DNA from: Subtercola boreus
GTDB lineage: Bacteria > Actinomycetota > Actinomycetes > Actinomycetales > Microbacteriaceae
Assembly (NCBI RefSeq): GCF_006716115.1
Contig: NZ_VFOO01000001.1
Span: 3,720,001-3,784,000 of the forward strand
Length of the DNA: 64,000 nt
Direction of reading: 5' to 3'
Both the position numbers and the translations under genes were made by a program. The notes under the pieces are model-generated. The model was given only the letters and a program-made list of their open reading frames with translations, did no database searches and had not been told where the DNA came from. Shown here in pieces: positions 1-64,000 of the stretch. Position 1 is the stretch's first letter, and each line of letters begins with the position of its first letter.

Positions 1-1
1 C

Positions 2-139
2 CTCGGGCACATCCCCGGGGTCGCCGACGTCGTCACCCGGTACATCGACGTCGTTATCGGCGGAATCCTCGTGATCACGCTGGTCTCCGTGCTTGTCTCT
101 GTGCTCCGCGCCCGCAGGGCGAACCGGGCGGAGAGCTGA
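2..139 (+). CDS. DedA-like membrane protein, C-terminal end only
   Basis: The last 45 codons of a gene that begins left of the window. The visible peptide has one hydrophobic helix (IGGILVITLVSVLVSVLRAR) followed by a short arginine-rich cytoplasmic tail. The order 'LGxIP - x10 - hydrophobic helix - RARR' is how DedA/SNARE-associated (VTT) family proteins end; these act in membrane homeostasis and lipid transport. Only the tail can be seen, so the assignment is an inference from a short stretch. The stop lies 19 bases before the next gene on the same strand. Confidence 0.5.
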   Translation, partial: LGHIPGVADVVTRYIDVVIGGILVITLVSVLVSVLRARRANRAES

Positions 140-158
140 CACGATCTAAGCTCGTTCC

Positions 159-1502
159 ATGGCCTCTTCTCCCTTCACTGTCTCCCAGGAACGCAAGATC
201 GTCACCGAGCTCCCCGGCCCGAAGTCGAAAGAGCTGCACGCCCGCCGTCTGAAGACGGTCTCGCGCGGTGCGGGCACGCTCGCCGACATCTACATGGACC
301 ACGGATCGGGCGCCATCCTGGTCGACGTCGACGGCAACCAGATCATCGACCTGGGCTGCGGGATCGGCGTCACCACCATCGGCCACGCGCACCCGGCCAT
401 AGCCGCTGCTGCCGCCGCCCAGGCCAACAAGCTGACGCACACGCTGTTCACCGTGACGCCCTACGAGAACTACCTGCTGGTCGCCGAGAAGCTCGCCGAG
501 ATCACTCCCGGCGACTTCGAGAAGCGGTCGATCCTCGTGAACTCGGGAGCGGAGGCCGTCGAGAACGCGGTGAAGATCGCCCGCAAGTACACCGGTCGCC
601 GGGCGATCGCCGCCCTCGACCACGCCTTCCACGGCCGCACCAACCTCACAATGGCGATGACCTACCGGCCGTGGCCGGAGCGTGCGGGGATGGGGCCGTT
701 CCCCGGTGAGATCTACAGCGTTCCGACGAGCTACCCGTTCCGCGACCCTCAGGGCATGACGGGCGTCGAGGCGGCGGAGCGCACGATCGACTACATCAAC
801 ACGCACATCGGGGCCACCGAACTGGCGGCGCTCTTCGTCGAGCCGATCCAGGGCGACGGGGGCATCGTCATCCCGGCCGAGGGCTTCTTCGAGACGCTCA
901 GTGCCTTCTGCACCGAGAACGGCATCGTGTTCGTCTCCGACGAGATCCAGGCCGGCATCGCCCGGTCGGGCGCCTGGTACGCGATCGAGCACCACAACGT
1001 CGTCCCCGACCTGGTCACGAGCGCCAAGGGCATCGCCGGCGGCTTCCCGCTGGCCGCGGTCACGGGCCGCGCCGAGATCATGGACGCCGTGCAGCCCGGT
1101 GGCATCGGCGGCACCTTCGGCGGCAACCCTGTGAGCACTGCGGCGGCGCTGGCGGTCTTCGATCTCATCGAGAGCGAGAACCTGATCGAGGAGGCGAAGC
1201 GCGTCGAGCGGGCCTTCTTCGCTCGCATCGGCGACTGGGCCGAGCGTTTCTCGGTGGTCGGCGAGGTGCGCGGCAAGGGCGCCATGTTCGGCGTGGAGCT
1301 CGTGCATCCGGGCACCCGGAAGCCCAACCCCGAAGCGCTATCGGCGGTCATCACGCATGCGACCACGAACGGCGTGATCGTTCTGGATGCGGGCAGCTGG
1401 GACAGCGTGCTGCGCTTCCTGCCGAGCGTCGTCATCAGCGAAGCCCTCATCGACGACGCCGCGACCGTCATCGAGCAGGCCCTGCAGGCCCTCGAGCCGT
1501 AG
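159..1502 (+). CDS. gabT: 4-aminobutyrate aminotransferase-like enzyme (class III PLP aminotransferase)
   Basis: 447 aa, normal for GabT. It should move the amino group of 4-aminobutyrate (or a related omega-amine) to 2-oxoglutarate, giving succinic semialdehyde. Visible class III features: the PLP phosphate-binding SGAEA (res. 129-133), HAFHGRT (154-160), the cofactor-binding Asp in SDEIQAG (Asp260) and the Schiff-base lysine in SAKGIAGG (Lys289). No Shine-Dalgarno precedes the ATG. Instead TAAGCT (147-152) lies six bases upstream, the spacing expected for a leaderless transcript. No succinate-semialdehyde dehydrogenase is adjacent, so the exact substrate (GABA versus another omega-amino acid or diamine) is inferred from family only. 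Confidence 0.88.
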   Translation: MASSPFTVSQERKIVTELPGPKSKELHARRLKTVSRGAGTLADIYMDHGSGAILVDVDGNQIIDLGCGIGVTTIGHAHPAIAAAAAAQANKLTHTLFTVTPYENYLLVAEKLAEITPGDFEKRSILVNSGAEAVENAVKIARKYTGRRAIAALDHAFHGRTNLTMAMTYRPWPERAGMGPFPGEIYSVPTSYPFRDPQGMTGVEAAERTIDYINTHIGATELAALFVEPIQGDGGIVIPAEGFFETLSAFCTENGIVFVSDEIQAGIARSGAWYAIEHHNVVPDLVTSAKGIAGGFPLAAVTGRAEIMDAVQPGGIGGTFGGNPVSTAAALAVFDLIESENLIEEAKRVERAFFARIGDWAERFSVVGEVRGKGAMFGVELVHPGTRKPNPEALSAVITHATTNGVIVLDAGSWDSVLRFLPSVVISEALIDDAATVIEQALQALEP

Positions 1503-1533
1503 GCCGCCGCGCGTCGCCCCGCGCCCCGCGGGC

Positions 1534-2367
1534 CTAGAAGCGGGCGGCTGAGGCCGCGTCGGTGACCACGAGCAACCCCGCCTGCTCGTATTCCTCGGCC
1601 AGGGCATCCGGGGCCGCCGCCGCACCCGTCACCAGCGCGTCGAACTCGCGGAGCGATCCGACGGTGCCGAGGTGCACCTGGCCGAGCTTGCTGCGGTCCG
1701 CGATGATCACCGCGCGGCTCGCCGACTCGAGCATCAGACGCTTCACCTGCGCCTCGGGCAGGTTGAGGTTCGTCACGCCGAGGGCCCCGTCGACCCCGTT
1801 GCAGCCGATGAACGCGAGGTCGGCGTGCAGCCCCCGGATCATCGACGACGCCAGCGGTTCGACGAGGGAGTGCTGCTGCGGGCGGAGCGTCCCGCCCGAG
1901 ACGATCACGGTCAGCCGCCCCGCCACCACGCCCGGCTCCAGGGCCAGTGCGATGCGGAGCCCGTTCGTGATCACCACCACGTCGCTGAGGTCGCCCCGCG
2001 CCACGAGGGACTCCGCCACGGCGAGGGCGGTCGATCCCACGTCGAGCAGCACGCTCTGGCCGGGGCGCACGAGCGAGGCGGCCAGTGTTCCGATGGTCGT
2101 CTTCTCGGCCGTCGACGCCCCGATCGCCTGCTCCAGAGTCGGCTCGGCCTGCAGTTGGCGGCTCCGGATGACCGCCCCACCGTGCACTCGACGGATCGCC
2201 TTGAGGCGGTCGAGCTCGTCGAGGTCGGCCCGCACGGTGACGTCGGAGACTCCGAAGGTCTCGCCGAGCTCACCCACGCGGGCGAAGCCGCGCTCGTCGA
2301 TCACGGCGAGCATCCGTTCCCGACGGAGCGCTGCGGGCAGTTGCTGGTCGTTCTCGGGGTCGGCCAC
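1534..2367 (-). CDS. DeoR-family transcriptional regulator, probable galactose-operon repressor
   Basis: 277 aa with the two DeoR/GlpR parts: an N-terminal winged helix-turn-helix (about res. 15-62, ending in the typical RRVHGGAV) and a C-terminal sugar-phosphate sensor domain (DVGSTALAVAE near res. 115; IGCNGVDGALGVTN near 190). DeoR proteins generally repress adjacent sugar genes and let go when a phosphorylated sugar binds. It reads divergently from galT, with about 130 bp of AT-richer shared promoter holding direct and inverted repeats, so control of the galactose operon is the natural inference. The start is GTG. Its 3' end faces that of gabT 31 bp away. Confidence 0.88.
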   Translation of the reverse strand: MADPENDQQLPAALRRERMLAVIDERGFARVGELGETFGVSDVTVRADLDELDRLKAIRRVHGGAVIRSRQLQAEPTLEQAIGASTAEKTTIGTLAASLVRPGQSVLLDVGSTALAVAESLVARGDLSDVVVITNGLRIALALEPGVVAGRLTVIVSGGTLRPQQHSLVEPLASSMIRGLHADLAFIGCNGVDGALGVTNLNLPEAQVKRLMLESASRAVIIADRSKLGQVHLGTVGSLREFDALVTGAAAAPDALAEEYEQAGLLVVTDAASAARF

Positions 2368-2394
2368 GGTTCCATCGTGCTCAGCACCCGCAGA

Positions 2395-2447
2395 TTTGTC
2401 AATAAGAAACCAAACACAACCAAAGACAATTCATAGGGCGATACACT
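2395..2447 (+). promoter_or_regulatory. Divergent deoR/galT control region with tandem direct repeats
   Basis: This AT-rich patch in very GC-rich DNA contains two abutting 10-bp direct repeats, ACCAAACACA (2409-2418) and ACCAAAGACA (2419-2428), nested inside the inverted pair TTGTC (2396-2400) / GACAA (2425-2429). A -10-like TACACT lies at 2442-2447 for galT, and TTGACA on the minus strand (2397-2402) could be the -35 of the regulator gene. Tandem repeats of this sort are typical DeoR binding sites. The assignment to the neighbouring DeoR protein is inferred. Confidence 0.5.
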
Positions 2448-2500
2448 AGCCTGATGACGGCGAAACGGCCGAGCAAGCTTGCGTATTCGAAAGAGGCGAC

Positions 2501-3652
2501 ATGCCCCCCTCCACGACAGGACCTGTCGAAGACCTCTCCCTCGTCGAAGGGCGCCCGATCCGCAAACGCCCGCACGTGCTGGCCGACGGTCGTGAGCTGA
2601 TCTACTACGACGACGCCGACACCACGCTGGCGCCCGAACGCCTGCCCGACGAGCGCGACCTCGACCCGCGACCGCCCGTTGCGACAATGCGCCAGGACGT
2701 GCTCACCGGCGAGTGGATCTCCATCGCCGCCGCCCGCAACAACCGCGTCTTCCTGCCGCCCGCGAACCTCGATCCGCTCGCCCCGCAGGCTCCCGACAAC
2801 CCGTCCGAGGTGCCAAGCCTCTACGACGTCGCCGTGTTCGAGAACCGCTCGCCCTCGTTCGGCCCCAGCCTGCTGGAGGCGGGTGAGACGCCGGTGCCCG
2901 AGGATTCCGGGATCGGGCTCGGCCGGTCCCGGGCATCCATCGGCCGCTGCGAGGTCGTCTGCTTCAGCCCTGAGCGCGAGGGCTCGTTCGGCTCGCTGTC
3001 GACCTCGCGGGCCCGCACGGTGATCGAGGCGTGGGCTGACCGCACCGCCGTGCTGAGCGCACTGCCGGGCATCGAGCAGGTGTTCCCGTTCGAGAACCGG
3101 GGCGAGCAGGTCGGCGTGACGCTCCACCACCCGCACGGCCAGATCTACTCCTACCCCTTCGTCAGCCCGCGCACCCAGCGCCTCGTCGCCTCGATCGAGA
3201 GCTACGGCCCGACACTGTTCGCCGACATCCTCGCGAGCGAGCAGTCGGGCGAACGGATGATCGTGCAGGGCGAACACTGGAGCGCCTTTGTTCCGTTCGC
3301 CGCCCGCTGGCCCGTCGAGGTGCACATCCTGCCGCACCGCCAGCTGCCCGACCTCGCCGCGACGACCTCCGCCGAGCGTGACGAGCTCGCCGTGCTGTAC
3401 CCGCGCGTGCTGCGGGCGATCGACGGGCTCTACCCCACGCCGACGCCGTACATCGCGGGCTGGCACCAGGCGCCCGTGAACTCGCACCGCGACGACATCC
3501 GCCTGATGATGCAGATCACGTCCCCGCGCCGCGCCGTCGACCGGCTGAAGTTCCTGGCCGGCTCGGAGTCGGCGATGGGCGCCTTCATCGGCGACGTTCC
3601 GCCCGAGACCACGGCCCGCAACCTGCGAGAGAGCTTCGAGACCCATGACTGA
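2501..3652 (+). CDS. galT: Galactose-1-phosphate uridylyltransferase
   Basis: 383 aa. Second step of the Leloir pathway: UDP-glucose + galactose-1-P gives glucose-1-P + UDP-galactose. The active-site HPHGQ motif is at res. 210-214, with the uridylylated histidine as its second His (His212). The N-terminal half carries the RQDVLTGEWISIAAARNNR signature (res. 64-82) and the C-terminal half the second HIT-like half-domain ending in HRDDIRLMMQI. The start has a usable ribosome site (AAGAGG, 2490-2495). The 3' end overlaps galK by 8 bp, which implies translational coupling in one galT-K-M-E operon. Confidence 0.95.
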   Translation: MPPSTTGPVEDLSLVEGRPIRKRPHVLADGRELIYYDDADTTLAPERLPDERDLDPRPPVATMRQDVLTGEWISIAAARNNRVFLPPANLDPLAPQAPDNPSEVPSLYDVAVFENRSPSFGPSLLEAGETPVPEDSGIGLGRSRASIGRCEVVCFSPEREGSFGSLSTSRARTVIEAWADRTAVLSALPGIEQVFPFENRGEQVGVTLHHPHGQIYSYPFVSPRTQRLVASIESYGPTLFADILASEQSGERMIVQGEHWSAFVPFAARWPVEVHILPHRQLPDLAATTSAERDELAVLYPRVLRAIDGLYPTPTPYIAGWHQAPVNSHRDDIRLMMQITSPRRAVDRLKFLAGSESAMGAFIGDVPPETTARNLRESFETHD

Positions 3653-4994
3653 GCTGCACCCCGACGCCGCGAACTCCGGCGACGCGAACCCCGGCGCCGC
3701 GAATTCCGACGCCGCGAACCCCGACGACGCGAACCTCGACGCCGCGCACCCCGACGCCGCCCTCTTCGCCGCCCTCGCCGCCGAGTTCGAGGCGCGCCAC
3801 GGCAGCCGGCCGGCCGGTTTCTGGTCGGCACCGGGCCGCGTGAACCTGATCGGCGAGCACACCGACTACAACGAGGGCTTCGTGCTCCCGTTCGCGATCG
3901 ACCGGCGTGCCGTCGTCGCACTCGGCCCGTCGGCTCCGGCCGGCGCATCGGACGTGACGGCCCCGGATGCCCGGCCCACCGCCCGCGTCTCGTCGACCTT
4001 CTCCGAGCAGATCGTCGAGCTGCCCCTCGCCGACCTCACCCCGGACGCCCTCGCCGACTGGTCGGCCTACCCCCTCGGCGTGGCGTGGGCGCTCGCCGAG
4101 CGCGCAGCCGCGACATCCGGAGCCGCGATATCCGGAACCCCCAGCGGCCCCGTGCTCCCCGGTTTTGCGCTGCACATCCACTCCGACGTGCCCATCGGCG
4201 CTGGCCTCTCGTCGTCCGCGGCGATCGAGTGCGCGACCGCCGTCGCCCTCAACGAGTTCTGGCAGCTGGGCCTCGACCCCGTCGAGCTCGCCCGCATCGG
4301 CCAGATCGCCGAGAACCAGGCCGTCGGCGCTCCGACCGGCATCATGGACCAGTCCGCCAGCATGCTCGGCCGCGCCGACGCGGCGGTCTTCCTCGACTGC
4401 CGCAGCATGAACACCGAGAGCGTCCCCCTCGGGCTCCACGCCGAAGACCTCGAGATCCTCGTGATCGACACCCGGGTCAGCCACGACCACGCCACCGGAG
4501 GCTACGCGAGCCGCCGGGCATCCTGCGAGGCCGCCGCAAGCGCGATGGGCGCCCGATCGCTCCGTGACCTGACGGTCGCCGACCTGCCGCGCATGCAGCA
4601 GGTGCTCGACGACGAGACCTTCCGCCGTGCACGGCACGTCATCACCGAGAACGAGCGTGTCGAAGAGACCGTTCGCCTGCTCGAAACGGAGGGTCCGCTC
4701 GCGATCGGCGCCCTGCTCGACGCCTCACACAGCTCGATGCGCGACGACTTCGAGATCTCCGTCCCCGAGCTCGACCTCGCCGTCGAGGTCTCCCAGGCGA
4801 GTGGTGCAGTGGGTGCCCGGATGACCGGCGGAGGCTTCGGCGGGTCGGCTCTCGCGCTCATCCGCCGCGACTCGAGGCCTGCCCTCGAGGCCGCTATTGT
4901 TGAAGCGTTCCGGGCCCGCGGCTTCGCGCGGCCGGACCTGTTCGTGGTCCAGCCCTCGGCCGGGGCCACCCTGAAAGGCCACCTCGATGACTGA
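3645..4994 (+). CDS. galK: Galactokinase with repetitive N-terminal extension
   Basis: 449 aa; phosphorylates alpha-D-galactose at C1 using ATP. GHMP-kinase motifs are intact: the galactokinase signature GRVNLIGEHTDYNEG (res. 64-78), the phosphate loop GAGLSSSAA (185-193), the catalytic Asp in GIMDQSAS and the C-terminal GGGFGGSALAL. Bacterial GalK is usually about 380-400 aa. The extra length comes from a low-complexity head (res. 7-39) made of DAANP-like pentapeptides and a short Ala/Gly/Pro insert near res. 155-172. The ATG at 3645 overlaps galT by 8 bp. The domain proper starts only near res. 40 and no other good start precedes it, so the repeats are probably translated. Confidence 0.93.
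   Translation: MTELHPDAANSGDANPGAANSDAANPDDANLDAAHPDAALFAALAAEFEARHGSRPAGFWSAPGRVNLIGEHTDYNEGFVLPFAIDRRAVVALGPSAPAGASDVTAPDARPTARVSSTFSEQIVELPLADLTPDALADWSAYPLGVAWALAERAAATSGAAISGTPSGPVLPGFALHIHSDVPIGAGLSSSAAIECATAVALNEFWQLGLDPVELARIGQIAENQAVGAPTGIMDQSASMLGRADAAVFLDCRSMNTESVPLGLHAEDLEILVIDTRVSHDHATGGYASRRASCEAAASAMGARSLRDLTVADLPRMQQVLDDETFRRARHVITENERVEETVRLLETEGPLAIGALLDASHSSMRDDFEISVPELDLAVEVSQASGAVGARMTGGGFGGSALALIRRDSRPALEAAIVEAFRARGFARPDLFVVQPSAGATLKGHLDD
3663..3761 (+). repeat. 15-bp in-frame tandem repeat at the 5' end of galK
   Basis: Six full 15-bp units and a partial seventh, consensus GACGCCGCGAACCCC, encode DAANS-GDANP-GAANS-DAANP-DDANL-DAAHP-DAA. The units differ by one to four bases, so the array has been diverging but stays in frame. 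It sits before the galactokinase fold and matches no known targeting signal. It may be a disordered linker or a slippage-prone coding minisatellite. Confidence 0.85.
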
Positions 4995-5967
4995 GAACGA
5001 CTACCCCACCGGCGAGCAGTTCGACCTGGTCTGGCCCGAGCACGGGGTGCCGAGCGCACACGCCGTCGTCACGTCGGTCGGGGCGATGCTGCGGGTGCTC
5101 GAGTTCGGCGGGGTGCCGGTCATCCAGGGCTTCGAGAAGGAGGCCGTGCCGCTGTTCTGCGCGGGCTGGATGCTCGCCCCCTGGCCGAACCGGGTGCGCG
5201 ACGGGCTCTGGAACGACGAAGGCACGCCGCGGCAGCTGCCCCTCACGGAGCCGGGGCGCGGCAACGCGCTGCACGGCTTCCTGTTCGAGCAGCACCACAC
5301 GGTGGTGCGTCGCACGGAGTCGTCGATCACCCTCCGGGCGAACATCCGGCCGACCGACGGCTACCCGTTCGCGCTGACCGTCGACACGACGTTCGCGCTG
5401 GCCGAGAACGCCCTGACGGTGACGCACGCGCTCGCCAACACGGGTGACCGCCCCGCGCCGGCCGCGCTCGGGGCGCACCCGTACTTCCGCATCGGTGACG
5501 TGCCGATCCCCGAGCTCACAGTGACGGTGCGCGCGGCGACCCGGGTGCTGGTGGATGACCGCCTGAACCCCACGGGCGCTGCGCCGGTCGCGGGCACGGC
5601 CTTCGACCTCTCTGCGGGCGCCGTCGTCGGAGGTCTCGACCTCGACACCGCCTACTTCGACCTCGAGGCGGGGGCGGACGGGCGCTACGTGCACACGATC
5701 GAAGCTCCGGATGCCCGCCGCATCGAGGTCTGGGGCGACGGGAACTACAGCCACGCCCAGGTCTTCACGACGCAGATCTTCCCGGTCGGCTCCGGACTCG
5801 GCTGGGCGATCACGGTCGAGCCGACCACGGCACCGCCGGACGCCTTCAACAGCGGTGTCGACCTACACCTGATCGAGCCCGGCGCCAGCTGGACGGCCTC
5901 GTGGGGCATCACCTACGTGCCCGCCTCCGGCGCTGCCGGCAGAACCCCTTCCGAGGAGACCGCATGA
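4987..5967 (+). CDS. galM: Aldose 1-epimerase (mutarotase) family protein
   Basis: 326 aa; interconverts alpha and beta anomers of galactose/glucose so that GalK receives its alpha substrate. The catalytic histidine lies in the LGAHPYFRIGD stretch (near res. 160) and the catalytic glutamate in ITVEPTTAPPDAFN (near res. 280), both in the usual mutarotase positions. The N-terminal half has the WPNRVRDG and NALHG signatures. It overlaps galK by 8 bp and galE by 4 bp (ATGA), which fixes its place as third gene of the Leloir operon. Anomer specificity cannot be read from sequence. Confidence 0.9.
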   Translation: MTENDYPTGEQFDLVWPEHGVPSAHAVVTSVGAMLRVLEFGGVPVIQGFEKEAVPLFCAGWMLAPWPNRVRDGLWNDEGTPRQLPLTEPGRGNALHGFLFEQHHTVVRRTESSITLRANIRPTDGYPFALTVDTTFALAENALTVTHALANTGDRPAPAALGAHPYFRIGDVPIPELTVTVRAATRVLVDDRLNPTGAAPVAGTAFDLSAGAVVGGLDLDTAYFDLEAGADGRYVHTIEAPDARRIEVWGDGNYSHAQVFTTQIFPVGSGLGWAITVEPTTAPPDAFNSGVDLHLIEPGASWTASWGITYVPASGAAGRTPSEETA

Positions 5968-6953
5968 CCTGGCTCGTGACCGGCGGCGCCGGCTACATCG
6001 GATCGCACGTCGCCCGCGCCTTCCTCGCCGCCGGCATCGAGGTCGTCGTCATCGACGACCTCTCCAGCGGACGGGCCGGCTTCGTGCCCGACGGCGTGAC
6101 GCTCGAACAGGGTTCCCTCGTCGACAAGGCCTTCGTCGACGACGTGTTCGCGCGCTGGGCCTCGTCCGAGCATCCGTTGACCGGTGTCGTGCACCTCGCG
6201 GGCTACAAGTACGCGGGTGTCTCCGTGCAGAGGCCCCTGCACACCTACACACAGAACATCACCGCCACGGTGAACCTGCTCGAGGCCATGCACGAGACCG
6301 GTGTGCCCTCGATCGTGTTCTCGTCGAGTGCCGCGGTGTATGGCAACACGCCCGCCGAGTTCGTCACCGAGGAGACCGGCACCTCGCCCGAGTCGCCCTA
6401 CGGCGAGACCAAGCTCATCGGTGAGTGGCTGATCGCCGACCAGGCCGTGGCGACGGGGCTCCGGCACACGGCGCTCCGCTACTTCAACGTGGTCGGGTCG
6501 GCCACGCCCGAGGTGAGCGACACGAGCCCGCACAACCTCTTCCCGCTCGTGTTCCGTGCCCTGCAGGAGGGGAAGACGCCGAAGATCTTCGGCGACGACT
6601 ACCCCACGCCCGACGGAACCTGCGTGCGCGACTATGTGCACGTGGCGGATGTCGCGGCGGCGCACGTCGCGGCCGCCCGCAAGCTCGACGCGGGCATCCC
6701 GCTCGACGCCGCCTACAACCTCGGCAGCGGCTCGGGCGTCTCGGTGCGAGAGATCATGACGTCGATGGCGTCGGTCACGGGCATCCCGTTCACTCCGGAC
6801 GTGCTGCCGGCCCGCCCCGGCGACCCCGCCCGCATCGTGGCATCGGGCGAGCGCGCGGCGCGCGACGTCGACTGGATGCCCGCCCACACCCTCGCGGACA
6901 TGATCTCCTCGGGCTGGGCGGCGGCGCTCGCTGCCTCGCACTCACCCTCGTAA
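5964..6953 (+). CDS. galE: UDP-glucose 4-epimerase
   Basis: 329 aa from the ATG at 5964, which overlaps the galM stop (ATGA). It regenerates UDP-glucose from UDP-galactose. Extended-SDR features: NAD-binding GGAGYIGSH (res. 7-15), the Ser-rich strand FSSSAAVYG (119-127) and the YGETK active site (Tyr146/Lys150). Its C-terminal part (RYFNVVGSATPE, DYVHVADVA, NLGSGSGVSV) is typical GalE. An in-frame start further upstream (5901) is rejected because it lies inside galM and adds no conserved sequence. Last gene of the galactose operon. Confidence 0.95.
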   Translation: MTWLVTGGAGYIGSHVARAFLAAGIEVVVIDDLSSGRAGFVPDGVTLEQGSLVDKAFVDDVFARWASSEHPLTGVVHLAGYKYAGVSVQRPLHTYTQNITATVNLLEAMHETGVPSIVFSSSAAVYGNTPAEFVTEETGTSPESPYGETKLIGEWLIADQAVATGLRHTALRYFNVVGSATPEVSDTSPHNLFPLVFRALQEGKTPKIFGDDYPTPDGTCVRDYVHVADVAAAHVAAARKLDAGIPLDAAYNLGSGSGVSVREIMTSMASVTGIPFTPDVLPARPGDPARIVASGERAARDVDWMPAHTLADMISSGWAAALAASHSPS

Positions 6954-7037
6954 CCAAAGGCGTTCGCGTGCCGCGCGGTCTACAGAGTGAGAAAGCGGGC
7001 GGGTTTCAGTGACGCTTAAAGTCCTCTCAAGATATTC

Positions 7038-7079
7038 ACTCGATCGAGTCTTGTTTAATGAGTAAATATCGCTAATGAT
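7038..7079 (+). promoter_or_regulatory. Lectin 1 promoter with palindrome and degenerate operator
   Basis: This region is markedly AT-rich. It has a perfect 12-bp palindrome ACTCGATCGAGT (7038-7049), a -35-like TTGTTT (7051-7056) and a -10-like TAATGA (7073-7078). The spacer holds AATGAG-N5-ATCGCT (7057-7073), at the same place as the perfect AGTGAG-N5-CTCACT operator of lectins 2 and 3, so it may be a decayed version. The -10 lies seven bases from the ATG, again suggesting a leaderless or near-leaderless mRNA. Confidence 0.4.
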
Positions 7080-7085
7080 AGGATC

Positions 7086-7541
7086 ATGAACAAATATCAA
7101 AAATTAGCAGCATTATTCCTTGTGACGGCGAGCATCGTTGGGGGCGGCCTCCTTCCTCAGGCAGCGAACGCCGAGGCGTCGGATGTTCTCGTCGGATGGG
7201 GAAACGGTGACTATGTCGAGTACCTTCCCGGGTACGAAAGGGTGGGTTCCAACGGCGCAAAGTTTGCCTTCCAGACCGACGGAAACGTTGTTCTCTACAG
7301 CAGTGCCGGCCGGCCTGTGTGGCAGTCGCGGACATATGGCCGCGGCGCGAGCAAGCTCAGCCTTCAGCTTGACGGAAACATCGTGGTCTATCGAGCGGAC
7401 AACACTCCACTCTGGTCGGCCGGGGTGAGCAAGCATTTCAGTGGCTACTGGTCGCTTCGCCTGTCTGGAACTGGCGCGTCGCCGAGAATGACTGAGACCA
7501 ACGAGAGCAGCGGATCCACAACGCATTGGCGTATCCCCTAG
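7086..7541 (+). CDS. Secreted bulb-type (GNA-like) lectin, copy 1 of 3
   Basis: 151 aa with a Sec signal peptide (res. 1-29, cleavage predicted after ANA). The mature part is a single beta-prism II lectin domain. Two QxDxNxVxY mannose-site motifs are intact: QTDGNVVLY (63-71) and QLDGNIVVY (94-102). The third site of canonical monocot lectins is not recognisable. The block RPVWQSRTYGRG and the ending HWRIP are shared with the two downstream copies. The gene start is AT-rich compared with its neighbours. Family members bind mannose-type glycans; in bacteria, tandem-domain relatives (LlpA type) kill related strains. Which of these applies here is unknown. Confidence 0.8.
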   Translation: MNKYQKLAALFLVTASIVGGGLLPQAANAEASDVLVGWGNGDYVEYLPGYERVGSNGAKFAFQTDGNVVLYSSAGRPVWQSRTYGRGASKLSLQLDGNIVVYRADNTPLWSAGVSKHFSGYWSLRLSGTGASPRMTETNESSGSTTHWRIP

Positions 7542-7628
7542 TCGGCATCCTGCCGAGGCGCGGCTGCGCGGGGGGTGGGCCGAGCCTGAACGGAGCGGCG
7601 GCGGGCTCGGGGTCTGACTGGCCGTAGA

Positions 7629-7657
7629 TTGCTTGAGTGAGATTTGCTCACTATAGT
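7629..7657 (+). promoter_or_regulatory. Leaderless promoter of lectin 2 with palindromic operator in the spacer
   Basis: A -35 TTGCTT (7629-7634), 17-bp spacer and -10 TATAGT (7652-7657) are followed by exactly six bases and the ATG at 7664, so transcription should start at or next to the A of ATG. The spacer is filled by a perfect palindrome AGTGAG-ATTTG-CTCACT (7636-7652). A second palindrome, CACTATAGTG, overlaps the -10. A protein bound here would block RNA polymerase. No Shine-Dalgarno is present, in line with leaderless translation. Confidence 0.65.
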
Positions 7658-7663
7658 GGACGA

Positions 7664-8134
7664 ATGAAAACAAAACTCCGCGCGCTCCTTGCAGCGCCGC
7701 TCATCACCACCGCGCTCGTCGCCAGCGTTCTCGTGCCGCAGGCGGCCCACGCTGACGGAACCCTCGTCGAATACAAGTGGAGCTCCGACAGCGGGTTCGT
7801 CGAGTTCCCTGTCGGCGGGTTCTGGATCGAGTCCCGCACCGACAACTCCAAGCTGGTCTTCCAGACCGACGGCAACCTTGTGCTCTACACCGACGCGGGG
7901 CGGGCGACCTGGCAGTCTCGCACCTACGGTCGCGGGGCTGCGAAGATCAGCCTGCAGAGTGACGGCAACGTCGTGATCTACCGCGCGGACAACACGCCGC
8001 TGTGGGCGTCGGGAGTGAACCGATCCGTGCCGTCGGGCACCTGGGACCTGGTGCTGCTCGGCACCCCCTCGGCGCCCACCATCACCGAGCGCAACCGTCT
8101 CACCGGGTCGCGGGACTTCTGGCGCATCCCCTAG
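7664..8134 (+). CDS. Secreted bulb-type (GNA-like) lectin, copy 2 of 3
   Basis: 156 aa from the ATG at 7664. A GTG 27 bases upstream is in frame but lies inside the promoter, and starting there would put nine residues before the signal peptide. Signal peptide res. 1-30 (ending PQAAHA). Lectin motifs QTDGNLVLY (67-75) and QSDGNVVIY (98-106) are intact. The stretch RATWQSRTYGRG and the C-terminal FWRIP match the other copies. The first 20 codons and the upstream 40 bases are almost identical to copy 3, so the two arose by recent duplication. Function in carbohydrate binding outside the cell is inferred from family. Confidence 0.82.
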   Translation: MKTKLRALLAAPLITTALVASVLVPQAAHADGTLVEYKWSSDSGFVEFPVGGFWIESRTDNSKLVFQTDGNLVLYTDAGRATWQSRTYGRGAAKISLQSDGNVVIYRADNTPLWASGVNRSVPSGTWDLVLLGTPSAPTITERNRLTGSRDFWRIP

Positions 8135-8180
8135 CCGTCCGCGCGCCCGCGCCCCGCCCGACCCCTCTTTGGCCGCAGCC

Positions 8181-8234
8181 CAAGGGACCCAAATCGTCCG
8201 CAATCTCAGCGGTTGGGACGATTTGGGTCCCTTG
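8181..8234. repeat. Long perfect hairpin between lectins 2 and 3
   Basis: Left arm CAAGGGACCCAAATCGTCC (8181-8199) and its exact reverse complement (8216-8234) enclose a 16-base loop. It follows the lectin 2 stop by about 45 bp. The 19-bp perfect stem has no run of T after it, so it is not a standard rho-independent terminator, although it could still end transcription or protect the mRNA 3' end. It resembles in design, but not in sequence, the palindromes near 17.8 and 38.6 kb. Confidence 0.7.
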
Positions 8235-8309
8235 CCGCGAGGTCGGGCCCTGGTATGGGCGCGAGCGGCGCGGCGGCGCGGCGCGGCGCGGCGTCTGGCC
8301 GACTGCAAA

Positions 8310-8338
8310 TTGTGTGAGTGAGATTTGCTCACTATAGT
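8310..8338 (+). promoter_or_regulatory. Leaderless promoter of lectin 3, same operator as lectin 2
   Basis: -35 TTGTGT (8310-8315), 17-bp spacer, -10 TATAGT (8333-8338), then six bases to the ATG at 8345. The palindrome AGTGAG-ATTTG-CTCACT (8317-8333) is identical to that of lectin 2 and in the same register. Conservation of operator, spacing and -10 in two copies, while the -35 and flanks differ, supports a real regulated promoter. Confidence 0.65.
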
Positions 8339-8344
8339 GGGCGA

Positions 8345-8812
8345 ATGAAAACAAAACGCCGCGCGCTCCTTGCAGCGCCTCTTGTGTCCCTCGTACTTCT
8401 CGCTCCCGCCGTGCTGCCCCAGGCTGCGGATGCGGCCACATTCACGAATGGCCAGTACTCCTGGTCAGCCACCTCGGGCTACTCCGAGTTCACCCCCGGT
8501 GACTTCACTCTCGAATCCGGGGATTCGAAGCTCGTCTTCCAGACCGACGGCAATCTCGTGCTCTACAACTGGGATGGCAAGCCGCGCTGGCAGTCAGGCA
8601 CCTACGGTCGCCACGCCGCCAAAGTGAGCTTCCAGAGCGACGGCAATGTGGTCGTCTATCGCGCGGACAACGTTCCGCTGTGGTCGTCGGGGCACGGTTT
8701 CTCGGGCCGTTCGGGCAAGTGGATCATGCAACTCACGGCAGTTGAGACCCCCGCCTTTGCCACCGAACTGAACTCCGAGACGGGTTCGCGTTCCTTCTGG
8801 AGAATTCCCTAG
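8345..8812 (+). CDS. Secreted bulb-type (GNA-like) lectin, copy 3 of 3
   Basis: 155 aa from the ATG at 8345. Signal peptide res. 1-30 (ending PQAADA). Intact lectin motifs QTDGNLVLY (66-74) and QSDGNVVVY (97-105), plus the family block KPRWQSGTYGRH and the terminal FWRIP. The mature sequence differs more from copies 1 and 2 in its N-terminal and C-terminal thirds, which might change sugar preference. It shares promoter and operator with copy 2. Nothing immunity-like or transporter-like is adjacent; the next gene reads on the other strand. Confidence 0.82.
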   Translation: MKTKRRALLAAPLVSLVLLAPAVLPQAADAATFTNGQYSWSATSGYSEFTPGDFTLESGDSKLVFQTDGNLVLYNWDGKPRWQSGTYGRHAAKVSFQSDGNVVVYRADNVPLWSSGHGFSGRSGKWIMQLTAVETPAFATELNSETGSRSFWRIP

Positions 8813-8887
8813 CAATAGGCGCAGGCGGGGCGTGGCGCTATCGAGCGGCCCGCGGGAGCGGGCGGGCGGGGGCGGGGCGGGAGGGCG

Positions 8888-9646
8888 TCAGCCCTCGACG
8901 GGGTCGGGGCTGAAGGAGCCCTGCCAGACGGCGTTCGAGCCGGACTCGCCGATCTGCACGACCTTGACGACGGTGCCGGTCGACACCACGAGGGCGACGA
9001 CGATGGCCGCGATCGAGACCGCGAGCGAAGCGGTACGGCCGGCCCGCGAGCGGGGCGGGGCAGTGGGACGGATGCCCGGGGTGGCCGGCTGGGTGCCGGC
9101 TGCCGGGGCGAACGGGTCGTCGCCGTGCAGCAGCACCGAGCCGTCGGCCGCGAGTGGGCCGTCAGTCCCTGCGATGCCCGGGTTTTGGAACCCGGCAGGG
9201 ACCGAGCCACCGGCGGCGGCTCGCCCCGGAGTTGCAGCCGCCGTGGCGTGTGCGGTGGCTGCCGAGCGCACGGCGTCCCCCGGAGCGGCCACGTGACGCT
9301 GCGGCGCCCCGGGCACCGTGCGCACGGCGGCGAACCAGCGGTACCAGACCCAGATCGCAGTCGCCACGACGAACTGGCCGACCGCCCACGGCAGGAGCGT
9401 ATCGCCGAGCGCGACGTGCGCCTGGATCAGGGGGGTCGAGTTCAGCCGTTCCTCGAGCCACTCGCCGGCGTTCGTCGCGAGGGGCACGCTGATGAGCCCG
9501 ATGAGGGCGACGACCGGGGTGATGACGCCGAGTTTCCGCCGGAACGCCGGCCAGACGGCACCGAGCACGGTCAGGAGGGCCGCGGCGGGCAGCACGATGA
9601 CGACGACGTGCACCAGCAGGATGTGGAGGGGGAGTCCGTTGAACAT
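8888..9646 (-). CDS. DUF2231-like integral membrane protein
   Basis: 252 aa. The N-terminal 115 residues form four hydrophobic segments beginning MFNGLPLHILLVHVVVIVLP, the pattern of the DUF2231 membrane family. An Ala/Pro/Gly-rich loop follows (about res. 120-205), then a final membrane segment (SLAVSIAAIVVALVVSTGTVV, about 205-228) and a short outside tail. It lies 58 bp downstream of the Rieske lipoprotein gene on the same strand and probably shares its ECF-type promoter. DUF2231 genes often sit beside Rieske or haem proteins, which hints at a small membrane redox unit. The function is not established. Confidence 0.72.
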   Translation of the reverse strand: MFNGLPLHILLVHVVVIVLPAAALLTVLGAVWPAFRRKLGVITPVVALIGLISVPLATNAGEWLEERLNSTPLIQAHVALGDTLLPWAVGQFVVATAIWVWYRWFAAVRTVPGAPQRHVAAPGDAVRSAATAHATAAATPGRAAAGGSVPAGFQNPGIAGTDGPLAADGSVLLHGDDPFAPAAGTQPATPGIRPTAPPRSRAGRTASLAVSIAAIVVALVVSTGTVVKVVQIGESGSNAVWQGSFSPDPVEG

Positions 9647-9704
9647 GGGCGGCAGCTTTCTGTCGGCGTGGGGTGGGGAGCCGGGAGTGTGGCGCGGTGG
9701 CGTG

Positions 9705-10205
9705 TCAGCCCGCGACGATGGTGTCGCCCGAGACCGTCAGAGAGACGGGGGTGAGGCCCTTCTGGGCGGGCCCCCTCGTCACGTCACCGGTCGCCAGTTC
9801 GAAGGTCGACCCGTGGCAGGGGCACGCGAAGTCCGTCTTCGCGAATGCCACGGCGCAGCCCTGGTGCGGGCAGACCGAGCTGAACGCGACCACGGTGCCG
9901 GCGGTGGGCTGCGCGACGAGGATCTCCTGGCCGTCGAACGTGACCGTCGTGGCCTGGCCGACCGGCACGTCGGCGAGCTTTGCGATCTCCGCCCCGCCCC
10001 CTGCAGCGGAACCGGATGCCGCACCGCTCGGTGCCGTCGCAGAACCGGTCGTCGACCCCGTGGCAGCGCTGCCGCCCGACGTCGACGCGCCGGAGTCCGC
10101 CCCGCCCGTGCTGCAGGCGGCCAGCAGAAGGGTGCCGGCACCGACCACTCCCGTGGTTCCGGCGGTGAGGATGACGCGGCGGGTGACGGTCTTGTTCTCG
10201 GTCAT
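9705..10205 (-). CDS. Tat-exported Rieske (2Fe-2S) lipoprotein
   Basis: 166 aa. The N-terminus combines a twin-arginine motif (TRRVIL, res. 8-13) with a lipobox (LLAAC, Cys near res. 30), so the folded iron-sulfur protein should be exported and lipid-anchored. A Ser/Ala/Gly linker (about 32-70) leads to a Rieske domain with both cluster motifs CPHQGC and CPCHGS, giving two Cys-His pairs. No cytochrome b or c gene is near, so it is not the bc1 Rieske subunit. Its promoter (TGAACC-N16-CGTA) matches that of the divergent sigma gene, so the ECF factor should control it. Electron partner unknown. Confidence 0.88.
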   Translation of the reverse strand: MTENKTVTRRVILTAGTTGVVGAGTLLLAACSTGGADSGASTSGGSAATGSTTGSATAPSGAASGSAAGGGAEIAKLADVPVGQATTVTFDGQEILVAQPTAGTVVAFSSVCPHQGCAVAFAKTDFACPCHGSTFELATGDVTRGPAQKGLTPVSLTVSGDTIVAG

Positions 10206-10261
10206 GATGCTCCTGTTCGTACTGCGAGACGAGGGTGACTTGAGATACTGCTACCCGTACC

Positions 10262-10321
10262 TACGAGAACGCCCGGCGATCGGTTCACCATCGGGTGAAC
10301 TTTTCTGAAGGTCATCTCGTA
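10262..10321. promoter_or_regulatory. Back-to-back ECF-sigma promoters (TGAACY-N16-CGTA on both strands)
   Basis: Plus strand: TGAACT (10296-10301), 16 bases, CGTA (10318-10321) driving the sigma gene. Minus strand: TGAACC (complement of 10282-10287), 16 bases, CGTA (complement of 10262-10265) driving the Rieske gene. The two -35 boxes form the arms of a perfect inverted repeat GTTCACC-ATCG-GGTGAAC (10283-10300). The pattern is close to the published SigL-type consensus of mycobacteria (TGAACC / CGT). Same motif, same spacing and opposite directions make an autoregulated divergent regulon likely. Confidence 0.75.
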
Positions 10322-10356
10322 TACAACAGTGCCAGAGGGAAACGGGAGGTGCGGCC

Positions 10357-10860
10357 ATGGACGACCAGGCCACTCTGCTCCGCGAACTCCACGACCAGCA
10401 CGCCCCCGCACTGCTGCGTTTCGTGGTGCGCCTGACGAACGACCGCCAGCTCGCGGAGGACGTGGTGCAGGAGACCCTGTTCCGTGCCTGGCGGAACCCC
10501 CGGGTGCTGCAGAACGCCGGCGTCTCCCCGCAGTCCTGGCTGTTCACCGTGGCGCGCAACCTCGTGATCGACGACTGGCGGAGCGCGCGGTCGCGCAACG
10601 AGATCGGCACCGACACCGTTCCGGAACGGGCATCCGCCGACCACACCGACCAGGTGCTCGAGGCGTGGCTGGTCTCCGAGGCGATCAGTGGGCTCTCCAC
10701 GCCGCACCGGGAGGTTCTCGTGCATTCGTTCTACGGCCAGAAGACGGTCGCCGAGATCGGTGCCCTCCTCGGCATCCCGGAGGGCACGGTGAAGTCGCGG
10801 TTGCACTATGCGCTCCGTGCGGTCAGGCTCTCCCTGCAGGAGAAGGGGGTGACGAGATGA
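10357..10860 (+). CDS. ECF RNA polymerase sigma factor (SigL/SigK-like)
   Basis: 167 aa with only regions sigma-2 and sigma-4, as in ECF factors. Sigma-2 spans about res. 10-75 (RFVVRLTNDRQLAEDVVQET, then WLFTVARNLVIDDWR); sigma-4 about 108-160 (LSTPHREVLVHSFYGQ, VAEIGALLGIPEGTVKSRLH). The ATG has a good ribosome site (GGGAGG). The gene overlaps the anti-sigma gene by ATGA. The regulon suggested by the sequence is itself plus the divergent Rieske/DUF2231 genes. The closest functional analogy I can offer is mycobacterial SigL with its zinc anti-sigma partner, by inference only. Confidence 0.93.
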   Translation: MDDQATLLRELHDQHAPALLRFVVRLTNDRQLAEDVVQETLFRAWRNPRVLQNAGVSPQSWLFTVARNLVIDDWRSARSRNEIGTDTVPERASADHTDQVLEAWLVSEAISGLSTPHREVLVHSFYGQKTVAEIGALLGIPEGTVKSRLHYALRAVRLSLQEKGVTR

Positions 10861-11630
10861 GTGCGAACGACGAAGGCTGGGCCGGTGGGGGTCGGGTCGA
10901 TGAGCCCAGCGATCGCTTCCGCGACTGGGATGCCGCGTACGTGCTCGGCTCCCTCACGCCGGCGGAGCGTCACGAGTACGAGCAGCACCTGGCTGGCTGC
11001 GCCGGATGTCGCGCGGCGCTCGCCGACCTCGCCGGCATGCCGGGCCTCCTCGCCACGGTGTCGCCCGCGGAGGCGCTCGGCCTTCTCGACGAACCGGTGA
11101 GGGCGACCCCGTCGCCCACGCTCCTGCCCGCTCTGATCGCCCGGGCCGGTCGCGCGCGTCGGCGCCGACGCCTGTTCCAGGCTGTGGGCGCCCTGGCGGT
11201 GGCGGCAGCGGTCGCGGTGGCCCTCGTGGTCTCGTTCCAGACGCAGTCGCCCTCCTCGGTGCAGTCGCTCCCCGGGTCGACGGCTCCGTCCGGGCAGTCG
11301 GCGGATGACCGGCTGACGTTCACGGCTGAAGTGCAGAGTCCGCTGAGCGCTGTCGCTGTGCTGGGCGAGGAGCCGTGGGGCACCCGCATCGACTGGACCT
11401 GCACCTACGAGGGCCAGGCCGGTGACGGCGTCGAACGGAACTACGCGATGCTGGTCACGGACCGCACCGGGCAGGCCACGCAGGTCGCGTCGTGGATGTC
11501 GGGCCCGGGTACGACCGCGACGCCGACCGCCACCACGAGCATCCGGCGGTCGGACATCGCGGCCGTCTCGATCGTCTCGGGTGAGACGGGCACGGTGCTG
11601 CTGCGGTCGGTGCTGAAGAACGCGGGCTGA
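10857..11630 (+). CDS. Membrane zinc-associated anti-sigma factor
   Basis: 257 aa from the ATG overlapping the sigma stop. The N-terminal cytoplasmic part has the ZAS signature H-x3-C-x2-C in HLAGCAGC (about res. 38-46), where zinc and thiols control sigma release. A positively charged stretch and one membrane helix follow (FQAVGALAVAAAVAVALVVSF, about 105-125), then a 130-residue outside domain of the anti-sigma-K C-terminal type (LTFTAEVQSPLSAVAVLGEEPWGTRIDW). Zinc-anti-sigma plus an exported Rieske target points to envelope redox stress as the cue (inference). Confidence 0.88.
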   Translation: MSANDEGWAGGGRVDEPSDRFRDWDAAYVLGSLTPAERHEYEQHLAGCAGCRAALADLAGMPGLLATVSPAEALGLLDEPVRATPSPTLLPALIARAGRARRRRRLFQAVGALAVAAAVAVALVVSFQTQSPSSVQSLPGSTAPSGQSADDRLTFTAEVQSPLSAVAVLGEEPWGTRIDWTCTYEGQAGDGVERNYAMLVTDRTGQATQVASWMSGPGTTATPTATTSIRRSDIAAVSIVSGETGTVLLRSVLKNAG

Positions 11631-11662
11631 AGAACGCGGGCGGAGGAACGCGGGCTGACGCC

Positions 11663-12259
11663 TCAGGCGGGTTCCGGCACCGGCCAGGCCACACCGTTCA
11701 CCACGGAGAGCGACCACCGGGCGGCGGCGTCGTCGTCCAGCAGGTGGCTGATGACGCAGTGCCCGGCGTTCGAGATCGATTCGATGGGCCCGCCGCTCAG
11801 CACAGAGAGGGTGAGCCGGATGAGCGTGCCGTGCGCCACGACGATGATGCGTGCCCCCGGGTTCCGGGCGACGACCCCGCGGAGTGCGATGGAGGCCCGT
11901 GCGGCGACCTCCTCCTCGGTCTCGGCCTCGAGGAATCCGCCCGGGATGCGGAGGGCACGGAGTTCGTCGCCGTCCTGCATGCCCTCGGCCCGGCCGTAGT
12001 GGCGCTCGACAAGCTCGGGGATCTGGCCGGTGACTTCGAGGCCGAGCTCGTGAGCGATGATCTCCGCGCTCTCCCGGGCGCGGGACAGCGGTGAGCACAC
12101 CACGAAATCCCACTCCTGGTCGCGGAGCAGCGCGGCCGTGGCCCGGACCTGTGCCCGGCCGGTGTCGTTCAGGGGAACATCCGATCGACCCTGGATGCGC
12201 CGCTCCGCGTTCCAGTCGGTTTCCCCGTGACGGACGAGCGCAAGAGTGGTGGCATTCAC
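11663..12259 (-). CDS. Histidine phosphatase (phosphoglycerate-mutase-like)
   Basis: 198 aa. It has the catalytic LVRHGETDWN (res. 8-17; phospho-accepting His11), the second phosphate-pocket Arg in SPLSRARESAE, a catalytic Glu region (ELVERHYGRAEG) and the second His in VVAHGTLIRL. Members include cofactor-dependent mutases and broad phosphatases. At about 200 aa with the EGM-type insertion it looks like a phosphatase (alpha-ribazole or sugar phosphate type) rather than a glycolytic mutase. The substrate cannot be predicted. It converges on the anti-sigma gene. Confidence 0.85.
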   Translation of the reverse strand: MNATTLALVRHGETDWNAERRIQGRSDVPLNDTGRAQVRATAALLRDQEWDFVVCSPLSRARESAEIIAHELGLEVTGQIPELVERHYGRAEGMQDGDELRALRIPGGFLEAETEEEVAARASIALRGVVARNPGARIIVVAHGTLIRLTLSVLSGGPIESISNAGHCVISHLLDDDAAARWSLSVVNGVAWPVPEPA

Positions 12260-12304
12260 CCACCCATTGTCCCACTTCTGGCGCGGACGGTGGAGGGCGT
12301 GGGC

Positions 12305-12463
12305 TCAGAAGAGGCCCCACTCGAGATCGTCCACGACCCGGCCGTACTCCGGGTCGTCGGTGAACGGGAACGCCTGGGCCAGGGGCCGCGCGCGGATCGT
12401 CGCCTGCTGCAGATCGTCGGAGCTCTCGGGGAGGTCGGCGGGTGGATCGGGTGTGGCGGACAC
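12305..12463 (-). CDS. Small acidic hypothetical protein
   Basis: A 52-aa reading frame beginning at a GTG with GGGGG seven to eleven bases upstream. The product is acidic with a proline-rich head (ATPDPPADLPESSDDLQQ) and a compact tail ending in FPFTDDPEYGRVVDDLEWGLF-like sequence. Amino-acid choice and third-position GC look coding. It fills most of an otherwise empty 333-bp gap between the phosphatase and GAF-ANTAR genes, read in the same direction as both. I do not recognise a family. Confidence 0.5.
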   Translation of the reverse strand: MSATPDPPADLPESSDDLQQATIRARPLAQAFPFTDDPEYGRVVDDLEWGLF

Positions 12464-12592
12464 AGTGCCCCCAGACGGCAGGCTCTTCGGATCCGGTCGG
12501 ATCCTGGCGGCCGGGGTCTGGGGCGCGCTTTCGCTAGAACGCTAACACCGGGCCGCCAGCAGGGCCAGTGGAGCCGAAGGCCTTGACGGGAG

Positions 12593-13306
12593 TCAGAGGA
12601 TGATGTCCCGGTTGACGACCTGCGCCGCCACCTGGCTGAGCGGGAGGCCCCGGGTTCGGGCGTGCGTGCGCAGGCGGGTGAACGCCTCATTCATGTCGAT
12701 CGAGCGCGACTGGGCGATCACGCCTTTCGCCTGCTCGATCACCACCCTGCTGTCGAGGGCGCGCTGCAGCTGCTCGCGGGCCACCTCGCTCTGGCGGAGC
12801 GTACGCTCGTGCACGATGCCGATCGTGGCCATGTCGGCCAGGGCCTGGGCGGCTGCCGCGTCTTCATGGTTCAGCGGGCCGGTGCTCTCACGGAACAGGT
12901 TGAGGGCCCCCATGGTGAAGCCCCGCAACCGGAGCGGAACGGCGTGCACCGACAGGAAGCCCTGCTCGAGCGCGCCTTCGCGGAAAACGTTCCACTCCGT
13001 GCGCATCTCGCGGATGTCCGGGATGGAGACGACCTTTCCTGTCTCGTAGCAGGTGACGCATGGGCCGAGGCCGGCACGCAGCTGCAGGATCTCGAGCAGC
13101 CTGCTGCGCTCACTCGTCGCGGCGACGACTTCGAGCACGTCGTCCTCGTCGGCGAGCAGCAGGCCGGCCGCGGCGGCATCCAGAACGGTGGCGCAGGTGT
13201 CGACGAGGTTCTGCAGCAGGTCGACGACGTCGTACCCGACCACGAGAGAGTCGGCCAGCGACACGAAGGTCGAGGCGAGGAGACCTTCCCGCGACGCATC
13301 CGTCAT
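12593..13306 (-). CDS. GAF-ANTAR domain RNA-binding regulator (second of pair)
   Basis: 237 aa. GAF sensor domain about res. 18-165 (contains CATVLDAAAAGLLLAD and a Cys pair GPCVTCYETG), then a C-terminal ANTAR domain about 170-232 (LQRALDSRVVIEQAKGVIAQ, AFTRLRTHARTRGLPLSQVA). ANTAR domains bind paired RNA hairpins and prevent transcription termination; the GAF part senses a small molecule or redox state. Its start overlaps the stop of the upstream paralogue by one base (TGATG), so the two are translated together. The Cys-x2-Cys in the GAF domain could be a redox or metal site. Confidence 0.85.
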   Translation of the reverse strand: MTDASREGLLASTFVSLADSLVVGYDVVDLLQNLVDTCATVLDAAAAGLLLADEDDVLEVVAATSERSRLLEILQLRAGLGPCVTCYETGKVVSIPDIREMRTEWNVFREGALEQGFLSVHAVPLRLRGFTMGALNLFRESTGPLNHEDAAAAQALADMATIGIVHERTLRQSEVAREQLQRALDSRVVIEQAKGVIAQSRSIDMNEAFTRLRTHARTRGLPLSQVAAQVVNRDIIL

Positions 13307-14043
13307 CAGCTCTCGGCTCCGAATGCTCCGGGAGAGAAGTCGAGCCGACGGGAGACGACATCATGCGCGACGTCGCGGACGGTGCGCCCCGACGCGAAGG
13401 CGTGCGCCCGCAGCAGGAGCAGGGCATCCGGCGCCGGCACGTCGAGCTGGGCGATGATCATCCCCGTCGCCTGGTGCACCTGCTTGCGGGAGAACCCGGG
13501 GCTCGGGTCGCCATCGACCTCGAAGGCCTTCGGCGAGTCGTCGGCCAACACCCGGCGGAGCACCTGCCAGGCCGCCAGGCGAGCGAGGGCGGAGACATCG
13601 GCGACCTCGGTCTCGGACAGGCCGCGGGGTGTGCTCGAGTACAGATCGACCGAACCGACCTCCAGTTCCCCGAGCGAGAGCGGGAAGGCGAAAAGCGCTC
13701 CGATGTCGAACTCGCGGAGGGCCTCCATGAAGGCCGGCCAGCTGGGTCGGGGTTCGGTGGCGACATCCGCGTGGATGACCGGCCGACCGGTCGCGAGGGC
13801 GTCCCAGCACGGCCCCTCGCCGAGATCGATCTGCAGTTCGTCGATGCGTGCGACGGCCTCGTCGCTGGCGCAGATCGTGGCTACCCCCAGGCCGCTGCCG
13901 ATCGTCGAGATGGCGGCACCGGTGACCGGGAGCACGCGGAGGAATGGCCGGCACAGGCTCTTCAGCCCGCCGTGCTCATCCCGCCCCTCATGTGCCGTCG
14001 AGATCTCCCGCAGGGCGTCTTCGAAGACTGTACGCTCGACCAT
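13306..14043 (-). CDS. GAF-ANTAR domain RNA-binding regulator (first of pair)
   Basis: 245 aa with the same layout as its downstream neighbour: GAF about res. 25-165 (AAISTIGSGLGVATICASDE; LGEGPCWDALATGRP) and ANTAR about 180-240 (RKQVHQATGMIIAQLDVPAPDALLLLRAHA). Identity to the second copy is modest, so the duplication is old or each was acquired separately. ANTAR proteins usually act as dimers, and the overlapping genes make a heterodimer possible. No obvious terminator-linked target hairpin was identified nearby. Confidence 0.84.
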   Translation of the reverse strand: MVERTVFEDALREISTAHEGRDEHGGLKSLCRPFLRVLPVTGAAISTIGSGLGVATICASDEAVARIDELQIDLGEGPCWDALATGRPVIHADVATEPRPSWPAFMEALREFDIGALFAFPLSLGELEVGSVDLYSSTPRGLSETEVADVSALARLAAWQVLRRVLADDSPKAFEVDGDPSPGFSRKQVHQATGMIIAQLDVPAPDALLLLRAHAFASGRTVRDVAHDVVSRRLDFSPGAFGAES

Positions 14044-14203
14044 CGCTCCCCATCGGCCTGACGCGGTGCCGGGCGCCCGCTTTCCCCCCAGCGTACTCCG
14101 CAGCTAGTCTGGAGTCCTACGAGGCATCCGAGGTCGTCTGGCGTCAGGCGGCAGCCGTCTCGGACCCCCGTCCACACCAGAAGCACAGCCAGAGGGAGAC
14201 CCC

Positions 14204-14308
14204 ATGCCAGAACTCTTGATCGGGCTGCTCGCCTTCATCACCGTGGGAACCGGCATCGTCGGTATCGCGGCCGGGATCGCGATGTTCAAGTCGCCCTACC
14301 GCCACTGA
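14204..14308 (+). CDS. 34-aa single-span membrane protein
   Basis: The product has one hydrophobic helix (LLIGLLAFITVGTGIVGIAA) and a basic tail ending KSPYRH. The ATG follows a strong purine-rich ribosome site (AGAGGGAGA, 14191-14199) at five bases, the best argument that it is translated. The stop lies 20 bases before the GTG start of the methyltransferase gene, so the two may be coupled. The length, single span and charged tail resemble small regulatory or chaperone-like membrane peptides. The family is not recognised. Confidence 0.65.
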   Translation: MPELLIGLLAFITVGTGIVGIAAGIAMFKSPYRH

Positions 14309-14328
14309 GCGACCAGCTTCCCGCGCTC

Positions 14329-15135
14329 GTGGCGCGGCTGAGGGCCGCGGGGTGCGTCTTCGCCGAAGACGAGGCCGCCCTCCTCCTGGCTGAGGCGCGG
14401 GATGCCGACGATCTCGAGGCGATGGTGAGCCGCCGGGTGGAGGGCGATCCGCTCGAGCACATCCTCGGCTGGGCCGAGTTCGCGGGGCTCCGGGTGCGGG
14501 TGGATGACCGGGTCTTCGTTCCGCGCCGGCGAACCGGTTTTCTGGCCGCGCTCGCGGTATCGGCGGCGGAGGCGGTGGGTGCGGTTCGCGGCACGGCACC
14601 CACCGTGCTCGACCTCTGCTGCGGATCCGGCGCCATCGCGCTCGTCGTGCAGACGCGCCTCCCGGGCGCGCTGGTGTTCGCGGCCGATCTCGATCCCGCA
14701 GCCGTGCGAAGCGCGCGCCGGAACCTCGCCCGCCCCGACCGGGTGTTCGAGGGGGACCTGTTCGAGCCGATCCCCCCGGAGCTGGCGGGGCGCTTCGATG
14801 TCATCGCCGCGAACACGCCCTACGTTCCCACCGAGGCGCTGGCGCTGATGCCGCCCGAGGCACGCCTGCACGAGGCGCGGCTCGCGCTCGACGGGGGCGG
14901 TGACGGGCTCGACGTGCAACGGCGCGTCGCCGCGGACGCCGCCCACTGGCTCGCGCCGGGAGGGCGGTTGCTGGTGGAGGTGAATGCGGCGCAGGTGCCG
15001 GAGGCCATCCGCATCTTCACGGCTGCCGGGCTCGACGCTCACGCGGAGAGTTCGGAGGAATTCGAGATCACCGTGGTGGTCGGTAGACTTTCGGACAGTA
15101 TTTTGCAACACTTCTCAGTGACCACCGCTTTCTGA
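14329..15135 (+). CDS. PrmC/HemK-like protein-glutamine methyltransferase
   Basis: 268 aa, SAM-dependent class I methyltransferase of the PrmC-related group. SAM-binding motif I is VLDLCCGSGAIALV (about res. 93-106), followed by FAADLDPAAV. The catalytic tetrapeptide reads NTPY (AANTPYVPT, about res. 164-172) instead of the NPPY of release-factor methyltransferase PrmC. The N-terminal helical domain (CVFAEDEAALLLAEA) is shorter than in PrmC. The GTG at 14329 is the only reasonable start after the preceding stop. Substrate is likely a protein Gln or Asn but not necessarily a release factor. Confidence 0.78.
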   Translation: MARLRAAGCVFAEDEAALLLAEARDADDLEAMVSRRVEGDPLEHILGWAEFAGLRVRVDDRVFVPRRRTGFLAALAVSAAEAVGAVRGTAPTVLDLCCGSGAIALVVQTRLPGALVFAADLDPAAVRSARRNLARPDRVFEGDLFEPIPPELAGRFDVIAANTPYVPTEALALMPPEARLHEARLALDGGGDGLDVQRRVAADAAHWLAPGGRLLVEVNAAQVPEAIRIFTAAGLDAHAESSEEFEITVVVGRLSDSILQHFSVTTAF

Positions 15136-15192
15136 GAGACTCCTCAGGCAGCTTCCCGGTCGCACATGAATCAACAAGGAAGTTGGTCTCGG

Positions 15193-17742
15193 ATGAGAAG
15201 AAAGAATCTGGGCAGGGTGCTCGGCCTCGGGCTGGCTGCGGCTTGCCTCGTCGGTCTGGTGGCGATGCCCGCCACGGCCCAGGCGGCACCCGCCGCAGCG
15301 TGGACGCCGAAGGTGGCCCCGCTCAGTACACCGTGGACGGCCGATGTGTCGCCCACGAACGCCCTGCCCGACTATCCTCGCCCGCAGCTCGCCCGGCCGA
15401 GCGTCGACAAGCCGAAATGGCTGAGCCTCAACGGTCTCTGGCAGTACGCCGGAACCGACGGCTTCACCCCGCCGGCCTTCGGAAAAGACCTCGCCGGCCA
15501 GATCCTGGTGCCGTACCCCACCGAGTCGGCGCTGTCGGGCATCCAGAAGCATGACGAGTTCATGTTCTACCGCAAGACTCTCGACGTTCCGAAGGACTAC
15601 ACGAACCACGACCAGCGCGTGCGGCTGAACTTCGGTGCGGTGAACTACGACGCGACCGTCTACGTGAACGGTACGCAGGTCGCCCGGCACACCGGCGGTT
15701 ACGACGCCTTCAGTGTCGACATCACGGGCGCGCTCCGCGACAAGGGGCAGCAGGAGATCGTGGTGGCCGTGCATTCGCCGGTCGACGACGCGAACATCCC
15801 GGTCGGCAAGCAGCGCAACGACCCCGACGGGATCTTCTACACCGCAGCATCCGGAATCTGGCAGTCGGTCTGGCTCGAGCCGGTGGCGGCGACGAGTGTG
15901 GCCAGCTTCACGGCGACACCGGATGTCGCGTCGAGTTCGTTCGCGATCTCCACGACTCTGAACGGCGACCCGTCCCGCGCGAAGCTCACCGTCGATGTCT
16001 ACGACGGCAAGAAGAAGGTCGCGAGCGGCCGGGCCGACGCCGGTGGCCCGCTGAAGATCACCGTGCCGAAGGCGCACCTCTGGAGCCCCGACGACCCGTT
16101 CCTCTACACCTTCAAGGTGAAGCTCGACGGGCAGGGTTCGAACGACGAGTTCGAGAGCTATGCGGGCCTGCGGTCGATCGCGGTCGCGAACGTCGACGGC
16201 AAGCAGCGCATCACGCTGAACGGCAAGCCGACCTTCCTGCTCTCGACCCTCGACCAGGGCTACTGGCCCGACGGCATCTACACGGCGCCGACGGATGCTG
16301 CGCTGAAGTTCGACATCCAGAAGACGAAGGATCTCGGGTTCAACACGATCCGCAAGCACATCAAGATCGAGCCCGCCCGCTGGTACTACTGGGCCGACAG
16401 GCTCGGGCTGATGGTCTGGCAGGACTCGCCGGCACTGCCGACGGGCCGGAACGGCTCGCTCAGCACCGCCGACAAGGCCAACTTCCGCGCCGAGACCGCG
16501 ACTATGGTCGACCAGCTGAAGAACGTCACGTCGATCATCGGCTGGATCCCGTTCAACGAGGGCTGGGGCCAGTGGAGTGTGCAGGCGGCGTCGGATGTCG
16601 GCGCCCAGGTGAAGGCGCAGGATCCGTCCCGGCTCGTGAACGACCGGTCGGGCTCCAACTGCTGCGACACCCCCGGTGACCCGGGAACGGGCGACATCAT
16701 CGACTGGCACCAGTACCAGGGCCCGGCGCTTCCCGCGCCGGACGCGAAACGGGCATCCATCGACGGTGAGCACGGCGGCCTGACGCTGAGCGTCGAGGGT
16801 CACACCTGGCCGACGGCGACCATCAACCCCTACGGGTCGGTCAAGGATGCCGCTGAGCTGAACGACAAGTACGTGGCCAACACGGCCGTGCTTCGCGACC
16901 AGGGTGCGCCCTACGGCCTGTCGGGTGCGGTCTACACGCAGATCACGGATGTCGAAGGTGAGCAGAACGGCTTCTTCACCTACGACCGCAAGGTCGAGAA
17001 GGTGGACGAGGCGCGCGTTCGCGCCGTGAACCTGCAGGTGATCGCGGCTGGTACCAAGCCGACGCCGCCCGCGCCCCCCGGAACACCCGGGACGGCCGGG
17101 GTGGACAACTACCGGTTCAACGAGACGTCGGGCGTGACCGCCGCCGACTCGGTGGGTGCTGCACCGCTCGGCACGAATCCGCTGACGCTCCGGAACGGTG
17201 CCGCCTTCGGCCCCGGACTCGACGGCAACGCGCTCGTGCTGAACGGCGTGAACCAGTTCGCCGAGAGCGCGAAGACGCTGATCCCGACCGAGAACACGAA
17301 CTACAGTGTCTCGGCCTGGGTGAAGCTCAACGCGGCGGGCGATGCGTTCCAGACGGTGGCGAGTGAGGATGGGGACGCGAACAGCGCCTTCTTCCTGCAG
17401 TACTCGGGTGCCGACAAACGCTGGGCGTTCAGTTTCGCGAGCGTGCGTGCGCTGGCGAACACGGTCGGCGCACCGGTGCCGGGTAAGTGGTACCACCTGG
17501 TGGGCGTGCGGGATGTGACGCACTCGTCGCTGGCGATCTACGTCGACGGGACGCTCTCGGGCAGCGTGGGCATCCTCGGCGGCGGAGACAAGGGAACGGG
17601 CAACTTCGAGATCGGCCGCGGCAAGTTCGGCGGCAACCCGGTCGACTACCTCAACGGTTCGGTCGACGGCGCGAAGATCTTCGACCGCGCCCTCTCGGCC
17701 CCAGAGGTGGCGGCCCTGACGGCGGCCGGCCCCGGCAAGTAA
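15193..17742 (+). CDS. Secreted glycoside hydrolase family 2 protein with C-terminal LamG domain
   Basis: 849 aa from the ATG at 15193, which has AAGGAAG ten bases upstream and gives a clean signal peptide (MRRKNLGRVLGLGLAAACLV...TAQA). An ATG at 15166 is in frame but has no ribosome site. Order: GH2 sugar-binding jelly roll (about res. 50-235), immunoglobulin-like domain (about 235-330), TIM barrel (about 330-620), Pro/Gly linker, LamG/concanavalin-like domain (about 636-849). The barrel has the acid/base Glu in IPFNEGWGQW (Glu456) and a likely nucleophile in DGEHGG (Glu526). It should cleave a beta-galactosidic or related glycoside outside the cell. The exact linkage is unknown. Confidence 0.87.
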   Translation: MRRKNLGRVLGLGLAAACLVGLVAMPATAQAAPAAAWTPKVAPLSTPWTADVSPTNALPDYPRPQLARPSVDKPKWLSLNGLWQYAGTDGFTPPAFGKDLAGQILVPYPTESALSGIQKHDEFMFYRKTLDVPKDYTNHDQRVRLNFGAVNYDATVYVNGTQVARHTGGYDAFSVDITGALRDKGQQEIVVAVHSPVDDANIPVGKQRNDPDGIFYTAASGIWQSVWLEPVAATSVASFTATPDVASSSFAISTTLNGDPSRAKLTVDVYDGKKKVASGRADAGGPLKITVPKAHLWSPDDPFLYTFKVKLDGQGSNDEFESYAGLRSIAVANVDGKQRITLNGKPTFLLSTLDQGYWPDGIYTAPTDAALKFDIQKTKDLGFNTIRKHIKIEPARWYYWADRLGLMVWQDSPALPTGRNGSLSTADKANFRAETATMVDQLKNVTSIIGWIPFNEGWGQWSVQAASDVGAQVKAQDPSRLVNDRSGSNCCDTPGDPGTGDIIDWHQYQGPALPAPDAKRASIDGEHGGLTLSVEGHTWPTATINPYGSVKDAAELNDKYVANTAVLRDQGAPYGLSGAVYTQITDVEGEQNGFFTYDRKVEKVDEARVRAVNLQVIAAGTKPTPPAPPGTPGTAGVDNYRFNETSGVTAADSVGAAPLGTNPLTLRNGAAFGPGLDGNALVLNGVNQFAESAKTLIPTENTNYSVSAWVKLNAAGDAFQTVASEDGDANSAFFLQYSGADKRWAFSFASVRALANTVGAPVPGKWYHLVGVRDVTHSSLAIYVDGTLSGSVGILGGGDKGTGNFEIGRGKFGGNPVDYLNGSVDGAKIFDRALSAPEVAALTAAGPGK

Positions 17743-17769
17743 CCGCACCCCCCACCCCACCCCCCACCT

Positions 17770-17831
17770 CATCGAGTGGGCAGTTTGGGCCTCAAACCTC
17801 CGGTTTTAGGGCCCAAACTGCCCACTCGATG
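17770..17831. repeat. 62-bp palindromic intergenic element, copy A
   Basis: Arms of more than 20 bp begin ATCGAGTGGGCAGTTTGGGC (17771-17790) and are repeated exactly in reverse complement up to 17830. The inner part CTCAAACC/GGTTTTAG continues the stem with one mismatch, leaving a TCC tip, so the whole unit folds into one hairpin. It lies between the convergent GH2 and acetyltransferase genes. The same arm sequence recurs at 38.6 kb (copy B). Confidence 0.85.
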
Positions 17832-17847
17832 GTTTGTGGAGGGGGGG

Positions 17848-18336
17848 TCAGAGGGGGAGGCGCATGGTGGTGAGGTCGAGCCAGCGGCCGAACTTGATGC
17901 CGACCTCGCGCACGGTGCCGCAGTGCTCGAAGCCGAAGGAGGCGTGCAGGCGGATGGATGCCGCGTTCCCGGCTTCGATGTCTGCGACGACCACGTGGTA
18001 GTCGCCGGCGCGGGCGCGCTCGATCAGTGCGCCGAGCAGTTCACGGCCGAGGCCCCGGCCGGTCGCGTCTGGGTGGAGATAGATGGAGTCCTCGACAGTG
18101 TGACGGAAACCGCTCTTCGTGTGCCACGCGCTGAGGCTGGCATAGCCCAGCAGCTCGTCGCCCTCCACGGCCACCAGCACCGCGAAACCCTGCCGCCGGT
18201 GCGACTCCAGCCACCCCGCGCGCTCCGCCAGGTCGACGGGTTCGTCGGTCCAGATCGCGACGGAGTTCTCGATGGCGTCGTTGTGGATCGCGAGGATGGC
18301 TGGTAGATCATCCGGAGTCGCGTCTCGAATCTGCAT
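17848..18336 (-). CDS. GNAT N-acetyltransferase, phosphinothricin-acetyltransferase-like
   Basis: 162 aa starting at the ATG behind a perfect GGGAGG ribosome site; longer in-frame readings upstream have no coding character. Single GNAT fold: IRDATPDDLPAILAIHNDAI at the N-terminus, the acetyl-CoA pyrophosphate loop GRGLGRELL (about res. 93-101) and a C-terminal NAASIRLHASFGFEHCGTVRE. The WTDEPVDLAER segment and the ending resemble the Pat/MnaT group, which acetylates phosphinothricin, methionine sulfoximine or related amino acids. A true in vivo substrate is not known. Confidence 0.85.
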   Translation of the reverse strand: MQIRDATPDDLPAILAIHNDAIENSVAIWTDEPVDLAERAGWLESHRRQGFAVLVAVEGDELLGYASLSAWHTKSGFRHTVEDSIYLHPDATGRGLGRELLGALIERARAGDYHVVVADIEAGNAASIRLHASFGFEHCGTVREVGIKFGRWLDLTTMRLPL

Positions 18337-18462
18337 GGTGCCTCCCGCCTGCAACTCTAGGGCGGAGGCCGGCCGAGCGGGATGCGGCCACCCGCCGGGC
18401 GGCGGGACGCCGTACATTTGAGGGGCGAGGTCGCGTCGGCCCCGCACGCGAGGAGGTGTGGC

Positions 18463-19086
18463 GTGGCAGGCAGGAGGTCGAGGCTCGGCGCGCTGTTCCG
18501 CCGCAACCGGCTCCCCCTTCTGCCGATCGACTCTGCCGTTGTCGCCCGCGCAGTGGACGAGGGTGTGCTCATCACCCGCCTCGCGCTCACGATGGCCACG
18601 AAGAACTTCATCATCGTGGGGTCGATACGGGAGGATCGGGCGTTCGACAGCGAGAGCGCGCGGGTGTTCGTGCGTTCTGAGCTCATCGACCTGGCGCTGG
18701 AGCAGGTCAGCTACGCGAGGCGCATGCGCGCAGAGTCCGCGACGCTAGTCGCGAAGAAGCGCAAGTCGGGCACGCAGACCGAGGAGGCGGGTGAGGAGCT
18801 GCGGCTGCTGACCCAGCGGCGGGTGACGTATTCGGCGCTGGCCTCTGAACTCACCCGGCTGCGCGGCGTTCCGAGCGTCGTCGACGAGGTCGTCGAGACG
18901 GCCAGGGAGAGTGCGTGGAGCGAGGTGCGCGCGAACGTCGAGGGGCGGCTCGACCGGGTGGCGGGTTCTGCGACTGAAGCCGACTACGCGCAGAAGCGGG
19001 CGGGGCGAATGATGGCCCTCCGCCACATCGACCTGCAGGCGCTCGGGCGCAACACTCCGGGCCGGGCGGCCCCGAAGCTGCGTTGA
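18463..19086 (+). CDS. Conserved hypothetical protein
   Basis: 207 aa from a GTG with AGGAGG six bases upstream. The product is rich in Arg, Ala and Glu, with long predicted helices (DLALEQVSYARRMRAESATLV; about res. 60-165) and a basic C-terminus ending RAAPKLR. There is no signal peptide or membrane span, and no motif I recognise. Its stop codon is embedded in the first HAIR operator of the downstream clp gene, so both genes could form one heat-shock-linked unit, but it has its own ribosome site and a different promoter region. Confidence 0.7.
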   Translation: MAGRRSRLGALFRRNRLPLLPIDSAVVARAVDEGVLITRLALTMATKNFIIVGSIREDRAFDSESARVFVRSELIDLALEQVSYARRMRAESATLVAKKRKSGTQTEEAGEELRLLTQRRVTYSALASELTRLRGVPSVVDEVVETARESAWSEVRANVEGRLDRVAGSATEADYAQKRAGRMMALRHIDLQALGRNTPGRAAPKLR

Positions 19087-19102
19087 GTCGAGTCGACTCA
19101 AG
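19082..19102 (+). promoter_or_regulatory. HAIR element 1 (HspR operator)
   Basis: GTTGAGT-N7-ACTCAAG matches 13 of 14 positions of the HspR inverted repeat consensus CTTGAGT-N7-ACTCAAG. It overlaps the stop codon of the preceding gene and lies about 80 bp before the clp start. HspR, with DnaK as co-repressor, silences chaperone genes in actinobacteria. Confidence 0.8.
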
Positions 19103-19145
19103 TTTTTCGCGAACCCGGGAATGCGGCCCGGGGGTCCTACGTTGA

Positions 19146-19166
19146 CATGAGTCGAGGGCACTCACG
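19146..19166 (+). promoter_or_regulatory. HAIR element 2 (HspR operator)
   Basis: CATGAGT-N7-ACTCACG is a second, weaker match to the HAIR consensus, centred 64 bp downstream of the first and just before the AGGAGG ribosome site (19172-19177) of the clp gene. Two copies at one promoter is the classical arrangement for HspR-controlled genes. Confidence 0.7.
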
Positions 19167-19183
19167 TTTCATCAGGAGGACAC

Positions 19184-21823
<2,640 letters not shown>

Positions 21824-21856
21824 CCCCCGCGCCGCAGCTCGCCCCTCGCCCCCCTC

Positions 21857-21894
21857 GCGAAGCCCGGGCCCCCTCACGGGAGCCCGGGCTTCGC
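21857..21894 (+). terminator. GC hairpin after the clp gene
   Basis: GCGAAGCCCGGGC (21857-21869) and its exact reverse complement (21882-21894) make a 13-bp stem with a 12-base loop, 34 bp after the stop codon. There is no T-run, as usual for actinobacterial intrinsic terminators. It probably ends the clp transcript. Confidence 0.6.
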
Positions 21895-21913
21895 TGCGCC
21901 CGGTCGCGCCCAG

Positions 21914-21985
21914 CGGTTGCGCTGCGGTTTGTCGCTTCCGCGGGTGCGCGCGCAGGCGCGGAAGCGACAAACGTGCGCGGAACCG
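21914..21985. repeat. 72-bp palindromic repeat, copy D1
   Basis: Outer arms CGGTT (21914-21918) / AACCG (21981-21985) surround the inner perfect stem GTTTGTCGCTTCCGCG (21927-21942) / reverse complement (21957-21972). A unit of exactly the same length, with nearly the same left half and same right boundary, lies at 22626-22697. The pair brackets one gene in direct orientation. Confidence 0.75.
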
Positions 21986-22018
21986 CGCGCGATTCGCCCG
22001 CGGCGCCGCGGGGCGGGG

Positions 22019-22594
22019 TCAGCGCGGAGTGGCGGGCTGCGTCGCCTTGGCGCAGTTGAGCAGGGCGGGGCCGGAGGGGGTGCCGTAGCTGTACTCCCAC
22101 TGGAGATCCTGGGTGTACCCGGTCGTCGCGACCGTGGCGTCCGCCCCGAGTGAACCGTGCAGCCCCGTGATCTCGGGGGACTGCCGCACCTGCACCAGCA
22201 GCGTGTCCGAGGCGCCCGCGGCGATGGCGCTCGAGTTGTAGACGAAGGTCTCGCCTGCTTCGTACGGGTCCGCGGTCGGTTCGAACGACCATCCGTTGCT
22301 CGTCGACGACACAGACTCCACGGTGAGCCCGTCGGGCAGGCAGAAGCCGAGCAGGATGCCGACATACTCGCCCGGCGAGCTCGCGGGCAGCTCCGGCAGG
22401 CCGGTGAGCGTCAGCACGAACGACAGCACTGACGGATCGGTGCCCTGGATCGGGCCGGACTCCGCGAGCACGAGATCAGCACCGCTTGCGACGGCCGCCG
22501 GGGCCGCGACGGCCAGCGCCAGCACGGGCACGCCCCACGCGGCTGTCGCCAGCACGGTGCGTCGGCGGATGTCGCGGGTTGTCGTCGGCTCCAT
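22019..22594 (-). CDS. Tat-exported hypothetical protein
   Basis: 191 aa from the ATG at 22594. The N-terminus has a twin-arginine signal (RRRTVLATAAWGVPVLALAV, about res. 10-29) ending APAAVAS, so a folded protein is exported. The mature 155 residues look like an all-beta domain with many Thr/Ser/Gly (LSFVLTLTGLPELPASSPGE, DTLLVQVRQSPEITGLHG). Similar short 'RRTVL...AWxVPV' exported proteins are common in Microbacteriaceae, with no known role. It is bracketed by two copies of a 72-bp palindromic repeat. Confidence 0.72.
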   Translation of the reverse strand: MEPTTTRDIRRRTVLATAAWGVPVLALAVAAPAAVASGADLVLAESGPIQGTDPSVLSFVLTLTGLPELPASSPGEYVGILLGFCLPDGLTVESVSSTSNGWSFEPTADPYEAGETFVYNSSAIAAGASDTLLVQVRQSPEITGLHGSLGADATVATTGYTQDLQWEYSYGTPSGPALLNCAKATQPATPR

Positions 22595-22625
22595 GCGCCA
22601 GAGTCTAGCGGGGCACCCCCGCAAC

Positions 22626-22697
22626 CGGTTCCGCTGCGGTTTGTCGCTTCCGCACCCGCGCGCGCACCCGCGCTAGCGACAAACGTGCGCGTAACCG
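22626..22697. repeat. 72-bp palindromic repeat, copy D2
   Basis: Same architecture as D1: CGGTT (22626-22630) / AACCG (22693-22697) outside, GTTTGTCGCT (22639-22648) / AGCGACAAAC (22675-22684) inside. The inner stem is shorter because the right arm has diverged. The shared left half CGCTGCGGTTTGTCGCTTCC is identical in both copies. Confidence 0.72.
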
Positions 22698-22759
22698 ACG
22701 AAGTAGGAGCGGGAGGGTGCGCGGCGCGCGAGGGGGAGGCGTAAGCGCGAGGGGGGCGC

Positions 22760-23012
22760 GGCGGCGCGGCGGGGGTGGCGCGCGCACGGTGGCGGGGCCG
22801 GGGTCGCGCGAAGCGCGGCGGTGTCAGCGGGCACAGCGGCGCGGCTCGGGCGGCGCGGCGGGGGTGGTGCGGGCACGGCGGCGCGGCTCGGGCGGCGCGG
22901 CGGGGGTGGTGCGGGCACGGCGACGCGGCTCGGGCGGCGCGGGTGGCGCGGGTGGCGCGCGCACGGTGGCGGGGCCGGGGGTGGCGCGGGCTCGGCGGCG
23001 TCAGCGGGCACG
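22760..23012. repeat. Extreme-GC compound minisatellite
   Basis: A 42-bp unit beginning GCAC(A/G)GCGGCGCGGCTCG (22831 and 22873) is present in two nearly identical copies and a diverged third (22915-22960). A longer segment GGCGCGCGCACGGTGGCGGG appears on both sides (near 22776 and 22952). The stretch is almost pure G/C with G-runs on the plus strand. It lies directly downstream of the frameshifted minus-strand gene and holds no credible gene. Confidence 0.7.
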
Positions 23013-23937
23013 GCGGAGGGGCACGCCGGCGGGGCGGAGCAGCGCGGCGAGGCGCGACGGGCTGTTCGCCCGCTGCCAGTCCCAGCGTCTCACCGACATC
23101 GGGAGTGCCCTCAGGCGGTCCTCCCGCACCTTCTCCTGGTAGACGACCTCGCCCGGGGTGGCCCTTGAGGTATTCGGGCTTGAGGTACTTCTGGCGGCCA
23201 TCGATCTCCCCGACCAGCCGGATGCCCGGCCAGTGGAAGTCGGTCGCGCCGATGAAACCGTCGGCGTCGGAGAATTCGGACTGGAGTTCGGGCATCACGA
23301 GACCCGCAATCTGCATACTCACCCGGCTTGCCGATTCGGCCGGCGAGTCTGCCAGGTCGGTGCAGAAGTCGATGACCATCTCTGCGCGGTGCCTGCCCCG
23401 AGTGATGCCCGCGGCGTCGAGGCCAGCGCGCAGATGATCTTTCGTCAGACGGTCTCTCCGTTTGCGATGGAGCACATGGTCTGCCGAGGCGACCGCCGAC
23501 CCAAAGGATGCGGAGGCGGCGAGATCGGCCGTCGTGCGCGCAACCGAGGTCACGAGCATCCCGTTCACCTCGACGATCTCGGCCGAGTCCAACCGGGTCG
23601 GATGGGCCACTGTACCCGCCCGGGAACGCCCACCCGACGTGCGTTCCATCAGTCGGTGGATGTCGCTCGGCCACGATCCGAGGATCGGCATCCCGTGCAC
23701 GACCGCAGCCGACCAGTGCGACAGTATCGGGCGGGCGCCGGCTGCGATGGACGCTGCGCGGCAGAGCGCGAGGTACTGCTGAGCTTCGTCCATCGCACAC
23801 CAGCTGCCTTCAGCGATAGACGTGCCGGGCCGGAGCCGACGGAGCGATCCTCGGGTGGCGGCGCGCGCGAGCTCGCGGCGGTGGCCCTCGGCGCGCTCCA
23901 CCTCGCGAACGGTGGTGAGTTCGGGGTCGTTCGACAT
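23001..23937 (-). pseudogene. Frameshifted AbiEi/DUF559-like protein gene
   Basis: From the ATG at 23937 the frame codes a helical N-terminal region, an internal domain (HWSAAVVHGMPILGSW; SVARTTADLAA) and the start of an endonuclease-like C-terminal domain (GATDFHWPGIRLVGEIDGRQ, then KYLKPEYLK). At about 23162-23165 one extra base in a GGGCC context throws the frame. The expected continuation (PGEVVYQEKVREDRLRALPM... to the stop at 23001) is present in the next frame. The unframed product would be about 310 aa, typical for the family. It is a recent pseudogene or a sequencing error; reading straight on through the minisatellite would be meaningless. The Asp/Glu core of the nuclease-like fold is intact on the two sides of the break. 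Confidence 0.75.
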
Positions 23938-24033
23938 CGTCATGTTCCGACACTGGCCGAACGGCACCGCAACGCGGCAGCGCGCAGGGCTATCTGTGGA
24001 CAACTCGCTGGTTGCTTCGTCCTGTGGACGAGC

Positions 24034-24165
24034 TCAGTCCTCGGGCAGAGGGGCCGCCAGGGTGATGACCGGAACGGACCAGGGATCGGGCGCGGCGAGG
24101 AGCCGACTTTCGACGTCGGAATCAGCCGGAGCGCCCGGGCCTGCCCGGGTCTCCTCGGAGCCCAT
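24034..24165 (-). CDS. Possible 43-aa small protein
   Basis: An ATG-initiated frame gives an acidic, proline-containing peptide (ESRLLAAPDPWSVPVITLAA-like core, end PLPED). Codon use is consistent with coding. No clear Shine-Dalgarno, but TACACT lies eight bases upstream on the minus strand, which would allow a near-leaderless mRNA. The remainder of the 390-bp interval between the frameshifted gene and the GntR gene shows nothing else. Confidence 0.35.
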   Translation of the reverse strand: MGSEETRAGPGAPADSDVESRLLAAPDPWSVPVITLAAPLPED

Positions 24166-24328
24166 GGGGCCTGAGTGTAGCCCCCCGCGAACGGGTCCCG
24201 AGCAGGCATCACCTCATCTTTCGGCGGACGCTGATCCCGCGACGGCCGGTCCCTGGACTCGGACGAGTGAGCACACTGCGGCAGGGCGCGGCGGGTGGCC
24301 CGCACCGGTGCCGTGACACACTGGGAAC

Positions 24329-25021
24329 ATGAGCTTCCCCGACGTTCCGCGCCGCGAACTGCTGGGGCAGGCCGTCGCCTCGGTGATCCGCGACCAGATC
24401 CTCCGGGGCGAGATCCACCAGGGGGAGCGGCTCGCGCTCGCGCCGCTGTCGATCAAGATGAACATGAGCATCACGCCTGTGCGCGAGGCGCTGCTGCTCC
24501 TGGCGCAGGACGGCTGGGTGGCCCACGAAGCCCACCGCGGTTTCAAGGTCTCACCCATCCGTCGGCAGGACGTGATCGACACCTACCTGATGTGGGCCTC
24601 CGCCGAGGGTGAGCTCTCGGCGCGCGCGGCCCTCAAACGGTCGGCTGCCGATGTCGAGGTGCTCCGGATGATCGACCAGCGTCTCGGCGAGATGGACGAC
24701 CACCACACGGAGGCGGCGCTCGCGGTGAACTCCGAACTCCACGGCGCGGTGCACCGGATCGCCGATGCCCCGAAGCTCAGCTGGTTCTCGGATGCCGCTG
24801 TGCGCCTCGTGCCGCTGCGCTTCAACGATTCGTTCCCGTCGGTTCCCGGCTGGGCCGAAGTCAACCGCTACGGGCACACGCCCATCATCGATGCGATCGA
24901 GTCGGGGGACGAGCAGCGCGCCCGCGAACTGATGCACGCGCACTTCATGACCACGGCCACCCTGCTGCTCGAGCAGCTCGACCAGATCTCGTTCTGGGAC
25001 GAGCCCCCCGCGGACGCCTGA
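24329..25021 (+). CDS. GntR-family regulator with FCD ligand domain
   Basis: 230 aa. N-terminal winged helix (about res. 10-75: IRDQILRGEIHQGERLALAPL, MSITPVREALLLLAQDGWV) and an all-helical FCD domain (about 85-220) with candidate metal/ligand residues in NSELHGAVHRIA and HTPIIDAIESGDEQRARELMHAHF. FCD regulators usually sense carboxylic acids and control adjacent catabolic genes. Its 3' end faces that of the nine-gene amidohydrolase operon 10 bp away, so it is the best candidate regulator there. Its family also binds TGGTC-N-GACCA-type palindromes such as those in the acyl-CoA island further right. Confidence 0.88.
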   Translation: MSFPDVPRRELLGQAVASVIRDQILRGEIHQGERLALAPLSIKMNMSITPVREALLLLAQDGWVAHEAHRGFKVSPIRRQDVIDTYLMWASAEGELSARAALKRSAADVEVLRMIDQRLGEMDDHHTEAALAVNSELHGAVHRIADAPKLSWFSDAAVRLVPLRFNDSFPSVPGWAEVNRYGHTPIIDAIESGDEQRARELMHAHFMTTATLLLEQLDQISFWDEPPADA

Positions 25022-25031
25022 CCCCAGGCCG

Positions 25032-26318
25032 TCAGGCGGCCGCCACGGCGGCGCGGGAGTAGGCCTTCAGGTCGAAGGCGGGGTCGACGGCCTGGGCGGG
25101 GGTGAGGGGAAGGCGGTTGCCGAGGATGCGCCGCGCGGCGAGGTGGTCGGCCGTACTGTTGACGGATTCCACGCCGAGCAGGGTGTCACCGCGGAAGCAG
25201 AAGACCGAGAACTTGCCGGAGGCGGGGTCGCCTCGAGTGAAGGTGGTGGCCGCGACATCCACCATGCCGGCGATCTGCAGTTTGTTGGCGCCCTGCTGCG
25301 ACCAGAACCACGGCAGCTCGACGTACTCGATGGGGGTGCCGGTGAGGGTCTTCGCCAGCACTTTGGCCTGGTCGACCGCGTTCTGCACGGATTCCAGGCG
25401 CGTCATCGTGCCGGTGTGGGCGTTGGGATAGCTGCAGCAGTCGCCGATGGCGTAGATGGACGGGTCGCTGGTGCGGAGGAAGGCGTCGACGACGATTCCA
25501 TTCGTGACGGTGAGGCCCGCGGCATCCGCGAGCTCGGCGTTCGGCAGCACGCCGATGCCGACGACGACGATGTCAGCCGGGTAGACCTCGCCGCCCGCGC
25601 CGACGCCGGCGGTGACCCGCCCGCCGCCCGGCCCGCCGCCGCCCTGCAGCGCGACGATGCCCTCGCCCAGGCGGATGTCGATGCGCTCCGCCCCGTGCAG
25701 CCCGGCGAAGTGCGAGGACATCGGCGGCGTCAGCACGCGGCCCATGATGCGCTCGCCCTGTTCGAGAACGGTGACGTCGAGGCCGCGGGCGGCGGCTCCG
25801 GCCGCGAACTCGAGCCCGATGAATCCGCCGCCGACCACGAGCGCGCTGCGGGCAGAGGCCAGCTCTTCGCGGAGCTCCTGCGCGTCGTCGAGCGTGCGGA
25901 GGTAGTGCACTCCGGCCAGGTCCGCCCCCTCGATGGAGAGCCGGCGGTTGCGTGCACCGGTTGCGAAGACGAGCACGTCGTAGGCGAACACCTCGCCGGT
26001 GTCGGTGGTGACGGTACGGGCGGATCGATCGAGCGAGCTCACCGTGACCCCGGGGTGGAACGTCACGTCGAGTTCGCTGAAGAACCTGTCCGCCCGGAGC
26101 GGCAGAGCACTCGCGTCGGCTCCCTCGGCGATGAAGTCCTTCGAGAGCGGCGGGCGCTGGTAGGGCAGGTGCGTTTCCGAGGCGAACACGTCGATTGCGC
26201 CGGGGTATCCCTCGGCGCGCAGCGAGTCGGCGAGTTGGATGCCCGCCTGACCGCCACCCAGAATGACCACGCCCGCTGCGGCACCACGGCCAGCCCCGCC
26301 CGAGCCCGCCCCGCTCAC
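25032..26318 (-). CDS. FAD-dependent ferredoxin reductase (rubredoxin/putidaredoxin reductase type)
   Basis: 428 aa from the GTG overlapping the ferredoxin stop (GTGA). FAD Rossmann motif VVILGGGQAGIQLADSLRA at the N-terminus, LPYQRPPLSKDF near res. 55, the NAD-binding second Rossmann SALVVGGGFIGLEFA (about 150-165), the FAD-binding IYAIGDCC and a C-terminal thioredoxin-reductase-like interface (PWFWSQQGANKLQIAG). It takes electrons from NAD(P)H to the [2Fe-2S] ferredoxin encoded just upstream. Such pairs normally supply a P450 or Rieske oxygenase, but neither is in the window. Last gene of the operon. Confidence 0.9.
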   Translation of the reverse strand: MSGAGSGGAGRGAAAGVVILGGGQAGIQLADSLRAEGYPGAIDVFASETHLPYQRPPLSKDFIAEGADASALPLRADRFFSELDVTFHPGVTVSSLDRSARTVTTDTGEVFAYDVLVFATGARNRRLSIEGADLAGVHYLRTLDDAQELREELASARSALVVGGGFIGLEFAAGAAARGLDVTVLEQGERIMGRVLTPPMSSHFAGLHGAERIDIRLGEGIVALQGGGGPGGGRVTAGVGAGGEVYPADIVVVGIGVLPNAELADAAGLTVTNGIVVDAFLRTSDPSIYAIGDCCSYPNAHTGTMTRLESVQNAVDQAKVLAKTLTGTPIEYVELPWFWSQQGANKLQIAGMVDVAATTFTRGDPASGKFSVFCFRGDTLLGVESVNSTADHLAARRILGNRLPLTPAQAVDPAFDLKAYSRAAVAAA

Positions 26319-26647
26319 GACGCCACCTGCGTCTCGGGCACATCGACCACGATCGCCGGGATGCGCGACCCCATCTTCAGCTGGCAGCCGAGCCGCGACC
26401 GCTCTTCGTCCCGCGGCGCGGCCGTCTCTTCGAGCATCTCCTCCTCGTCGTCGTTCGGCTCCGGCAGCTCGTCGAGGAACTCGGAGTGCACGTAGACGTG
26501 GCAGGTGGCGCACATGGCCTGCCCGCCGCATTCGCCCACGATGCCGTCGATACCGTTCATGACGGCCCCGCGCATGACGGTGGTGCCGGGTACCACGTCG
26601 ACGACGTCGCGCGATCCGTTCGGGTGGCAGTAGGTGATCGTGGGCAT
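26315..26647 (-). CDS. [2Fe-2S] ferredoxin, adrenodoxin/putidaredoxin type
   Basis: 110 aa. Cluster ligands are visible in GECGGQAMCATCHVYV (C-x5-C-x2-C, about res. 39-54) with the fourth Cys in RLGCQLKMG (about 88). The acidic stretch PEPNDDEEEMLEE is the usual docking face for the reductase and terminal oxidase. It lies 2 bases after the phosphotriesterase-like gene and overlaps the reductase gene. It should carry single electrons from that reductase to an enzyme that is either the small Rieske protein of the operon or encoded elsewhere. Confidence 0.92.
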   Translation of the reverse strand: MPTITYCHPNGSRDVVDVVPGTTVMRGAVMNGIDGIVGECGGQAMCATCHVYVHSEFLDELPEPNDDEEEMLEETAAPRDEERSRLGCQLKMGSRIPAIVVDVPETQVAS

Positions 26648-26649
26648 GA

Positions 26650-27624
26650 TTACTTCCGTCCCGTCAGCACGCGGGCGGCGTTGGTCACCATCATCTGGCT
26701 GATGCTCGCCTCGCTGACCCCGCGTTCGCGGATCGCGGGCAGGATGTTGTCGGAGATGTTGGCGTGGTGCCAGTTCGGCGCGACCCGGGAACGCCAGGAC
26801 GGCGGGGTGTTGATGCTGAACACCCCGGCGTCGTGCGACAGGGTCAGACGGTCTTCGTAGCCCTCCTCGACGAGCTGCACCAGCATGTCGATGCGGTCGG
26901 AGTCGCGGAGCACCTGTTCCATGCCGAAGCGGTCGAGCCCGATGGTGGATCCGTTGTCCATGATCTCCTTCAGGTAGTCGAGGTCGGTCGAGTCGCCGCA
27001 GTGGCCGATCAGAACGTGTTCGAGCGGCACGCCGGCGTTCCGGAAGAAGGCCTGCTGGTCGCGCCCGGTGAAGTGTTCGACGTGGGTGTGCGTGCTGATC
27101 GTGCGTCCGGTCTCGTGGTGCGCGGCGGCGGCCGCGCTCATCACCCGCCCGACGCCCTCGGTGATGCCGTACTCGTCGGTCGCGATCTTGATCAGCTGCG
27201 CTTTCACGCCGGTGTCGCCGATGCCCTCGGTGATGTCGCGGATGAAGAACTCGGTGAGCGGTTCCGGCCCGTCGACCATCAGGCCCGGACCATGGGTGTT
27301 GAAGAACGTGGGGAGGTCTTTGAACGTGTAGAAGCCGGTTCCGACGACGATGTTGACGTCAGTGGCGGCTGCGACCTTCTGGATGCGCGGGATGTAGCGC
27401 CCGAGCCCCGGCACCGTGAGGTCGACGACCGTGTCGATGCCTTTCGCCTTCAGCGTCTGGAAGACCGCGACCGCCTTCGCGATCATCGGCTCCTCGCCCT
27501 CCCATTCCGGGTCGGGCCACTGCTGCTCGATCTCGGGGTTCTTCGTGAAGATGTGTTCGTGGGTGAGCGTCACGCCGAGGTCTTCGGCGGCGACGGGGCC
27601 GCGCACAGTTTCGATGGTCGTCAT
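26650..27624 (-). CDS. Phosphotriesterase-family metal hydrolase (probable lactonase)
   Basis: 324 aa, standard length for the PTE family TIM barrel. Metal ligands: THEH (His22, His24), the carboxylated lysine in LIKIATDE (near Lys146), THTH (His179/181), GHCGD (His208) and the catalytic Asp in SHDAG (Asp265). Bacterial PTE-like proteins outside pesticide degraders are mostly lactonases or esterases. In this operon a lactone or ester intermediate is a sensible substrate (inference). Its start overlaps the stop of the aldolase gene (ATGA). Confidence 0.88.
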   Translation of the reverse strand: MTTIETVRGPVAAEDLGVTLTHEHIFTKNPEIEQQWPDPEWEGEEPMIAKAVAVFQTLKAKGIDTVVDLTVPGLGRYIPRIQKVAAATDVNIVVGTGFYTFKDLPTFFNTHGPGLMVDGPEPLTEFFIRDITEGIGDTGVKAQLIKIATDEYGITEGVGRVMSAAAAAHHETGRTISTHTHVEHFTGRDQQAFFRNAGVPLEHVLIGHCGDSTDLDYLKEIMDNGSTIGLDRFGMEQVLRDSDRIDMLVQLVEEGYEDRLTLSHDAGVFSINTPPSWRSRVAPNWHHANISDNILPAIRERGVSEASISQMMVTNAARVLTGRK

Positions 27625-28445
27625 GTGAGGAGCACTTTCGTCGGTTCGTGGGAGGCGCTCGTCGGGTCGACGACGCCGTAGCTCTGGGGGGTGGATGTTC
27701 TGGCCGTCGCCAACGCGGACCGGATCATGGTCACGTCGCTGGCGACCGTCACCATGCGGAATCCTGCCGCCGACTGCCGGGCGGCGTTGCCGGTGATCGC
27801 CGCGACCTTGCCGGCCCGGCCACAGGCATCCTGGATCGAGGCGATCGCCGCGAGTTGTCGCGCATCGCTCGACTGCTCGACGCCGACCGGCAGCCCGCCG
27901 AGGCTCACCGCGAGGTCGGCCGGACCGATGTAGACCCCGTCGACGCCCGGGGTGTCGACGATCTCGGCGACGTTCGCCAGGCCCTTCGCCGACTCGATCA
28001 TGACCAGGCAGAGAACCTGGGCATTGACCGTGGCCGGGTCGGAGCCGAGCCCGTAGACCGCCCGGAGCGGCCCCCAGCTGCGCTCGCCGTCGGGATGGTA
28101 GCGGCACGCCCGCACGGCCCGTGCCGCCGAGGCCGCGTCTTCGACCATCGGCACGATGACTCCCTCAGCGCCCGCGTCGAGGGCCTGCCCGATGAGGGCG
28201 GGGTCGTTCTGCGCCACGCGCACGAGCGGGGTCGTGGATGATCGTGCCACCGCCCGCAGCATGGTGAGCAGAGTGTCGGCCGAGGTCGTGCCGTGCTGCT
28301 GGTCGATGTAGAGGTAGTCGAACCCGGCCAGCGCGAACTCCTCGGCGATCTGGGCGCTGCCGAGCATGCAGGAGAGGCCGACGGCGGTCTCACCCGACGC
28401 CAGCACCTCCTTCAGTCGGTTCGTGGTGGTCACGGCAGTAGTCAC
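27621..28445 (-). CDS. HpcH/HpaI-type class II aldolase
   Basis: 274 aa from the GTG overlapping the preceding stop (GTGA). The family cleaves 4-hydroxy-2-oxo acids into pyruvate (or a homologue) and an aldehyde using a divalent metal. Visible features: YLYIDQQHGTTS (general base His region, about res. 42-53), a phosphate/substrate Arg in LVRVAQNDP, IVPMVEDAASA, metal Glu in LVMIESAKGL and metal Asp in VYIGPADLAVSLG. It would act late in the operon's pathway to release a C3 fragment. A citrate-lyase-type CoA substrate is less likely at this length. Confidence 0.87.
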   Translation of the reverse strand: MTTAVTTTNRLKEVLASGETAVGLSCMLGSAQIAEEFALAGFDYLYIDQQHGTTSADTLLTMLRAVARSSTTPLVRVAQNDPALIGQALDAGAEGVIVPMVEDAASAARAVRACRYHPDGERSWGPLRAVYGLGSDPATVNAQVLCLVMIESAKGLANVAEIVDTPGVDGVYIGPADLAVSLGGLPVGVEQSSDARQLAAIASIQDACGRAGKVAAITGNAARQSAAGFRMVTVASDVTMIRSALATARTSTPQSYGVVDPTSASHEPTKVLLT

Positions 28446-29530
28446 AGCCGGTACCAGCTCCGGGCGGTCTCCGACATCAGCTTCGGTGCCATCGACGCCG
28501 GCACCACCTCGAGCAGCTTCTCCAGCTGGTCGTCGTGGCGGTGCGGGTAGTCCGTCGCGAACATCAGCAGGTCGTCCGACCCCAGCCAGTCGACGATGCG
28601 CTTGGACTGCTCGACCGTGCCGAGGTCGGAGGGCGCGACAGAGAACCGGATGTGGTCGCGCACGATCTCGAAGGGCAGGCGGTCCACCCACGGGGTCTCG
28701 CGGCGGAGGCCCTTCCACTTCTTGTTCATGCTCCAGCCCCACATCGGCACCCAGGTGAAGCCCCCTTCCATCACGGCGACCCGGAGCGTCGGGAACTTCT
28801 GGAACGTCCCCTCGAACACCATGCTCGTGAGCTGCGCCAGGTAGAGCTGCGTCTCGGCCGCGTACTCCTCGGCGTAGTAGGAGGAGTAGCCGGTGGGCGA
28901 CGGGGCATCTTCGGTGGTGCCGCCCCACTGCAGGCCGACGACCAGGTCGTTGCGGGTCGCGGCCTCGTAGATCGGATAGAAGATGCGCTGGCCGTAGAGC
29001 CGTTCAGAGCGCACCGGCAGCATGACCTGCACGAAGCCCGGGTGCGAGCCGACGCGGTCGATCTCGGCGGCAGCCGCGAGAGGGTCCCGGGCCGGGATGA
29101 CCAGGGAGGCCGAGAGGCGGGGGTCTTTGTCGAGCCACTCGGCGATGATCCAGTCGTTCACGGCGCGGGCGAGTGCGGGCGCCCAGTCGGGGTGACGCAG
29201 CGAGTCGATGCCGTAGTAGCAGTTGACGATGGCCTTCTCGACGTTCCACGGGTCGAGCAGGTCGGTCTGCAGCATCCGGAGCTTCGAGGCGGGTTCCTCG
29301 CCGTCGTGCCGCCATTCGGGGCGTGCGGTCGTGGTCGCGCCGGGCGGGTACGAGTAGCGCGGGCCGGTCGGGCCGTGCCAGCCGCGTTCCTCGGTGGCCT
29401 GCACCCAGACGGGCTCCATGTAGGGGAACAGCGACTCGATCGAGGGGACGTTCGCGTGCACGTCGATGTCGATGACGGAGCCGGTCCAGAGCTTCGTGCG
29501 GGGGGTGCCGGAGAGCAGTGCAGTCGTCAT
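28442..29530 (-). CDS. Amidohydrolase 2 family metal hydrolase or decarboxylase (B)
   Basis: 362 aa. ACMSD/amidohydrolase-2 type barrel: metal site IDIDVHANVP (res. 21-30, D-x-H), a long internal segment with TGYSSYYAEEYAAETQLYLAQ, the second metal-site region FEGTFQKFPTLRVAVMEGGF and the catalytic Asp in MFATDYPHRHDD. Family members hydrolyse C-N or C-C bonds or decarboxylate ring-derived acids. A paralogue lies two genes upstream. It is 7 bp downstream of the small Rieske gene and overlaps the aldolase gene. Confidence 0.85.
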   Translation of the reverse strand: MTTALLSGTPRTKLWTGSVIDIDVHANVPSIESLFPYMEPVWVQATEERGWHGPTGPRYSYPPGATTTARPEWRHDGEEPASKLRMLQTDLLDPWNVEKAIVNCYYGIDSLRHPDWAPALARAVNDWIIAEWLDKDPRLSASLVIPARDPLAAAAEIDRVGSHPGFVQVMLPVRSERLYGQRIFYPIYEAATRNDLVVGLQWGGTTEDAPSPTGYSSYYAEEYAAETQLYLAQLTSMVFEGTFQKFPTLRVAVMEGGFTWVPMWGWSMNKKWKGLRRETPWVDRLPFEIVRDHIRFSVAPSDLGTVEQSKRIVDWLGSDDLLMFATDYPHRHDDQLEKLLEVVPASMAPKLMSETARSWYRL

Positions 29531-29537
29531 GGGGCGC

Positions 29538-30143
29538 TCATTTCTCGTTGGTGGTGGTGGTGTGTGCGCAGGCGGTCGGCGCCTCAGGGGCGCTGCCGGT
29601 GCTGCCGAGATTCTTGGCGCCGGATGCCCGGGGCTGGGCCTTCAGCGAGAGCACGATGTAGTCGGACTCCACCCCGACGTCGATCATCTCGGCCTTGTAC
29701 GGCCCCTTGATGCGCCCGACCGCGCCGGTGTCGACCTGCTCAGCGACCGCCTCACCGGTCTCGATCGCGATCGCGAACGGGCGGGCGTGCAGGTTGTGCG
29801 GGTCCCAGTACGACTGGCCCGAGCGGATGTCGAACTCCCAGTTGTGCCAGGGGCACGTGACGATCGTGGCGCTCGGGTCGAGGCTGACGTTGCCGGGCCC
29901 GGTCGAGGTGATCTCGTTCACGATCTGGCCCTTCGCGAGCGGCCCGCCGAGGTGCGGGCAGCGGTTCAGCATCGCGAAGAACTCGTGCTTCACCTTGAAG
30001 ATGCCGATCTCGCGGCCGTTGATCTCGACGAGCAGCCGGCCGTCGGCGGGGAAGTCGTCGACGCGGCCCACGACGAAGCGCTGCTGGCGCTTGGGTCGGT
30101 CCGTCGCGCCTGTCGCGGTGGTCGGAGCTGTTTCGGTGCTCAC
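29538..30143 (-). CDS. Small soluble Rieske [2Fe-2S] protein
   Basis: 201 aa. Cluster motifs CPHLGG (about res. 62-67) and CPWHNWEFD (about 97-105), Cys-His pairs both intact. The N-terminus is Thr/Ala-rich without a signal. A C-terminal extension (about 130-201) follows the domain. It is longer than Rieske ferredoxins (about 105 aa) and far shorter than ring-hydroxylating oxygenase alpha subunits (about 430 aa), and lacks the mononuclear-iron domain. It lies between the oxidase and amidohydrolase B genes. It may be an electron carrier or an accessory subunit of an amidohydrolase-linked reaction. Confidence 0.85.
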   Translation of the reverse strand: MSTETAPTTATGATDRPKRQQRFVVGRVDDFPADGRLLVEINGREIGIFKVKHEFFAMLNRCPHLGGPLAKGQIVNEITSTGPGNVSLDPSATIVTCPWHNWEFDIRSGQSYWDPHNLHARPFAIAIETGEAVAEQVDTGAVGRIKGPYKAEMIDVGVESDYIVLSLKAQPRASGAKNLGSTGSAPEAPTACAHTTTTNEK

Positions 30144-30153
30144 AGCGGTCGTC

Positions 30154-31407
30154 CTATCTGGTGAGGAGGTCGGGCAGTTCGGCGGCGGTGGGGGTCGGGG
30201 TCGGCGCGGATGCCCCGCTGAGCCACGACGGATCGAGGGCCGACATAGTGGTGCAGCCCATCAGCCGCATCGTGCGGATCATCTCCGCGCGGAGGATCTC
30301 GAGCACGTGCGAGACGCCGGACTGCCCGGCGACCGCGAGGCCGTACGACGGCAGCCGCCCGACGAGCACGGCTTTCGCCCCGAGCGCGCGGGCCTTGATC
30401 ACGTCGCTGCCGCGGCGCACACCGCTGTCGAGGAGGATCTCGACAGCGTGTCCGACTGCGTCCGCGATCTGGGGGAGCACCGTCATCGTGGCGGGGGCTC
30501 CGTCGAGCTGGCGCCCGCCGTGGTTCGACACGATGATGCCGTCGGCGCCGAGAGCAACGGCCCGCCGGGCATCCGCCACCGTAAGAATCCCCTTGACGAC
30601 CAGCGGGCCGTCCCAGTGGGAACGCATCCAGCGGATGTCGTCCCACGAGGGGGAGTGCGAGTCCTTGCCGGTGCGGGTCATCTCGGTGAGCTCCATCGGC
30701 TTGCCGTCGCTCGTGAGGTCGGCAGTGTTCGGCAGCTCGAACGGCATGCCGTCGCGCATGAAGCGGTAGACCCAGCCGGGCCGGGTGCTCATCCGCGGGG
30801 CCATCCGGGCGATGTTCTGCAGGTTGATGCGCATGTTGTAGCTGAACCCGTTGCGGAAGTCCTTCTCCCGGTTGCCCGCGACCGCCGTGTCGATCGTCGC
30901 GACGAGCGCGCCGAAACCGGCTGTCTGGGCCCGGGTGACGAGGGTCTGCATCGCCTGCTCGTTCGAGAACCGGTAGGCCTGGAACCACTGCTCGCCCGGC
31001 GTCTTCGCGATCTCCTCGAGCGAGTAGCCCGAAGCGGATGTCGCGACATGCACCGTTCCGGCTTCGAAGGCCGCGCGGGCGATGCCGAGGTCGCCGTCGG
31101 GGTGAACGAGCCGCATGCCGCCGCAGGGCGCGGTGAGCACGGGCATCGAGAGGTCGAAGCCGAGAACCGTCGTGCGGAGGTCGGGGTCGGGCACCCAGGT
31201 TGCGCCGTGCGGCGCCAGCGAGATGTCGCTGAATGCCTGCCGGTTCCAGTTCAGGGTGATCTCGTCTTCGGCGCCGCCGTCGACGTAGTCGAAGATCGCT
31301 TTCGGGAGCTGCCCGCGGGCGACGCGGCGCGCATCCGTGGCGTTCCGCACCGCGTCGAGCCGCCGCGCGGCCAGCCGCGTGGCAAGAGGGTTGATGAAGG
31401 GGGGCAC
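30154..31407 (-). CDS. FMN-dependent alpha-hydroxy-acid oxidase/dehydrogenase
   Basis: 417 aa; start at the GTG five bases after the preceding stop. Family of lactate, glycolate and mandelate oxidising flavoproteins. FAIDYVDGGAEDE-like N-terminal signature (AIFDYVDGGAEDE), the FMN-site MPVLTAPCGGMRL, substrate Tyr/Arg region WFQAYRFSN, the FMN lysine in LVVKGILTVADA and the catalytic His/Arg in SNHGGRQLDG (about res. 290-299). The C-terminus has a Thr/Pro/Ala tail. It converts a 2-hydroxy acid into a 2-oxo acid, which would suit the downstream HpcH/HpaI aldolase. Confidence 0.9.
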   Translation of the reverse strand: MPPFINPLATRLAARRLDAVRNATDARRVARGQLPKAIFDYVDGGAEDEITLNWNRQAFSDISLAPHGATWVPDPDLRTTVLGFDLSMPVLTAPCGGMRLVHPDGDLGIARAAFEAGTVHVATSASGYSLEEIAKTPGEQWFQAYRFSNEQAMQTLVTRAQTAGFGALVATIDTAVAGNREKDFRNGFSYNMRINLQNIARMAPRMSTRPGWVYRFMRDGMPFELPNTADLTSDGKPMELTEMTRTGKDSHSPSWDDIRWMRSHWDGPLVVKGILTVADARRAVALGADGIIVSNHGGRQLDGAPATMTVLPQIADAVGHAVEILLDSGVRRGSDVIKARALGAKAVLVGRLPSYGLAVAGQSGVSHVLEILRAEMIRTMRLMGCTTMSALDPSWLSGASAPTPTPTAAELPDLLTR

Positions 31408-31412
31408 AGGGA

Positions 31413-32591
31413 TCAGAACTCCGTCGGGGAGGGCAGCCCGTGGCCGGGCTTCAGGGGCAGGTTGTAGAGCTTCGACGCGTTCTCGCCGAGGATGCGGCGG
31501 CGGCGGTCTTCGGGGAAGCTCTCGGGCACCGACTCGTAGGGCGAGTCGAAGTCCCAGTGCGGGTAGTCCGAGGAGAACATCAGACGGTCGGCGAAACCGG
31601 CGCTCTCGAACAGTTCGTAGACGCCCTCGGTCTGCTCGGGGTGCTCCGGCTCCTCGAGCGGCTGGGTACTGAACCAGAAGTGCTCCTTGAGGTAGTCGGA
31701 GGGCTTCCGTTCGAGATGGGTGAGCTCGTCGCGGAGCTTCTCGTAGGTCGCATCCAGCCGCCAGCTGTAGGGCACCACCCAGTCCCAGCCGAGCTCGAGG
31801 GCGGCGATCTTCAGCTTCGGGAAACGGTCGAAGGTGCCCTCGTACACGAAGCTCGGCACCATCGCGAGCGGCAGCACCGCGAACGCGGCGTGCATCTCCG
31901 AGTAGAAGTTCTGCCGGCCCGCACCCGTGGGTTGCCGGCCCATGCCGGGTACATGGAAGCCGAGCGGGATGTTGTAACGCTCGCAGGCCTCGAAGATCGG
32001 CCAGTAGCGGCGTTTGCCGATCGGGTCGGCGCCGGCCGGTGACATCAGCACCTGCACGTACTTGTCGCCGTTCGGGCCCTCCATGCAGCGCTCGATCTCC
32101 TCCGCGGCTCCCGGCAGGTCGCGGGCGACGGTGATGGATGCCCGGAACCGGTCGTCCGCGCCGCACCAGGTGTAGCCGAGCGCGTCGTTGTACGCGCTGT
32201 AGAGCGACATCGCCATCTCGTGCGGCATGTTCACGCCGCCGTTGGTGATGATGTACGCCTGCGGACAGGTCAGCACGACGGCGCTCATGTCGAACAGGTC
32301 GACGACCTGCTCGACCGCGAGATGCGGATCCACTCCGACCCGGCCGTTCTCGTCGACCGCGTCGAGCCGGTGCGTGAACTCGCGCTGGGCGGGGGAGACG
32401 CCGCCGCCGAACGTGCCGAGGCCGTACCGGCTGATGTAGTCCTTCCACTTCTGGGGGAGGTGCTCGGCGACCTGCGGGTCGGTCGGCACGGGCATCGGGT
32501 GGAAGTCGACGTCGATGACACCCAGCTTGCTGCCGGGGGCGCCGACCTCGGGTACGGTCTCGCCGGCGGTGGGGCGATCGGTGATGGTCAC
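31413..32591 (-). CDS. Amidohydrolase 2 family metal hydrolase or decarboxylase (A)
   Basis: 392 aa, GTG start. Metal site VIDVDFHPMP (res. 25-34), mid-barrel ligand region PLGFHVPGMG (His near 220), FVYEGTFDRFPKLKIAALELG and a catalytic Asp in LMFSSDYPHWDFD. Same family as the second amidohydrolase of the operon but only distantly similar overall, so the two probably act on different intermediates. It is the first enzyme gene after the transporter, which would place it early in the pathway if gene order reflects reaction order (inference). Confidence 0.85.
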   Translation of the reverse strand: MTITDRPTAGETVPEVGAPGSKLGVIDVDFHPMPVPTDPQVAEHLPQKWKDYISRYGLGTFGGGVSPAQREFTHRLDAVDENGRVGVDPHLAVEQVVDLFDMSAVVLTCPQAYIITNGGVNMPHEMAMSLYSAYNDALGYTWCGADDRFRASITVARDLPGAAEEIERCMEGPNGDKYVQVLMSPAGADPIGKRRYWPIFEACERYNIPLGFHVPGMGRQPTGAGRQNFYSEMHAAFAVLPLAMVPSFVYEGTFDRFPKLKIAALELGWDWVVPYSWRLDATYEKLRDELTHLERKPSDYLKEHFWFSTQPLEEPEHPEQTEGVYELFESAGFADRLMFSSDYPHWDFDSPYESVPESFPEDRRRRILGENASKLYNLPLKPGHGLPSPTEF

Positions 32592-32621
32592 AGTGGTTCT
32601 CCTTACCTTGGGAAAAGCGGT

Positions 32622-33968
32622 CTAGACGAGCACATCTTTGGAGGTCTCCCGGGCGAACAGCACCGCGACCAGGGCGATCACGTTGACCAGCACGCTGAAG
32701 AGCACCACGTAGAGGGTGTTGGGAGCGCCGCCTCCGGCGATGAGCAGGGCGGAACAGATGAGCGGCGTCAGCCCGCCGACCGAGCCGGCGATCTGGTAGC
32801 CGAGCGATGCCCCGGTGTAGCGCAGGTGAGTCGGGAACAGTTCGCCGAGCCAGGCCGCCATCGGTGCGTAGCAGATCGCATGACCGACGCCGATGATCCC
32901 CATCGTCAGGTAGACGCCCGGGAGGCTGTGCGCGTTCAGCTGCTCGAACATGAAGAACGCACTCACCGCCTGCACGACAAGGCCGATCGTCACGACGAGC
33001 TTCCGGCCCCAGTAGTCGGAGAGCGCCCCGAAGATGGGCTGGCAGACGAACCCGATCGCCGCGGTGAAGAGCACGACGGTCGACATCTGCGAGGCGTTGA
33101 AGCCGACCAGCAGACCGTAGGAGGCCGCGAAGGTCGAGTAGACCGAGCTGATGGCGAACGGGCCGACGACCAGGCAGATCGCGATGATCAGCGCCTTCGG
33201 GTGCCGGAAGACCTGGATGATCGGGGCCTGCTGCTTGACCGTCCCGGTGGCTCCGGCGGCCGCCTTCTGCGCGGCGAGGAAGATCGGGCTCTCGTGGATG
33301 CCGAGCCGGATCCAGAGCCCCACGACGATGAGGATCGCCGAGAAGAGGAACGGCAGGCGCCAGCCCCACGAGAGCAGCTGGTCTTCGGGGAGCAGTGCGA
33401 CCAGGGCGAACACGCCCGTGGCGAGCAGGATGCCGCCGGTCAGCCCCATCTGCGGAAAGCTGCTGGAGAGTCCACGGCGCTTCGGTGAGTGCTCCATGGC
33501 GATGAGCACGGCGCCGCCCCATTCGCCGCCGGCGGCGATGCCCTGGAGGAAGCGGAGGATGACGAGGATGACCGGCGCCGCCACTCCGATCTGGGCGTAG
33601 GTCGGCAGCATGCCGATGATCGTGGTGCCGATCCCCATCACGATGATCGAGAGCACGAGCATCCGCTTGCGCCCGATCCGGTCACCGAAGTGGCCCCAGA
33701 TCGCGCCGCCGATCGGACGGGCGAAGAAGCCGACGGCCAATGTGGCGAACGCGGCGAGGGTGCCGACAGCAGGATCGACAGCCGGGAAGAAGATGCGCCC
33801 GAAGACGATGGCCGAGGCGATGCCGAAGACGTAGAAGTCGTACCACTCGATGAGGGCACCGACGAAGCTCGAGACGAGGACGCGTCTCACTTCTCTCGGC
33901 GAGGCCAGCTGGACGGCCTGTGGATCGGGTTCTGCGACCCCTACCGTTCCGTTCGGTGATTCATTCAC
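32622..33968 (-). CDS. MFS transporter, metabolite:H+ symporter (MHS) family
   Basis: 448 aa with about 12 membrane helices. The GTG at 33968 is preferred over an ATG at 33986 because GGAGGA sits seven bases before it. MHS signatures: FVGALIEWYDFYVFG in helix 1, the MFS loop GHFGDRIGRKRML, LQGIAAGGEWGGAVLIAMEHSPKRRG-like segment in helices 4-5 (cited in parts), and LSDYWGRK in the second half. MHS members import organic acids, aromatic acids, shikimate or alpha-ketoglutarate with protons. As first gene of the nine-gene operon it probably brings in the substrate, a carboxylate. Confidence 0.9.
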   Translation of the reverse strand: MNESPNGTVGVAEPDPQAVQLASPREVRRVLVSSFVGALIEWYDFYVFGIASAIVFGRIFFPAVDPAVGTLAAFATLAVGFFARPIGGAIWGHFGDRIGRKRMLVLSIIVMGIGTTIIGMLPTYAQIGVAAPVILVILRFLQGIAAGGEWGGAVLIAMEHSPKRRGLSSSFPQMGLTGGILLATGVFALVALLPEDQLLSWGWRLPFLFSAILIVVGLWIRLGIHESPIFLAAQKAAAGATGTVKQQAPIIQVFRHPKALIIAICLVVGPFAISSVYSTFAASYGLLVGFNASQMSTVVLFTAAIGFVCQPIFGALSDYWGRKLVVTIGLVVQAVSAFFMFEQLNAHSLPGVYLTMGIIGVGHAICYAPMAAWLGELFPTHLRYTGASLGYQIAGSVGGLTPLICSALLIAGGGAPNTLYVVLFSVLVNVIALVAVLFARETSKDVLV

Positions 33969-34016
33969 AAAGATCCTCCGTTGCATCCGTGAGCGCCGCG
34001 TCATCGCGTCTAGGAC

Positions 34017-34045
34017 ACGCTACTTTTTATCTTTTATAAAATCAA
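34017..34045 (-). promoter_or_regulatory. Promoter of the nine-gene catabolic operon with central palindrome
   Basis: On the minus strand TTGATT (complement of 34040-34045), a 17-bp spacer and TAGCGT (complement of 34017-34022) form a standard promoter. The spacer is A/T-rich and contains the perfect palindrome TTTTATAAAA (34032-34041), placed to block polymerase. The mRNA would have a leader of about 45 bases ending in GGAGGATCTTT before the transporter GTG. The neighbouring GntR/FCD protein is a possible ligand-responsive repressor. Confidence 0.6.
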
Positions 34046-34093
34046 GCGGACGGGCGGAAACGGTGCATGAGCGCGAAGCGCTAGGTTCGACGT

Positions 34094-35026
34094 ATGCGGC
34101 TTGGCGTTCTCGACATCGGCTCGAACACGGTTCACCTCCTCCTCATCGACGCGCACCCGGGGGCCCGGCCGATCCCGTTCGGCTCGTTCAAACGGGCGCT
34201 GCAGCTGGTGGCATTCCTCGACGACGACGGGGCGATCGACGAGTCAGGGCAGCGGGAGCTCATCGACTTCATCACGGAGGCGGCCGCCTTCGCCCGCACG
34301 CACGACGCCGAAGACCTGCTGGCGTTCGCCACGTCGGCGATCCGCGAGGCGGCGAACGGCGAGGCGGTTCTCGCCCGCGTGTTCGCGGAGACGGGCATCC
34401 GGCTCGCCGAGCTGAGCGGGCCGGATGAGGCGGCGGCCACGTTCCTCGCCGTGCGGCGCTGGTACGGCTGGGGTTCGGGCAACATCCTGAACCTCGACAT
34501 CGGTGGGGGATCGTTCGAGCTCGCCATGGGGGCGGATGAGCATCCGGAGCTCGCGTTGTCGGTGCCGCTCGGCGCCGGCCGGCTCACCTGGGACCACCTG
34601 CCGGGCAACCCGCCGACCGCGAAGAGCGTGAAGGCGGCCCGGCGGTACATCCGCGAGACGCTCGAAGAGCCCATCGCCGCGCTGCAGCAACTCGAGCCGG
34701 CGACCATCGTGGCGGCGACCTCGAAGTCGTTCCGTTCGCTCGCCCGCATCACGGGGGCGGCGCCGCGCGCGGCGGGTCCCTACGTGAAGCGCGAACTGCA
34801 CCTGCGCGATCTGACCCTCTGGGCGAACCGACTGGCCGCGATGAGTGCGGCCGACCGGGCTGAGCTGCCGGGGGTCTCGGATGTCCGCGCGAAACAGATG
34901 CTCGCTGCGGCCCTCGTGGCGGAGGCCGCGCTCTCGGGACTCGGTATCGCGGTCGCCGAGATCTGCCCCTGGGCTCTCCGGGAGGGCCTCATCCTGCAGC
35001 GTTTCGACCAGCTGCGGGCGCTCTGA
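34094..35026 (+). CDS. Ppx/GppA-family phosphatase
   Basis: 310 aa, a single ASKHA-type phosphatase module without the C-terminal HD domain of long GppA/Ppx. Motifs: phosphate-1 GVLDIGSNTVHLLLID (res. 4-19), FATSAIREAAN (about 76-86), phosphate-2 NILNLDIGGGSFELAMG (about 133-149) and SVPLGAGRLT. It hydrolyses polyphosphate and/or pppGpp. The short form is the usual actinobacterial one (Ppx1-like). TAGGTT lies six bases before the ATG, so the mRNA is probably leaderless. It is divergent from the catabolic operon. Confidence 0.9.
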   Translation: MRLGVLDIGSNTVHLLLIDAHPGARPIPFGSFKRALQLVAFLDDDGAIDESGQRELIDFITEAAAFARTHDAEDLLAFATSAIREAANGEAVLARVFAETGIRLAELSGPDEAAATFLAVRRWYGWGSGNILNLDIGGGSFELAMGADEHPELALSVPLGAGRLTWDHLPGNPPTAKSVKAARRYIRETLEEPIAALQQLEPATIVAATSKSFRSLARITGAAPRAAGPYVKRELHLRDLTLWANRLAAMSAADRAELPGVSDVRAKQMLAAALVAEAALSGLGIAVAEICPWALREGLILQRFDQLRAL

Positions 35027-35078
35027 CCGGCGTCTGCCCTGCCGCTGCCGCGCACGGATCGCGCACCGACTCTCCCGC

Positions 35079-35126
35079 GGAATGTCCGCTGGATTATCTC
35101 TTGGAAAGTCCGCTAGATTCTCTCTC
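35079..35126 (+). repeat. Tandem 24-bp repeats in the promoter of the anchored hydrolase
   Basis: Unit 1 (35079-35102, begins GGAATGTCCGCTGGATT) and unit 2 (35103-35126, begins GGAAAGTCCGCTAGATT) match at 20 of 24 positions and abut exactly. Each holds a small GGAnnGTCC dyad. TAGATT (35114-35119) in unit 2 is a -10 candidate. They may be regulator-binding sites for the downstream gene. Confidence 0.6.
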
Positions 35127-35206
35127 GGACGGGGGTTCACCAGGCAACCCTTCCGGGCGTGCCTGACGGTGTCGGCACCCTTCGACCACAACGGAGCGGG
35201 GACGCC

Positions 35207-37009
35207 ATGGGCGCGAGCAGGAACACGACCGGTATGAACGACGAGACGGCCGTCGACGGCGAGCGGAGCGGCCTCAGCCGCCGCGGCCTCCTCGGGCTGG
35301 CTGCGACCGGCGGGGTCGGCACGGTGCTGTTCTCAGGCGGAGCGGCATCTGCCGCACCGCTCGCGCAGTCGTCGAGCGCTGCATCGGCGTCGGCCGCCGC
35401 GGGCGCGGGTGCCCGGGGCGCTGTGGTCGCAGCAGACGTCGCACCGGTGAACGCCGGGCTCGGCTTCGACCCCGGCCTCACCCCCTTCCCCCTGCAGGAC
35501 GACCTCAACTTCCAGACCCAGTTCAACTACGGCGAGTCCGCGTACGGCGCGGCCGAGGTGGGCGAGGTCGCCTCGGCCGTGGCCGTCGCCACCAAGGCGA
35601 TGGAGGGTCTCACCTCAGCCGACCTCCCGGTCTACCAGCCCTACAACGACGCCTTCGAGGCTCTCGCGGTGCGCCTGGCGAAGGATGCCGACACCGACCT
35701 CGCCGCGGGCCGGTACGTCAGTGCGCGCTCGAAGTACCTGCGGGCCGCGGGGTACTACACGGGGGTGCTCTTCTTCGTGCTCGGCACCGACGCCCCCACT
35801 CGCGAGCCCGAGATCTACGCGTCGATGCAGCGCTGCTGGGCCGCCGCCGCAGCCCTGCTCGAACCGGTCTGGACGCGCGTCGAGATCCCGGCTGTCGTGC
35901 GGTTCCCGGATGCGGCGGGGAACCCGGTCGCGCAGAACGTCACGATCCCGGCGTACTGGGCCCGGGCATCCGGAACCGGAGCGAAGCCGACCGTCATCAT
36001 CAACAACGGCAGCGACGCGCAACTGGTCGACACCTACGCCTACGGCGGTGCCGCGGCCCTCGAGCGCGGCTACAACGCGCTGATGTTCGAGGGACCCGGC
36101 CAGGGTTCGATGCTCTTCGAGAAAGACCTGCCCTTCACGCCGTACTGGGAGGACGTGGTCAGCCCTCTCGTCGACTTCGTCATCGCCCAGCCGGAGACCG
36201 ACCCCGCGGCCGTGGCGCTCACCGGGTGGAGTTTCGGCGGCCTGCTCGTCCTGCGCGCCGCCGCCCACGAGCCCCGGCTGAAGGCCGTGGTCGCCGACCC
36301 GGTGCTGTACGACTGCACCCAGCCGTACGCGGCGCTGAAGGGGATCCCCGACGAGGACTACGTCTACTACTACAACAGCCTGCCGAAGACAGGTCTGCCC
36401 CCGGCTGTTGACCAGTCCCAGGCGCAGCTGCGCTTCCTGCTCAACAAACGGGGCGAGATCATGGGGCAGCAGTTCCACGCCCGCGCGCTCACCGGCCAGC
36501 CGATCTTCGATGTCGTCGAGCTTCTCGCCGCCTTCACGCGTTACAACGGCGACCAGGCGTTGTTCGGCCAGATCACGGCCCACGCGCTGCTGCTGACGTA
36601 CGAGGCCGACACCTTCTTCGAGGGCCAGGCCGGCACGGCGGCCGGGTGGATGACCGGGGCGGCCTCCACGACCTCCTACGACTTCACGCACGAATCGGGC
36701 GCGGAGTTCCACGACGCCCCGATGGGACCGCAGGTGCGGAACGAGGTGGTGTTCGACTGGCTCGACGGGATCTTCGGTCACGCGCCGACGCCCCCCACGC
36801 CGCCTGCGCCCCCTGTGCCACCCGTTCCGCCGGTCAACCCGGCGGTGCCGGGCCACGGCGGTGCGGGAGCGGGTACCGTCAAGCCGGCGCTCGCCGCGAC
36901 GGGGCTCGAGGCCGGGCCGGTTGCTGCGATCGCGACCGGGCTGGCGACGGCGGGTGCCGGAGCCGCGGTGCTCGCCTCCCGGTTGGGGGCGAAGCGCCGC
37001 TCCTCCTGA
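35207..37009 (+). CDS. Tat-exported alpha/beta hydrolase with LAATG cell-wall sorting signal
   Basis: 600 aa from the ATG at 35207 (GGAGCGGGG upstream). N-terminal twin-arginine signal (LSRRGLLGLAATGGVG, about res. 22-37, ending SAAP). A helical lid-like region is followed by an alpha/beta-hydrolase domain (about 250-540) with oxyanion region FEGPGQGS and nucleophile GWSFGG (Ser342). It resembles the dipeptidyl-peptidase/pseudooxynicotine-hydrolase branch. Then a Pro-rich spacer (about 525-550) and a sorting signal: LAATG (562-566), hydrophobic helix, and tail RLGAKRRSS. LAxTG is the class E sortase motif of high-GC actinobacteria. Substrate unknown. Confidence 0.85.
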   Translation: MGASRNTTGMNDETAVDGERSGLSRRGLLGLAATGGVGTVLFSGGAASAAPLAQSSSAASASAAAGAGARGAVVAADVAPVNAGLGFDPGLTPFPLQDDLNFQTQFNYGESAYGAAEVGEVASAVAVATKAMEGLTSADLPVYQPYNDAFEALAVRLAKDADTDLAAGRYVSARSKYLRAAGYYTGVLFFVLGTDAPTREPEIYASMQRCWAAAAALLEPVWTRVEIPAVVRFPDAAGNPVAQNVTIPAYWARASGTGAKPTVIINNGSDAQLVDTYAYGGAAALERGYNALMFEGPGQGSMLFEKDLPFTPYWEDVVSPLVDFVIAQPETDPAAVALTGWSFGGLLVLRAAAHEPRLKAVVADPVLYDCTQPYAALKGIPDEDYVYYYNSLPKTGLPPAVDQSQAQLRFLLNKRGEIMGQQFHARALTGQPIFDVVELLAAFTRYNGDQALFGQITAHALLLTYEADTFFEGQAGTAAGWMTGAASTTSYDFTHESGAEFHDAPMGPQVRNEVVFDWLDGIFGHAPTPPTPPAPPVPPVPPVNPAVPGHGGAGAGTVKPALAATGLEAGPVAAIATGLATAGAGAAVLASRLGAKRRSS

Positions 37010-37038
37010 CGGCCCGGCGCGGGCCGCTCTGCCGCATG

Positions 37039-37160
37039 TAGAGTGGAAGCCTGCCCGACCACGTGGTCCGGGGACGGTCAGGCGGGCACGCTGTGCAGTG
37101 CCGATCCGAGGCTTGAAACCTCCAGCATCTTCGTTTCTTCAGAAGCCTGGGGGTTTCTTC
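37039..37160 (+). promoter_or_regulatory. Structured 5' leader of the DHA2 efflux gene
   Basis: A -10-like TAGAGT (37039-37044) is followed by about 110 bases rich in inverted repeats. GACCACGTGGTC (37057-37068) is a perfect palindrome. AGGCTT (37109-37114) pairs with AAGCCT (37143-37148). The adjoining GAAACCTCC (37115-37123) pairs with GGGGGTTTC (37149-37157, one mismatch), which includes the ribosome site GGGGG. The two pairings cross and cannot form together, so one fold would hide and the other expose the ribosome site. A regulatory leader is plausible but unproven. Confidence 0.4.
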
Positions 37161-38606
37161 ATGTCCGACGCACTCCGCCTGCCGAACAGGTGGCTCTCGC
37201 TCGCCGTTCTGGCGCTCACCCAACTCGTGGTGGTACTCGACGCCACCATCGTCACGATCGCGCTGCCGGATGCCCAGGCCGAGCTCGGCCTCAGCGATCT
37301 TGAGCGCCAGTGGGTCGTCACCGCCTACGTGCTGGTCTTCGGCGCCCTGCTGCTGCTCGGCGGCCGCATCGCCGACTACTGGGGTCGCAAGCGCGCGTTC
37401 CTCGTCGGGCTGCTCGGCTTCGGCATCGCGTCAGCCCTCGGCGGACTGGCGCAGAACGGTACCGAACTCGTGATCGCCCGCGGCCTCCAGGGCCTGTTCG
37501 CCGCATTGCTCGCCCCGGCGGCCCTCGCCCTGCTCACCGTCACCTTCGCCTCGGGCCGCGACCGCAACACCGCGTTCGCCGTGTTCGGCATCATCGGCGG
37601 CAGCGGTGCGGCCGTCGGACTCATCCTCGGCGGCGTGCTCACCGAGTTCACCAGCTGGCGCTGGTGCCTGCTGGTGAACGTGGTCTTCGTGATCCTCGGA
37701 TTCATCGGCGGCATCCTGTACCTCCGCGAGAGCCGTGCCGAGGGCGAGAACCGTCTCGACATCTGGGGCGCAATCACCGTCACGCTCGGTCTCGGCTCGC
37801 TCGTGTACGGCTTCAGCCTCGCCGAAGACGGCTGGGGGTCCGCCAACACCATCGGCTTCCTCGCGCTCGGCGCGGGTCTGCTCGTGCTCTTCGTCGTCAT
37901 CGAATCGCGGGTGGCGCAGCCGCTCCTGCCGCTCCGGGTCGTCGCAAACCGGGTTCGTGGTGGGGCGTTCCTCATGCAGGCGGTCGTCGGCAGCGTGCTG
38001 ATCGGTGCCACGCTCTACCTCACGTTCCACTTCCAGATCGTGCTCGGCATGCGCCCGCTCATGGCCGGCCTCGCCAACGTCGCCATGACGATCGTCATCC
38101 TGCTGGTCGTGCCGTTCCTCACGAAGCTGCTGCCGACGGTCGGCCCGCGGCCGCTGCTCATCGCCGGACCGCTGGTCGGCGCGGCCGGCCTCTGGTACCT
38201 CAGCGGAATCACCCCCGGCGGCAACTACTTCACCGAAGTGCTGCCCGGGCTCGTGCTGCTCGGCATCGGCCTGTCGATGCTCTTCGTCACGCTGCAGAAC
38301 CTCGCGCTCACCGGGGTCGCCCCGCATGATGCCGGTGCGGCGTCCGCCACGGTCAACGCGGCCCTGCAGATCGGCGGCTCGATCGGCGTCTCGGTGTTCA
38401 CGGCGATCTACGCCGGCGTCGAGCAGCGCTCGCTCGAAACGGGCACCGACATGCTGGCCGCCTTCACCGACGGCTACTCCGCGGTGTTCATCGCGGCGGC
38501 CATCGCGATGGTGGCGGCATCCGTCATCGCCGTGATCTTCATCCGCGGTTCGAAGAGCGACCTGCTGCCGCAGAACGAGCACCCCGTAGCCGTCCACCTG
38601 GGCTGA
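37161..38606 (+). CDS. MFS drug efflux transporter, DHA2 (14-TM, EmrB/QacA) family
   Basis: 481 aa with about 14 membrane helices, the DHA2 hallmark. Motif D1-like VVLDATIVTIALPDAQAELG in helix 1, motif A GGRIADYWGRKRAF in loop 2-3, motif C-like GGSGAAVGLILGGVLTE in helix 5. It expels lipophilic or cationic drugs or metabolites by proton antiport. ATG at 37161 with GGGGG eight bases upstream. No regulator gene is adjacent, but the leader can form alternative hairpins around the ribosome site. A palindromic element lies just after the stop. Confidence 0.9.
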   Translation: MSDALRLPNRWLSLAVLALTQLVVVLDATIVTIALPDAQAELGLSDLERQWVVTAYVLVFGALLLLGGRIADYWGRKRAFLVGLLGFGIASALGGLAQNGTELVIARGLQGLFAALLAPAALALLTVTFASGRDRNTAFAVFGIIGGSGAAVGLILGGVLTEFTSWRWCLLVNVVFVILGFIGGILYLRESRAEGENRLDIWGAITVTLGLGSLVYGFSLAEDGWGSANTIGFLALGAGLLVLFVVIESRVAQPLLPLRVVANRVRGGAFLMQAVVGSVLIGATLYLTFHFQIVLGMRPLMAGLANVAMTIVILLVVPFLTKLLPTVGPRPLLIAGPLVGAAGLWYLSGITPGGNYFTEVLPGLVLLGIGLSMLFVTLQNLALTGVAPHDAGAASATVNAALQIGGSIGVSVFTAIYAGVEQRSLETGTDMLAAFTDGYSAVFIAAAIAMVAASVIAVIFIRGSKSDLLPQNEHPVAVHLG

Positions 38607-38620
38607 AGTAACGACCGCCC

Positions 38621-38699
38621 ACCACCCCATCGAGTGGGCAGTTTGGGCCCCAAATCTGCGATTTCAGGGCCCAAACTGCCCACTCGATGAAGGGGTGGT
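38621..38699. repeat. Palindromic intergenic element, copy B
   Basis: The core (38628-38689) has the same arm as copy A at 17.8 kb, CATCGAGTGGGCAGTTTGGG, with its exact reverse complement on the right; the inner AAATC-TGC-GATTT tip differs. Outside it ACCACCCC (38621-38628) pairs with GGGGTGGT (38692-38699). It follows the DHA2 gene and directly abuts the truncated SDR remnant. Confidence 0.85.
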
Positions 38700-38713
38700 T
38701 GCCATCTGGTCGA

Positions 38714-38983
38714 CACCGAGAACACGACACCGTCGATGTTCGTGGCCTTCAGCGTCGCCCACTGCGGATCGGTGAGCTCGTCGATCTCCCCGCCGAAGTA
38801 CACGCCCGCGTTGGCGACCAGAACGTCGAGGGCGCCGAACCGCTCCACGGCGGCCGTGACGACGGCGTCGACGTCGGCCCGCGAGGAGATGTCAGCCGGC
38901 ACGACGAGGGTGCGGGCATCCGGGAACCCGCCGACCGTCTCGGCGAGAGCCTCGGCGCGACGCCCGGAGACGACCACGTTGGC
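38714..38983 (-). pseudogene. Internal fragment of a short-chain dehydrogenase
   Basis: About 90 codons align with the middle of a classical SDR: ANVVVSGRRAEALAE, VPADISSRADVDAVV, VERFGALDVLVANAGVY (NAG motif) and LTDPQWATLKATNIDGVVFSV. The N-terminal cofactor loop TGxxxGxG and everything from the catalytic Ser/Tyr/Lys onward are missing. The fragment ends within 15 bp of palindromic element B. The rest was lost by deletion, so no enzyme can be made. Confidence 0.8.
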
Positions 38984-39042
38984 CCCGTTGTCACCGTCGG
39001 CGCACCCCGGCATGTCCCGGCGTGCGCCGACGGCGGCGGCGA

Positions 39043-39879
39043 CTACTGCTGGATGAAGGCCAGCAGGTCGGGGTTCAAGACGTCGGCGTGCGTGGTCAGC
39101 ATGCCGTGCGGGTAGCCCTCGTAGATCTTCAGGGTCGAGTTGCTGAGCAGTTCGTGCTGCTTCAGCGCGGCATCCTTGTACGGCACGACCTGGTCATCGT
39201 CGCCCTGGGTCACCAGCACCGGCACGGAGATGGCTTTCAGGTCATCGGTCTGGTCGGTCTCGGAGAACGCCTTGATGCCTTCGTAGTGTGCGAGCGCGCT
39301 GCCCATCATGCCCTGCCGCCACCAGTTGGCGATGACCGGCTCGGAGGGGGTGACGCCGTCACGGTTGAAGCCGTAGAACGGCCCGGAGGCGACGGCCTGG
39401 AAGAACTCGGCACGGTTCGCTGCCAGCGCGCTCCGGAAGTCGTCGAAGACCGAGATCGGGGTACCGTCAGGGTTTGCGTCCGTCTGCACCATCAGGGGCG
39501 GCACGGACGACACGAGGATGGCCTTCGCCACGCGCCCCTGCGGTTCGCCGTACTGGGCGACATAGCGGGCAACCTGGCCACCGCCGGTCGAGTGGCCGAT
39601 GTGCACGGCGTTCCGCAGGTCGAGGTGCTGAACGACGGCATCGACGTCGCTGGCGTAGTGGTCCATGTCGTGGCCCGTGCCGATCTGGGAGGAGCGACCG
39701 TGCCCGCGCCGATCGCTGGCGATCACACGGTAGCCCTTCGCCAGGAAGAAGAGCATCTGGGCGTCCCAGTCGTCCGCTGACAGCGGCCAGCCGTGATGGA
39801 ACATGATGGGCTGCGCGTCAGGGCTGCCCCAGTCCTTGAAGTAGATCTCTGCGCCGTCGTCTGTTGTCACAAATGCCAC
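39043..39879 (-). CDS. Alpha/beta hydrolase, non-haem chloroperoxidase-like
   Basis: 278 aa from the GTG at 39879, which has GGAGGA eight bases upstream. Cofactor-free haloperoxidase/esterase group: oxyanion HHGWPLSADDWDAQM (about res. 28-42), SDRRGHGRS, nucleophile GHSTGGG (Ser97), the acid Asp in TQGDDDQVVP and the final His in EGYPHGM. Such enzymes perhydrolyse carboxylic acids and hydrolyse esters or lactones. Physiological role uncertain; possibly detoxification. Confidence 0.9.
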   Translation of the reverse strand: MAFVTTDDGAEIYFKDWGSPDAQPIMFHHGWPLSADDWDAQMLFFLAKGYRVIASDRRGHGRSSQIGTGHDMDHYASDVDAVVQHLDLRNAVHIGHSTGGGQVARYVAQYGEPQGRVAKAILVSSVPPLMVQTDANPDGTPISVFDDFRSALAANRAEFFQAVASGPFYGFNRDGVTPSEPVIANWWRQGMMGSALAHYEGIKAFSETDQTDDLKAISVPVLVTQGDDDQVVPYKDAALKQHELLSNSTLKIYEGYPHGMLTTHADVLNPDLLAFIQQ

Positions 39880-39998
39880 GATGAATCCTCCGTCGTCATG
39901 TCGAACCGAGCTGCCCCCGGAACGCCTGTCAGGTGTCATCGCTCCTCGCTGCGGCGAAGAGCGTGTCTCCAACCTAACGGCTGCGTCAGACTGGGGGA

Positions 39999-40523
39999 AT
40001 GCTCCGAGAACTCTCCCTGCCGACCGCGCTCGAGACGCGCGACGGTTCGTTCCTGCTGCGGGATGCCCGGCCGACGGATCTCGCCGCGCTCATCTTCCTG
40101 ATGTCGGATGACCCAATCAGCGCCGGCCGCGGCGATGTCGCCTCACCCGACGATCTGCAGCTCTACGCAACCGCTCTCGAACGGATCGCTGCTGACCCGT
40201 CGAACGCGTTGCTCGTCGTGGTCGACCGGTCGGACACCGTGGTCGGCACGATGCAGCTCACCGTGATTCCCGGCATGGCCCGCCGTGGTTCGACCCGGCT
40301 GCTCGTCGAGGCGGTCCGCGTTCAGAGCGCAGAGCGGTCGAAGGGCATCGGCGGGGCGATGATGCGGTGGGTCACCGACACGGCCGCTTCGGAGCTCGGA
40401 GCCCGGCTGGTGCAACTGACATCGGATGCCGCCCGAACCGAAGCACACCGGTTCTACGAACGACTCGGTTTCACCGGATCCCACATCGGCTACAAGTACA
40501 GCGTCGAAGTGGACGGGATCTGA
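39999..40523 (+). CDS. GNAT-family N-acetyltransferase
   Basis: 174 aa. LLRDARPTDLAALIFLM (start of the fold, about res. 20-36), the central strand VVGTMQLTVIPGMARRGSTRLLVEAVRV, the acetyl-CoA loop in RSKGIGGAMM (about 113-122) and HRFYERLGFTGSHIGYKY near the C-terminus. The loop reads RSKGIGG, a Q/RxxGxG/A variant. Acceptor unknown. It converges on arfB, with a small GGCCGCC/GGCGGTC hairpin between the genes. Confidence 0.87.
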   Translation: MLRELSLPTALETRDGSFLLRDARPTDLAALIFLMSDDPISAGRGDVASPDDLQLYATALERIAADPSNALLVVVDRSDTVVGTMQLTVIPGMARRGSTRLLVEAVRVQSAERSKGIGGAMMRWVTDTAASELGARLVQLTSDAARTEAHRFYERLGFTGSHIGYKYSVEVDGI

Positions 40524-40551
40524 GAGACCCGTTCTGGCCGCCAGGAGGCGG

Positions 40552-40974
40552 TCAGTCCTCTGACGGGCGTTGCCGCTGCTGCTTCGTCTCGGAACGTTGG
40601 CCTTTCGCGGCGAGCCGCCGGAGTTTCGACCCGCGGGTCGCTTTCGTCGGGCGGCGAGGGGCGGCATCCGGAGCCAGCGCATCAGCGACCATCTCGGCGA
40701 GCCGGGCCAGTGCGGTCTCGCGATTGCGCAACTGGGACCGGCGTTCCGAGGCTGTCACCGTCACCGCGCCGCCGACGATCCGACGCCGGAGCTTCGACAG
40801 GAGGATCGCCCGCTGGGTGTCGGTGAGGGCGGCCGAGCCGGCGACGTCCCAGATCAGTTCGACCCTGCTGTCGGACGTGTTCACGTGCTGCCCGCCCGGC
40901 CCGGACGAGCGCGAGAACCGCCAGCCGAGCTCAGACGACGGGATCGTCAGAGCGGGTGAAACGACGAGGTCCAT
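40552..40974 (-). CDS. arfB: Alternative ribosome-rescue factor B (peptidyl-tRNA hydrolase)
   Basis: 140 aa, the short release-factor-like family. The catalytic GGQ lies in SSGPGGQHVNTSDSRVEL (Gly27-Gln29). The C-terminal basic tail (KATRGSKLRRLAAKGQRSETKQQRQRP in part) is the element that enters the empty mRNA channel of stalled ribosomes. It has no codon-recognition domain, so it should free non-stop ribosomes. Monocistronic and convergent with the acetyltransferase. Confidence 0.92.
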   Translation of the reverse strand: MDLVVSPALTIPSSELGWRFSRSSGPGGQHVNTSDSRVELIWDVAGSAALTDTQRAILLSKLRRRIVGGAVTVTASERRSQLRNRETALARLAEMVADALAPDAAPRRPTKATRGSKLRRLAAKGQRSETKQQRQRPSED

Positions 40975-41075
40975 TCACCCAGCGTGCCACGCACGGTGCC
41001 TGCCGTGATCACGGACGGCGGAGAGCCGCCGAAGGCACCTGCCAGAGGCACGCCTGCGCGCGGCACTCCCCCGGG

Positions 41076-41867
41076 TCAGTTGCCGCGGTAGGGCGAGAAG
41101 TCGGGCGGGCGCTTCTCGTTGAACGCGGTGATGCCCTCGAGGGCCTCGGGGGAGTCGCCGAAGAGGCGGAGGCTCGAGTACGCCATCTGCCCGATTCCGG
41201 CGAAGTGCTCGGTGTCGGTGTTGAACGACTGCTTCAGTACCTTCAGCGAGGTGGGGGAGAGGTTCAGGATCTCGTCGGCCCACTGCCGCACCTCGGCCTT
41301 CAGCTGGTCGGGTGCGACGACCTTGTTGATGAGGCCCCAGTTCTCGGCCTGCTCCGCGGTGTACTTGCGGCAGAGGAACCAGATCTCGCGAGCCCGCTTC
41401 TCGCCGATGATGCGGGCCATGTAGCCGGTGCCGAATCCGGCGTCGAAGGATCCCACGCGGGGCCCGTTCTGGCCGAAGATGGCGTTGTCGCTGGCGATCG
41501 TCAGGTCGCAGAGCATGTGCAGCACGTGGCCGCCGCCGATGGCGAACCCGTTCACCGCCGCAATCACGGGCTTCGGAACGTCGCGGATCACCCGGTGCAG
41601 GGATTCGACCTCGAACAAGCCCGACTCCGAGGGGCCGTAGTCGCCGGTCTCGGCCCGCTGCTTCTGGTCGCCGCCGGTGCAGAACGCCTTCTCTCCGGCG
41701 CCCGTCAGAGTGATGGCTCCGACGTCGTCGCTGCCCCAGGCGAGCTTGAAAGCGTGGATGAGTTCATCCACGGTGCGAGCCCGGAACGAGTTGTACCGTT
41801 CGGGTCGGTTGATGGTGATCGTGGCGAGGCCGTTGTCGACCTCGTAGAGAACGTCGGTGAATTCCAT
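41076..41867 (-). CDS. BadI-like 2-ketocyclohexanecarboxyl-CoA hydrolase (crotonase fold, ring cleavage)
   Basis: 263 aa; BadI of Rhodopseudomonas is about 260. The sequence follows BadI/MenB rather than ordinary hydratases: YEVDNGLATITINRPERYNSF, FCTGGDQ (about res. 61-67), IRDVPKPVIAAVNGFAIGGG, then VGSFDAGFGTGYMARIIGEKRA and the adjacent WFLCRKYTAEQAENWGL. BadI opens a 2-oxocyclohexane-1-carboxyl-CoA ring to pimelyl-CoA by a reverse Dieckmann reaction. MenB (dihydroxynaphthoyl-CoA synthase) is the alternative, but there are no men genes, and BadH/BadK relatives are adjacent. Last gene of the operon from 48903. Confidence 0.8.
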   Translation of the reverse strand: MEFTDVLYEVDNGLATITINRPERYNSFRARTVDELIHAFKLAWGSDDVGAITLTGAGEKAFCTGGDQKQRAETGDYGPSESGLFEVESLHRVIRDVPKPVIAAVNGFAIGGGHVLHMLCDLTIASDNAIFGQNGPRVGSFDAGFGTGYMARIIGEKRAREIWFLCRKYTAEQAENWGLINKVVAPDQLKAEVRQWADEILNLSPTSLKVLKQSFNTDTEHFAGIGQMAYSSLRLFGDSPEALEGITAFNEKRPPDFSPYRGN

Positions 41868-41949
41868 GTTCGCGGTGTCCTTTCGGGAGAGGGGCAGGTG
41901 GGGTGTAGTGAGGTGGGTGGGGCGGATGCCCGGATGGCGGCGTCGCGGT

Positions 41950-42753
41950 TCAGGCGAAGTCGGGGCGGCGCTTCTCCACGAAGGCGGCGATGCCCTCCCG
42001 GCCTTCGCCGTCTGTGAACAGCTTCGCGATCTCCGAGCGCTCGGAGGCGTTGCCTTCGGCCAGTGGCAGGTCGAAGGCAGCATCCACCGTCCGGACGACA
42101 GCTGCCTGGGCGGGTGCGGATGCCCGGGTGAGCGTCTTCGCGAGTGTGAGGGCCTCGGCCAGAGCCTGGCCCGGCTCGACGAGACGGTCGACGAGGCCGA
42201 TGGCATGGGCATCCGGAGCAGTGACCTGCCGCCCGGTGAGCATGATGTCGAGCGCCCGGCCGCGACCGACGAGGCGGGGCAGGCGCTGTGTTCCGCCGGC
42301 GCCGGGAATCAGCCCGAGTTTGACTTCGGGCAGGCCGAACTGCGCGTCGCCGCCGGCCACGCGCAGGGTGCAGGCGAGGCTGAGCTCGAGTCCGCCGCCG
42401 AGCGCGACGCCCTCGATCGCCGCGATCGCCAGCAGCGGTGCGCCGGCGAGGCGGTCGACGACGGCCCGGAGGCGGTCGCCGTACGCTTCGAAGCCCTCGA
42501 AGTCGATGGAAGCCATGAGCTTGATGTCGGCGCCCGCCGCGAAGAAGCCCGGGATCGACGAGGAGATGACGATGACCTTGGCGGGCGCCCCCGCGTCGCC
42601 GGGAGCCGGGTCGAGTGCAGCGTCGAGCGCGGCGTCGAGCCCTTCGATGATCGCGGTTCCGAGGGCATTGGCGGGCGCGCTGTGCAGGTCGACCTGCAGG
42701 ATGCCCGGGACCGCCCACTCCCAGCTGACCGCCTGTGTCGTGGTGTCTGTCAT
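41950..42753 (-). CDS. Enoyl-CoA hydratase, BadK-like
   Basis: 267 aa crotonase. The oxyanion-hole Gly/Ala are in FFAAGADIKLM (about res. 70-80) and ALGGGLELSLAC (about 115-126). Both catalytic glutamates of a true hydratase are present, in GGGLELSLA and GLPEVKLGLIPGAGGTQRL. In the cyclohexanecarboxylate pathway BadK hydrates cyclohex-1-ene-1-carboxyl-CoA before BadH oxidation, and this gene sits directly between BadI- and BadH-like genes. A plain beta-oxidation role is also possible. Confidence 0.85.
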   Translation of the reverse strand: MTDTTTQAVSWEWAVPGILQVDLHSAPANALGTAIIEGLDAALDAALDPAPGDAGAPAKVIVISSSIPGFFAAGADIKLMASIDFEGFEAYGDRLRAVVDRLAGAPLLAIAAIEGVALGGGLELSLACTLRVAGGDAQFGLPEVKLGLIPGAGGTQRLPRLVGRGRALDIMLTGRQVTAPDAHAIGLVDRLVEPGQALAEALTLAKTLTRASAPAQAAVVRTVDAAFDLPLAEGNASERSEIAKLFTDGEGREGIAAFVEKRRPDFA

Positions 42754-42767
42754 GGTCTGCTTCCCCT

Positions 42768-43526
42768 CTACGCCATCGTCAGGCCGCCGCTGACGGACAG
42801 CGTCTGGCCGGTGATGTAACCGGTGGCGTCGGAGGCGAAGAACACGACGGCTGCCGCGATGTCGCTCGGCTGGCCGAGCCGGCGCATCGGAACGGCGCGG
42901 GTCATGCCCGAGATGACCTTCTCGGCGTCGGCGCCCGACTGGTCGGCGAACTTCCGCAGCGCCGGGGTGTCGGTCGGACCCGGGCAGACCGTGTTCGCGG
43001 TGACGCCGCTCGTGGCGACCTCACGCGCGAGCGTCTTCGTGAAGGCGATGGTGCCGCCCTTCGCCCCCGAGTAGACGGCTTCGAGCGACGACCCGACCCG
43101 GCCCGCGTCGGAGCCGATGTTGATCACACGCCCCCAGCCCCGTTCGATCATGCCCGGTACGACGGCGTGCGTGACGCGCAGCTGGCCCTTGAAGTTGAGG
43201 TCGATGATCTTGTCCCAGAAATCCTCTGTGGTGTCGACGAAGTTCATGAAGTCGTCCCAGCCCGCGCAGTTCACGACGACCTCCACGGGGCCGAGCGCAT
43301 CGGTGACGGCGGTGACCGCGGCGGCCACGGATGCGCTGTCGGTGACGTTCAGCGACACCGGCACGGCCTCGCCGCCGGCCGCGGAGATCTCGTCGGCGAC
43401 GCCGGTGGCAGCCTCGACGTTCAGGTCGGCGACGGCGACGCGGAAGCCCGCCTCACCGAGTGCCAGGGCGATGCCCTTGCCGATTCCCGAGGCCCCGCCT
43501 GTGACGAACGCGACTCTGTTGCTCAT
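42768..43526 (-). CDS. BadH-like 2-hydroxyacyl-ring-CoA dehydrogenase (SDR)
   Basis: 252 aa from the ATG at 43526, chosen because GGAG lies eight bases upstream; an in-frame ATG four codons earlier has none. Classical SDR: TGGASGIGKG (about res. 8-17), NCAGWDDFMNF (about 86-96), SDAGRVGSSLEAVYSGAKGG with catalytic Tyr/Lys, and PGPTDTPAL. The AGWD segment, the VGSS-EAVY context and the end SVSGGLTMA closely resemble BadH, which oxidises 2-hydroxycyclohexanecarboxyl-CoA to the 2-keto ester cleaved by BadI. Confidence 0.85.
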   Translation of the reverse strand: MSNRVAFVTGGASGIGKGIALALGEAGFRVAVADLNVEAATGVADEISAAGGEAVPVSLNVTDSASVAAAVTAVTDALGPVEVVVNCAGWDDFMNFVDTTEDFWDKIIDLNFKGQLRVTHAVVPGMIERGWGRVINIGSDAGRVGSSLEAVYSGAKGGTIAFTKTLAREVATSGVTANTVCPGPTDTPALRKFADQSGADAEKVISGMTRAVPMRRLGQPSDIAAAVVFFASDATGYITGQTLSVSGGLTMA

Positions 43527-43598
43527 TCTGATCTCCATTGATGTGTGGTGCGGGTGGGCGGTGCGGATGGTGCGATTGTGCGGCGGTGCGGTGGTGAC

Positions 43599-44534
43599 TC
43601 AGTGGTCGACGAGCGTGCCCGTCCAGTCGACCGGCCCGGCGAGGATCGAGTGGCTGGTGAGCTTCCGCCCGAGCGTACTCTGCGCCTCCCTGGCCGCAGC
43701 GATCACCAGGTCGAGGTCGAGCCCGGTGTCGACCCCCATCTCCTCGAACATGCTGACCAGGTCTTCGGTGGCGATGTTTCCGGTCGAACCGGCCGGTACC
43801 GGGCATCCACCGAGCTCGCCAAAGCTCGACTCGAAACTCTCGCAGCCCGCTTCGAGGGCGGCGTAGGCGTTGGTGAGGCCCTGGCCACGGGTGTTGTGGA
43901 AGTGCGCGGTGAGTTCGACGCCCGGCAGCCGTTCGAAGGCCGCCCCGAAGAAGTCGGAGACGTACGCGGGGTTCGCCATGCCGGTCGTGTCGCCGAAGCC
44001 GATCTCGGTGGCGCCCATCTCGGCGAAGCGCTCGGCGAGGCCCAGCACGCGGTCGAGCGGGATCTTTCCTTCGTACGGGCACCCGAACGACGTGGCGATC
44101 ACAGCGTCGAGCTTGAGCCCGGCATCCAGGATGCGCGTCGCCATCGCCTTGTCGTCGGCCATCGTCTGTTCGACGGCCCTGTTGATGTTCTTCAGGTTGT
44201 GCGTCTCCGAGGCACTGACGAAGATCGACGCCTCGTCGAAGTACTCACGAACGGCCAGGGCGTTGTCGAGGCCCCTGCTGTTCGGAATCAGCACCATGCG
44301 CGACACTGTCGACGGCAGGTGGATGCCCTTCAGCACCTCCACGCCGTCGGAGAGCTGCGGAATGACGTCGGGCCGCACGAAGCTGGCGACCTCGATGCGG
44401 GTGAAGCCGGCGCGGCCGAGCGATTCGATGAGCCGGATCTTGTCGGCGGTGGCGATCACCTCCGGCTCGTTCTGGAAGCCGTCGCGGGGGCCGACCTCGC
44501 GGATGACAACGCTGCTGGGTCTCCGACTGCTCAT
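43599..44534 (-). CDS. Hydroxymethylglutaryl-CoA lyase-like enzyme
   Basis: 311 aa, DRE-TIM metallolyase. Signature EVGPRDGFQNEPEVI (res. 13-27; true HMG-CoA lyases have GLQNE), FVSASETHNLKNIN (about 130-143), GDTTGMANP, metal ligands HFHNTRGQGLTNA and the flexible-loop Cys in GGCPVPAGSTGN. It cleaves a 3-hydroxy-3-methyl-acyl-CoA to acetyl-CoA and a 3-oxo acid. Inside a ring-cleavage island it would remove a tertiary-alcohol carbon, suggesting a methyl-branched substrate (inference). Ordinary leucine catabolism cannot be excluded, although no methylcrotonyl-CoA carboxylase genes are nearby. Confidence 0.88.
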   Translation of the reverse strand: MSSRRPSSVVIREVGPRDGFQNEPEVIATADKIRLIESLGRAGFTRIEVASFVRPDVIPQLSDGVEVLKGIHLPSTVSRMVLIPNSRGLDNALAVREYFDEASIFVSASETHNLKNINRAVEQTMADDKAMATRILDAGLKLDAVIATSFGCPYEGKIPLDRVLGLAERFAEMGATEIGFGDTTGMANPAYVSDFFGAAFERLPGVELTAHFHNTRGQGLTNAYAALEAGCESFESSFGELGGCPVPAGSTGNIATEDLVSMFEEMGVDTGLDLDLVIAAAREAQSTLGRKLTSHSILAGPVDWTGTLVDH

Positions 44535-44559
44535 ACTTCTGCCTCCTGTAGTCCACTGT

Positions 44560-45795
44560 TCATGCTGTCATCGCCGCCAGCCGGCCCGCGGCGCGTTCGA
44601 GCGACTCCCGGTGTTCGGGTGCCGCGACCTCGATCAGCCGACGGGCGCGTTCGGCGAACCCGCAACCGCGGAGGTGCGCCGCACCGTGTTCGGTGACCAC
44701 CACGTCGACGTCGGTGCGGGAGGTCGTGACGGTGTCGACCGTGGGAACGATGGTCGAGTGCGACCCGCCGGTGGAGCGCACGGCGATGATCGACCGGGCA
44801 CCGGAGGCGCTTGCGGCCCGCGAGAAGTCGGACTGGCCGCCCACGGCACCGATGTAGGTTCCGCGCCGCATCTCGGCGTTCACCTGCCCGCTCAGGTCGA
44901 CTTCGATGGCCGAGTTGATGGAGACGAGCGACCGGAGGTGCGAGAGCGTGCGGGCGCTGTGGGTGTAACTGGCCGCACAGAACCGCACGGGCAGGTCGTC
45001 GAGCCGCTCGTAGAAGGCCGTGCTGCCGAGAGCTGCACCGGTCACGATGACCCCGGTGTCGATCTCCTTGCGGGCACCCGTGATGACGCCGCGGTCGACC
45101 AGGTCGGCGATGCCGTCGGTGATGAGGCCCGAGTGCACGCCCAACTCGCGGTGCCCGCGGAGGTCGGCGAGTACGGCGGCGGGCAGTGCTCCGACGCCGA
45201 GCTGGATGGTGTCGCCGTCCTCGATGAGGCCGGCGATGTGGCCGGCGATCGCGAGGTCGACGGGTGTGGAGACGGTCAGCGGCGCCTCGAGCAGGGGCCG
45301 GTCCGTGCGGATCGACGCGGCGAACCGCGACACGTGGATGCCTGCGCTACCGCTGGTGACGGGCATCCGTTCGTTGATCTCGGCGATGATCACGCGCGTG
45401 TGCTCGATCGCGTCCGCCGCGTAGTCGACGCCCACCCCGAGAGAGCAGATGCCGTTCTCGTCGGGGGGAGACACCTGCACGAGCGCGACGTCGCCGGGCA
45501 GTTCGCCGCGCGCGAACAGGTCGGGCAGGCCCGAGTAGTTCGCCGGAACCACTTCGAGCCGGCCCTCCTTGCTGAGGTGCCGCAGGTCGCCGAGCGCTCC
45601 GTAGGAGACGATGCTCAGTTCGGGGGGAGGGTTGCGGGTGATCCGTTTGTCGAAGGTGAGGCCGACGAAGGCGGTGACCGGGCCGATGTCGTGCAGCTGG
45701 TCGAGCAGAGCGTGCACGAGCGGCGTCGGTTCGGCGCTCGTCTGGCTCCACCAGATCTCGTCGCCCGCGTGGATCAGGCCGGTCAGGTCGATCAT
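44560..45795 (-). CDS. Acetyl-CoA hydrolase/CoA-transferase family I protein
   Basis: 411 aa, family of 4-hydroxybutyrate CoA-transferase and succinyl-CoA:acetate CoA-transferase. Substrate motifs: VALVQVSPPDENGICSLGVG (about res. 105-124), LQGVG-like QLGVGALPAAV (about 197-207), the catalytic Glu in SINSAIEVDLSGQVNAE (about 305-321) and GGQSDFSRAA. It would swap CoA between a pathway acid and an acyl-CoA donor, a cheap way to activate an acid or free CoA, next to the lyase that yields a free 3-oxo acid. ATG overlaps the thiolase stop (ATGA). Confidence 0.87.
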   Translation of the reverse strand: MIDLTGLIHAGDEIWWSQTSAEPTPLVHALLDQLHDIGPVTAFVGLTFDKRITRNPPPELSIVSYGALGDLRHLSKEGRLEVVPANYSGLPDLFARGELPGDVALVQVSPPDENGICSLGVGVDYAADAIEHTRVIIAEINERMPVTSGSAGIHVSRFAASIRTDRPLLEAPLTVSTPVDLAIAGHIAGLIEDGDTIQLGVGALPAAVLADLRGHRELGVHSGLITDGIADLVDRGVITGARKEIDTGVIVTGAALGSTAFYERLDDLPVRFCAASYTHSARTLSHLRSLVSINSAIEVDLSGQVNAEMRRGTYIGAVGGQSDFSRAASASGARSIIAVRSTGGSHSTIVPTVDTVTTSRTDVDVVVTEHGAAHLRGCGFAERARRLIEVAAPEHRESLERAAGRLAAMTA

Positions 45796-46988
45796 GAGTC
45801 GAGCCGCTGGATGAGCGTGGCCGTGCCGAGGCCGCCGCCGCAGCACATCGTGACGAGACCCAGTTCGACGTCGCGCCGTTCCATCTCGGCGAGGATCGTC
45901 GCGATCAGGCGCGAGCCGGTCGCCCCCACCGGGTGGCCGAGGGCGATGGCGCCGCCGTTCACGTTCACGCGGCTCATGTCGGGCTGCAGCTCCTGCTGCC
46001 AGGCGAGCACGACGGAGCCGAACGCCTCGTTGATCTCGATCAGGTCGATGTCGTCGATCGTGAGGCCGTTGCGTTCGAGGAGCTTGCGGGTGGCCGGGAT
46101 CGGCCCGGTGAGCATGATGATCGGGTCGACGCCGACGGTGGTCTGGTCGAGGATGCGCGCGCGCACCTTCAGCCCGTGCTTCTCGGAGGCGGCCCGCGAG
46201 GCGAGCAGCACGCCGGCCGCGCCATCCGTCAGTGGAGACGACGTGCCCGCCGTTACCCGCCCGTTCTCGGAGCGGAACACCGTCTTCAGGCCGCCGAGCG
46301 TCTCGAGCGAGGTTCCGGGGCGCACACTCTGGTCGCTGGTGCGGAGCTGCCCGTCGAGCTCGAGCGGCACCATTTCCGCGTCGAACCGGCCGGCTGCGAT
46401 CGCCTCGGTCGCGAGGGCGTGCGAACGGACGGCGAACTCGTCCATCTCCTCGCGACTGATGTTCCAGCGTTCGGCGATGAGTTCGGCGCTCTCGCCCTGC
46501 GGCACCATGTCGTAGAGGTCGAGCAGTTCGGCCGGCCACGCCTTGCCGTAGAGCTCCTCGATCTTGCCGACCGAGTTCATCGGCACGTGCGTCATGTTCT
46601 CGACACCGCCCGCGATGACGAGTTCGTGCATCCCCGAGGCCACGAAAGCGGCGCCCATGGCGACGGATGTCTGTGCCGACCCGCAGCGCCGGTCGACCAC
46701 CACGGCGGGCACTTCGGGCGGGTAGCCGGCCTGCAGCCAGGCGTTCCGGCCGACGTTCCGCGACTGCTCGCCGAACTGTGCCGTGCACCCGATCACCAGG
46801 TCTTCGATGTCGTCTGGGGCCAAGCCGCTGCGGCTGAGCAGATCGGTGTACACCGCGCCGAGCATGACGTTCGGGTGCGTGCCCCGGAACCAGCCCTTCT
46901 CGGGGTTCGCCCGCCCCATCGGCGTGCGAACGGCCTCGGCGATGAGCGCTTCGCGGCCGGAGGAGATGAAGGGATTGTCGAAGACCAT
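45792..46988 (-). CDS. Acyl-CoA acetyltransferase (thiolase)
   Basis: 398 aa. Catalytic nucleophile Cys in VVDRRCGSAQTS (about res. 101), conserved INEAFGSVV, second His in GGAIALGHPVGATGSR (about 350-365) and C-terminal proton-shuttle Cys in MCCGGGLGTA (about 380-389). The pattern is degradative thiolase, cleaving 3-oxoacyl-CoA to acetyl-CoA and a shortened acyl-CoA. It fits the end of each beta-oxidation round after ring opening. Overlaps the SDR gene upstream and CoA-transferase gene downstream. Confidence 0.93.
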   Translation of the reverse strand: MVFDNPFISSGREALIAEAVRTPMGRANPEKGWFRGTHPNVMLGAVYTDLLSRSGLAPDDIEDLVIGCTAQFGEQSRNVGRNAWLQAGYPPEVPAVVVDRRCGSAQTSVAMGAAFVASGMHELVIAGGVENMTHVPMNSVGKIEELYGKAWPAELLDLYDMVPQGESAELIAERWNISREEMDEFAVRSHALATEAIAAGRFDAEMVPLELDGQLRTSDQSVRPGTSLETLGGLKTVFRSENGRVTAGTSSPLTDGAAGVLLASRAASEKHGLKVRARILDQTTVGVDPIIMLTGPIPATRKLLERNGLTIDDIDLIEINEAFGSVVLAWQQELQPDMSRVNVNGGAIALGHPVGATGSRLIATILAEMERRDVELGLVTMCCGGGLGTATLIQRLDS

Positions 46989-47737
46989 CAGATGACCGTT
47001 CCGCCGTCGACCGGGAGCACTTGCCCGGTGATGTACCCCGCGGCATCCGAGGCGAAGAAGACGAACGACTCGGCGATCTCGTCGGGTTGGGCCCAGCGGC
47101 CGAGCGGGATGCGCGCAAGTGTCAGGGCGGCGAGCTTCTCGTTGTCGCGGATGTTCTGGGTCATCGCCGTGGCCGCCAGTGGGGCGATCGCGTTGACCGT
47201 GATGGCGCGCCGGGCGAGCTCCTTGGCGAGCGACTTGGTGAGGCCGATGATGCCGGCCTTGGCCGCGCCGTAGTTCGCCTGCCCGATGGTGCCGACGATG
47301 CCGGCGGCGGAGGTCACGTTGATGATGCGGCCCGTGCCGTCGTCGGGCAGGTAGCCGAGGGCGGCCTTGCTGCAGACGAAACTACCCATCAGGTGGATGT
47401 CGACGACCCGGCGGAAGTCCTCTTCTTCGAGGTTCTTGAACATGGCGGGGGCGATCGCACCGGCATTGTTCACGAGAATGTGCAGCGTGCCGCCGGCCAG
47501 CGCCGCTGCGGCTGCGGCGGCCTCGGCGGCCGCAGCACTGTCACGCACGTCGAACGCGAACGACGAGGCGCTGAATCCGTCGGACACGATCGCGTCGGCG
47601 ACCGCCGCAGCGGCATCAGCGTTCACGTCGGTGACGAGCACAGCGGCCCCGTTGCGGGCCAGAGCCCGCGAGACGGCAGCACCGATGCCACCGCCCGCGC
47701 CGGTGACCAGCGCCGAGCGCCCCGAGAGGATGCCCAT
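46988..47737 (-). CDS. SDR-family 3-hydroxyacyl-CoA dehydrogenase-like oxidoreductase
   Basis: 249 aa, complete classical SDR: TGAGGGIGAA (res. 13-22), NNAGAIAPAMF, catalytic Ser in NVTSAAGIVG, YGAAKAG (Tyr/Lys) and the C-terminal FASDAAGYITGQVLPVDGG. FabG-like. Position between the thiolase and an acyl-CoA dehydrogenase suggests oxidation of 3-hydroxyacyl-CoA in beta-oxidation rather than fatty-acid synthesis. Start and stop overlap its neighbours, so it is cotranslated. Confidence 0.88.
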   Translation of the reverse strand: MGILSGRSALVTGAGGGIGAAVSRALARNGAAVLVTDVNADAAAAVADAIVSDGFSASSFAFDVRDSAAAAEAAAAAAALAGGTLHILVNNAGAIAPAMFKNLEEEDFRRVVDIHLMGSFVCSKAALGYLPDDGTGRIINVTSAAGIVGTIGQANYGAAKAGIIGLTKSLAKELARRAITVNAIAPLAATAMTQNIRDNEKLAALTLARIPLGRWAQPDEIAESFVFFASDAAGYITGQVLPVDGGTVI

Positions 47738-48903
47738 CAGTAGCTCCGCGGCATGCCGAGCACGTGCTCGCCGATGTAGTTCAGCACCATCTCCTGGCTG
47801 AGCGGCGCGATGCGCAGCAGCCGTGCCTCACGGAAGTAGCGGGCCACGTGGTACTCCTCGGAGTAGCCCATGCCGCCGTGTGTCTGCAGGGCGCGGTCGG
47901 CGGCCTCGAAGCCGGCGTCGGCGCAGAGGTACTTGGCCATGTTCGCCTCCTTGGCGCACGGCAGGCCCTTGTCGTAGAGCCAGGTGGCCTTCCGCAGCAT
48001 CAGTTCGGCGGCATCGAGGCGCGCGAGCGACTCGGCGAGCGGGAACTGGATGCCCTGGTTCATGCCGATCGGGCGGCCGAACACATGGCGGTCCTTGCCG
48101 TACTGCACCCCGGCGCGAAGGGCCGCGCGGCCGATTCCCAGCGCTTCGGCGGCCACGAGCATCCGTTCGGGGTTCAATCCGTCGAGAATGTATTTGAAGC
48201 CCGTGCCCTCGTCGCCGATACGGTCTTCGACCGGGATCTGCAGGTTGTCGATGAACAACTCGTTCGACGAGACGGCGTTCCGTCCCATCTTCTTGATCGG
48301 CCGCACATCGATGGCCGACCGGTCGAGGTTCGTGAAGAACAGGGTGAGGCCGTCGGTCTTCTTGGGCGAATCCTCGAACTTCGCGGTGCGCGTCAGCAGC
48401 AGGATCTTCTCCGACTCCATCGCCTTCGAGATCCAGACCTTCTTGCCGTTGACGACGTAGTGGTCACCGTCGCGCTTCGCGAACGTCGTGATGCGCGTGG
48501 TGTCGAGTCCGGCATCCGGTTCGGTCACACCGAAGCACACATGCAGGTCGCCGTTCACGATGCGTGGCAGGTTCTGCTGCTTCATCTCCTCGGATCCGTG
48601 CACGATCACGGGATGCATGCCGAAGATGCTGAGGTGGATGGCGCTCGCCGCGTTCATCCCGCCCCCGGAGGCGGCCACGGCCTCGATCAGCAGGCAGGCC
48701 TCCGTGATGCCGAAGCCGTGGCCGCCGTACTCCTCGGGGGTGGTGATGCCGAGCCAGCCGCCCTCTGCCATCGCGTCGTAGAACTCGGTGGGGAACTCCT
48801 TGTCGAGGTCTTTGTGCATCCAGTAGTCGTCGTCGAACCGCTTGGCGACATCGGTGACGGCGTCACGAATGGTCACCTGGTCTTCGGTGAGTTCAAAATC
48901 CAC
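47737..48903 (-). CDS. Acyl-CoA dehydrogenase 1 (FadE-like)
   Basis: 388 aa from the GTG at 48903 (GGAG upstream); longer readings enter the operator region. Complete ACAD: N-terminal helices (FELTEDQVTIRDAV), FAD-binding VCFGVTEPDAGLDTTRI (about res. 125-141), VVNGKKVWISKA, the C-terminal QTHGGMGYSEEYHVARYFREAR. First gene of the operon running to 41076, with operator O1 immediately upstream. It lies head-to-tail with a smaller ACAD gene of the next transcription unit, recalling the alpha2beta2 FadE pairs of steroid side-chain degradation (analogy, not proof). Confidence 0.9.
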   Translation of the reverse strand: MDFELTEDQVTIRDAVTDVAKRFDDDYWMHKDLDKEFPTEFYDAMAEGGWLGITTPEEYGGHGFGITEACLLIEAVAASGGGMNAASAIHLSIFGMHPVIVHGSEEMKQQNLPRIVNGDLHVCFGVTEPDAGLDTTRITTFAKRDGDHYVVNGKKVWISKAMESEKILLLTRTAKFEDSPKKTDGLTLFFTNLDRSAIDVRPIKKMGRNAVSSNELFIDNLQIPVEDRIGDEGTGFKYILDGLNPERMLVAAEALGIGRAALRAGVQYGKDRHVFGRPIGMNQGIQFPLAESLARLDAAELMLRKATWLYDKGLPCAKEANMAKYLCADAGFEAADRALQTHGGMGYSEEYHVARYFREARLLRIAPLSQEMVLNYIGEHVLGMPRSY

Positions 48904-48939
48904 AATGACTCCGTTTCGCTTACTTGGACCTACCTTATC

Positions 48940-48953
48940 AAAGGACTGACCAT
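48940..48953. promoter_or_regulatory. Operator O1 (TGGTCAGTCC palindrome)
   Basis: Minus strand AATGGTCAGTCCTTT (complement around 48940-48954), in the 50-bp gap between two acyl-CoA dehydrogenase genes and upstream of the operon 48903 to 41076. It matches O2 and O3 in the core TGGTCAGWCC, with the right half-site weaker (CCTTT). Confidence 0.6.
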
Positions 48954-50009
48954 TTAGGGTACCGGCAGAAGACCCAGCTCGTCGGCGATGCGTTCGTTCC
49001 ACACCGCGGGGCTGCCGAAGAGCTCGTGGTCGAGCTTGGCGCGCTTGTAGAGCAGTTGCAGATCGTGCTCCCAGGTGTAGCCGATGGCCCCGTGCATCGT
49101 GAGGGCCGACTCGGCGGAGCGGGAGGCGGTGGCCGTGGCCTGGGCTTTGGCTGTCGCGGCGTGCAGCGATGATTCGGGCAGGCCGTCGTCGACGGATGCC
49201 GCTGCGTAGTACACGATCGAGCGCGAGGCCTCCTCGGCGACGAGCATCGTCGCGGCGGCATGTTTCATCGCCTGGAACGACCCGATCGCCGCGCCGAACT
49301 GGGTGCGCTGCCTGCTGTACTCCACTGAGAGCGCCAGCATGCGGGTGGCGGCGCCCAGGGCGTCGGCGGCGACCAGAACGGCGGCCCGCAGTCGGGCGTC
49401 AGCGAGAAAGGCGTCGGCATCGGCGTCGAGCTTCGTGCCCGCCGCATCCGCCAGGGTGATGTCGCCGGTCGAGCGGCTGCGGTCGAGCAGTTCGCCCGGC
49501 TCGATGCTGACTCCGGATGCGCCCACCTCGACGAGGTAGAGGGAGCCGCCGGCGGGCACGACGAGCAGCGTGGCCCGGTCTGCACCCAGCACCGTTCGCA
49601 CCGTGCCGCTGATCCCGGCCTCTGTGGCGGTGAACGCTGAGGCGAACGCGGCACTGTCGGCCGCGACCGCCAGGGCCGTGGACCGGCCGTTCTCGACGAC
49701 GTCTGCGGCGGTGGCCGGGTCGAGCGCCGGCAGGGCGAGCACCGTGGCGAGCCAGGCCGACGACGGCGCGGCGCGCATCGCCAGCTGCTCGGCGATCAGC
49801 GCGAGTTCGAGCAGCCCGCCGCCCTGCCCGCCCTGCTCCTCGGCCAACCCGACGCCGAGCCAGCCCGCCTCGGCCAGCGAATGCTCGAAGGCCGCCGGAT
49901 CGGCGCTCTCGAGCGCAGCGCGCACCTGCTCGGGCGCAGCCGTGTCGCCCAGCCAGTCGGCCAGCGCCTCGACGAACATCTTCTGTTCTGCATCGACTTC
50001 CCACCGCAT
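48954..50009 (-). CDS. Acyl-CoA dehydrogenase 2, short form
   Basis: 351 aa, shorter than usual (about 380-400). C-terminal helical core is typical (AVEYSRQRTQF-like SVEYSRQRTQFGAAIG, about res. 225-240; TMHGAIGYTWEHDLQLLYKRA near 310). The central beta domain is divergent and Ala-rich, and the EPxxGSD-type FAD segment is not recognisable. Such degenerate subunits pair with a full-length ACAD in heterotetramers. The adjacent genes 47737-48903 and 51964-53145 are candidate partners (inference). Stop is 4 bp from O1. Confidence 0.83.
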   Translation of the reverse strand: MRWEVDAEQKMFVEALADWLGDTAAPEQVRAALESADPAAFEHSLAEAGWLGVGLAEEQGGQGGGLLELALIAEQLAMRAAPSSAWLATVLALPALDPATAADVVENGRSTALAVAADSAAFASAFTATEAGISGTVRTVLGADRATLLVVPAGGSLYLVEVGASGVSIEPGELLDRSRSTGDITLADAAGTKLDADADAFLADARLRAAVLVAADALGAATRMLALSVEYSRQRTQFGAAIGSFQAMKHAAATMLVAEEASRSIVYYAAASVDDGLPESSLHAATAKAQATATASRSAESALTMHGAIGYTWEHDLQLLYKRAKLDHELFGSPAVWNERIADELGLLPVP

Positions 50010-50017
50010 GGTGTTCC

Positions 50018-51967
50018 CTACTTCGTCTTCTGGTCGCCGACAGCGCGGCTGATCTCGTTCACGGCATCCGGGTTCTCGGCCCCTGACAGGTCGCCCTGGG
50101 GGAGCCCGAGCGCGGCTGCGCGCACGGCGCGGCGCATGATCTTCTGCGACCGGGTCTTCGGCAGTTGGCTGACGCGGCGCACCAGCGAGGGGGCGAACGG
50201 TTTGCCGAGCTCACTGGCCACCAGCGCGCGGAGTTCCTCGGAGACATCCTCGCTCGACGACGCCCGCGGAACCCAGAATGCCCACACGGTCTCACCCTTC
50301 GTGGAATCGGGCACGCCCACGGCGGCCGCCTCGACGACGGCGGGGTGCGTGATGAGCACGGACTCGACCTCGGCCGGGGCGAGACGTTTGCCGGCCACGT
50401 TCATCACATCGTCGGAGCGACCGAGGATGAACCACTGGTCGTCCTCCACGAGAGCGAAGTCGCCGTGGTGCCACATGCCGGGGAACGTGGTCCAGTACGC
50501 CTCGAGGTACCGGTCGTCGTCCTTCCAGACGCCGCGGGTCATCGCCGGCCACGGCTGCCGGCAGACGAGCTCGCCCACCTCGCCGCGCACCGAGTCTCCG
50601 TTCGCGTCGACCACATCCACGTCCATGCCGAGCGACGGCCCGCCGAGCGAGCAGCTGCGGATGGTCTCGACGGGGTAGGGCGCGAGGAAGGAGCCGCCGA
50701 CCTCTGTGCCGCCCGAGAAGTTGATGATCGGAACCCGGTCGCCGAAGACGTCGACGGCCAGCCATTCGTAGGCGCTCGGGTCCCAGGGCTCGCCGGTCGA
50801 GCCGAGCACATGCACGCTCGACAGGTCGTAGTCGCGGAAGGTCGTCGAACCCGAAGCACGCAACGTGCGGATCAGTGTGGGCGACACCCCCAGCATCGAG
50901 ATGCGATGGTTCTGGACGAGCGACCAGAGCCGGTCGATGTCGGGCACATCGGGCGAGCCCTCGTAGAGTACGAGCGTCGCGCCGTTCGCGTGGGTGCCGA
51001 AGATCGAGAGGGGCCCCATGATCCAGCCCATGTCGGTGATCCAGCAGAAGACGCCGTCGGCATTCACGTCGAACGAATAGGCGACCTCACTGGCCGTCTT
51101 CACGAGGAATCCCGCGTGCGTGTGCACGGCGCCCTTCGGCTTGCCGGTGGTGCCGGAGGTGTAGGCCAGCAGCAGCGTCTCGGTCGCCGGCAGCGCCACC
51201 GGTTCGGTGAGGGGCGTGGCGGCCAGGAGTGACTCCCAGGCCACGTCGGTTCCGGATGCAGCGCTGCCACCGCCGACGTTGGTGACGACCACTACGCGCT
51301 CGACGGTCGGGCACGAGGCGACGGCCTCGTCGAGCAGCGCTTTCATCTCCACCGTGCGGTGTCGGCGAACCGTTCCGTCGGCCACGATCACAGCGACCGC
51401 TCCGGCGTCCCGGATGCGCGCCGCGATCGCCGACGGGGCGAAACCGGAGAACAGCGGCACGATGATCGCGCCGAGCGAGGCGATGGCGTAGCAGGCGACC
51501 ACGGCCTCGGGGATCATCGGCAGGAACAGCGCGACGGTGTCCCCGCGCTTCACGCCGAGCTCCCGGAGCCCGCCCGCCACCGCCGCAGCGCGTTCGGCTA
51601 GTTCGGCGTAAGTCAGGTTCGTGACGGTTCCGTCTTCGGCCTCGTGCGAGACGGCGATCCTTCCCGCGCCCACGTCGTTCTGCCAGCGCGTGAGGCACGC
51701 ATCGACGATGTTGATCGTCGACCCGGTGAACCATTCGGGCCGCTCGATGCCGGCCGAGATGTCGATGACGCTCTCGTAGGGCGTGCGGAACGGGATTCCC
51801 AGGTCGGTCACGACCGCATCCCAGTACCAGCCCACGTCGGCCACCGACCGCGCGCGGAGTTCGGGCAGCGTCCCGATGCCGTGCGACCGGCCCAGGCGGG
51901 TGACGTTCGCATTCTCGATGTAGTCGGCGGTGGGCAGCCATTCGTAGACGGCCGGGTCGTGGCTCAT
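50018..51967 (-). CDS. Acyl-CoA synthetase, acetyl-CoA-synthetase-like
   Basis: 649 aa, ANL superfamily with an acetyl-CoA-synthetase-type N-terminal extension (IERPEWFTGSTINIVDACLTRW in part). P-loop YTSGTTGKPKGAVHTHAGF (about res. 265-283), ATP-binding LGSTGEPWDPSAY and FSGGTEVGGS, hinge Asp in WHHGDFA..GRSDDVMNVAGKR, and catalytic Lys in LPKTRSQKIMRR near the C-terminus. It activates a carboxylate with ATP and CoA. As the only ligase of the island it is the probable entry enzyme. ATG overlaps the ACAD 3 stop. Confidence 0.9.
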   Translation of the reverse strand: MSHDPAVYEWLPTADYIENANVTRLGRSHGIGTLPELRARSVADVGWYWDAVVTDLGIPFRTPYESVIDISAGIERPEWFTGSTINIVDACLTRWQNDVGAGRIAVSHEAEDGTVTNLTYAELAERAAAVAGGLRELGVKRGDTVALFLPMIPEAVVACYAIASLGAIIVPLFSGFAPSAIAARIRDAGAVAVIVADGTVRRHRTVEMKALLDEAVASCPTVERVVVVTNVGGGSAASGTDVAWESLLAATPLTEPVALPATETLLLAYTSGTTGKPKGAVHTHAGFLVKTASEVAYSFDVNADGVFCWITDMGWIMGPLSIFGTHANGATLVLYEGSPDVPDIDRLWSLVQNHRISMLGVSPTLIRTLRASGSTTFRDYDLSSVHVLGSTGEPWDPSAYEWLAVDVFGDRVPIINFSGGTEVGGSFLAPYPVETIRSCSLGGPSLGMDVDVVDANGDSVRGEVGELVCRQPWPAMTRGVWKDDDRYLEAYWTTFPGMWHHGDFALVEDDQWFILGRSDDVMNVAGKRLAPAEVESVLITHPAVVEAAAVGVPDSTKGETVWAFWVPRASSSEDVSEELRALVASELGKPFAPSLVRRVSQLPKTRSQKIMRRAVRAAALGLPQGDLSGAENPDAVNEISRAVGDQKTK

Positions 51968-53145
51968 TTCGCGCTCCGGGGCATGCTGAGCATCCGTTCG
52001 GCCACGATGTTGCGCTGGATGAACGTCGAGCCGCCTGCGATGGCGGTGCCGCGGGACTGGTAGGCGAGGCGCACCCACCGTGCCGTCTCGGGGTCGTCGG
52101 ACTCCAGCGCGAACTGCCCGCCGAGCGGCGTCATCGAGAGCCGGAAGTCGGCGAGATCCTCCACCAGAGGGCAGAAGAAGAGTTTGCCGATGGAGGTCAC
52201 CGGGCCGGGGGGCCCGTCATCCGTCGCCAGCGACACCACCCGCTGCCCGATCAGGTAGTGCGTGAGCGCGCGCCCGTAGAGATCGGCGACCGTGTCGCGC
52301 ACCCGGGCATCCGCACCGAGCGGACGACCGGCACTGTCTGTCGCCTCGCGTACGGCGGTGACGATGTCGCGCACGGCGCGCTGGGTGTTGACCCGGCCGG
52401 TGGCGATCGCGACGCGTTCGTAGGCGAGCGTGCCCATGGCGACGGCCCAGCCGCCGTTCACCTCGCCGACCACGAGCTCATCGGGGATGAAGACGCTGTC
52501 GAGGAAGACCTCGTTGAACTCGGCCTCGCCCAGCATGTGGCGAAGCGGCCGGATGGTCACGCCCTCGGTGTCGAGGGGGAGGATGAAGAACGTGATGCCC
52601 TTGTGCCGCGGTTCGGTTCCCGTGCGGGCGAGCAGAATGGCGAACGAGGCGACGTGGGCGCGGCTCGTCCAGATCTTCTGGCCGGTGATCGACCAGCCGC
52701 CGTCGACTTTCGTGGCCTTCGTGCGGAGCGACGCGAGGTCGGAGCCGGCCTCGGGCTCGGAGAACAGCTGGCACCAGATCTCGTCGCCGGTCAGGATCGG
52801 GCGGAGGAACCGCTCCTTCTGCGCGTCGGTGCCGTAGTCGATGATGGTCGGGCCGGAGAAGTCCTCGCCGATCGTGTTCAGTCGTTCGGGGGCGCCGGCG
52901 AGGTCGAGTTCTTCGGCGAAGATGGCGCGGATGTTCGGGCCCTCGCCGCCCCCGCCGTACTCCTTCGGCCACGACAGTCCGGCGTAGCCGCCGTCGAACA
53001 GGGCCTTCTGCCACTGGGTCCAGAACGGGACCTTGGCCACCAGGTCGGCGGGCTCCGGCCAGGGCAGAGTGGGCAGCGTCGCCTCGATGAAGGCTCGGGC
53101 TTCGGTGCGGAATCGTGCTTCTTCGGGCGAATCCGACAGGTTCAT
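51964..53145 (-). CDS. Acyl-CoA dehydrogenase 3 (FadE-like)
   Basis: 393 aa. LSWPKEYGGGGEGPNIRAIFAEEL in the N-terminal domain, FAD/substrate segment CQLFSEPEAGSDLASLRTKA (about res. 125-144), WSITGQKIWTSRAHVA and a C-terminal helical bundle ending GSTFIQRNIVAERMLSMPR, the usual end of large FadE proteins. First gene of the minus operon 53145 to 48954 (ACAD, ligase, short ACAD), with operator O2 in its divergent promoter. Confidence 0.92.
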   Translation of the reverse strand: MNLSDSPEEARFRTEARAFIEATLPTLPWPEPADLVAKVPFWTQWQKALFDGGYAGLSWPKEYGGGGEGPNIRAIFAEELDLAGAPERLNTIGEDFSGPTIIDYGTDAQKERFLRPILTGDEIWCQLFSEPEAGSDLASLRTKATKVDGGWSITGQKIWTSRAHVASFAILLARTGTEPRHKGITFFILPLDTEGVTIRPLRHMLGEAEFNEVFLDSVFIPDELVVGEVNGGWAVAMGTLAYERVAIATGRVNTQRAVRDIVTAVREATDSAGRPLGADARVRDTVADLYGRALTHYLIGQRVVSLATDDGPPGPVTSIGKLFFCPLVEDLADFRLSMTPLGGQFALESDDPETARWVRLAYQSRGTAIAGGSTFIQRNIVAERMLSMPRSAK

Positions 53146-53180
53146 AGATCATCCTCACGTCGTTCAGGTCCGATGTTACT

Positions 53181-53195
53181 ATTGGTCAGACCAAA
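53181..53195. promoter_or_regulatory. Operator O2 (perfect TTGGTC-A-GACCAA palindrome)
   Basis: TTGGTCAGACCAA (53182-53194) is a perfect odd-length palindrome in the 73-bp divergent region between ACAD 3 and the MaoC-like pair. A -10-like TACTAT (53177-53182) for the rightward genes overlaps it. This is the best of three copies. Core shape TGGT-N3-ACCA is typical of FCD-type GntR regulators (FadR/PdhR/LldR). Confidence 0.7.
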
Positions 53196-53218
53196 AGATC
53201 CAGTTCTGGAAGGCAGCG

Positions 53219-53635
53219 ATGACCGGGATTCCTGTAGGCGGCGTCGTCGACACCGTCGAGTTCACCGTGGAGGCGGGCAAGATCCGCGAGTTCGCCCGCG
53301 CGACCTTCACCGAAGACCCCCGGCACGCGGCCGGTGAACTAGCCACGGCGACCCACTCGGTGGTGACGGGCCACTACCGCGACCAGCGCGGATTCGTGGC
53401 GCGCCTCGGCCTCGCCATCGAGCGCATCGTCGTAGGATCGGTCTCGTGGGAGTACGAACGCCCCCTCATCGCGGGCGACCGACTCGTGGCCACGCGCCGT
53501 GTCGAGGCCGACACCGTGCGCGAGGGCCGCACCGGCGCGATGCGTTTCGTGACTCTCGCCACGTCGTTCACGGATGCTGCGGGCGAGACCGCGCTCGTGC
53601 AGCGCGAGGTGCTCATCGAGAGGCCAGCGTCGTGA
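53219..53635 (+). CDS. MaoC-like hydratase subunit (FAS1-like dehydratase N-terminal domain)
   Basis: 138 aa from the ATG at 53219 (GGAAGG upstream). Single hot-dog domain of the MaoC N-terminal type: VEFTVEAGKIREFARAT (about res. 10-26), ARLGLAIERIVVGSVSWEYERPLIAGDRL (about 62-90, in parts) and a final beta sheet. It lacks the hydratase-2 motif, which is in the next gene. Two-gene MaoC systems form heterodimers that hydrate bulky enoyl-CoA, as with ChsH1/ChsH2 in cholesterol side-chain degradation. Confidence 0.82.
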   Translation: MTGIPVGGVVDTVEFTVEAGKIREFARATFTEDPRHAAGELATATHSVVTGHYRDQRGFVARLGLAIERIVVGSVSWEYERPLIAGDRLVATRRVEADTVREGRTGAMRFVTLATSFTDAAGETALVQREVLIERPAS

Positions 53636-54021
53636 CGGCCGGCACTCCGCTGGTGGCTCCGGATGCCCGGCGGATCGGCCCCGTGACGAGAACCGACATC
53701 GTGCGCTTCGCCGGTGCGGGCGGGGACTTCAATCCGCTCCACCACGATCCTGACGCCGCTCGCGCCGCCGGCTTCGACGATGTCATTGCCATGGGGCAGT
53801 TCCAGGCCGGCCTGCTGGCCGGTTACCTCACCGACTGGGTGGGGGTCGAGAATCTGCGCCGCCTGGAGGTGCGCTTCCGTGCGCCGGTGCGCCTCGGCGA
53901 CGTGCTCGAGCTCTCGGCGACCGTCGGCGAGGCCGCCGACGGCCTGACGGCCGTCTCGCTCGTGGCGTCGGTCGGCGGCGTCGTCGTCGTCAGCGCCGAG
54001 GCATCCGTCGAGGCCCGCTGA
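53632..54021 (+). CDS. MaoC-family (R)-specific enoyl-CoA hydratase subunit
   Basis: 129 aa, GTG start overlapping the previous stop (GTGA). The hydratase-2 catalytic motif is intact: AGAGGDFNPLHHDPDAARAAGF (Asp/His in DFNPLHHD, about res. 31-38), followed by IAMGQFQAGLLAGYL. Adjacent hot-dog partner lacks that motif, so the two should make one heteromeric hydratase with a large acyl pocket. Transcribed rightward from O2. Confidence 0.88.
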   Translation: MTAGTPLVAPDARRIGPVTRTDIVRFAGAGGDFNPLHHDPDAARAAGFDDVIAMGQFQAGLLAGYLTDWVGVENLRRLEVRFRAPVRLGDVLELSATVGEAADGLTAVSLVASVGGVVVVSAEASVEAR

Positions 54022-54043
54022 CCCGTTCGAAACGAGCGGCGCG

Positions 54044-54829
54044 TCAGCGCAGCGACCAGACCGGGTCGCGCTTCTCGCGGAAGGCCGTGACGCCCTCTTT
54101 CATGTCGTCGGTGCCGAAGGCATCGGCGAGCCTGCGCTGCAGAACGTCGAGCGCCTCGCCGAGCGGCAGGTCGCGGGTCGCATCGATCGCCTCCTTGCCG
54201 AGCCGCATCAACAGCGGCGATTTCGCAGCGATGCGGCGGGCCCACGCCAGCACCGCCGCGTCGAAGTCGGCATCGGGTACGACGCGGTTCACGAACCCGA
54301 AATCCCTGCCCTCCGCGGCCGTCACCAGATCGCCGACCATCATCAGCTCGTTGGCCTTCATGCGGTCGACGTTGCGGTAGATCAGCGCCGAGATCATGAA
54401 CGGGAAGACGCCGACGTTGATCTCCGGGCATCCGAACCTCGTCGACTCCTTCGCGATCACCAGGTCGCAGGCGAGCGCCAGGCCGAAAGCGCCCGCGAGC
54501 ACGTCGCCGTTCGCCGCGCAGACCACCGGCTTGCCGAGCGCACCGAGCAGCCGGTAGAGGCGCGGGAACCGGCCGAGCCCCTCGAACTTCTCGTCGGGGG
54601 AGCGGTCGTCGGCGAACGCCTTCAGGTCGCCGCCGGCCGAGAAGATCCGGTCGTGCGACGACGTGATCACCACCACCCGCACGGTGTCGTCGTCGCGGGC
54701 GGCCTCGAGCGCGGCGAGCAGCTGGTCCATCAGCTCGTCGCTCAGCGCGTTGCGCGTGGCAGGACTGTCGAGGGTCACGACGGCGATGCCCGGATCGGGC
54801 CGGTCGGTTCGCACGAGCGGGATGGTCAT
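54044..54829 (-). CDS. Enoyl-CoA hydratase/isomerase family protein
   Basis: 261 aa crotonase. Oxyanion-hole segments IFSAGGDLKAFADD (about res. 62-75) and DVLAGAFGLALACDLVIA (about 105-122). The first catalytic Glu position is occupied by Ala/Phe and the second region reads GCPEINVGVFPFMISALI, keeping one Glu, so isomerase or hydrolase chemistry is as likely as hydration. Transcribed leftward with the SDR and ACAD 4, probably from O3. Confidence 0.85.
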   Translation of the reverse strand: MTIPLVRTDRPDPGIAVVTLDSPATRNALSDELMDQLLAALEAARDDDTVRVVVITSSHDRIFSAGGDLKAFADDRSPDEKFEGLGRFPRLYRLLGALGKPVVCAANGDVLAGAFGLALACDLVIAKESTRFGCPEINVGVFPFMISALIYRNVDRMKANELMMVGDLVTAAEGRDFGFVNRVVPDADFDAAVLAWARRIAAKSPLLMRLGKEAIDATRDLPLGEALDVLQRRLADAFGTDDMKEGVTAFREKRDPVWSLR

Positions 54830-54880
54830 GGTGCCTCCTTGGTCATCGATTCTCTGGCGTCTCCGGTTCTGCGACGGGCG

Positions 54881-55681
54881 TCATGCTGCCGAGATGCCGC
54901 CGTTCACACTGATCGCCTGGCCGGTCAGCCGCCGCGCCGCCGGCCCGGCCAGGAACGCCACCAGGTCGCCGAGGTCGTCGGCATCCGGCACCCCGAGGTG
55001 CGCCGCCCGGGCGGCGCTCGCGAACAGTTTCGCACTGAACCCGTCTTCGGTGATGCGTGCCGTCGACGCCGTGCCGTGCACGAGCGACGGCGTCAGCACG
55101 TTCGCGCGGATCCCGTTGCGCTTACCCTCGATCGCGATCGTGCGGGTGAACATGATGATCGCCGCCTTGCAGGCCCCGATGATGGTCTCGCCGGGCGTGG
55201 CGGTCTTGCCGGCGTCCGACGCCACCGTGATGATCACGCCGCCGCGACGTTCTGCCATGTGGGGCATCACCTCGCTGACCATCTGCATGGCCGGCAGCAG
55301 CATCTGCTGCAGGATGCCGCCGATCGACGCGGTCGGGATGTCGCGGAAGAGCTCCGGCCGATTCTCGGCCACCGTCGAGACGACGAGGATGTCGACCCCG
55401 CCGAGCAGTTGCTCTGCCTCGTCGGTGATGCGGGCGGCTTCGGAGGCCGATGTCGCGTCGCCCTGCACGAAGTGGACCGTCGCGCCCGTCGTCCGGGCGA
55501 GTTCCGCGCGGGCAGCCTCGCCGCGCGCGGCGTTGCGGGCGACGATCACGATGCGCCGCACCCCGGCGAGCCCGAGCTTCCGGGCCGAGGCGAACCCGAT
55601 GCCGGCCGAGCCGCCGACCACGAGCGCTCCGCTGTCAGGGAGGGACTTCGGTTCGGGCAGACCCGATCCGTCCCCGCTCAC
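54881..55681 (-). CDS. SDR-fold protein lacking the catalytic tyrosine (A)
   Basis: 266 aa from the GTG overlapping the ACAD 4 stop (GTGA). NAD-binding loop GGSAGIGFASA is kept (about res. 22-32), and the Ser of the catalytic set is in TVASDAGK. In the alignment register of BadH (SDAARV..AVYAACK) this protein reads SDAGKT..TIIGACK: Tyr is replaced by Ile while Lys stays. C-terminus RLTGQAISVNGGISAA matches its paralogue at 56933. It may bind nucleotide or acyl-CoA without normal dehydrogenase activity, or use other residues. Confidence 0.82.
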   Translation of the reverse strand: MSGDGSGLPEPKSLPDSGALVVGGSAGIGFASARKLGLAGVRRIVIVARNAARGEAARAELARTTGATVHFVQGDATSASEAARITDEAEQLLGGVDILVVSTVAENRPELFRDIPTASIGGILQQMLLPAMQMVSEVMPHMAERRGGVIITVASDAGKTATPGETIIGACKAAIIMFTRTIAIEGKRNGIRANVLTPSLVHGTASTARITEDGFSAKLFASAARAAHLGVPDADDLGDLVAFLAGPAARRLTGQAISVNGGISAA

Positions 55682-56832
55682 AGCGACACCGTCTTCGTCG
55701 CGAGGATCTCCTTCGAGATGATGTTCTTCTGGATCTCGGCCGTGCCGTCGGCCACCAGGTAGGCCATCACATCGCGGAACCGCTGCTGCAGCGGGAACTC
55801 CGCCGAGTAGCCGAGGTTGCCGTGGATCTTCATCGACGCCTCGATCGCATCCTTCGCGACCACCGGCGCCCACCACTTGCTCATCGACGCGAGCGACGTG
55901 TGCGACCGGTTCTCCTGCCGCAGCCAGAGGGCGCGGTAGCAGACCCACCGCGCGCCCTCGATGTAGGTGGCATGCTCGGCGAGCGGGAAGCTCACCCCCT
56001 GGTACTCGGAGATCGGCTTGCCGAACGTCGTGCGGATCAGCGCGTATGCCGCCGCCTCCTCGAGGCTCTGCTCGGCAGCCCCGAGGCACATCAGGCCGAT
56101 CGCGGCACGCGAGAAGTCGAAGTGGTTCATCGCGACCTGGAACCCGCGGCCCTCCTCCCCGATGAGGTGGCTCTCGGGCACGAAGACGTCGTCGAGGTGG
56201 ATCGACCCCCAGCCGAGCGGCAGGCAGCCCATGCCCCGCATGTGGTGCACCGACACCCCCGCCGTGCTCATGTCGACGACGAAGCAGCTGACTCCGGATG
56301 ATCGTGCCGTGCCTTCTTCGCGAGCGTAGACGAGCGACGCGCTAGCCGTCATCGCCCAGCTGATCGCTGTCTTCTCGCCGTTCAGCAGCCACCCGCCCGG
56401 CACCCGTTTCGCCGTCGTGCGGAGGGCGCTGGCATCCGAACCGGAACCCGGCTCGGTGAGCGCGATCGCGAGGTTCTCTTCGCCGGCGATCACCGGCGGC
56501 AGGTAGCGCTCGCGCACCTCCTCGGTGCCGTGCAGCAGTTGCGCCCCCACGAGGCCGACCTGGATCGGTGCCGAGGCGAGGTTGACGTCACCGTAGGCGA
56601 GGGTCTCCGAGGCGATGCCGAGCAGCACGGGGTCGTCTTCGCCCGTTCCGCCGAACTTCTCGGGCAGGCCGATGCCGAGCACACCCAGGTCACCGATCTT
56701 CTTCAGCAGCGCGAACGGGAACTCGGTGCTCGCCGAGCGGGCCGTGTAGCCGGGCAGCAGCTCCTGCCGGGAGAACTCGGCGAGGGTCCTGCGGAAGCTC
56801 TCGTGCTCATCCGAGAAACTGAAGTCGAGCAT
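55678..56832 (-). CDS. Acyl-CoA dehydrogenase 4
   Basis: 384 aa from the ATG at 56832; upstream in-frame codons are Arg-rich and run toward the operator. Complete ACAD: MLDFSFSDEHESFRRTLAEF, LGIGLPEKFGGTGEDDPVL, FAD segment AIALTEPGSGSDASALRTT (about res. 118-136), LNGEKTAISWAM, and C-terminal KIHGNLGYSAEFPLQQRFRD then DGTAEIQKNIISKEIL. A candidate for the first dehydrogenation of the ring acid (AliB-like role), inferred from its place beside Bad-like genes. Probably transcribed from O3. Confidence 0.9.
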   Translation of the reverse strand: MLDFSFSDEHESFRRTLAEFSRQELLPGYTARSASTEFPFALLKKIGDLGVLGIGLPEKFGGTGEDDPVLLGIASETLAYGDVNLASAPIQVGLVGAQLLHGTEEVRERYLPPVIAGEENLAIALTEPGSGSDASALRTTAKRVPGGWLLNGEKTAISWAMTASASLVYAREEGTARSSGVSCFVVDMSTAGVSVHHMRGMGCLPLGWGSIHLDDVFVPESHLIGEEGRGFQVAMNHFDFSRAAIGLMCLGAAEQSLEEAAAYALIRTTFGKPISEYQGVSFPLAEHATYIEGARWVCYRALWLRQENRSHTSLASMSKWWAPVVAKDAIEASMKIHGNLGYSAEFPLQQRFRDVMAYLVADGTAEIQKNIISKEILATKTVSL

Positions 56833-56906
56833 CCGGTACCTGTTCCATTCTGCGCGGCACCGTCGCGCGCGCACCTCGATCCTCTCATATTGGTAGAATC
56901 ATGCAA

Positions 56907-56920
56907 ATGGTCAGTCCAAT
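56907..56920. promoter_or_regulatory. Operator O3 (ATGGTCAGTCCAAT)
   Basis: Located in the divergent region between ACAD 4 and the second tyrosine-less SDR. A -10-like TAGAAT (56894-56899) puts the rightward start near 56906, so the operator would cover the first transcribed bases. AGGAGG (56922-56927) follows directly. Matches O1 over AATGGTCAGTCC and O2 over TTGGTCAG-CCAA with one or two changes. Confidence 0.65.
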
Positions 56921-56932
56921 AAGGAGGCGCCT

Positions 56933-57715
56933 GTGCCTGTTGTGCGTTCGTATGCCGATTCCGCCGTGGTCATTGCCGGGGCGTCGTCGGGGGTCGGTCT
57001 CGCCTCGGCACTGGCGTTCGTCGATGCGGGCGTCACGCGCCTCGCCCTGCTCTCCCGCTCTCCGGAGCGCGGCGAGGCCGCCCGCGAACGGGTGCAGGCC
57101 CGGAACCCCGCGGCGACCGTCGAGTTCATTCCGGTCGATGTGGATGATCTCGCGGCCGTCACACGCGCCGTGGCCCTGGCCCACCAGAAGCTCGGCGGCA
57201 TCGACGTTCTGGTCAGTTCGGTGACCTCGGCGTACCGGCCCGACCTGCTCTCGCGCATCGAGCCGTCGGACATCGCCGGGATCCTGACCGGCCAGGCGTT
57301 GCCGCCCATGTACCTCACCCGCACGGTGCTGCCGTACCTGAAGGAGCAGGGCGGCGGTTCGATCGTCCTGGTCGCCTCGGATGCTGCCAAGGTCGCCACC
57401 CCCGGAGAGTCGGTGCTCGGCGCCGCCATGGCTGCGATCGTGATGTTCTCGCGCACGGCTGCCATGGAGGCCAAGCGCGACGGCATCCGCATCAACGCCG
57501 TCACCCCGTCGCTGATCGCGGGCACGGCCACGGCCGCCCGGGTGCTGACCGACGGCTTCAGCAAGGCGCTCTTCGACAAGGCGGCGACGCTCGCGCACCT
57601 CGGTGTGGCCGAGGCGTCGGATCTCGCCGCCCTCATCGTCTTCCTCGGCGGCCCCGCCGCGGCGAAGATCACGGGCCAGGCGATCAGCGTGAACGGCGGC
57701 ATCTCGGCGGCCTGA
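56933..57715 (+). CDS. SDR-fold protein lacking catalytic tyrosine and lysine (B)
   Basis: 260 aa, GTG start with AGGAGG five bases upstream. Clear paralogue of 54881-55681 (same lengths through the active-site region and identical end GQAISVNGGISAA). Cofactor loop AGASSGVGLASA is present. Where classical SDRs have YxxxK this protein has LGAAM (SDAAKVATPGESVLGAAMAA region), so both Tyr and Lys are gone. Possibly a non-catalytic partner of copy A. Transcribed rightward from O3. Confidence 0.82.
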   Translation: MPVVRSYADSAVVIAGASSGVGLASALAFVDAGVTRLALLSRSPERGEAARERVQARNPAATVEFIPVDVDDLAAVTRAVALAHQKLGGIDVLVSSVTSAYRPDLLSRIEPSDIAGILTGQALPPMYLTRTVLPYLKEQGGGSIVLVASDAAKVATPGESVLGAAMAAIVMFSRTAAMEAKRDGIRINAVTPSLIAGTATAARVLTDGFSKALFDKAATLAHLGVAEASDLAALIVFLGGPAAAKITGQAISVNGGISAA

Positions 57716-57751
57716 CCGCCCGGGGGCCCGGCCGGGCTGCCCTCAGCGTCG

Positions 57752-58906
57752 TCAGCGCAGTTCGGCGATCCGCATCGTGAGCGCTCGCCGCAACGGCGGG
57801 ATGGTGGTGAGGGCGCGGATGGCGGCATTTCGAAGCTGCCGGCGTCGAGGGCTCCGAATGGTCGCGACGCGGGTCATGCGATCCGTCAGCGCTACGACGC
57901 CTGCGGCAACGGGGCGGCGACGAGTCTCGTAGCCGTCGAGGGAGGCGGCGTCTGCGGAGCCGTCGATGACGGCGGCGAGGGTCGCCGCGAGGTCGGTGGC
58001 GTCCTGGATGCCCGTGTTCATTCCTTGACCGCCGGCGGGGCTGTGGACGTGCGCTGCGTCGCCGACAAGGAACACCGCACCCGACCGGTAACTCGACGCG
58101 AGGCGATGCGCGACGCGGAACCGGGAGGACCAGGCGATGTCGTGGACAGCTGATCCGCGTGGGCCGCGTTCGTCGAGCAGGCGTTGAACGTCGGACGAAG
58201 ACGGATGCTCGGGCGCCACGTCGACCGTTGCCACGATGCGGTGCCGTCCGCCCGGGAGCGGCGCGACCACGACGAGGCCCTCCTGTGCGAGAAAGAGTTG
58301 CACCTCGTCGGCGGGGAGCGGCCAGCTCAGCGTGACGTCGGCGAGCACGAAGGACTGTTCGTAGTCGCTTCCCTCGAACCGGATGTCGGCGGCGTCCCGC
58401 ACGCGGCTGTGCGATCCGTCGGCACCGACCACGAACCGGGCGCGGATGACCTCGGCCCGGCCGTCGTCGTGCATCACTCCGCACATCACCAGCTCGCTCT
58501 CTGTGTCGATGCTCTGCAGCGTCACCGGTCGTCGCACGGTCACGCCGAGCTCAGCCAGCCGGTGCTCGAGCAAGGCCTCGGTGCGCGACTGCGGCAGCAT
58601 CAGGGTGAACGGGTAGGGCGTGGGCAGGCCGGAGAAATCCAGTCGTGCGAGCACGGCACCTCCGTCGCGCACGGTGAAGGTGGGAACCACGACCCCTTCG
58701 GCCATCATCCGCGACGTGACGTCGAGTGATGTGAGCACCTCCAGTGTGCGAGCGTGCACGACGGCCGCCCGGGAGGTGTTGGCACCCGAGGCGAGAGCGT
58801 CGATGATGACAACATCGACACCGGCCTGCGCGAGAGCGCATGCCGTGGTGAGCCCAGCGGGTCCCGCGCCGACGATGAGCACCTGCGTTTCGGTTGATTC
58901 AGACAT
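57752..58906 (-). CDS. FAD-dependent aromatic-ring-type monooxygenase (PHBH/UbiH fold)
   Basis: 384 aa, group A flavoprotein hydroxylase. GAGPAGLTTACALA (res. 13-26), NADPH/FAD DG motif VVGADGSHSRVRDAA (about 157-171) and the FAD GD motif FLVGDAAHVHSPAGGQGMNTG (about 284-304, in part). It hydroxylates phenolic or quinone-like substrates, including drugs such as rifampicin or tetracycline in related groups. Divergent from a TetR gene with two palindromic operators between, so induction by substrate or drug is likely. Relation to the acyl-CoA island is uncertain. Confidence 0.9.
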   Translation of the reverse strand: MSESTETQVLIVGAGPAGLTTACALAQAGVDVVIIDALASGANTSRAAVVHARTLEVLTSLDVTSRMMAEGVVVPTFTVRDGGAVLARLDFSGLPTPYPFTLMLPQSRTEALLEHRLAELGVTVRRPVTLQSIDTESELVMCGVMHDDGRAEVIRARFVVGADGSHSRVRDAADIRFEGSDYEQSFVLADVTLSWPLPADEVQLFLAQEGLVVVAPLPGGRHRIVATVDVAPEHPSSSDVQRLLDERGPRGSAVHDIAWSSRFRVAHRLASSYRSGAVFLVGDAAHVHSPAGGQGMNTGIQDATDLAATLAAVIDGSADAASLDGYETRRRPVAAGVVALTDRMTRVATIRSPRRRQLRNAAIRALTTIPPLRRALTMRIAELR

Positions 58907-58921
58907 CGATCGCTCCTTTCG

Positions 58922-58994
58922 GTCAACGCTTGTTGGCTGACCCGCAGGCGACTCTACGCCGAGACGAAGCCTTGGTCAACGCGCGTTGGCTAAG
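58922..58994. promoter_or_regulatory. Two TetR-type palindromes between monooxygenase and TetR genes
   Basis: Site 1: CAACGCTTGTTG (58924-58935) within GTCA...TGAC flanks. Site 2: perfect CAACGCGCGTTG (58977-58988) within CTTGG...CTAAG flanks (58971-58994). The common unit is GGTCAACGCnnGTTGGCT. Site 2 overlaps the -10 TAAGAT (58991-58996) of tetR, which lies six bases from its ATG. Autorepression plus control of the monooxygenase is the simplest reading. Confidence 0.7.
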
Positions 58995-59002
58995 ATGGCT
59001 TC

Positions 59003-59593
59003 ATGCCGTCTCCCCTTCCAAAATCCGAGCAGGCCGCCCGTTCGCGGGCCCGGATTCTCAGCGCGGCCCGTGTGCGGTTCGCCGAGCAGGGATTCGAGGC
59101 AACCACGGTCCGGGCGGTCGCAGGAGACGCCAGCATCGATGCCTCGATGGTCATCCGTTACTTCGGCAGCAAGGCGGGCCTGTTCGCGTCGGCGACAGCC
59201 GTCGACCTCGGGCTGGCCGACTTCGCGCACGTGCCGCGAGAGGAGCTCGGGGCGACGATCGCGGCTCACTTCTTCGACCTGTGGGAGGAGGGGGGAACGG
59301 GCGACCCGCTCCGGGTGCTTCTCGCCTCGGCGCTCCGGGACACAGCCGCCGCGGAGCGGATTCGCAGCGTGTTCCTCGATCAGCTGCTGCCGAGCATCCA
59401 TCGGCTGGCGCCGGAGGAGGCCGATTCGGCCGACACCCGGGCCGCCCTGATCGCCGCGCAGCTCCTCGGCTTCGCGCTGTGTCGCTACGTGGTGAGGCTC
59501 GACCCCATCGTCTCGCTCGATCGCGTCGGCGCCGTCGAGTGGCTCGGCCCCGCGGTGCAGGGGCACCTCGACGGGGTGCACGTCGATTCCTGA
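59003..59593 (+). CDS. TetR/AcrR-family repressor
   Basis: 196 aa. N-terminal helix-turn-helix (about res. 14-60: ILSAARVRFAEQGFEATTVRAV, then SIDASMVIRYFGSKAGLF) followed by a variable helical ligand domain. Leaderless: TAAGAT lies six bases before the ATG and there is no ribosome site. The divergent palindromes are its probable binding sites. It likely senses the substrate of the neighbouring flavin monooxygenase. Confidence 0.9.
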   Translation: MPSPLPKSEQAARSRARILSAARVRFAEQGFEATTVRAVAGDASIDASMVIRYFGSKAGLFASATAVDLGLADFAHVPREELGATIAAHFFDLWEEGGTGDPLRVLLASALRDTAAAERIRSVFLDQLLPSIHRLAPEEADSADTRAALIAAQLLGFALCRYVVRLDPIVSLDRVGAVEWLGPAVQGHLDGVHVDS

Positions 59594-59600
59594 GTCGTCG

Positions 59601-60416
59601 TCAGCGCCCGGTGAACACCGCCGGGCGCTTGGCGAGGAAGGCCGCGAGAGCCTCGGGCATGTCCTCCGTGCGCGTGAGGAGGGCCTGGCCGCGGTTCTCG
59701 AGTTCCATGGCGGCGGCGTAGGAGGTGATCTCCGCGTTCGCCTGCATGGCCCGTTTCGACATCGCGATACCGGCCGGTGAATTGGCGCAGATGAGTTCTG
59801 TCATGGCGTCGACATCTGCCAGGAGTTCCCCTTCGGCGCTCACCGAGTTGACCAGCCCGATCCGTGCGGCCTCCTCTGCGCCGACGAGCCGGCCCGTGAA
59901 GGCGATCTCGGCGGCCAGGGCCGGGCCCACCAGGCGCGGCAGCAGCCACGACACCCCGAGGTCGCCTGCCGAGAGCCCGATCCGCACAAAGGCGGCGTTG
60001 AACCGGGCCGACGGGGCGGCGATCCGGATGTCGGCGGCCAGCGCCAGCGAGAGGCCGCCGCCCGCCGCCACCCCGTTCACCGCTGCGATCACCGGCACCT
60101 TCACAGAACGGATGCCCGACAACGCCCGCGCCGCACGCTCCTGCAGCTCGAGGAAGTCGAGCCCGGACATGACCGCGAGCTCACGGGCATCCTCGATGTC
60201 GTAGCCCGCGCAGAACGCCGATCCTGCTCCCGTCAGCACGAGCACGCGTGCCGTGCGGTCGGCCGTGACCGCTCGCGCCAGCAGTTCCAGCTCGTCGAAC
60301 ATCAGCGAGGTCATCGCGTTCAGCCGGTCGGGCCGGTTCAGTCGAGCGGTGACGACGCCTGCGTCGGATCGGTTCAGGTCAAGGGTCTCGAACTCTGGAT
60401 AGCTCATGGTCCCCAT
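59601..60416 (-). CDS. Enoyl-CoA hydratase/isomerase family protein
   Basis: 271 aa. The first ATG (60416) has GGGA nine bases upstream; a second ATG three codons later is also possible. Oxyanion-hole segments FCAGYDIEDAREL (about res. 67-79) and AAGGGLSLALAADIRIA (about 115-131). The residues matching the two hydratase glutamates are Ser and Leu/Ser (FVRIGLSAGDLGVSWLLPRL), so it is unlikely to be a hydratase. It may be an isomerase, hydrolase or decarboxylase of the crotonase fold. Its promoter holds an AATTGTT-N6-AACAATT palindrome beside the MarR gene. Confidence 0.83.
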   Translation of the reverse strand: MGTMSYPEFETLDLNRSDAGVVTARLNRPDRLNAMTSLMFDELELLARAVTADRTARVLVLTGAGSAFCAGYDIEDARELAVMSGLDFLELQERAARALSGIRSVKVPVIAAVNGVAAGGGLSLALAADIRIAAPSARFNAAFVRIGLSAGDLGVSWLLPRLVGPALAAEIAFTGRLVGAEEAARIGLVNSVSAEGELLADVDAMTELICANSPAGIAMSKRAMQANAEITSYAAAMELENRGQALLTRTEDMPEALAAFLAKRPAVFTGR

Positions 60417-60430
60417 GATATGGTCCCAGA

Positions 60431-60450
60431 AATTGTTTGGTCCAACAATT
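60431..60450. promoter_or_regulatory. Palindrome AATTGTT-TGGTCC-AACAATT upstream of the crotonase gene
   Basis: Seven-base arms separated by six bases, just after the marR stop and 15 bases before the crotonase ATG. AT-rich dyads of this length are typical MarR sites. It lies where it would cover the promoter of the leftward crotonase gene. The TGGTCC centre is only superficially like operators O1-O3. Confidence 0.5.
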
Positions 60451-60875
60451 TAGGCCCCGTCACGCGCGGCGAGTGCTGATTTCTGCAGGAGTTGCAGCAG
60501 CGTGGCCCGGTCGGCTTCGCCGAGTGAGCTGAAGAGTTCGGTGAGAACGCCGCCCGCGATGGCGTGCCCGTCGTGGAGCACCTGGCGGCCATCGTCGGTG
60601 AGGGCGTGCTCGATGCGCCGCCCGCGTCCAGGGGTTCGCGCGATCAACCCTCGGTCATGCAGCCGATTCGCCAGCGTTCCGAATGCCTGATCGCTCTGGA
60701 ATGTCGCTACAGCGAGGTCGTGACCGGATGCGCCGGGCATCCGATCGATCGCACGAAGGGCATCCCACTGCACGAGGGACACTCCGACGTCCTGCAGGGC
60801 GAGATCCATCGTGCGGTGGTTGCGGTACTGGGCACGCTTGATCGCCTGCCCGAGCACTTCCAGATCGGTCGTCAT
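60450..60875 (-). CDS. MarR-family transcriptional regulator
   Basis: 141 aa. Winged-helix core about res. 30-100: SLVQWDALRAIDRMPGAS, LAVATFQSDQAFGTLANRLHDRGLI (recognition helix region) and the wing RTPGRGRRIEHALTDDGRQVL. MarR proteins respond to phenolics, aromatic CoA esters or oxidants. TACACT (complement of 60882-60887) lies six bases before the ATG, so the mRNA is probably leaderless, and the promoter carries an AGTGT-N4-ACACT dyad. Neighbours on both sides (crotonase, alpha/beta hydrolase) are likely targets. Confidence 0.9.
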   Translation of the reverse strand: MTTDLEVLGQAIKRAQYRNHRTMDLALQDVGVSLVQWDALRAIDRMPGASGHDLAVATFQSDQAFGTLANRLHDRGLIARTPGRGRRIEHALTDDGRQVLHDGHAIAGGVLTELFSSLGEADRATLLQLLQKSALAARDGA

Positions 60876-60876
60876 G

Positions 60877-60895
60877 GTGTTAGTGTATCAACACT
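60877..60895. promoter_or_regulatory. MarR autoregulatory dyad
   Basis: AGTGT-ATCA-ACACT (60882-60895) is nested with GTGTT...AACAC (60877-60894). It includes the -10 TACACT of marR on the minus strand and lies in the 53-bp divergent region shared with the alpha/beta hydrolase gene. A regulator bound here would act on both promoters. Confidence 0.5.
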
Positions 60896-60928
60896 CGTAC
60901 ATAAACATATTGAGATAGGTTGACCGTC

Positions 60929-61714
60929 ATGACACCCACTCTCCCCAACGACTTCGAAGTAGTCCAGGCCGGCGACCCCACCACCCGCACCGCGCTCGTG
61001 CTGCACGGTGGTGGCGGCCCGCAGACCGTCGCCTCGATCGTGGGCCATCTCGCGCCCCCGTTCCACGTGCTCGCACCGACGCACCCGGGCTGGAACGGCA
61101 CGTCCCGTCCCGACGACATCGCCTCGGTTGCGGCCCTGGCCTCCGCCTACCTCGACCTGCTCCGCGCGGAGGGCGATCGAGACGTGGTTCTCATCGGCTC
61201 CTCCATCGGCGGATGGATCGCCCTCGAGATGGCCGTGCAGGCGGCTTCAGACAGTTCGTACTTGGGCATCATCGGTGCCGTGGTCGACATCGATGGTGTC
61301 GGTGTCGTAGTCGACGGCGAACCCATCGCCGATTTCTTCGGCCTCGACGCCCGCGGACTCGCCGAAGTCGCCTGGCACGACCCCGACCGCGGCTACCTGG
61401 ACCCCGATGGGCTCACAGGCCAGCAGCGCGCTGTGCAGAAGTCCAATGGCCAGACGATGTCCGTCATCGCTGGACGCGGGATGAGCGACCCGACGCTGCT
61501 CGCCCGGCTCCGTGCTATCGACGTGCCGACCCTCGTCGTGTTCGGTGAGAGCGACCGCGTCGTCACCCCGGCATACGGCCGCGCTGTCAGCGATTCGATC
61601 ACGGCCGCGGAGTTCGTCGAGGTGCCCGCCGCCGGGCACCTGCCGCACCTCGAGAACCCCGAAGCGACCTGGGCTCTCATCGACCCGTTCCTGGCCCGGC
61701 TGGGTCGTCACTGA
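60929..61714 (+). CDS. Alpha/beta hydrolase
   Basis: 261 aa from the ATG at 60929; an upstream TTG (60920) is in frame but weak. Fold landmarks: LVLHGGGGPQTV (oxyanion, about res. 26-37), LAPTHPGWNGTSRP, nucleophile GSSIGGWIALEMA (Ser near 92), the acid in VVFGESDRVVTP and the final His in PAAGHLPHLENP. Substrate unknown: ester, lactone or C-C bond hydrolase. Divergent from marR. Its 3' end abuts the truncated DUF1016 gene, so the gene, or its end, may mark a rearrangement border. Confidence 0.87.
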   Translation: MTPTLPNDFEVVQAGDPTTRTALVLHGGGGPQTVASIVGHLAPPFHVLAPTHPGWNGTSRPDDIASVAALASAYLDLLRAEGDRDVVLIGSSIGGWIALEMAVQAASDSSYLGIIGAVVDIDGVGVVVDGEPIADFFGLDARGLAEVAWHDPDRGYLDPDGLTGQQRAVQKSNGQTMSVIAGRGMSDPTLLARLRAIDVPTLVVFGESDRVVTPAYGRAVSDSITAAEFVEVPAAGHLPHLENPEATWALIDPFLARLGRH

Positions 61715-61720
61715 CACGAC

Positions 61721-62496
61721 GAGGGCGTCGATCTCGGTGTGGAGGGGTGGGGCTCCAAAGTCATCGGTCGCCTTGCAGATGATCTGCGATCAGCCTTTCC
61801 GGAGATGAAGGGATTCTCGCCGAGAAATCTGACCTACATGCGGACGTTTGCTGGAGCGTGGCCAGATCGCACAATTGCGCAACAGGCCGTTGCGCATTGC
61901 CGTGGGGGCACGTGACCGTTCTACTCGACCGTCTCAGTGATCAGTCTCTTCGTACGTGGTACTCCGAACATGCTATGACTCACGGATGGTCCCGAAACGT
62001 TCTCGAGCATCACATCAAAACGAAAGCTCACATTCGGTTCGAGGCAGCCACGACAAACTTTGCGAGTGTCCTAGACCCGGCTGACTCTGAACTGGCTCAG
62101 CAGATCACCAAAGACCCGTACGTCCTGGATTTTCTGGCGATCGGCAGTGGGCTGAGGGAACGCGAGATCGAAAAGGCGCTGGTAGAACGAATCATTGACA
62201 CGCTCCGCGAGCTCGGCGATGGCTTTGCGTTTGTCGGCAAGCAAGTTCATCTCGAAGTCGCTGGCGACGACTTCTTCGTCGATCTGCTTTTCTTCCACGT
62301 CGAGCAGTTACGTTATGTCGTCGTCGAGCTCAAAACAGGAACCTTCAAACCCGAGTATCTCGGCCAGCTCGGCTTCTACTCTCTCGGATCTCAACGGACC
62401 TCGATCGGAGTAGCGAGCTACGACATGCTTCCGCCAGCTGTGCGAGCGTCGCTGCCCTCCGAAGCTGCTCTCGCCGAAGCGCTGAAGGCTGATTGA
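61721..62496 (+). pseudogene. Truncated and frameshifted DUF1016 (YhcG-type) nuclease gene
   Basis: Homology starts without a start codon right after the alpha/beta hydrolase stop: EGWGSKVIGRLADDLR, then FPEMKGFSPRNLTYMR and AWPDRTIAQQAVAH, the DUF1016 N-terminal domain. Near 61895 one base is missing. The protein continues in the next frame with LPWGHVTVLLDRLSD, HGWSRNVLEHHI and the PD-(D/E)xK core FFVDLLFFH..YVVVELKTG. So the 5' end is lost and the frame broken. A restart at an internal codon could still give the nuclease domain alone. GC is lower than in the rest of the window. DUF1016 proteins are mobile-element and defence-linked nucleases. Confidence 0.8.
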
Positions 62497-62550
62497 CGCC
62501 GAGCGTTCGGCCATCTCGATGAGGAACATCGGTGGGCGTCGCGAAGAAGA

Positions 62551-62700
62551 CTCCTTGCGAGAGTTCGCCTGGTTGAGCGCGCGCTGAGCGAAGTGGTGGT
62601 GGAGCTCGTTCTCCAGCGTGACGACGCCTTCGCCGAACGCGCCCTTGTTGGAGATCACGTAAACGTAGCCAGCGCGGATGTTTGCCGCTCTAAAGTCGTG
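62551..62700 (-). pseudogene. Remnant of a DUF4041/GIY-YIG (T5orf172-type) protein gene
   Basis: The minus strand codes AANIRAGYVYVISNKGAFGEG, the hallmark start of the T5orf172/GIY-YIG domain, joined directly to TLENELHHHFAQRALNQANSRKE, its end. About 40-45 residues that should lie between (the KIGMTRR-type middle) are missing in frame. No start codon with a ribosome site and no full N-terminus exist. A decayed piece lying between the DUF1016 remnant and the toxin-antitoxin pair. Confidence 0.6.
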
Positions 62701-62770
62701 GACTCTCGCGAGACTGCGCGAGATGAACAATTGTCATTGACGACGGGGCATGCCGCTGTAGTCTTGAAGC

Positions 62771-62995
62771 ATGTCACTGTTGGAACGCATCGTCGTCGAC
62801 CCAGAGATTGTGCATGGCCGGCCGGCCGTTCGTGGTACTCGGGTTCGTGTGACTGACGTTCTCTCGCTCCTGGCCTCGGGGGCGACCGAAGTCGAAATTC
62901 TCGAGGATTACCCGTATCTCGAGGCTGACGACATTCGGGCATGCCTTGAGTACGCCGCTGCGCAGGCTGATCACGCAATCCTGCTTGCTTCGTAG
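62771..62995 (+). CDS. DUF433-family antitoxin
   Basis: 74 aa. DUF433 signature RIVVDPEIVHGRPAVRGTRV (res. 6-25) followed by a helix-turn-helix-like VTDVLSLLASGATEVEILEDYPYLEADDI. DUF433 proteins pair with DUF5615 PIN-like toxins. The promoter is a textbook leaderless one: TTGACG (62737-62742), 16-bp spacer, TAGTCT (62759-62764), six bases, ATG. Only three bases separate its stop from the toxin gene. Confidence 0.85.
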   Translation: MSLLERIVVDPEIVHGRPAVRGTRVRVTDVLSLLASGATEVEILEDYPYLEADDIRACLEYAAAQADHAILLAS

Positions 62996-62998
62996 CCT

Positions 62999-63328
62999 GT
63001 GCGGTTTCTCGTTGACGCTCAGCTGCCGCCGGCGCTGGCACGCATGTTGTCTGCGCGCGGGCATCTTGCCGAGCATGTGACCGATATCGGCCCAGCCGAC
63101 TCACCCGACCGGGATCTTTGGCTTTACGCGTTGGACCACAAGGCCGTGCTCATTACGAAAGACGAAGACTTTTCGAGCATGCTCGTGTTCGGCGGAGAAG
63201 CGCCGATCGTTGTCTGGATCCGCGTCGGCAACACGAGCCGCCGCGCGCTGATCGAGTGGTTCGAGCCGCTCGTCGACCGAGTCGTCGAGATGATTGAGGC
63301 AGGGAACGACTTCGTCGAACTTCGTTGA
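62999..63328 (+). CDS. DUF5615 PIN-like toxin
   Basis: 109 aa, GTG start three bases after the antitoxin stop. MRFLVDAQLPPALARML (first acidic residue Asp6), DIGPADSPDRDLWLYAL, and LITKDEDFSSM (acidic pair), which together give the PIN-domain metal site. Family members are presumed ribonucleases neutralised by the DUF433 partner. Both genes look complete, unlike the two defence remnants next to them. Confidence 0.85.
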   Translation: MRFLVDAQLPPALARMLSARGHLAEHVTDIGPADSPDRDLWLYALDHKAVLITKDEDFSSMLVFGGEAPIVVWIRVGNTSRRALIEWFEPLVDRVVEMIEAGNDFVELR

Positions 63329-63498
63329 CGCGGATGTATACCGCCAGCTGTGGAGCGAGACTCGAGTGAACGACGGTATTCCATTCAAAACGATAGAAGC
63401 TGATGAGTCTTCGTTATACGGAGGAGATCTCGGGATTGGTGTTGCAATCCTCGATACCGACGACGGGTTCCACGACCGTTGCTTCGTTGAACCTGCAG

Positions 63499-63648
63499 CT
63501 ACCGCTTGAAGTCGTTCGAACGCGGTCGCTCTACCGAGGTCGAGCCTGGCTCATGGCATTGATGAGGTGACTCGAGAATGGCCTGCAACGCATCTCCAGT
63601 AATGCGTCCGTCAGCGATGAGATTCTTCAGCTCGTTTGCGGGATTCAT
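63499..63648 (-). CDS. Small helical protein (possible)
   Basis: 49 aa from an ATG with GGAGA seven bases upstream. The first half, MNPANELKNLIADGRITGDA followed by LQAILE, looks like a compact helix pair; the rest is polar and basic (ESPHQCHEPGSTSVERPRSNDFKR in part). No family recognised. It lies in low-GC DNA downstream of the toxin-antitoxin pair, in the opposite direction. The 170 bp before it (63329-63498) hold a short open frame of doubtful value. Confidence 0.45.
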   Translation of the reverse strand: MNPANELKNLIADGRITGDALQAILESPHQCHEPGSTSVERPRSNDFKR

Positions 63649-63994
63649 AGTAGGTCTCCGATGTTCGGGTCGTCGTTCGAATCGCGAGCGTCTTCTCACT
63701 GCCGTCGAGGAATTTGCTGCTTCTGAACATCTCGTGCTCCAACGCTCGATGTGTGTGCTCAGGCCCAGATTCCCCCGCTGACCTTGCTTTGGGTTTACGC
63801 CCGGTCCGCCGAGGAGTCAAACTGAGGGGACAGGGGTCTGTTGTTGCGCCGTGGTGCGCTCGGCGCGACCGAAGGACGGCCGCGGCGGCGGAGGTGGCAC
63901 ACTGGGGTGATCCGGGCATCCGGCTACAGCACTTCGGACCGCGGCGTTGCACGACGACAGAACGTGTGACGCGGCCCCTCAGGAAGGACGCTCC
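63649..63994. other. Intergenic stretch without a supported gene
   Basis: About 345 bp. The first half is of lower GC, like the defence-remnant region. From about 63880 it returns to high GC. Short open frames exist on both strands but lack ribosome sites or coding character. The last 15 bases hold AGGAAGGA (63981-63988), a ribosome site for the gene that begins at 63995. No tRNA fold or terminator stood out. Confidence 0.5.
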
Positions 63995-64000
63995 ATGCCT
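63995..64000 (+). CDS. First codons of a gene running out of the window
   Basis: ATG CCT follows a strong ribosome site AGGAAGGA at six bases. Only Met-Pro is visible, so nothing can be said about function. The return to high GC just upstream suggests this gene belongs to the chromosomal backbone rather than the decayed island. Confidence 0.4.

Follow-up and report, generated by a model that had tools for sequence, protein, structure and literature searches.

On balance, a gene island of Subtercola boreus (positions 41076-57715 of the window, the 64,000-nucleotide stretch of DNA analysed here) appears to encode the hydrolytic ring opening and beta-oxidation, as CoA thioesters, of cyclohexane or cyclohexene carboxylic acids branched at C4. 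Candidate substrates would most likely be the C7 acids of p-menthane monoterpenoids (perillic acid, oleuropeic acid or their dihydro forms). A preliminary description of this DNA had proposed CoA-dependent ring opening of the BadK-BadH-BadI type in an actinobacterium, acting on a cyclohexane-type or terpenoid acid; our analysis supports this as likely, with substrate and activity as predictions. No description of the gene set in actinobacteria was recognised in searches of the open-access literature.

Organization of the gene island

The genes listed earlier (relatives of BadI, BadK and BadH, an acyl-CoA synthetase, four acyl-CoA dehydrogenases, a MaoC pair, a thiolase, an HMG-CoA lyase and a CoA-transferase) are all present as intact open reading frames, and profile searches gave family matches for the island proteins far above chance. 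GC3-based gene calls included shadow open reading frames and were corrected by hand or replaced by tblastn. On the reverse strand, the BadI-like ring hydrolase of 263 amino acids (41076-41867) is followed in coordinate order by a BadK-like enoyl-CoA hydratase (41950-42753), recognised by profile match and gene order, and a BadH-like SDR (42768-43538). The motifs FCTGGDQ, FDAGFGTGYMARIIGEKRA, NCAGWD and VSGGLTM are all found in island proteins, and the BadK-like crotonase has two Glu positions that we take to be catalytic. Consecutive reverse-strand genes then encode the HMG-CoA lyase (43599-44534), a CoA-transferase (44560-45795) and a thiolase (45792-46988; TIGR01930, 425 bits against a cut-off of 240.6). 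Also on this strand are a FabG-like SDR (46988-47737; profile match), possibly a 3-hydroxyacyl-CoA dehydrogenase, and acyl-CoA dehydrogenase 1 (47737-48903; family match). Dehydrogenase 2 is short (48954-50009, reverse) and scores best against IpdE2 (119 of 450 bits), with PimD weaker, and dehydrogenase 3 (51964-53145, reverse) scores best against PimC (198 of 624 bits). Between them lies an AMP-forming acyl-CoA synthetase (50018-51967, reverse), which by family match is AcsA-like and not AliA-like, a point that counts against the explanation we favor.

The MaoC-like hydratase is encoded on the forward strand as subunits a (53219-53635; FAS1_DH_region) and b (about 53650-54021, start uncertain). 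Three reverse-strand genes follow: an enoyl-CoA hydratase/isomerase, ech1 (54044-54829; profile match), an SDR without the catalytic Tyr (54881-55681), and dehydrogenase 4 (55678-56832), whose best match, AliB TIGR03207, gives 316.7 bits, below the cut-off of 575.35. The forward-strand gene sdrC (56933-57715) encodes an SDR without the catalytic Tyr and Lys, relatives of which accompany the dehydratase/reductase-type module described below. Flanking genes encode an FAD-dependent monooxygenase (57752-58906, reverse), a TetR-family regulator (59003-59593, forward) and the enoyl-CoA hydratase ech2 (59601-60416, reverse); one or two copies of the ech2 type stand between badI and badK in several relatives. 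The island continues past 57715, since this genome has related genes at a distance of some 13-36 kb downstream of that point (loci L013 and L014), and its gene order is partly kept in other genera. Steroid ring C/D catabolism of the EchA20/IpdAB type was set aside, the CoA-transferase being of the acetyl-CoA hydrolase/transferase family. That reading had been prompted by FadE/ChsH-like pairs.

A clade of predicted ring hydrolases apart from MenB and BadI

The 41076-41867 protein falls in a third clade as a BadI-like predicted ring hydrolase, neither MenB nor a BadI equivalog. It scores 338.3 bits against the BadI equivalog TIGR03210, below the cut-off of 467.6, as do nine of ten other proteins, the tenth having no match in the frame used. 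In a quick tree, with SH-aLRT support only and very long outgroup branches, it belongs to a starred clade separate from those of MenB, BadI and plain hydratases, and the nine BadI proteins over the cut-off sit in a starred clade that excludes it. We therefore reject a BadI equivalog identity, and on this point the earlier interpretation finds no support. The BadH-like protein scores 307.2 bits against the TIGR03206 equivalog, below the cut-off of 431.2, yet this is the best of all models listed.

A role as MenB-type condensing enzyme or generic crotonase, in a cluster serving another acyl-CoA pathway, is very improbable for this protein. The MenB model NF005637 does score slightly higher than BadI (349.6 bits), and the GDQKQR stretch, part of what is as a rule the signature of the clade (GDQKQR..E(T/S)GDYGPS), resembles the GDQ-K/R-x-R of MenB. 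This score is nonetheless below the cut-off of 380, and the same holds for TIGR01929 (322.5 against 342.7) and NF006186 (243.6 against 378). The genome encodes a genuine MenB at another place (530.9 bits with NF006186, cut-off 378), and the neighbors of the hydrolase are BadH-like and BadK-like. MenB identity is thus rejected, and the phylogeny that had been suggested as a check did not group the hydrolase firmly with MenB or plain hydratases. Among the tree rows labelled MenB, L024 and the genome's own MenB are the ones checked against cut-offs. An early sample of the phylum, searched with the hydrolase at E 1e-85, gave matches in 11 of 395 other genomes, four at 62-67% and seven at 53-55%, five of these seven being rows labelled MenB in the tree.

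HMG-CoA lyase and the proposed pathway

The lyase exceeds the NF004283 subfamily cut-off (321.6 against 246 bits) and has its best PDB match in 1ydo (259.5 bits). No other protein of this genome matches NF004283, and as the sole HMG-CoA lyase it might take part in leucine breakdown as well. Much of the gene set is shared by close relatives in Mycolicibacterium, Frankia, Pseudonocardia, Amycolatopsis and other genera. Orthologues of the window-type lyase, at 69-91% identity, occur in 25 of 28 other genomes picked for carrying this BadI (24 of 27 if G552 and G721, which show identical places, are one genome, as is probable); the G604 copy is in pieces and the G548 copy has an in-frame TGA. The remaining three genomes lack the window-type lyase, with best matches of 36%, 38% and none. 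A second lyase type, at 32-44% identity, is also present in 19 of the 25, and among the matches listed nothing lies between 44% and 69%.

The comparison of individual loci covered 28 separate, hand-chosen loci, with L064 and L066 also taken as two wider stretches. Within the fetched stretches, the lyase is present at seven of 15 close loci; none of the 13 loci whose BadI is at 72% or less carries it at 42% identity or more (a 37% match occurs in L113). The fetched stretches of the other eight close loci (L048, L057, L061, L062, L068, L069, L072, L074) show no lyase, some of them ending too early for it. The genomes of L057, L068 and L069 carry the window-type lyase elsewhere, and badH is succeeded by the next pathway gene, with no lyase between, at L048, L057 and L062. 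At L070, the fetched stretch holds the lyase and no match to the CoA-transferase.

A branch at C4 would give this lyase a role. In the route we propose, a ligase would form the CoA ester of the ring acid, and an AliB-like dehydrogenase would desaturate saturated rings. The BadK-like enzyme would then hydrate the ring acyl-CoA, the BadH-like enzyme oxidise it, and the BadI-like hydrolase open the 2-oxo ring, yielding a 5-substituted pimelyl-CoA. One round of beta-oxidation (dehydrogenases 2/3, the MaoC pair or a crotonase, an SDR and the thiolase) would yield 3-substituted glutaryl-CoA. With the branch on its beta carbon, this product would be desaturated and hydrated to a tertiary alcohol, which cannot undergo oxidation. 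HMG-CoA lyase may cleave this alcohol to acetyl-CoA and a 3-oxo acid, which the CoA-transferase would reactivate, and the thiolase would free the branch as a short acyl-CoA.

By established chemistry, beta-oxidation of pimelyl-CoA needs no HMG-CoA lyase, and the enzyme would be superfluous if unsubstituted cyclohexanecarboxylate or simple naphthenic acids were degraded by a plain pathway of the bad-ali/chcpca type. We consider such a pathway, with a lyase for leucine or branched acids present by coincidence, rather unlikely, as the distinct lyase accompanies this BadI in 25 of the 28 other genomes and, at 42% identity or more, is missing from the 13 examined loci with a more distant BadI. In its favor are the eight close loci without the lyase in the fetched stretch, a near-AliB dehydrogenase in the same genome (L014:4495-5652; 545.2 of 575.4 bits) and the reported wide distribution of bad-ali clusters (PMC9795900). 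Rhodococcus aetherivorans BCP1, also an actinobacterium, is likewise reported to carry a chcpca cluster induced by cyclohexanecarboxylate (badI, badH, aliA, glutaryl-CoA dehydrogenase, aliB, a hydratase and two tetR genes; PMC5906575). Compared by gene list, this cluster differs in that an HMG-CoA lyase, a CoA-transferase and a MaoC pair are absent from its eight listed ORFs.

The earlier statement that the combination with HMG-CoA lyase matches no known pathway has to be revised, since 4-substituted rings are expected to need a lyase step and the same carbon route, from perillyl-CoA, was proposed in 2025 for anaerobic limonene degradation by the lrc operon of Syntrophobacteraceae LiM6 (PMC12583861). 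The likeness noted here is one of route: LiM6 is described there as anaerobic, with a cleaving enzyme of the HMG-CoA-synthase superfamily, whereas the S. boreus island has an HMG-CoA lyase.

Possible links to terpene oxidation

A CYP108-like P450 (at least 59%) is found near badI at 11 of 38 close loci, counting the query's own, and at none of 42 others. Its PDB matches are P450tol (644 bits) and P450terp (423 bits). In Protofrankia and two Amycolatopsis (L050, L065, L066), genes for the CYP108-like protein, ferredoxin, ferredoxin reductase, ADH and ALDH stand together near badI. CYP108N12 and CYP108N14 are reported to oxidise limonene and p-cymene, and N14 also alpha-terpineol, at the C7 methyl (PMC11279926); a CYP108 can act on polycyclic aromatics too (PMC7037279). 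The lyase type and these P450s point to 4-substituted cyclohexene-carboxyl-CoA, from p-menthane C7 acids, as the predicted substrate. It is relatives, and not S. boreus itself, that supply the terpene link, because no CYP108 was identified in the S. boreus genome, where PF00067 finds two P450s and the one classified is closest to CYP125MRCA.

This lack would also suit an alkylated petroleum ring acid (4-alkylcyclohexanecarboxylate) handled by the same enzymes, as the logic of the lyase applies to any C4 branch and one carrier is named Kribbia dieselivorans. We think this source unlikely, given that the P450, redox partner and dehydrogenase genes of L050, L065 and L066 are those expected for terpene C7 oxidation.

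A dehydratase/reductase-type module

About 29 kb from badI, L013:6584-10216 encodes an enzyme of the 2-hydroxyacyl-CoA dehydratase/benzoyl-CoA reductase type with its activase, a module that co-occurs with this BadI. The activase (L013:9167-10216) exceeds the TIGR00241 cut-off (234.1 against 125.4 bits) and matches dehydratase and reductase kinds about equally. Benzoyl-CoA reductase (bcr, bzd) has two different ASKHA subunits, and one activase gene per module was counted within the fetched stretches. L013:6584-9141 is below the equivalog cut-offs for BcrC (165.1 against 421.2), BcrB (76.4 against 486.6) and BzdN (124.4 against 453.8), and bcr or bzd membership was rejected on this basis. PDB matches of the large subunit favor 2-hydroxyisocaproyl-CoA dehydratase, at 77.9 bits, over the alternatives at 44.3 and 34.6. 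Most of the carriers examined have, within the module, a dedicated ligase, a regulator of the PaaX type and an SDR that lacks the usual catalytic residues.

That this enzyme, with its ATP-driven activase, is part of the island and works in the same pathway is a tentative suggestion. It could, for example, strip the tertiary alpha-hydroxyl of 2-hydroxyisobutyryl-CoA, a putative remnant of terpineol-type branches, to give methacrylyl-CoA, or it could reduce an aryl-CoA such as p-cumoyl-CoA for entry into the BadK-BadH-BadI steps.

Putative operator sites

Each of the island's two divergent promoter regions has a FadR-like palindrome, TGGTCAGACCA between dehydrogenase 3 and MaoC subunit a (53183-53193) and the operator-like site TGGTCAGTCCA, with one mismatch, between dehydrogenase 4 and sdrC (56908-56918). 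A GntR gene beyond the window also has this palindrome at its promoter, and an FCD-type GntR regulator, likewise encoded beyond the window, may govern the set via TGGTCNGACCA. Within 160 bp upstream of badI, the operator is present with at most one mismatch at 18 of 38 loci, versus 1.9% of 2000 random windows. The window's own badI lacks an operator with up to three mismatches just upstream, and the best sites at the Subtercola loci L037 and L038 have four and three, as expected if badI is the last gene of an operon in these genomes. Sites with one mismatch are found at other places too (three in L013, one in L012), so a single such site is weak evidence.

Comparison with known systems and implications

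The mrc genes of Castellaniella defragrans 65Phen are reported to include a BadK/H/I-like set for cleaving the ring of perillyl-CoA, a MaoC-like pair and a 2,4-dienoyl reductase; as in S. boreus, the wider island has a thiolase and an acetyl-CoA hydrolase/transferase (PMC4109377). This organism is a betaproteobacterium, and the main text of that paper names no HMG-CoA lyase ('lyase' appears once, in citrate lyase). The bad-ali systems of Rhodopseudomonas palustris and Aromatoleum sp. CIB likewise use hydration, oxidation and hydrolytic cleavage of cyclohexenecarboxyl-CoA (PMC9795900), in contrast to which the S. boreus BadI and BadH relatives are below equivalog cut-offs and the former is outside the BadI clade.

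Annotation would improve by recognizing that these hydrolases, which score near both the MenB and BadI models, belong to neither family. These actinobacteria are generally regarded as aerobes, and the linked dehydratase/reductase-type module raises the question of whether they use a chemistry usually tied to anaerobes. If the proposed pathway is right, the island would supply candidate genes for the breakdown of p-menthane-type rings after C7 oxidation, branched carbon included, in actinobacteria such as mycobacteria, Frankia and Amycolatopsis.

Organization of the island

The genome (G000) comprises 4.21 Mb in 2 contigs, with the window at G000:C1:3720001-3784000. Inspection of open reading frames across the island (41076-57715) confirmed that every gene named in the preliminary description is there and intact, with family names assigned by NCBIfam and Pfam scans. 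A compact run on the minus strand consists, in order, of acad3, acs, acad2, acad1, sdrA, thl, coat, hmgl, badH, badK and badI (41076-41867). Overlaps of 1-4 bases join acad3/acs, acad1/sdrA, sdrA/thl and thl/coat, and the genes for HMG-CoA lyase (hmgl, 43599-44534), CoA-transferase (coat) and thiolase (thl) adjoin one another. The MaoC pair is oriented divergently from acad3, and past it lie ech1, sdrB and acad4 on the minus strand, followed by the divergent sdrC. SDR-family proteins without the catalytic Tyr, and in most copies without the Lys, are encoded at 54881-55681, at 56933-57715 and, outside the window, at L014:2794-3573 (L-numbers denote fetched loci; L013 and L014 are stretches of G000). 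Among 13 distinct copies of the 56933-57715 type (aligned rows of at least 40% identity), all are devoid of the Tyr and 12 of the Lys.

Upstream of the island, a separate group at 26650-34004 encodes a phosphotriesterase-family protein, two amidohydrolases and an MFS transporter. At the other end of the window, 60001-64000 has a GC content of 0.623 versus about 0.69 beside the island; its short open reading frames presumably encode a nuclease-like and a PIN-like protein, and the stretch is possibly an inserted element.

Classification of the BadI-like hydrolase

The BadI-like hydrolase scores below the curated cut-offs of both candidate families, reaching 338.3 bits on the BadI model (cut-off 467.6) and 322.5, 349.6 and 243.6 bits on three MenB models (cut-offs 342.7, 380 and 378). 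Ten relatives were scanned likewise: nine fall below the BadI cut-off, and for L023 the reading frame scanned yielded no match. Among those below it, L115 passes one MenB model (356 versus 342.7) and L024 passes two. The genuine MenB of the genome is encoded at L014:10606-11493 (530.9 bits, cut-off 378).

For phylogeny, 26 of 96 extracted proteins were removed to thin near-copies, and a tree of the remaining 70 was built by a quick method with SH-aLRT support only. The window hydrolase lies in a starred clade of 16 close relatives, and all nine BadI proteins above the cut-off lie in a separate starred clade without it. The MenB clade is also apart, the cut-off check among rows labelled MenB covering L024 and the genome's own MenB only. 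The preliminary description had likened the protein to BadI by its motifs; in this quick tree it does not group with MenB or plain enoyl-CoA hydratases, nor does it fall inside the clade of above-cut-off BadI proteins. The great length of the outgroup branches leaves the root and sister relations unsure. Signatures follow the clades: as a rule GDQKQR..E(T/S)GDYGPS for the window hydrolase and its relatives; GDQS or GDQG, YDGRG (as a rule) and GSVDPG for BadI; and FCSGGDQ..R for MenB. Judged from sequence, it is very likely that the island serves ring opening. Four relatives (L048:11042, L061:18491, L064:12881, L066:18760) encode a further hydrolase near badK and badH that falls in the MenB clade; the window has no counterpart.

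Distribution across genomes

Relatives in named genomes were taken as the best 80 of 576, the first 38 at 73-96% identity and the other 42 at 58-73%, many of their loci being short stretches. Among these 80, the nearest are Subtercola MAGs (96% and 90% identity), which makes G000 likely to come from an actinobacterium of the Microbacteriaceae type. The first 38 loci include Subtercola, Mycolicibacterium, Mycobacterium, Frankia, Protofrankia, Pseudonocardia, Amycolatopsis, Saccharopolyspora, Williamsia, Kribbella, Kribbia, Citricoccus and Solirubrobacterales MAGs. Parts of the operon order are common to several of the 38. In the class sample, a BadI-like protein was found in 18 of 295 other genomes (E <=1e-95), four of them at 83-84%, and was absent from all 13 own-family genomes listed there. 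The order sample yielded 5 of 148 other genomes (E <=1e-60), all of one genus, at 56-59% identity. Wider stretches from these five (L007-L011) hold BadI-like with BadH-like and AliB-like genes, and the lyase was not found in the fetched stretches of the three checked (L007, L009, L010).

Two genomes of one genus have BadI-like genes with one in-frame TGA each (L153 in G750, L155 in G789). Six records titled Bifidobacterium breve (L086, L091, L093, L098, L108, L110) carry BadI-like genes, which would be unexpected in Bifidobacterium, and the BadI of L104, titled Acidobacteria, is identical to that of G157, a genome of the window's phylum; these titles look unreliable.

HMG-CoA lyase and a proposed branched ring

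By established chemistry, a ring with a C4 substituent, once opened, gives a 5-substituted pimelyl-CoA and then a 3-substituted glutaryl-CoA. Hydration on the way down from the latter yields a tertiary alcohol, and this requires lyase cleavage. Cleavage by an HMG-CoA lyase releases a 3-oxo acid in free form, open to processing by a CoA-transferase and a thiolase; an unsubstituted ring would need none of this handling. The hmgl gene beside badH is the sole NF004283 match in the genome. Its orthologue, at 69-91% identity, was found in 25 of 28 other genomes chosen for close relatives of this BadI (24 from the first 38 loci, four from the class sample), or probably 24 of 27, as G552 and G721 show identical places. 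A second lyase at 32-44% accompanies it in 19 of the 25, with no match between 44% and 69%. The orthologue is missing in three of the 28, G545 (best match 36%), G546 (38%) and G555 (none), while the copy in G604 is fragmented at contig ends and that in G548 has an in-frame TGA. Cultured carriers of this BadI include Citricoccus zhacaiensis, Amycolatopsis sp. NBRC 101858 and Williamsia limnetica, the last of which has no lyase of the window type.

Lyase and badI share one contig in G770, G721, G604, G547, G549 and G550. Their linkage looks weaker in fetched stretches than across whole genomes: the lyase is present in 7 of 15 close loci and absent from the fetched stretch, some of which end early, in the other eight (L048, L057, L061, L062, L068, L069, L072, L074). 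In L048, L057 and L062, the next pathway gene comes after badH with no lyase in between. In the 13 loci examined whose BadI does not exceed 72%, no lyase reaches 42%, the L113 match being at 37%.

The same intermediates are proposed for limonene in an anaerobe (PMC12583861). As described there, that route employs LrcC, of the HMG-CoA-synthase superfamily, where the window has HMG-CoA lyase, and a CoA-transferase, LrcI, as the island also has. That route lends support, short of proof, to a branched ring.

Operator-like palindrome

The palindrome TGGTCAGACCA, which we liken to the FadR operator, lies at 53183 between acad3 and maoCa, with 0.07 exact occurrences expected by chance in the window. 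The sole other site with at most one mismatch in the 64 kb is at 56908, between acad4 and sdrC. Within 160 bp upstream of badI, such a site occurs in 18 of 38 close loci versus 1.9% of 2000 windows drawn at random from these loci, and in 4 of 24 once L039-L047, L049 and L051-L054, 14 loci handled as one mycobacterial group, are set aside. An FCD-type GntR gene (L014:9775-10542), with relatives at 59-77% identity in many close loci, is closely preceded by a pair of one-mismatch sites at L014:9645 and L014:9730. Further one-mismatch sites lie elsewhere, at L013:6263, L013:14606, L013:16256 and L012:1745, so single sites prove little.

Associated modules and probable substrate

About 29 kb from badI, L013:6584-10216 (G000:C1:3790584-3794216; L013 starts at G000:C1:3784001) encodes a module of the 2-hydroxyacyl-CoA dehydratase/benzoyl-CoA reductase type, in an actinobacterium and co-occurring with this BadI. 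It has two catalytic subunits (hgdX1 and hgdX2, Pfam HGD-D) and an ATP-dependent activase that passes TIGR00241 (234.1 bits, cut-off 125.4). In alignment, hgdX2 shares three cysteine positions with the alpha subunit of 2-hydroxyisocaproyl-CoA dehydratase. Of 24 other genomes bearing this BadI, 7 have an hgdX2 relative (one as a 111-residue fragment) and the remaining 17 have none, so the module is not a fixed part of the set. In the class sample hgdX2 relatives occur in 2 of 295 genomes, both with a BadI-like protein (83% and 60%; Fisher p 0.0035, ignoring kinship). The module was fetched in eight genomes (G543, G544, G547, G549, G550, G554 over two contigs, G628, G677), with an SDR of the 56933-57715 type (at least 50%) in all eight stretches, a ligB1-type ligase in seven and a PaaX-type gene in six. 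L013 also holds a PaaX-type regulator, ligases, a quinone-oxidoreductase-like gene, an ALDH, an ADH and an SDR with relatives (69-82%) near badI in many close loci; L014 holds, among others, a CaiB-type CoA-transferase, a ligase and an AliB-like dehydrogenase (545.2 of 575.4 bits).

The set spans ~45 kb in Amycolatopsis sp. NBRC 101858 (L137-L139), with the dehydratase/reductase module at one end and CYP108, ferredoxin, ferredoxin reductase, ADH and ALDH at the other. Of the 38 close loci, 11 carry a CYP108-like P450 (at least 59%) in their fetched stretches, the query's own locus included, versus 0 of 42 others (Fisher p 1e-4, ignoring kinship and unequal stretch lengths), and the query has structural matches to P450tol and P450terp. 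According to a review, CYP108N12 and N14 oxidise limonene and p-cymene at the C7 methyl, N14 also acting on alpha-terpineol (PMC11279926). No CYP108 was identified in G000, where one of two P450s was classified (closest to CYP125MRCA), so the growth substrate there might be an acid, aldehyde or alcohol. The genome has an ALDH at L013:17385-18848 and an ADH from L013:18875, the latter 53-65% identical to ADHs in ten of the 11 loci with CYP108 or near it (L041, L042, L043, L049-L051, L053, L054, L065, L066).

From gene content we lean slightly towards a 4-branched terpenoid acid as the substrate. Hydrolytic ring cleavage of the bad/mrc/lrc sort, via a separate hydrolase clade, is predicted to be joined in actinobacteria to an HMG-CoA-lyase module.
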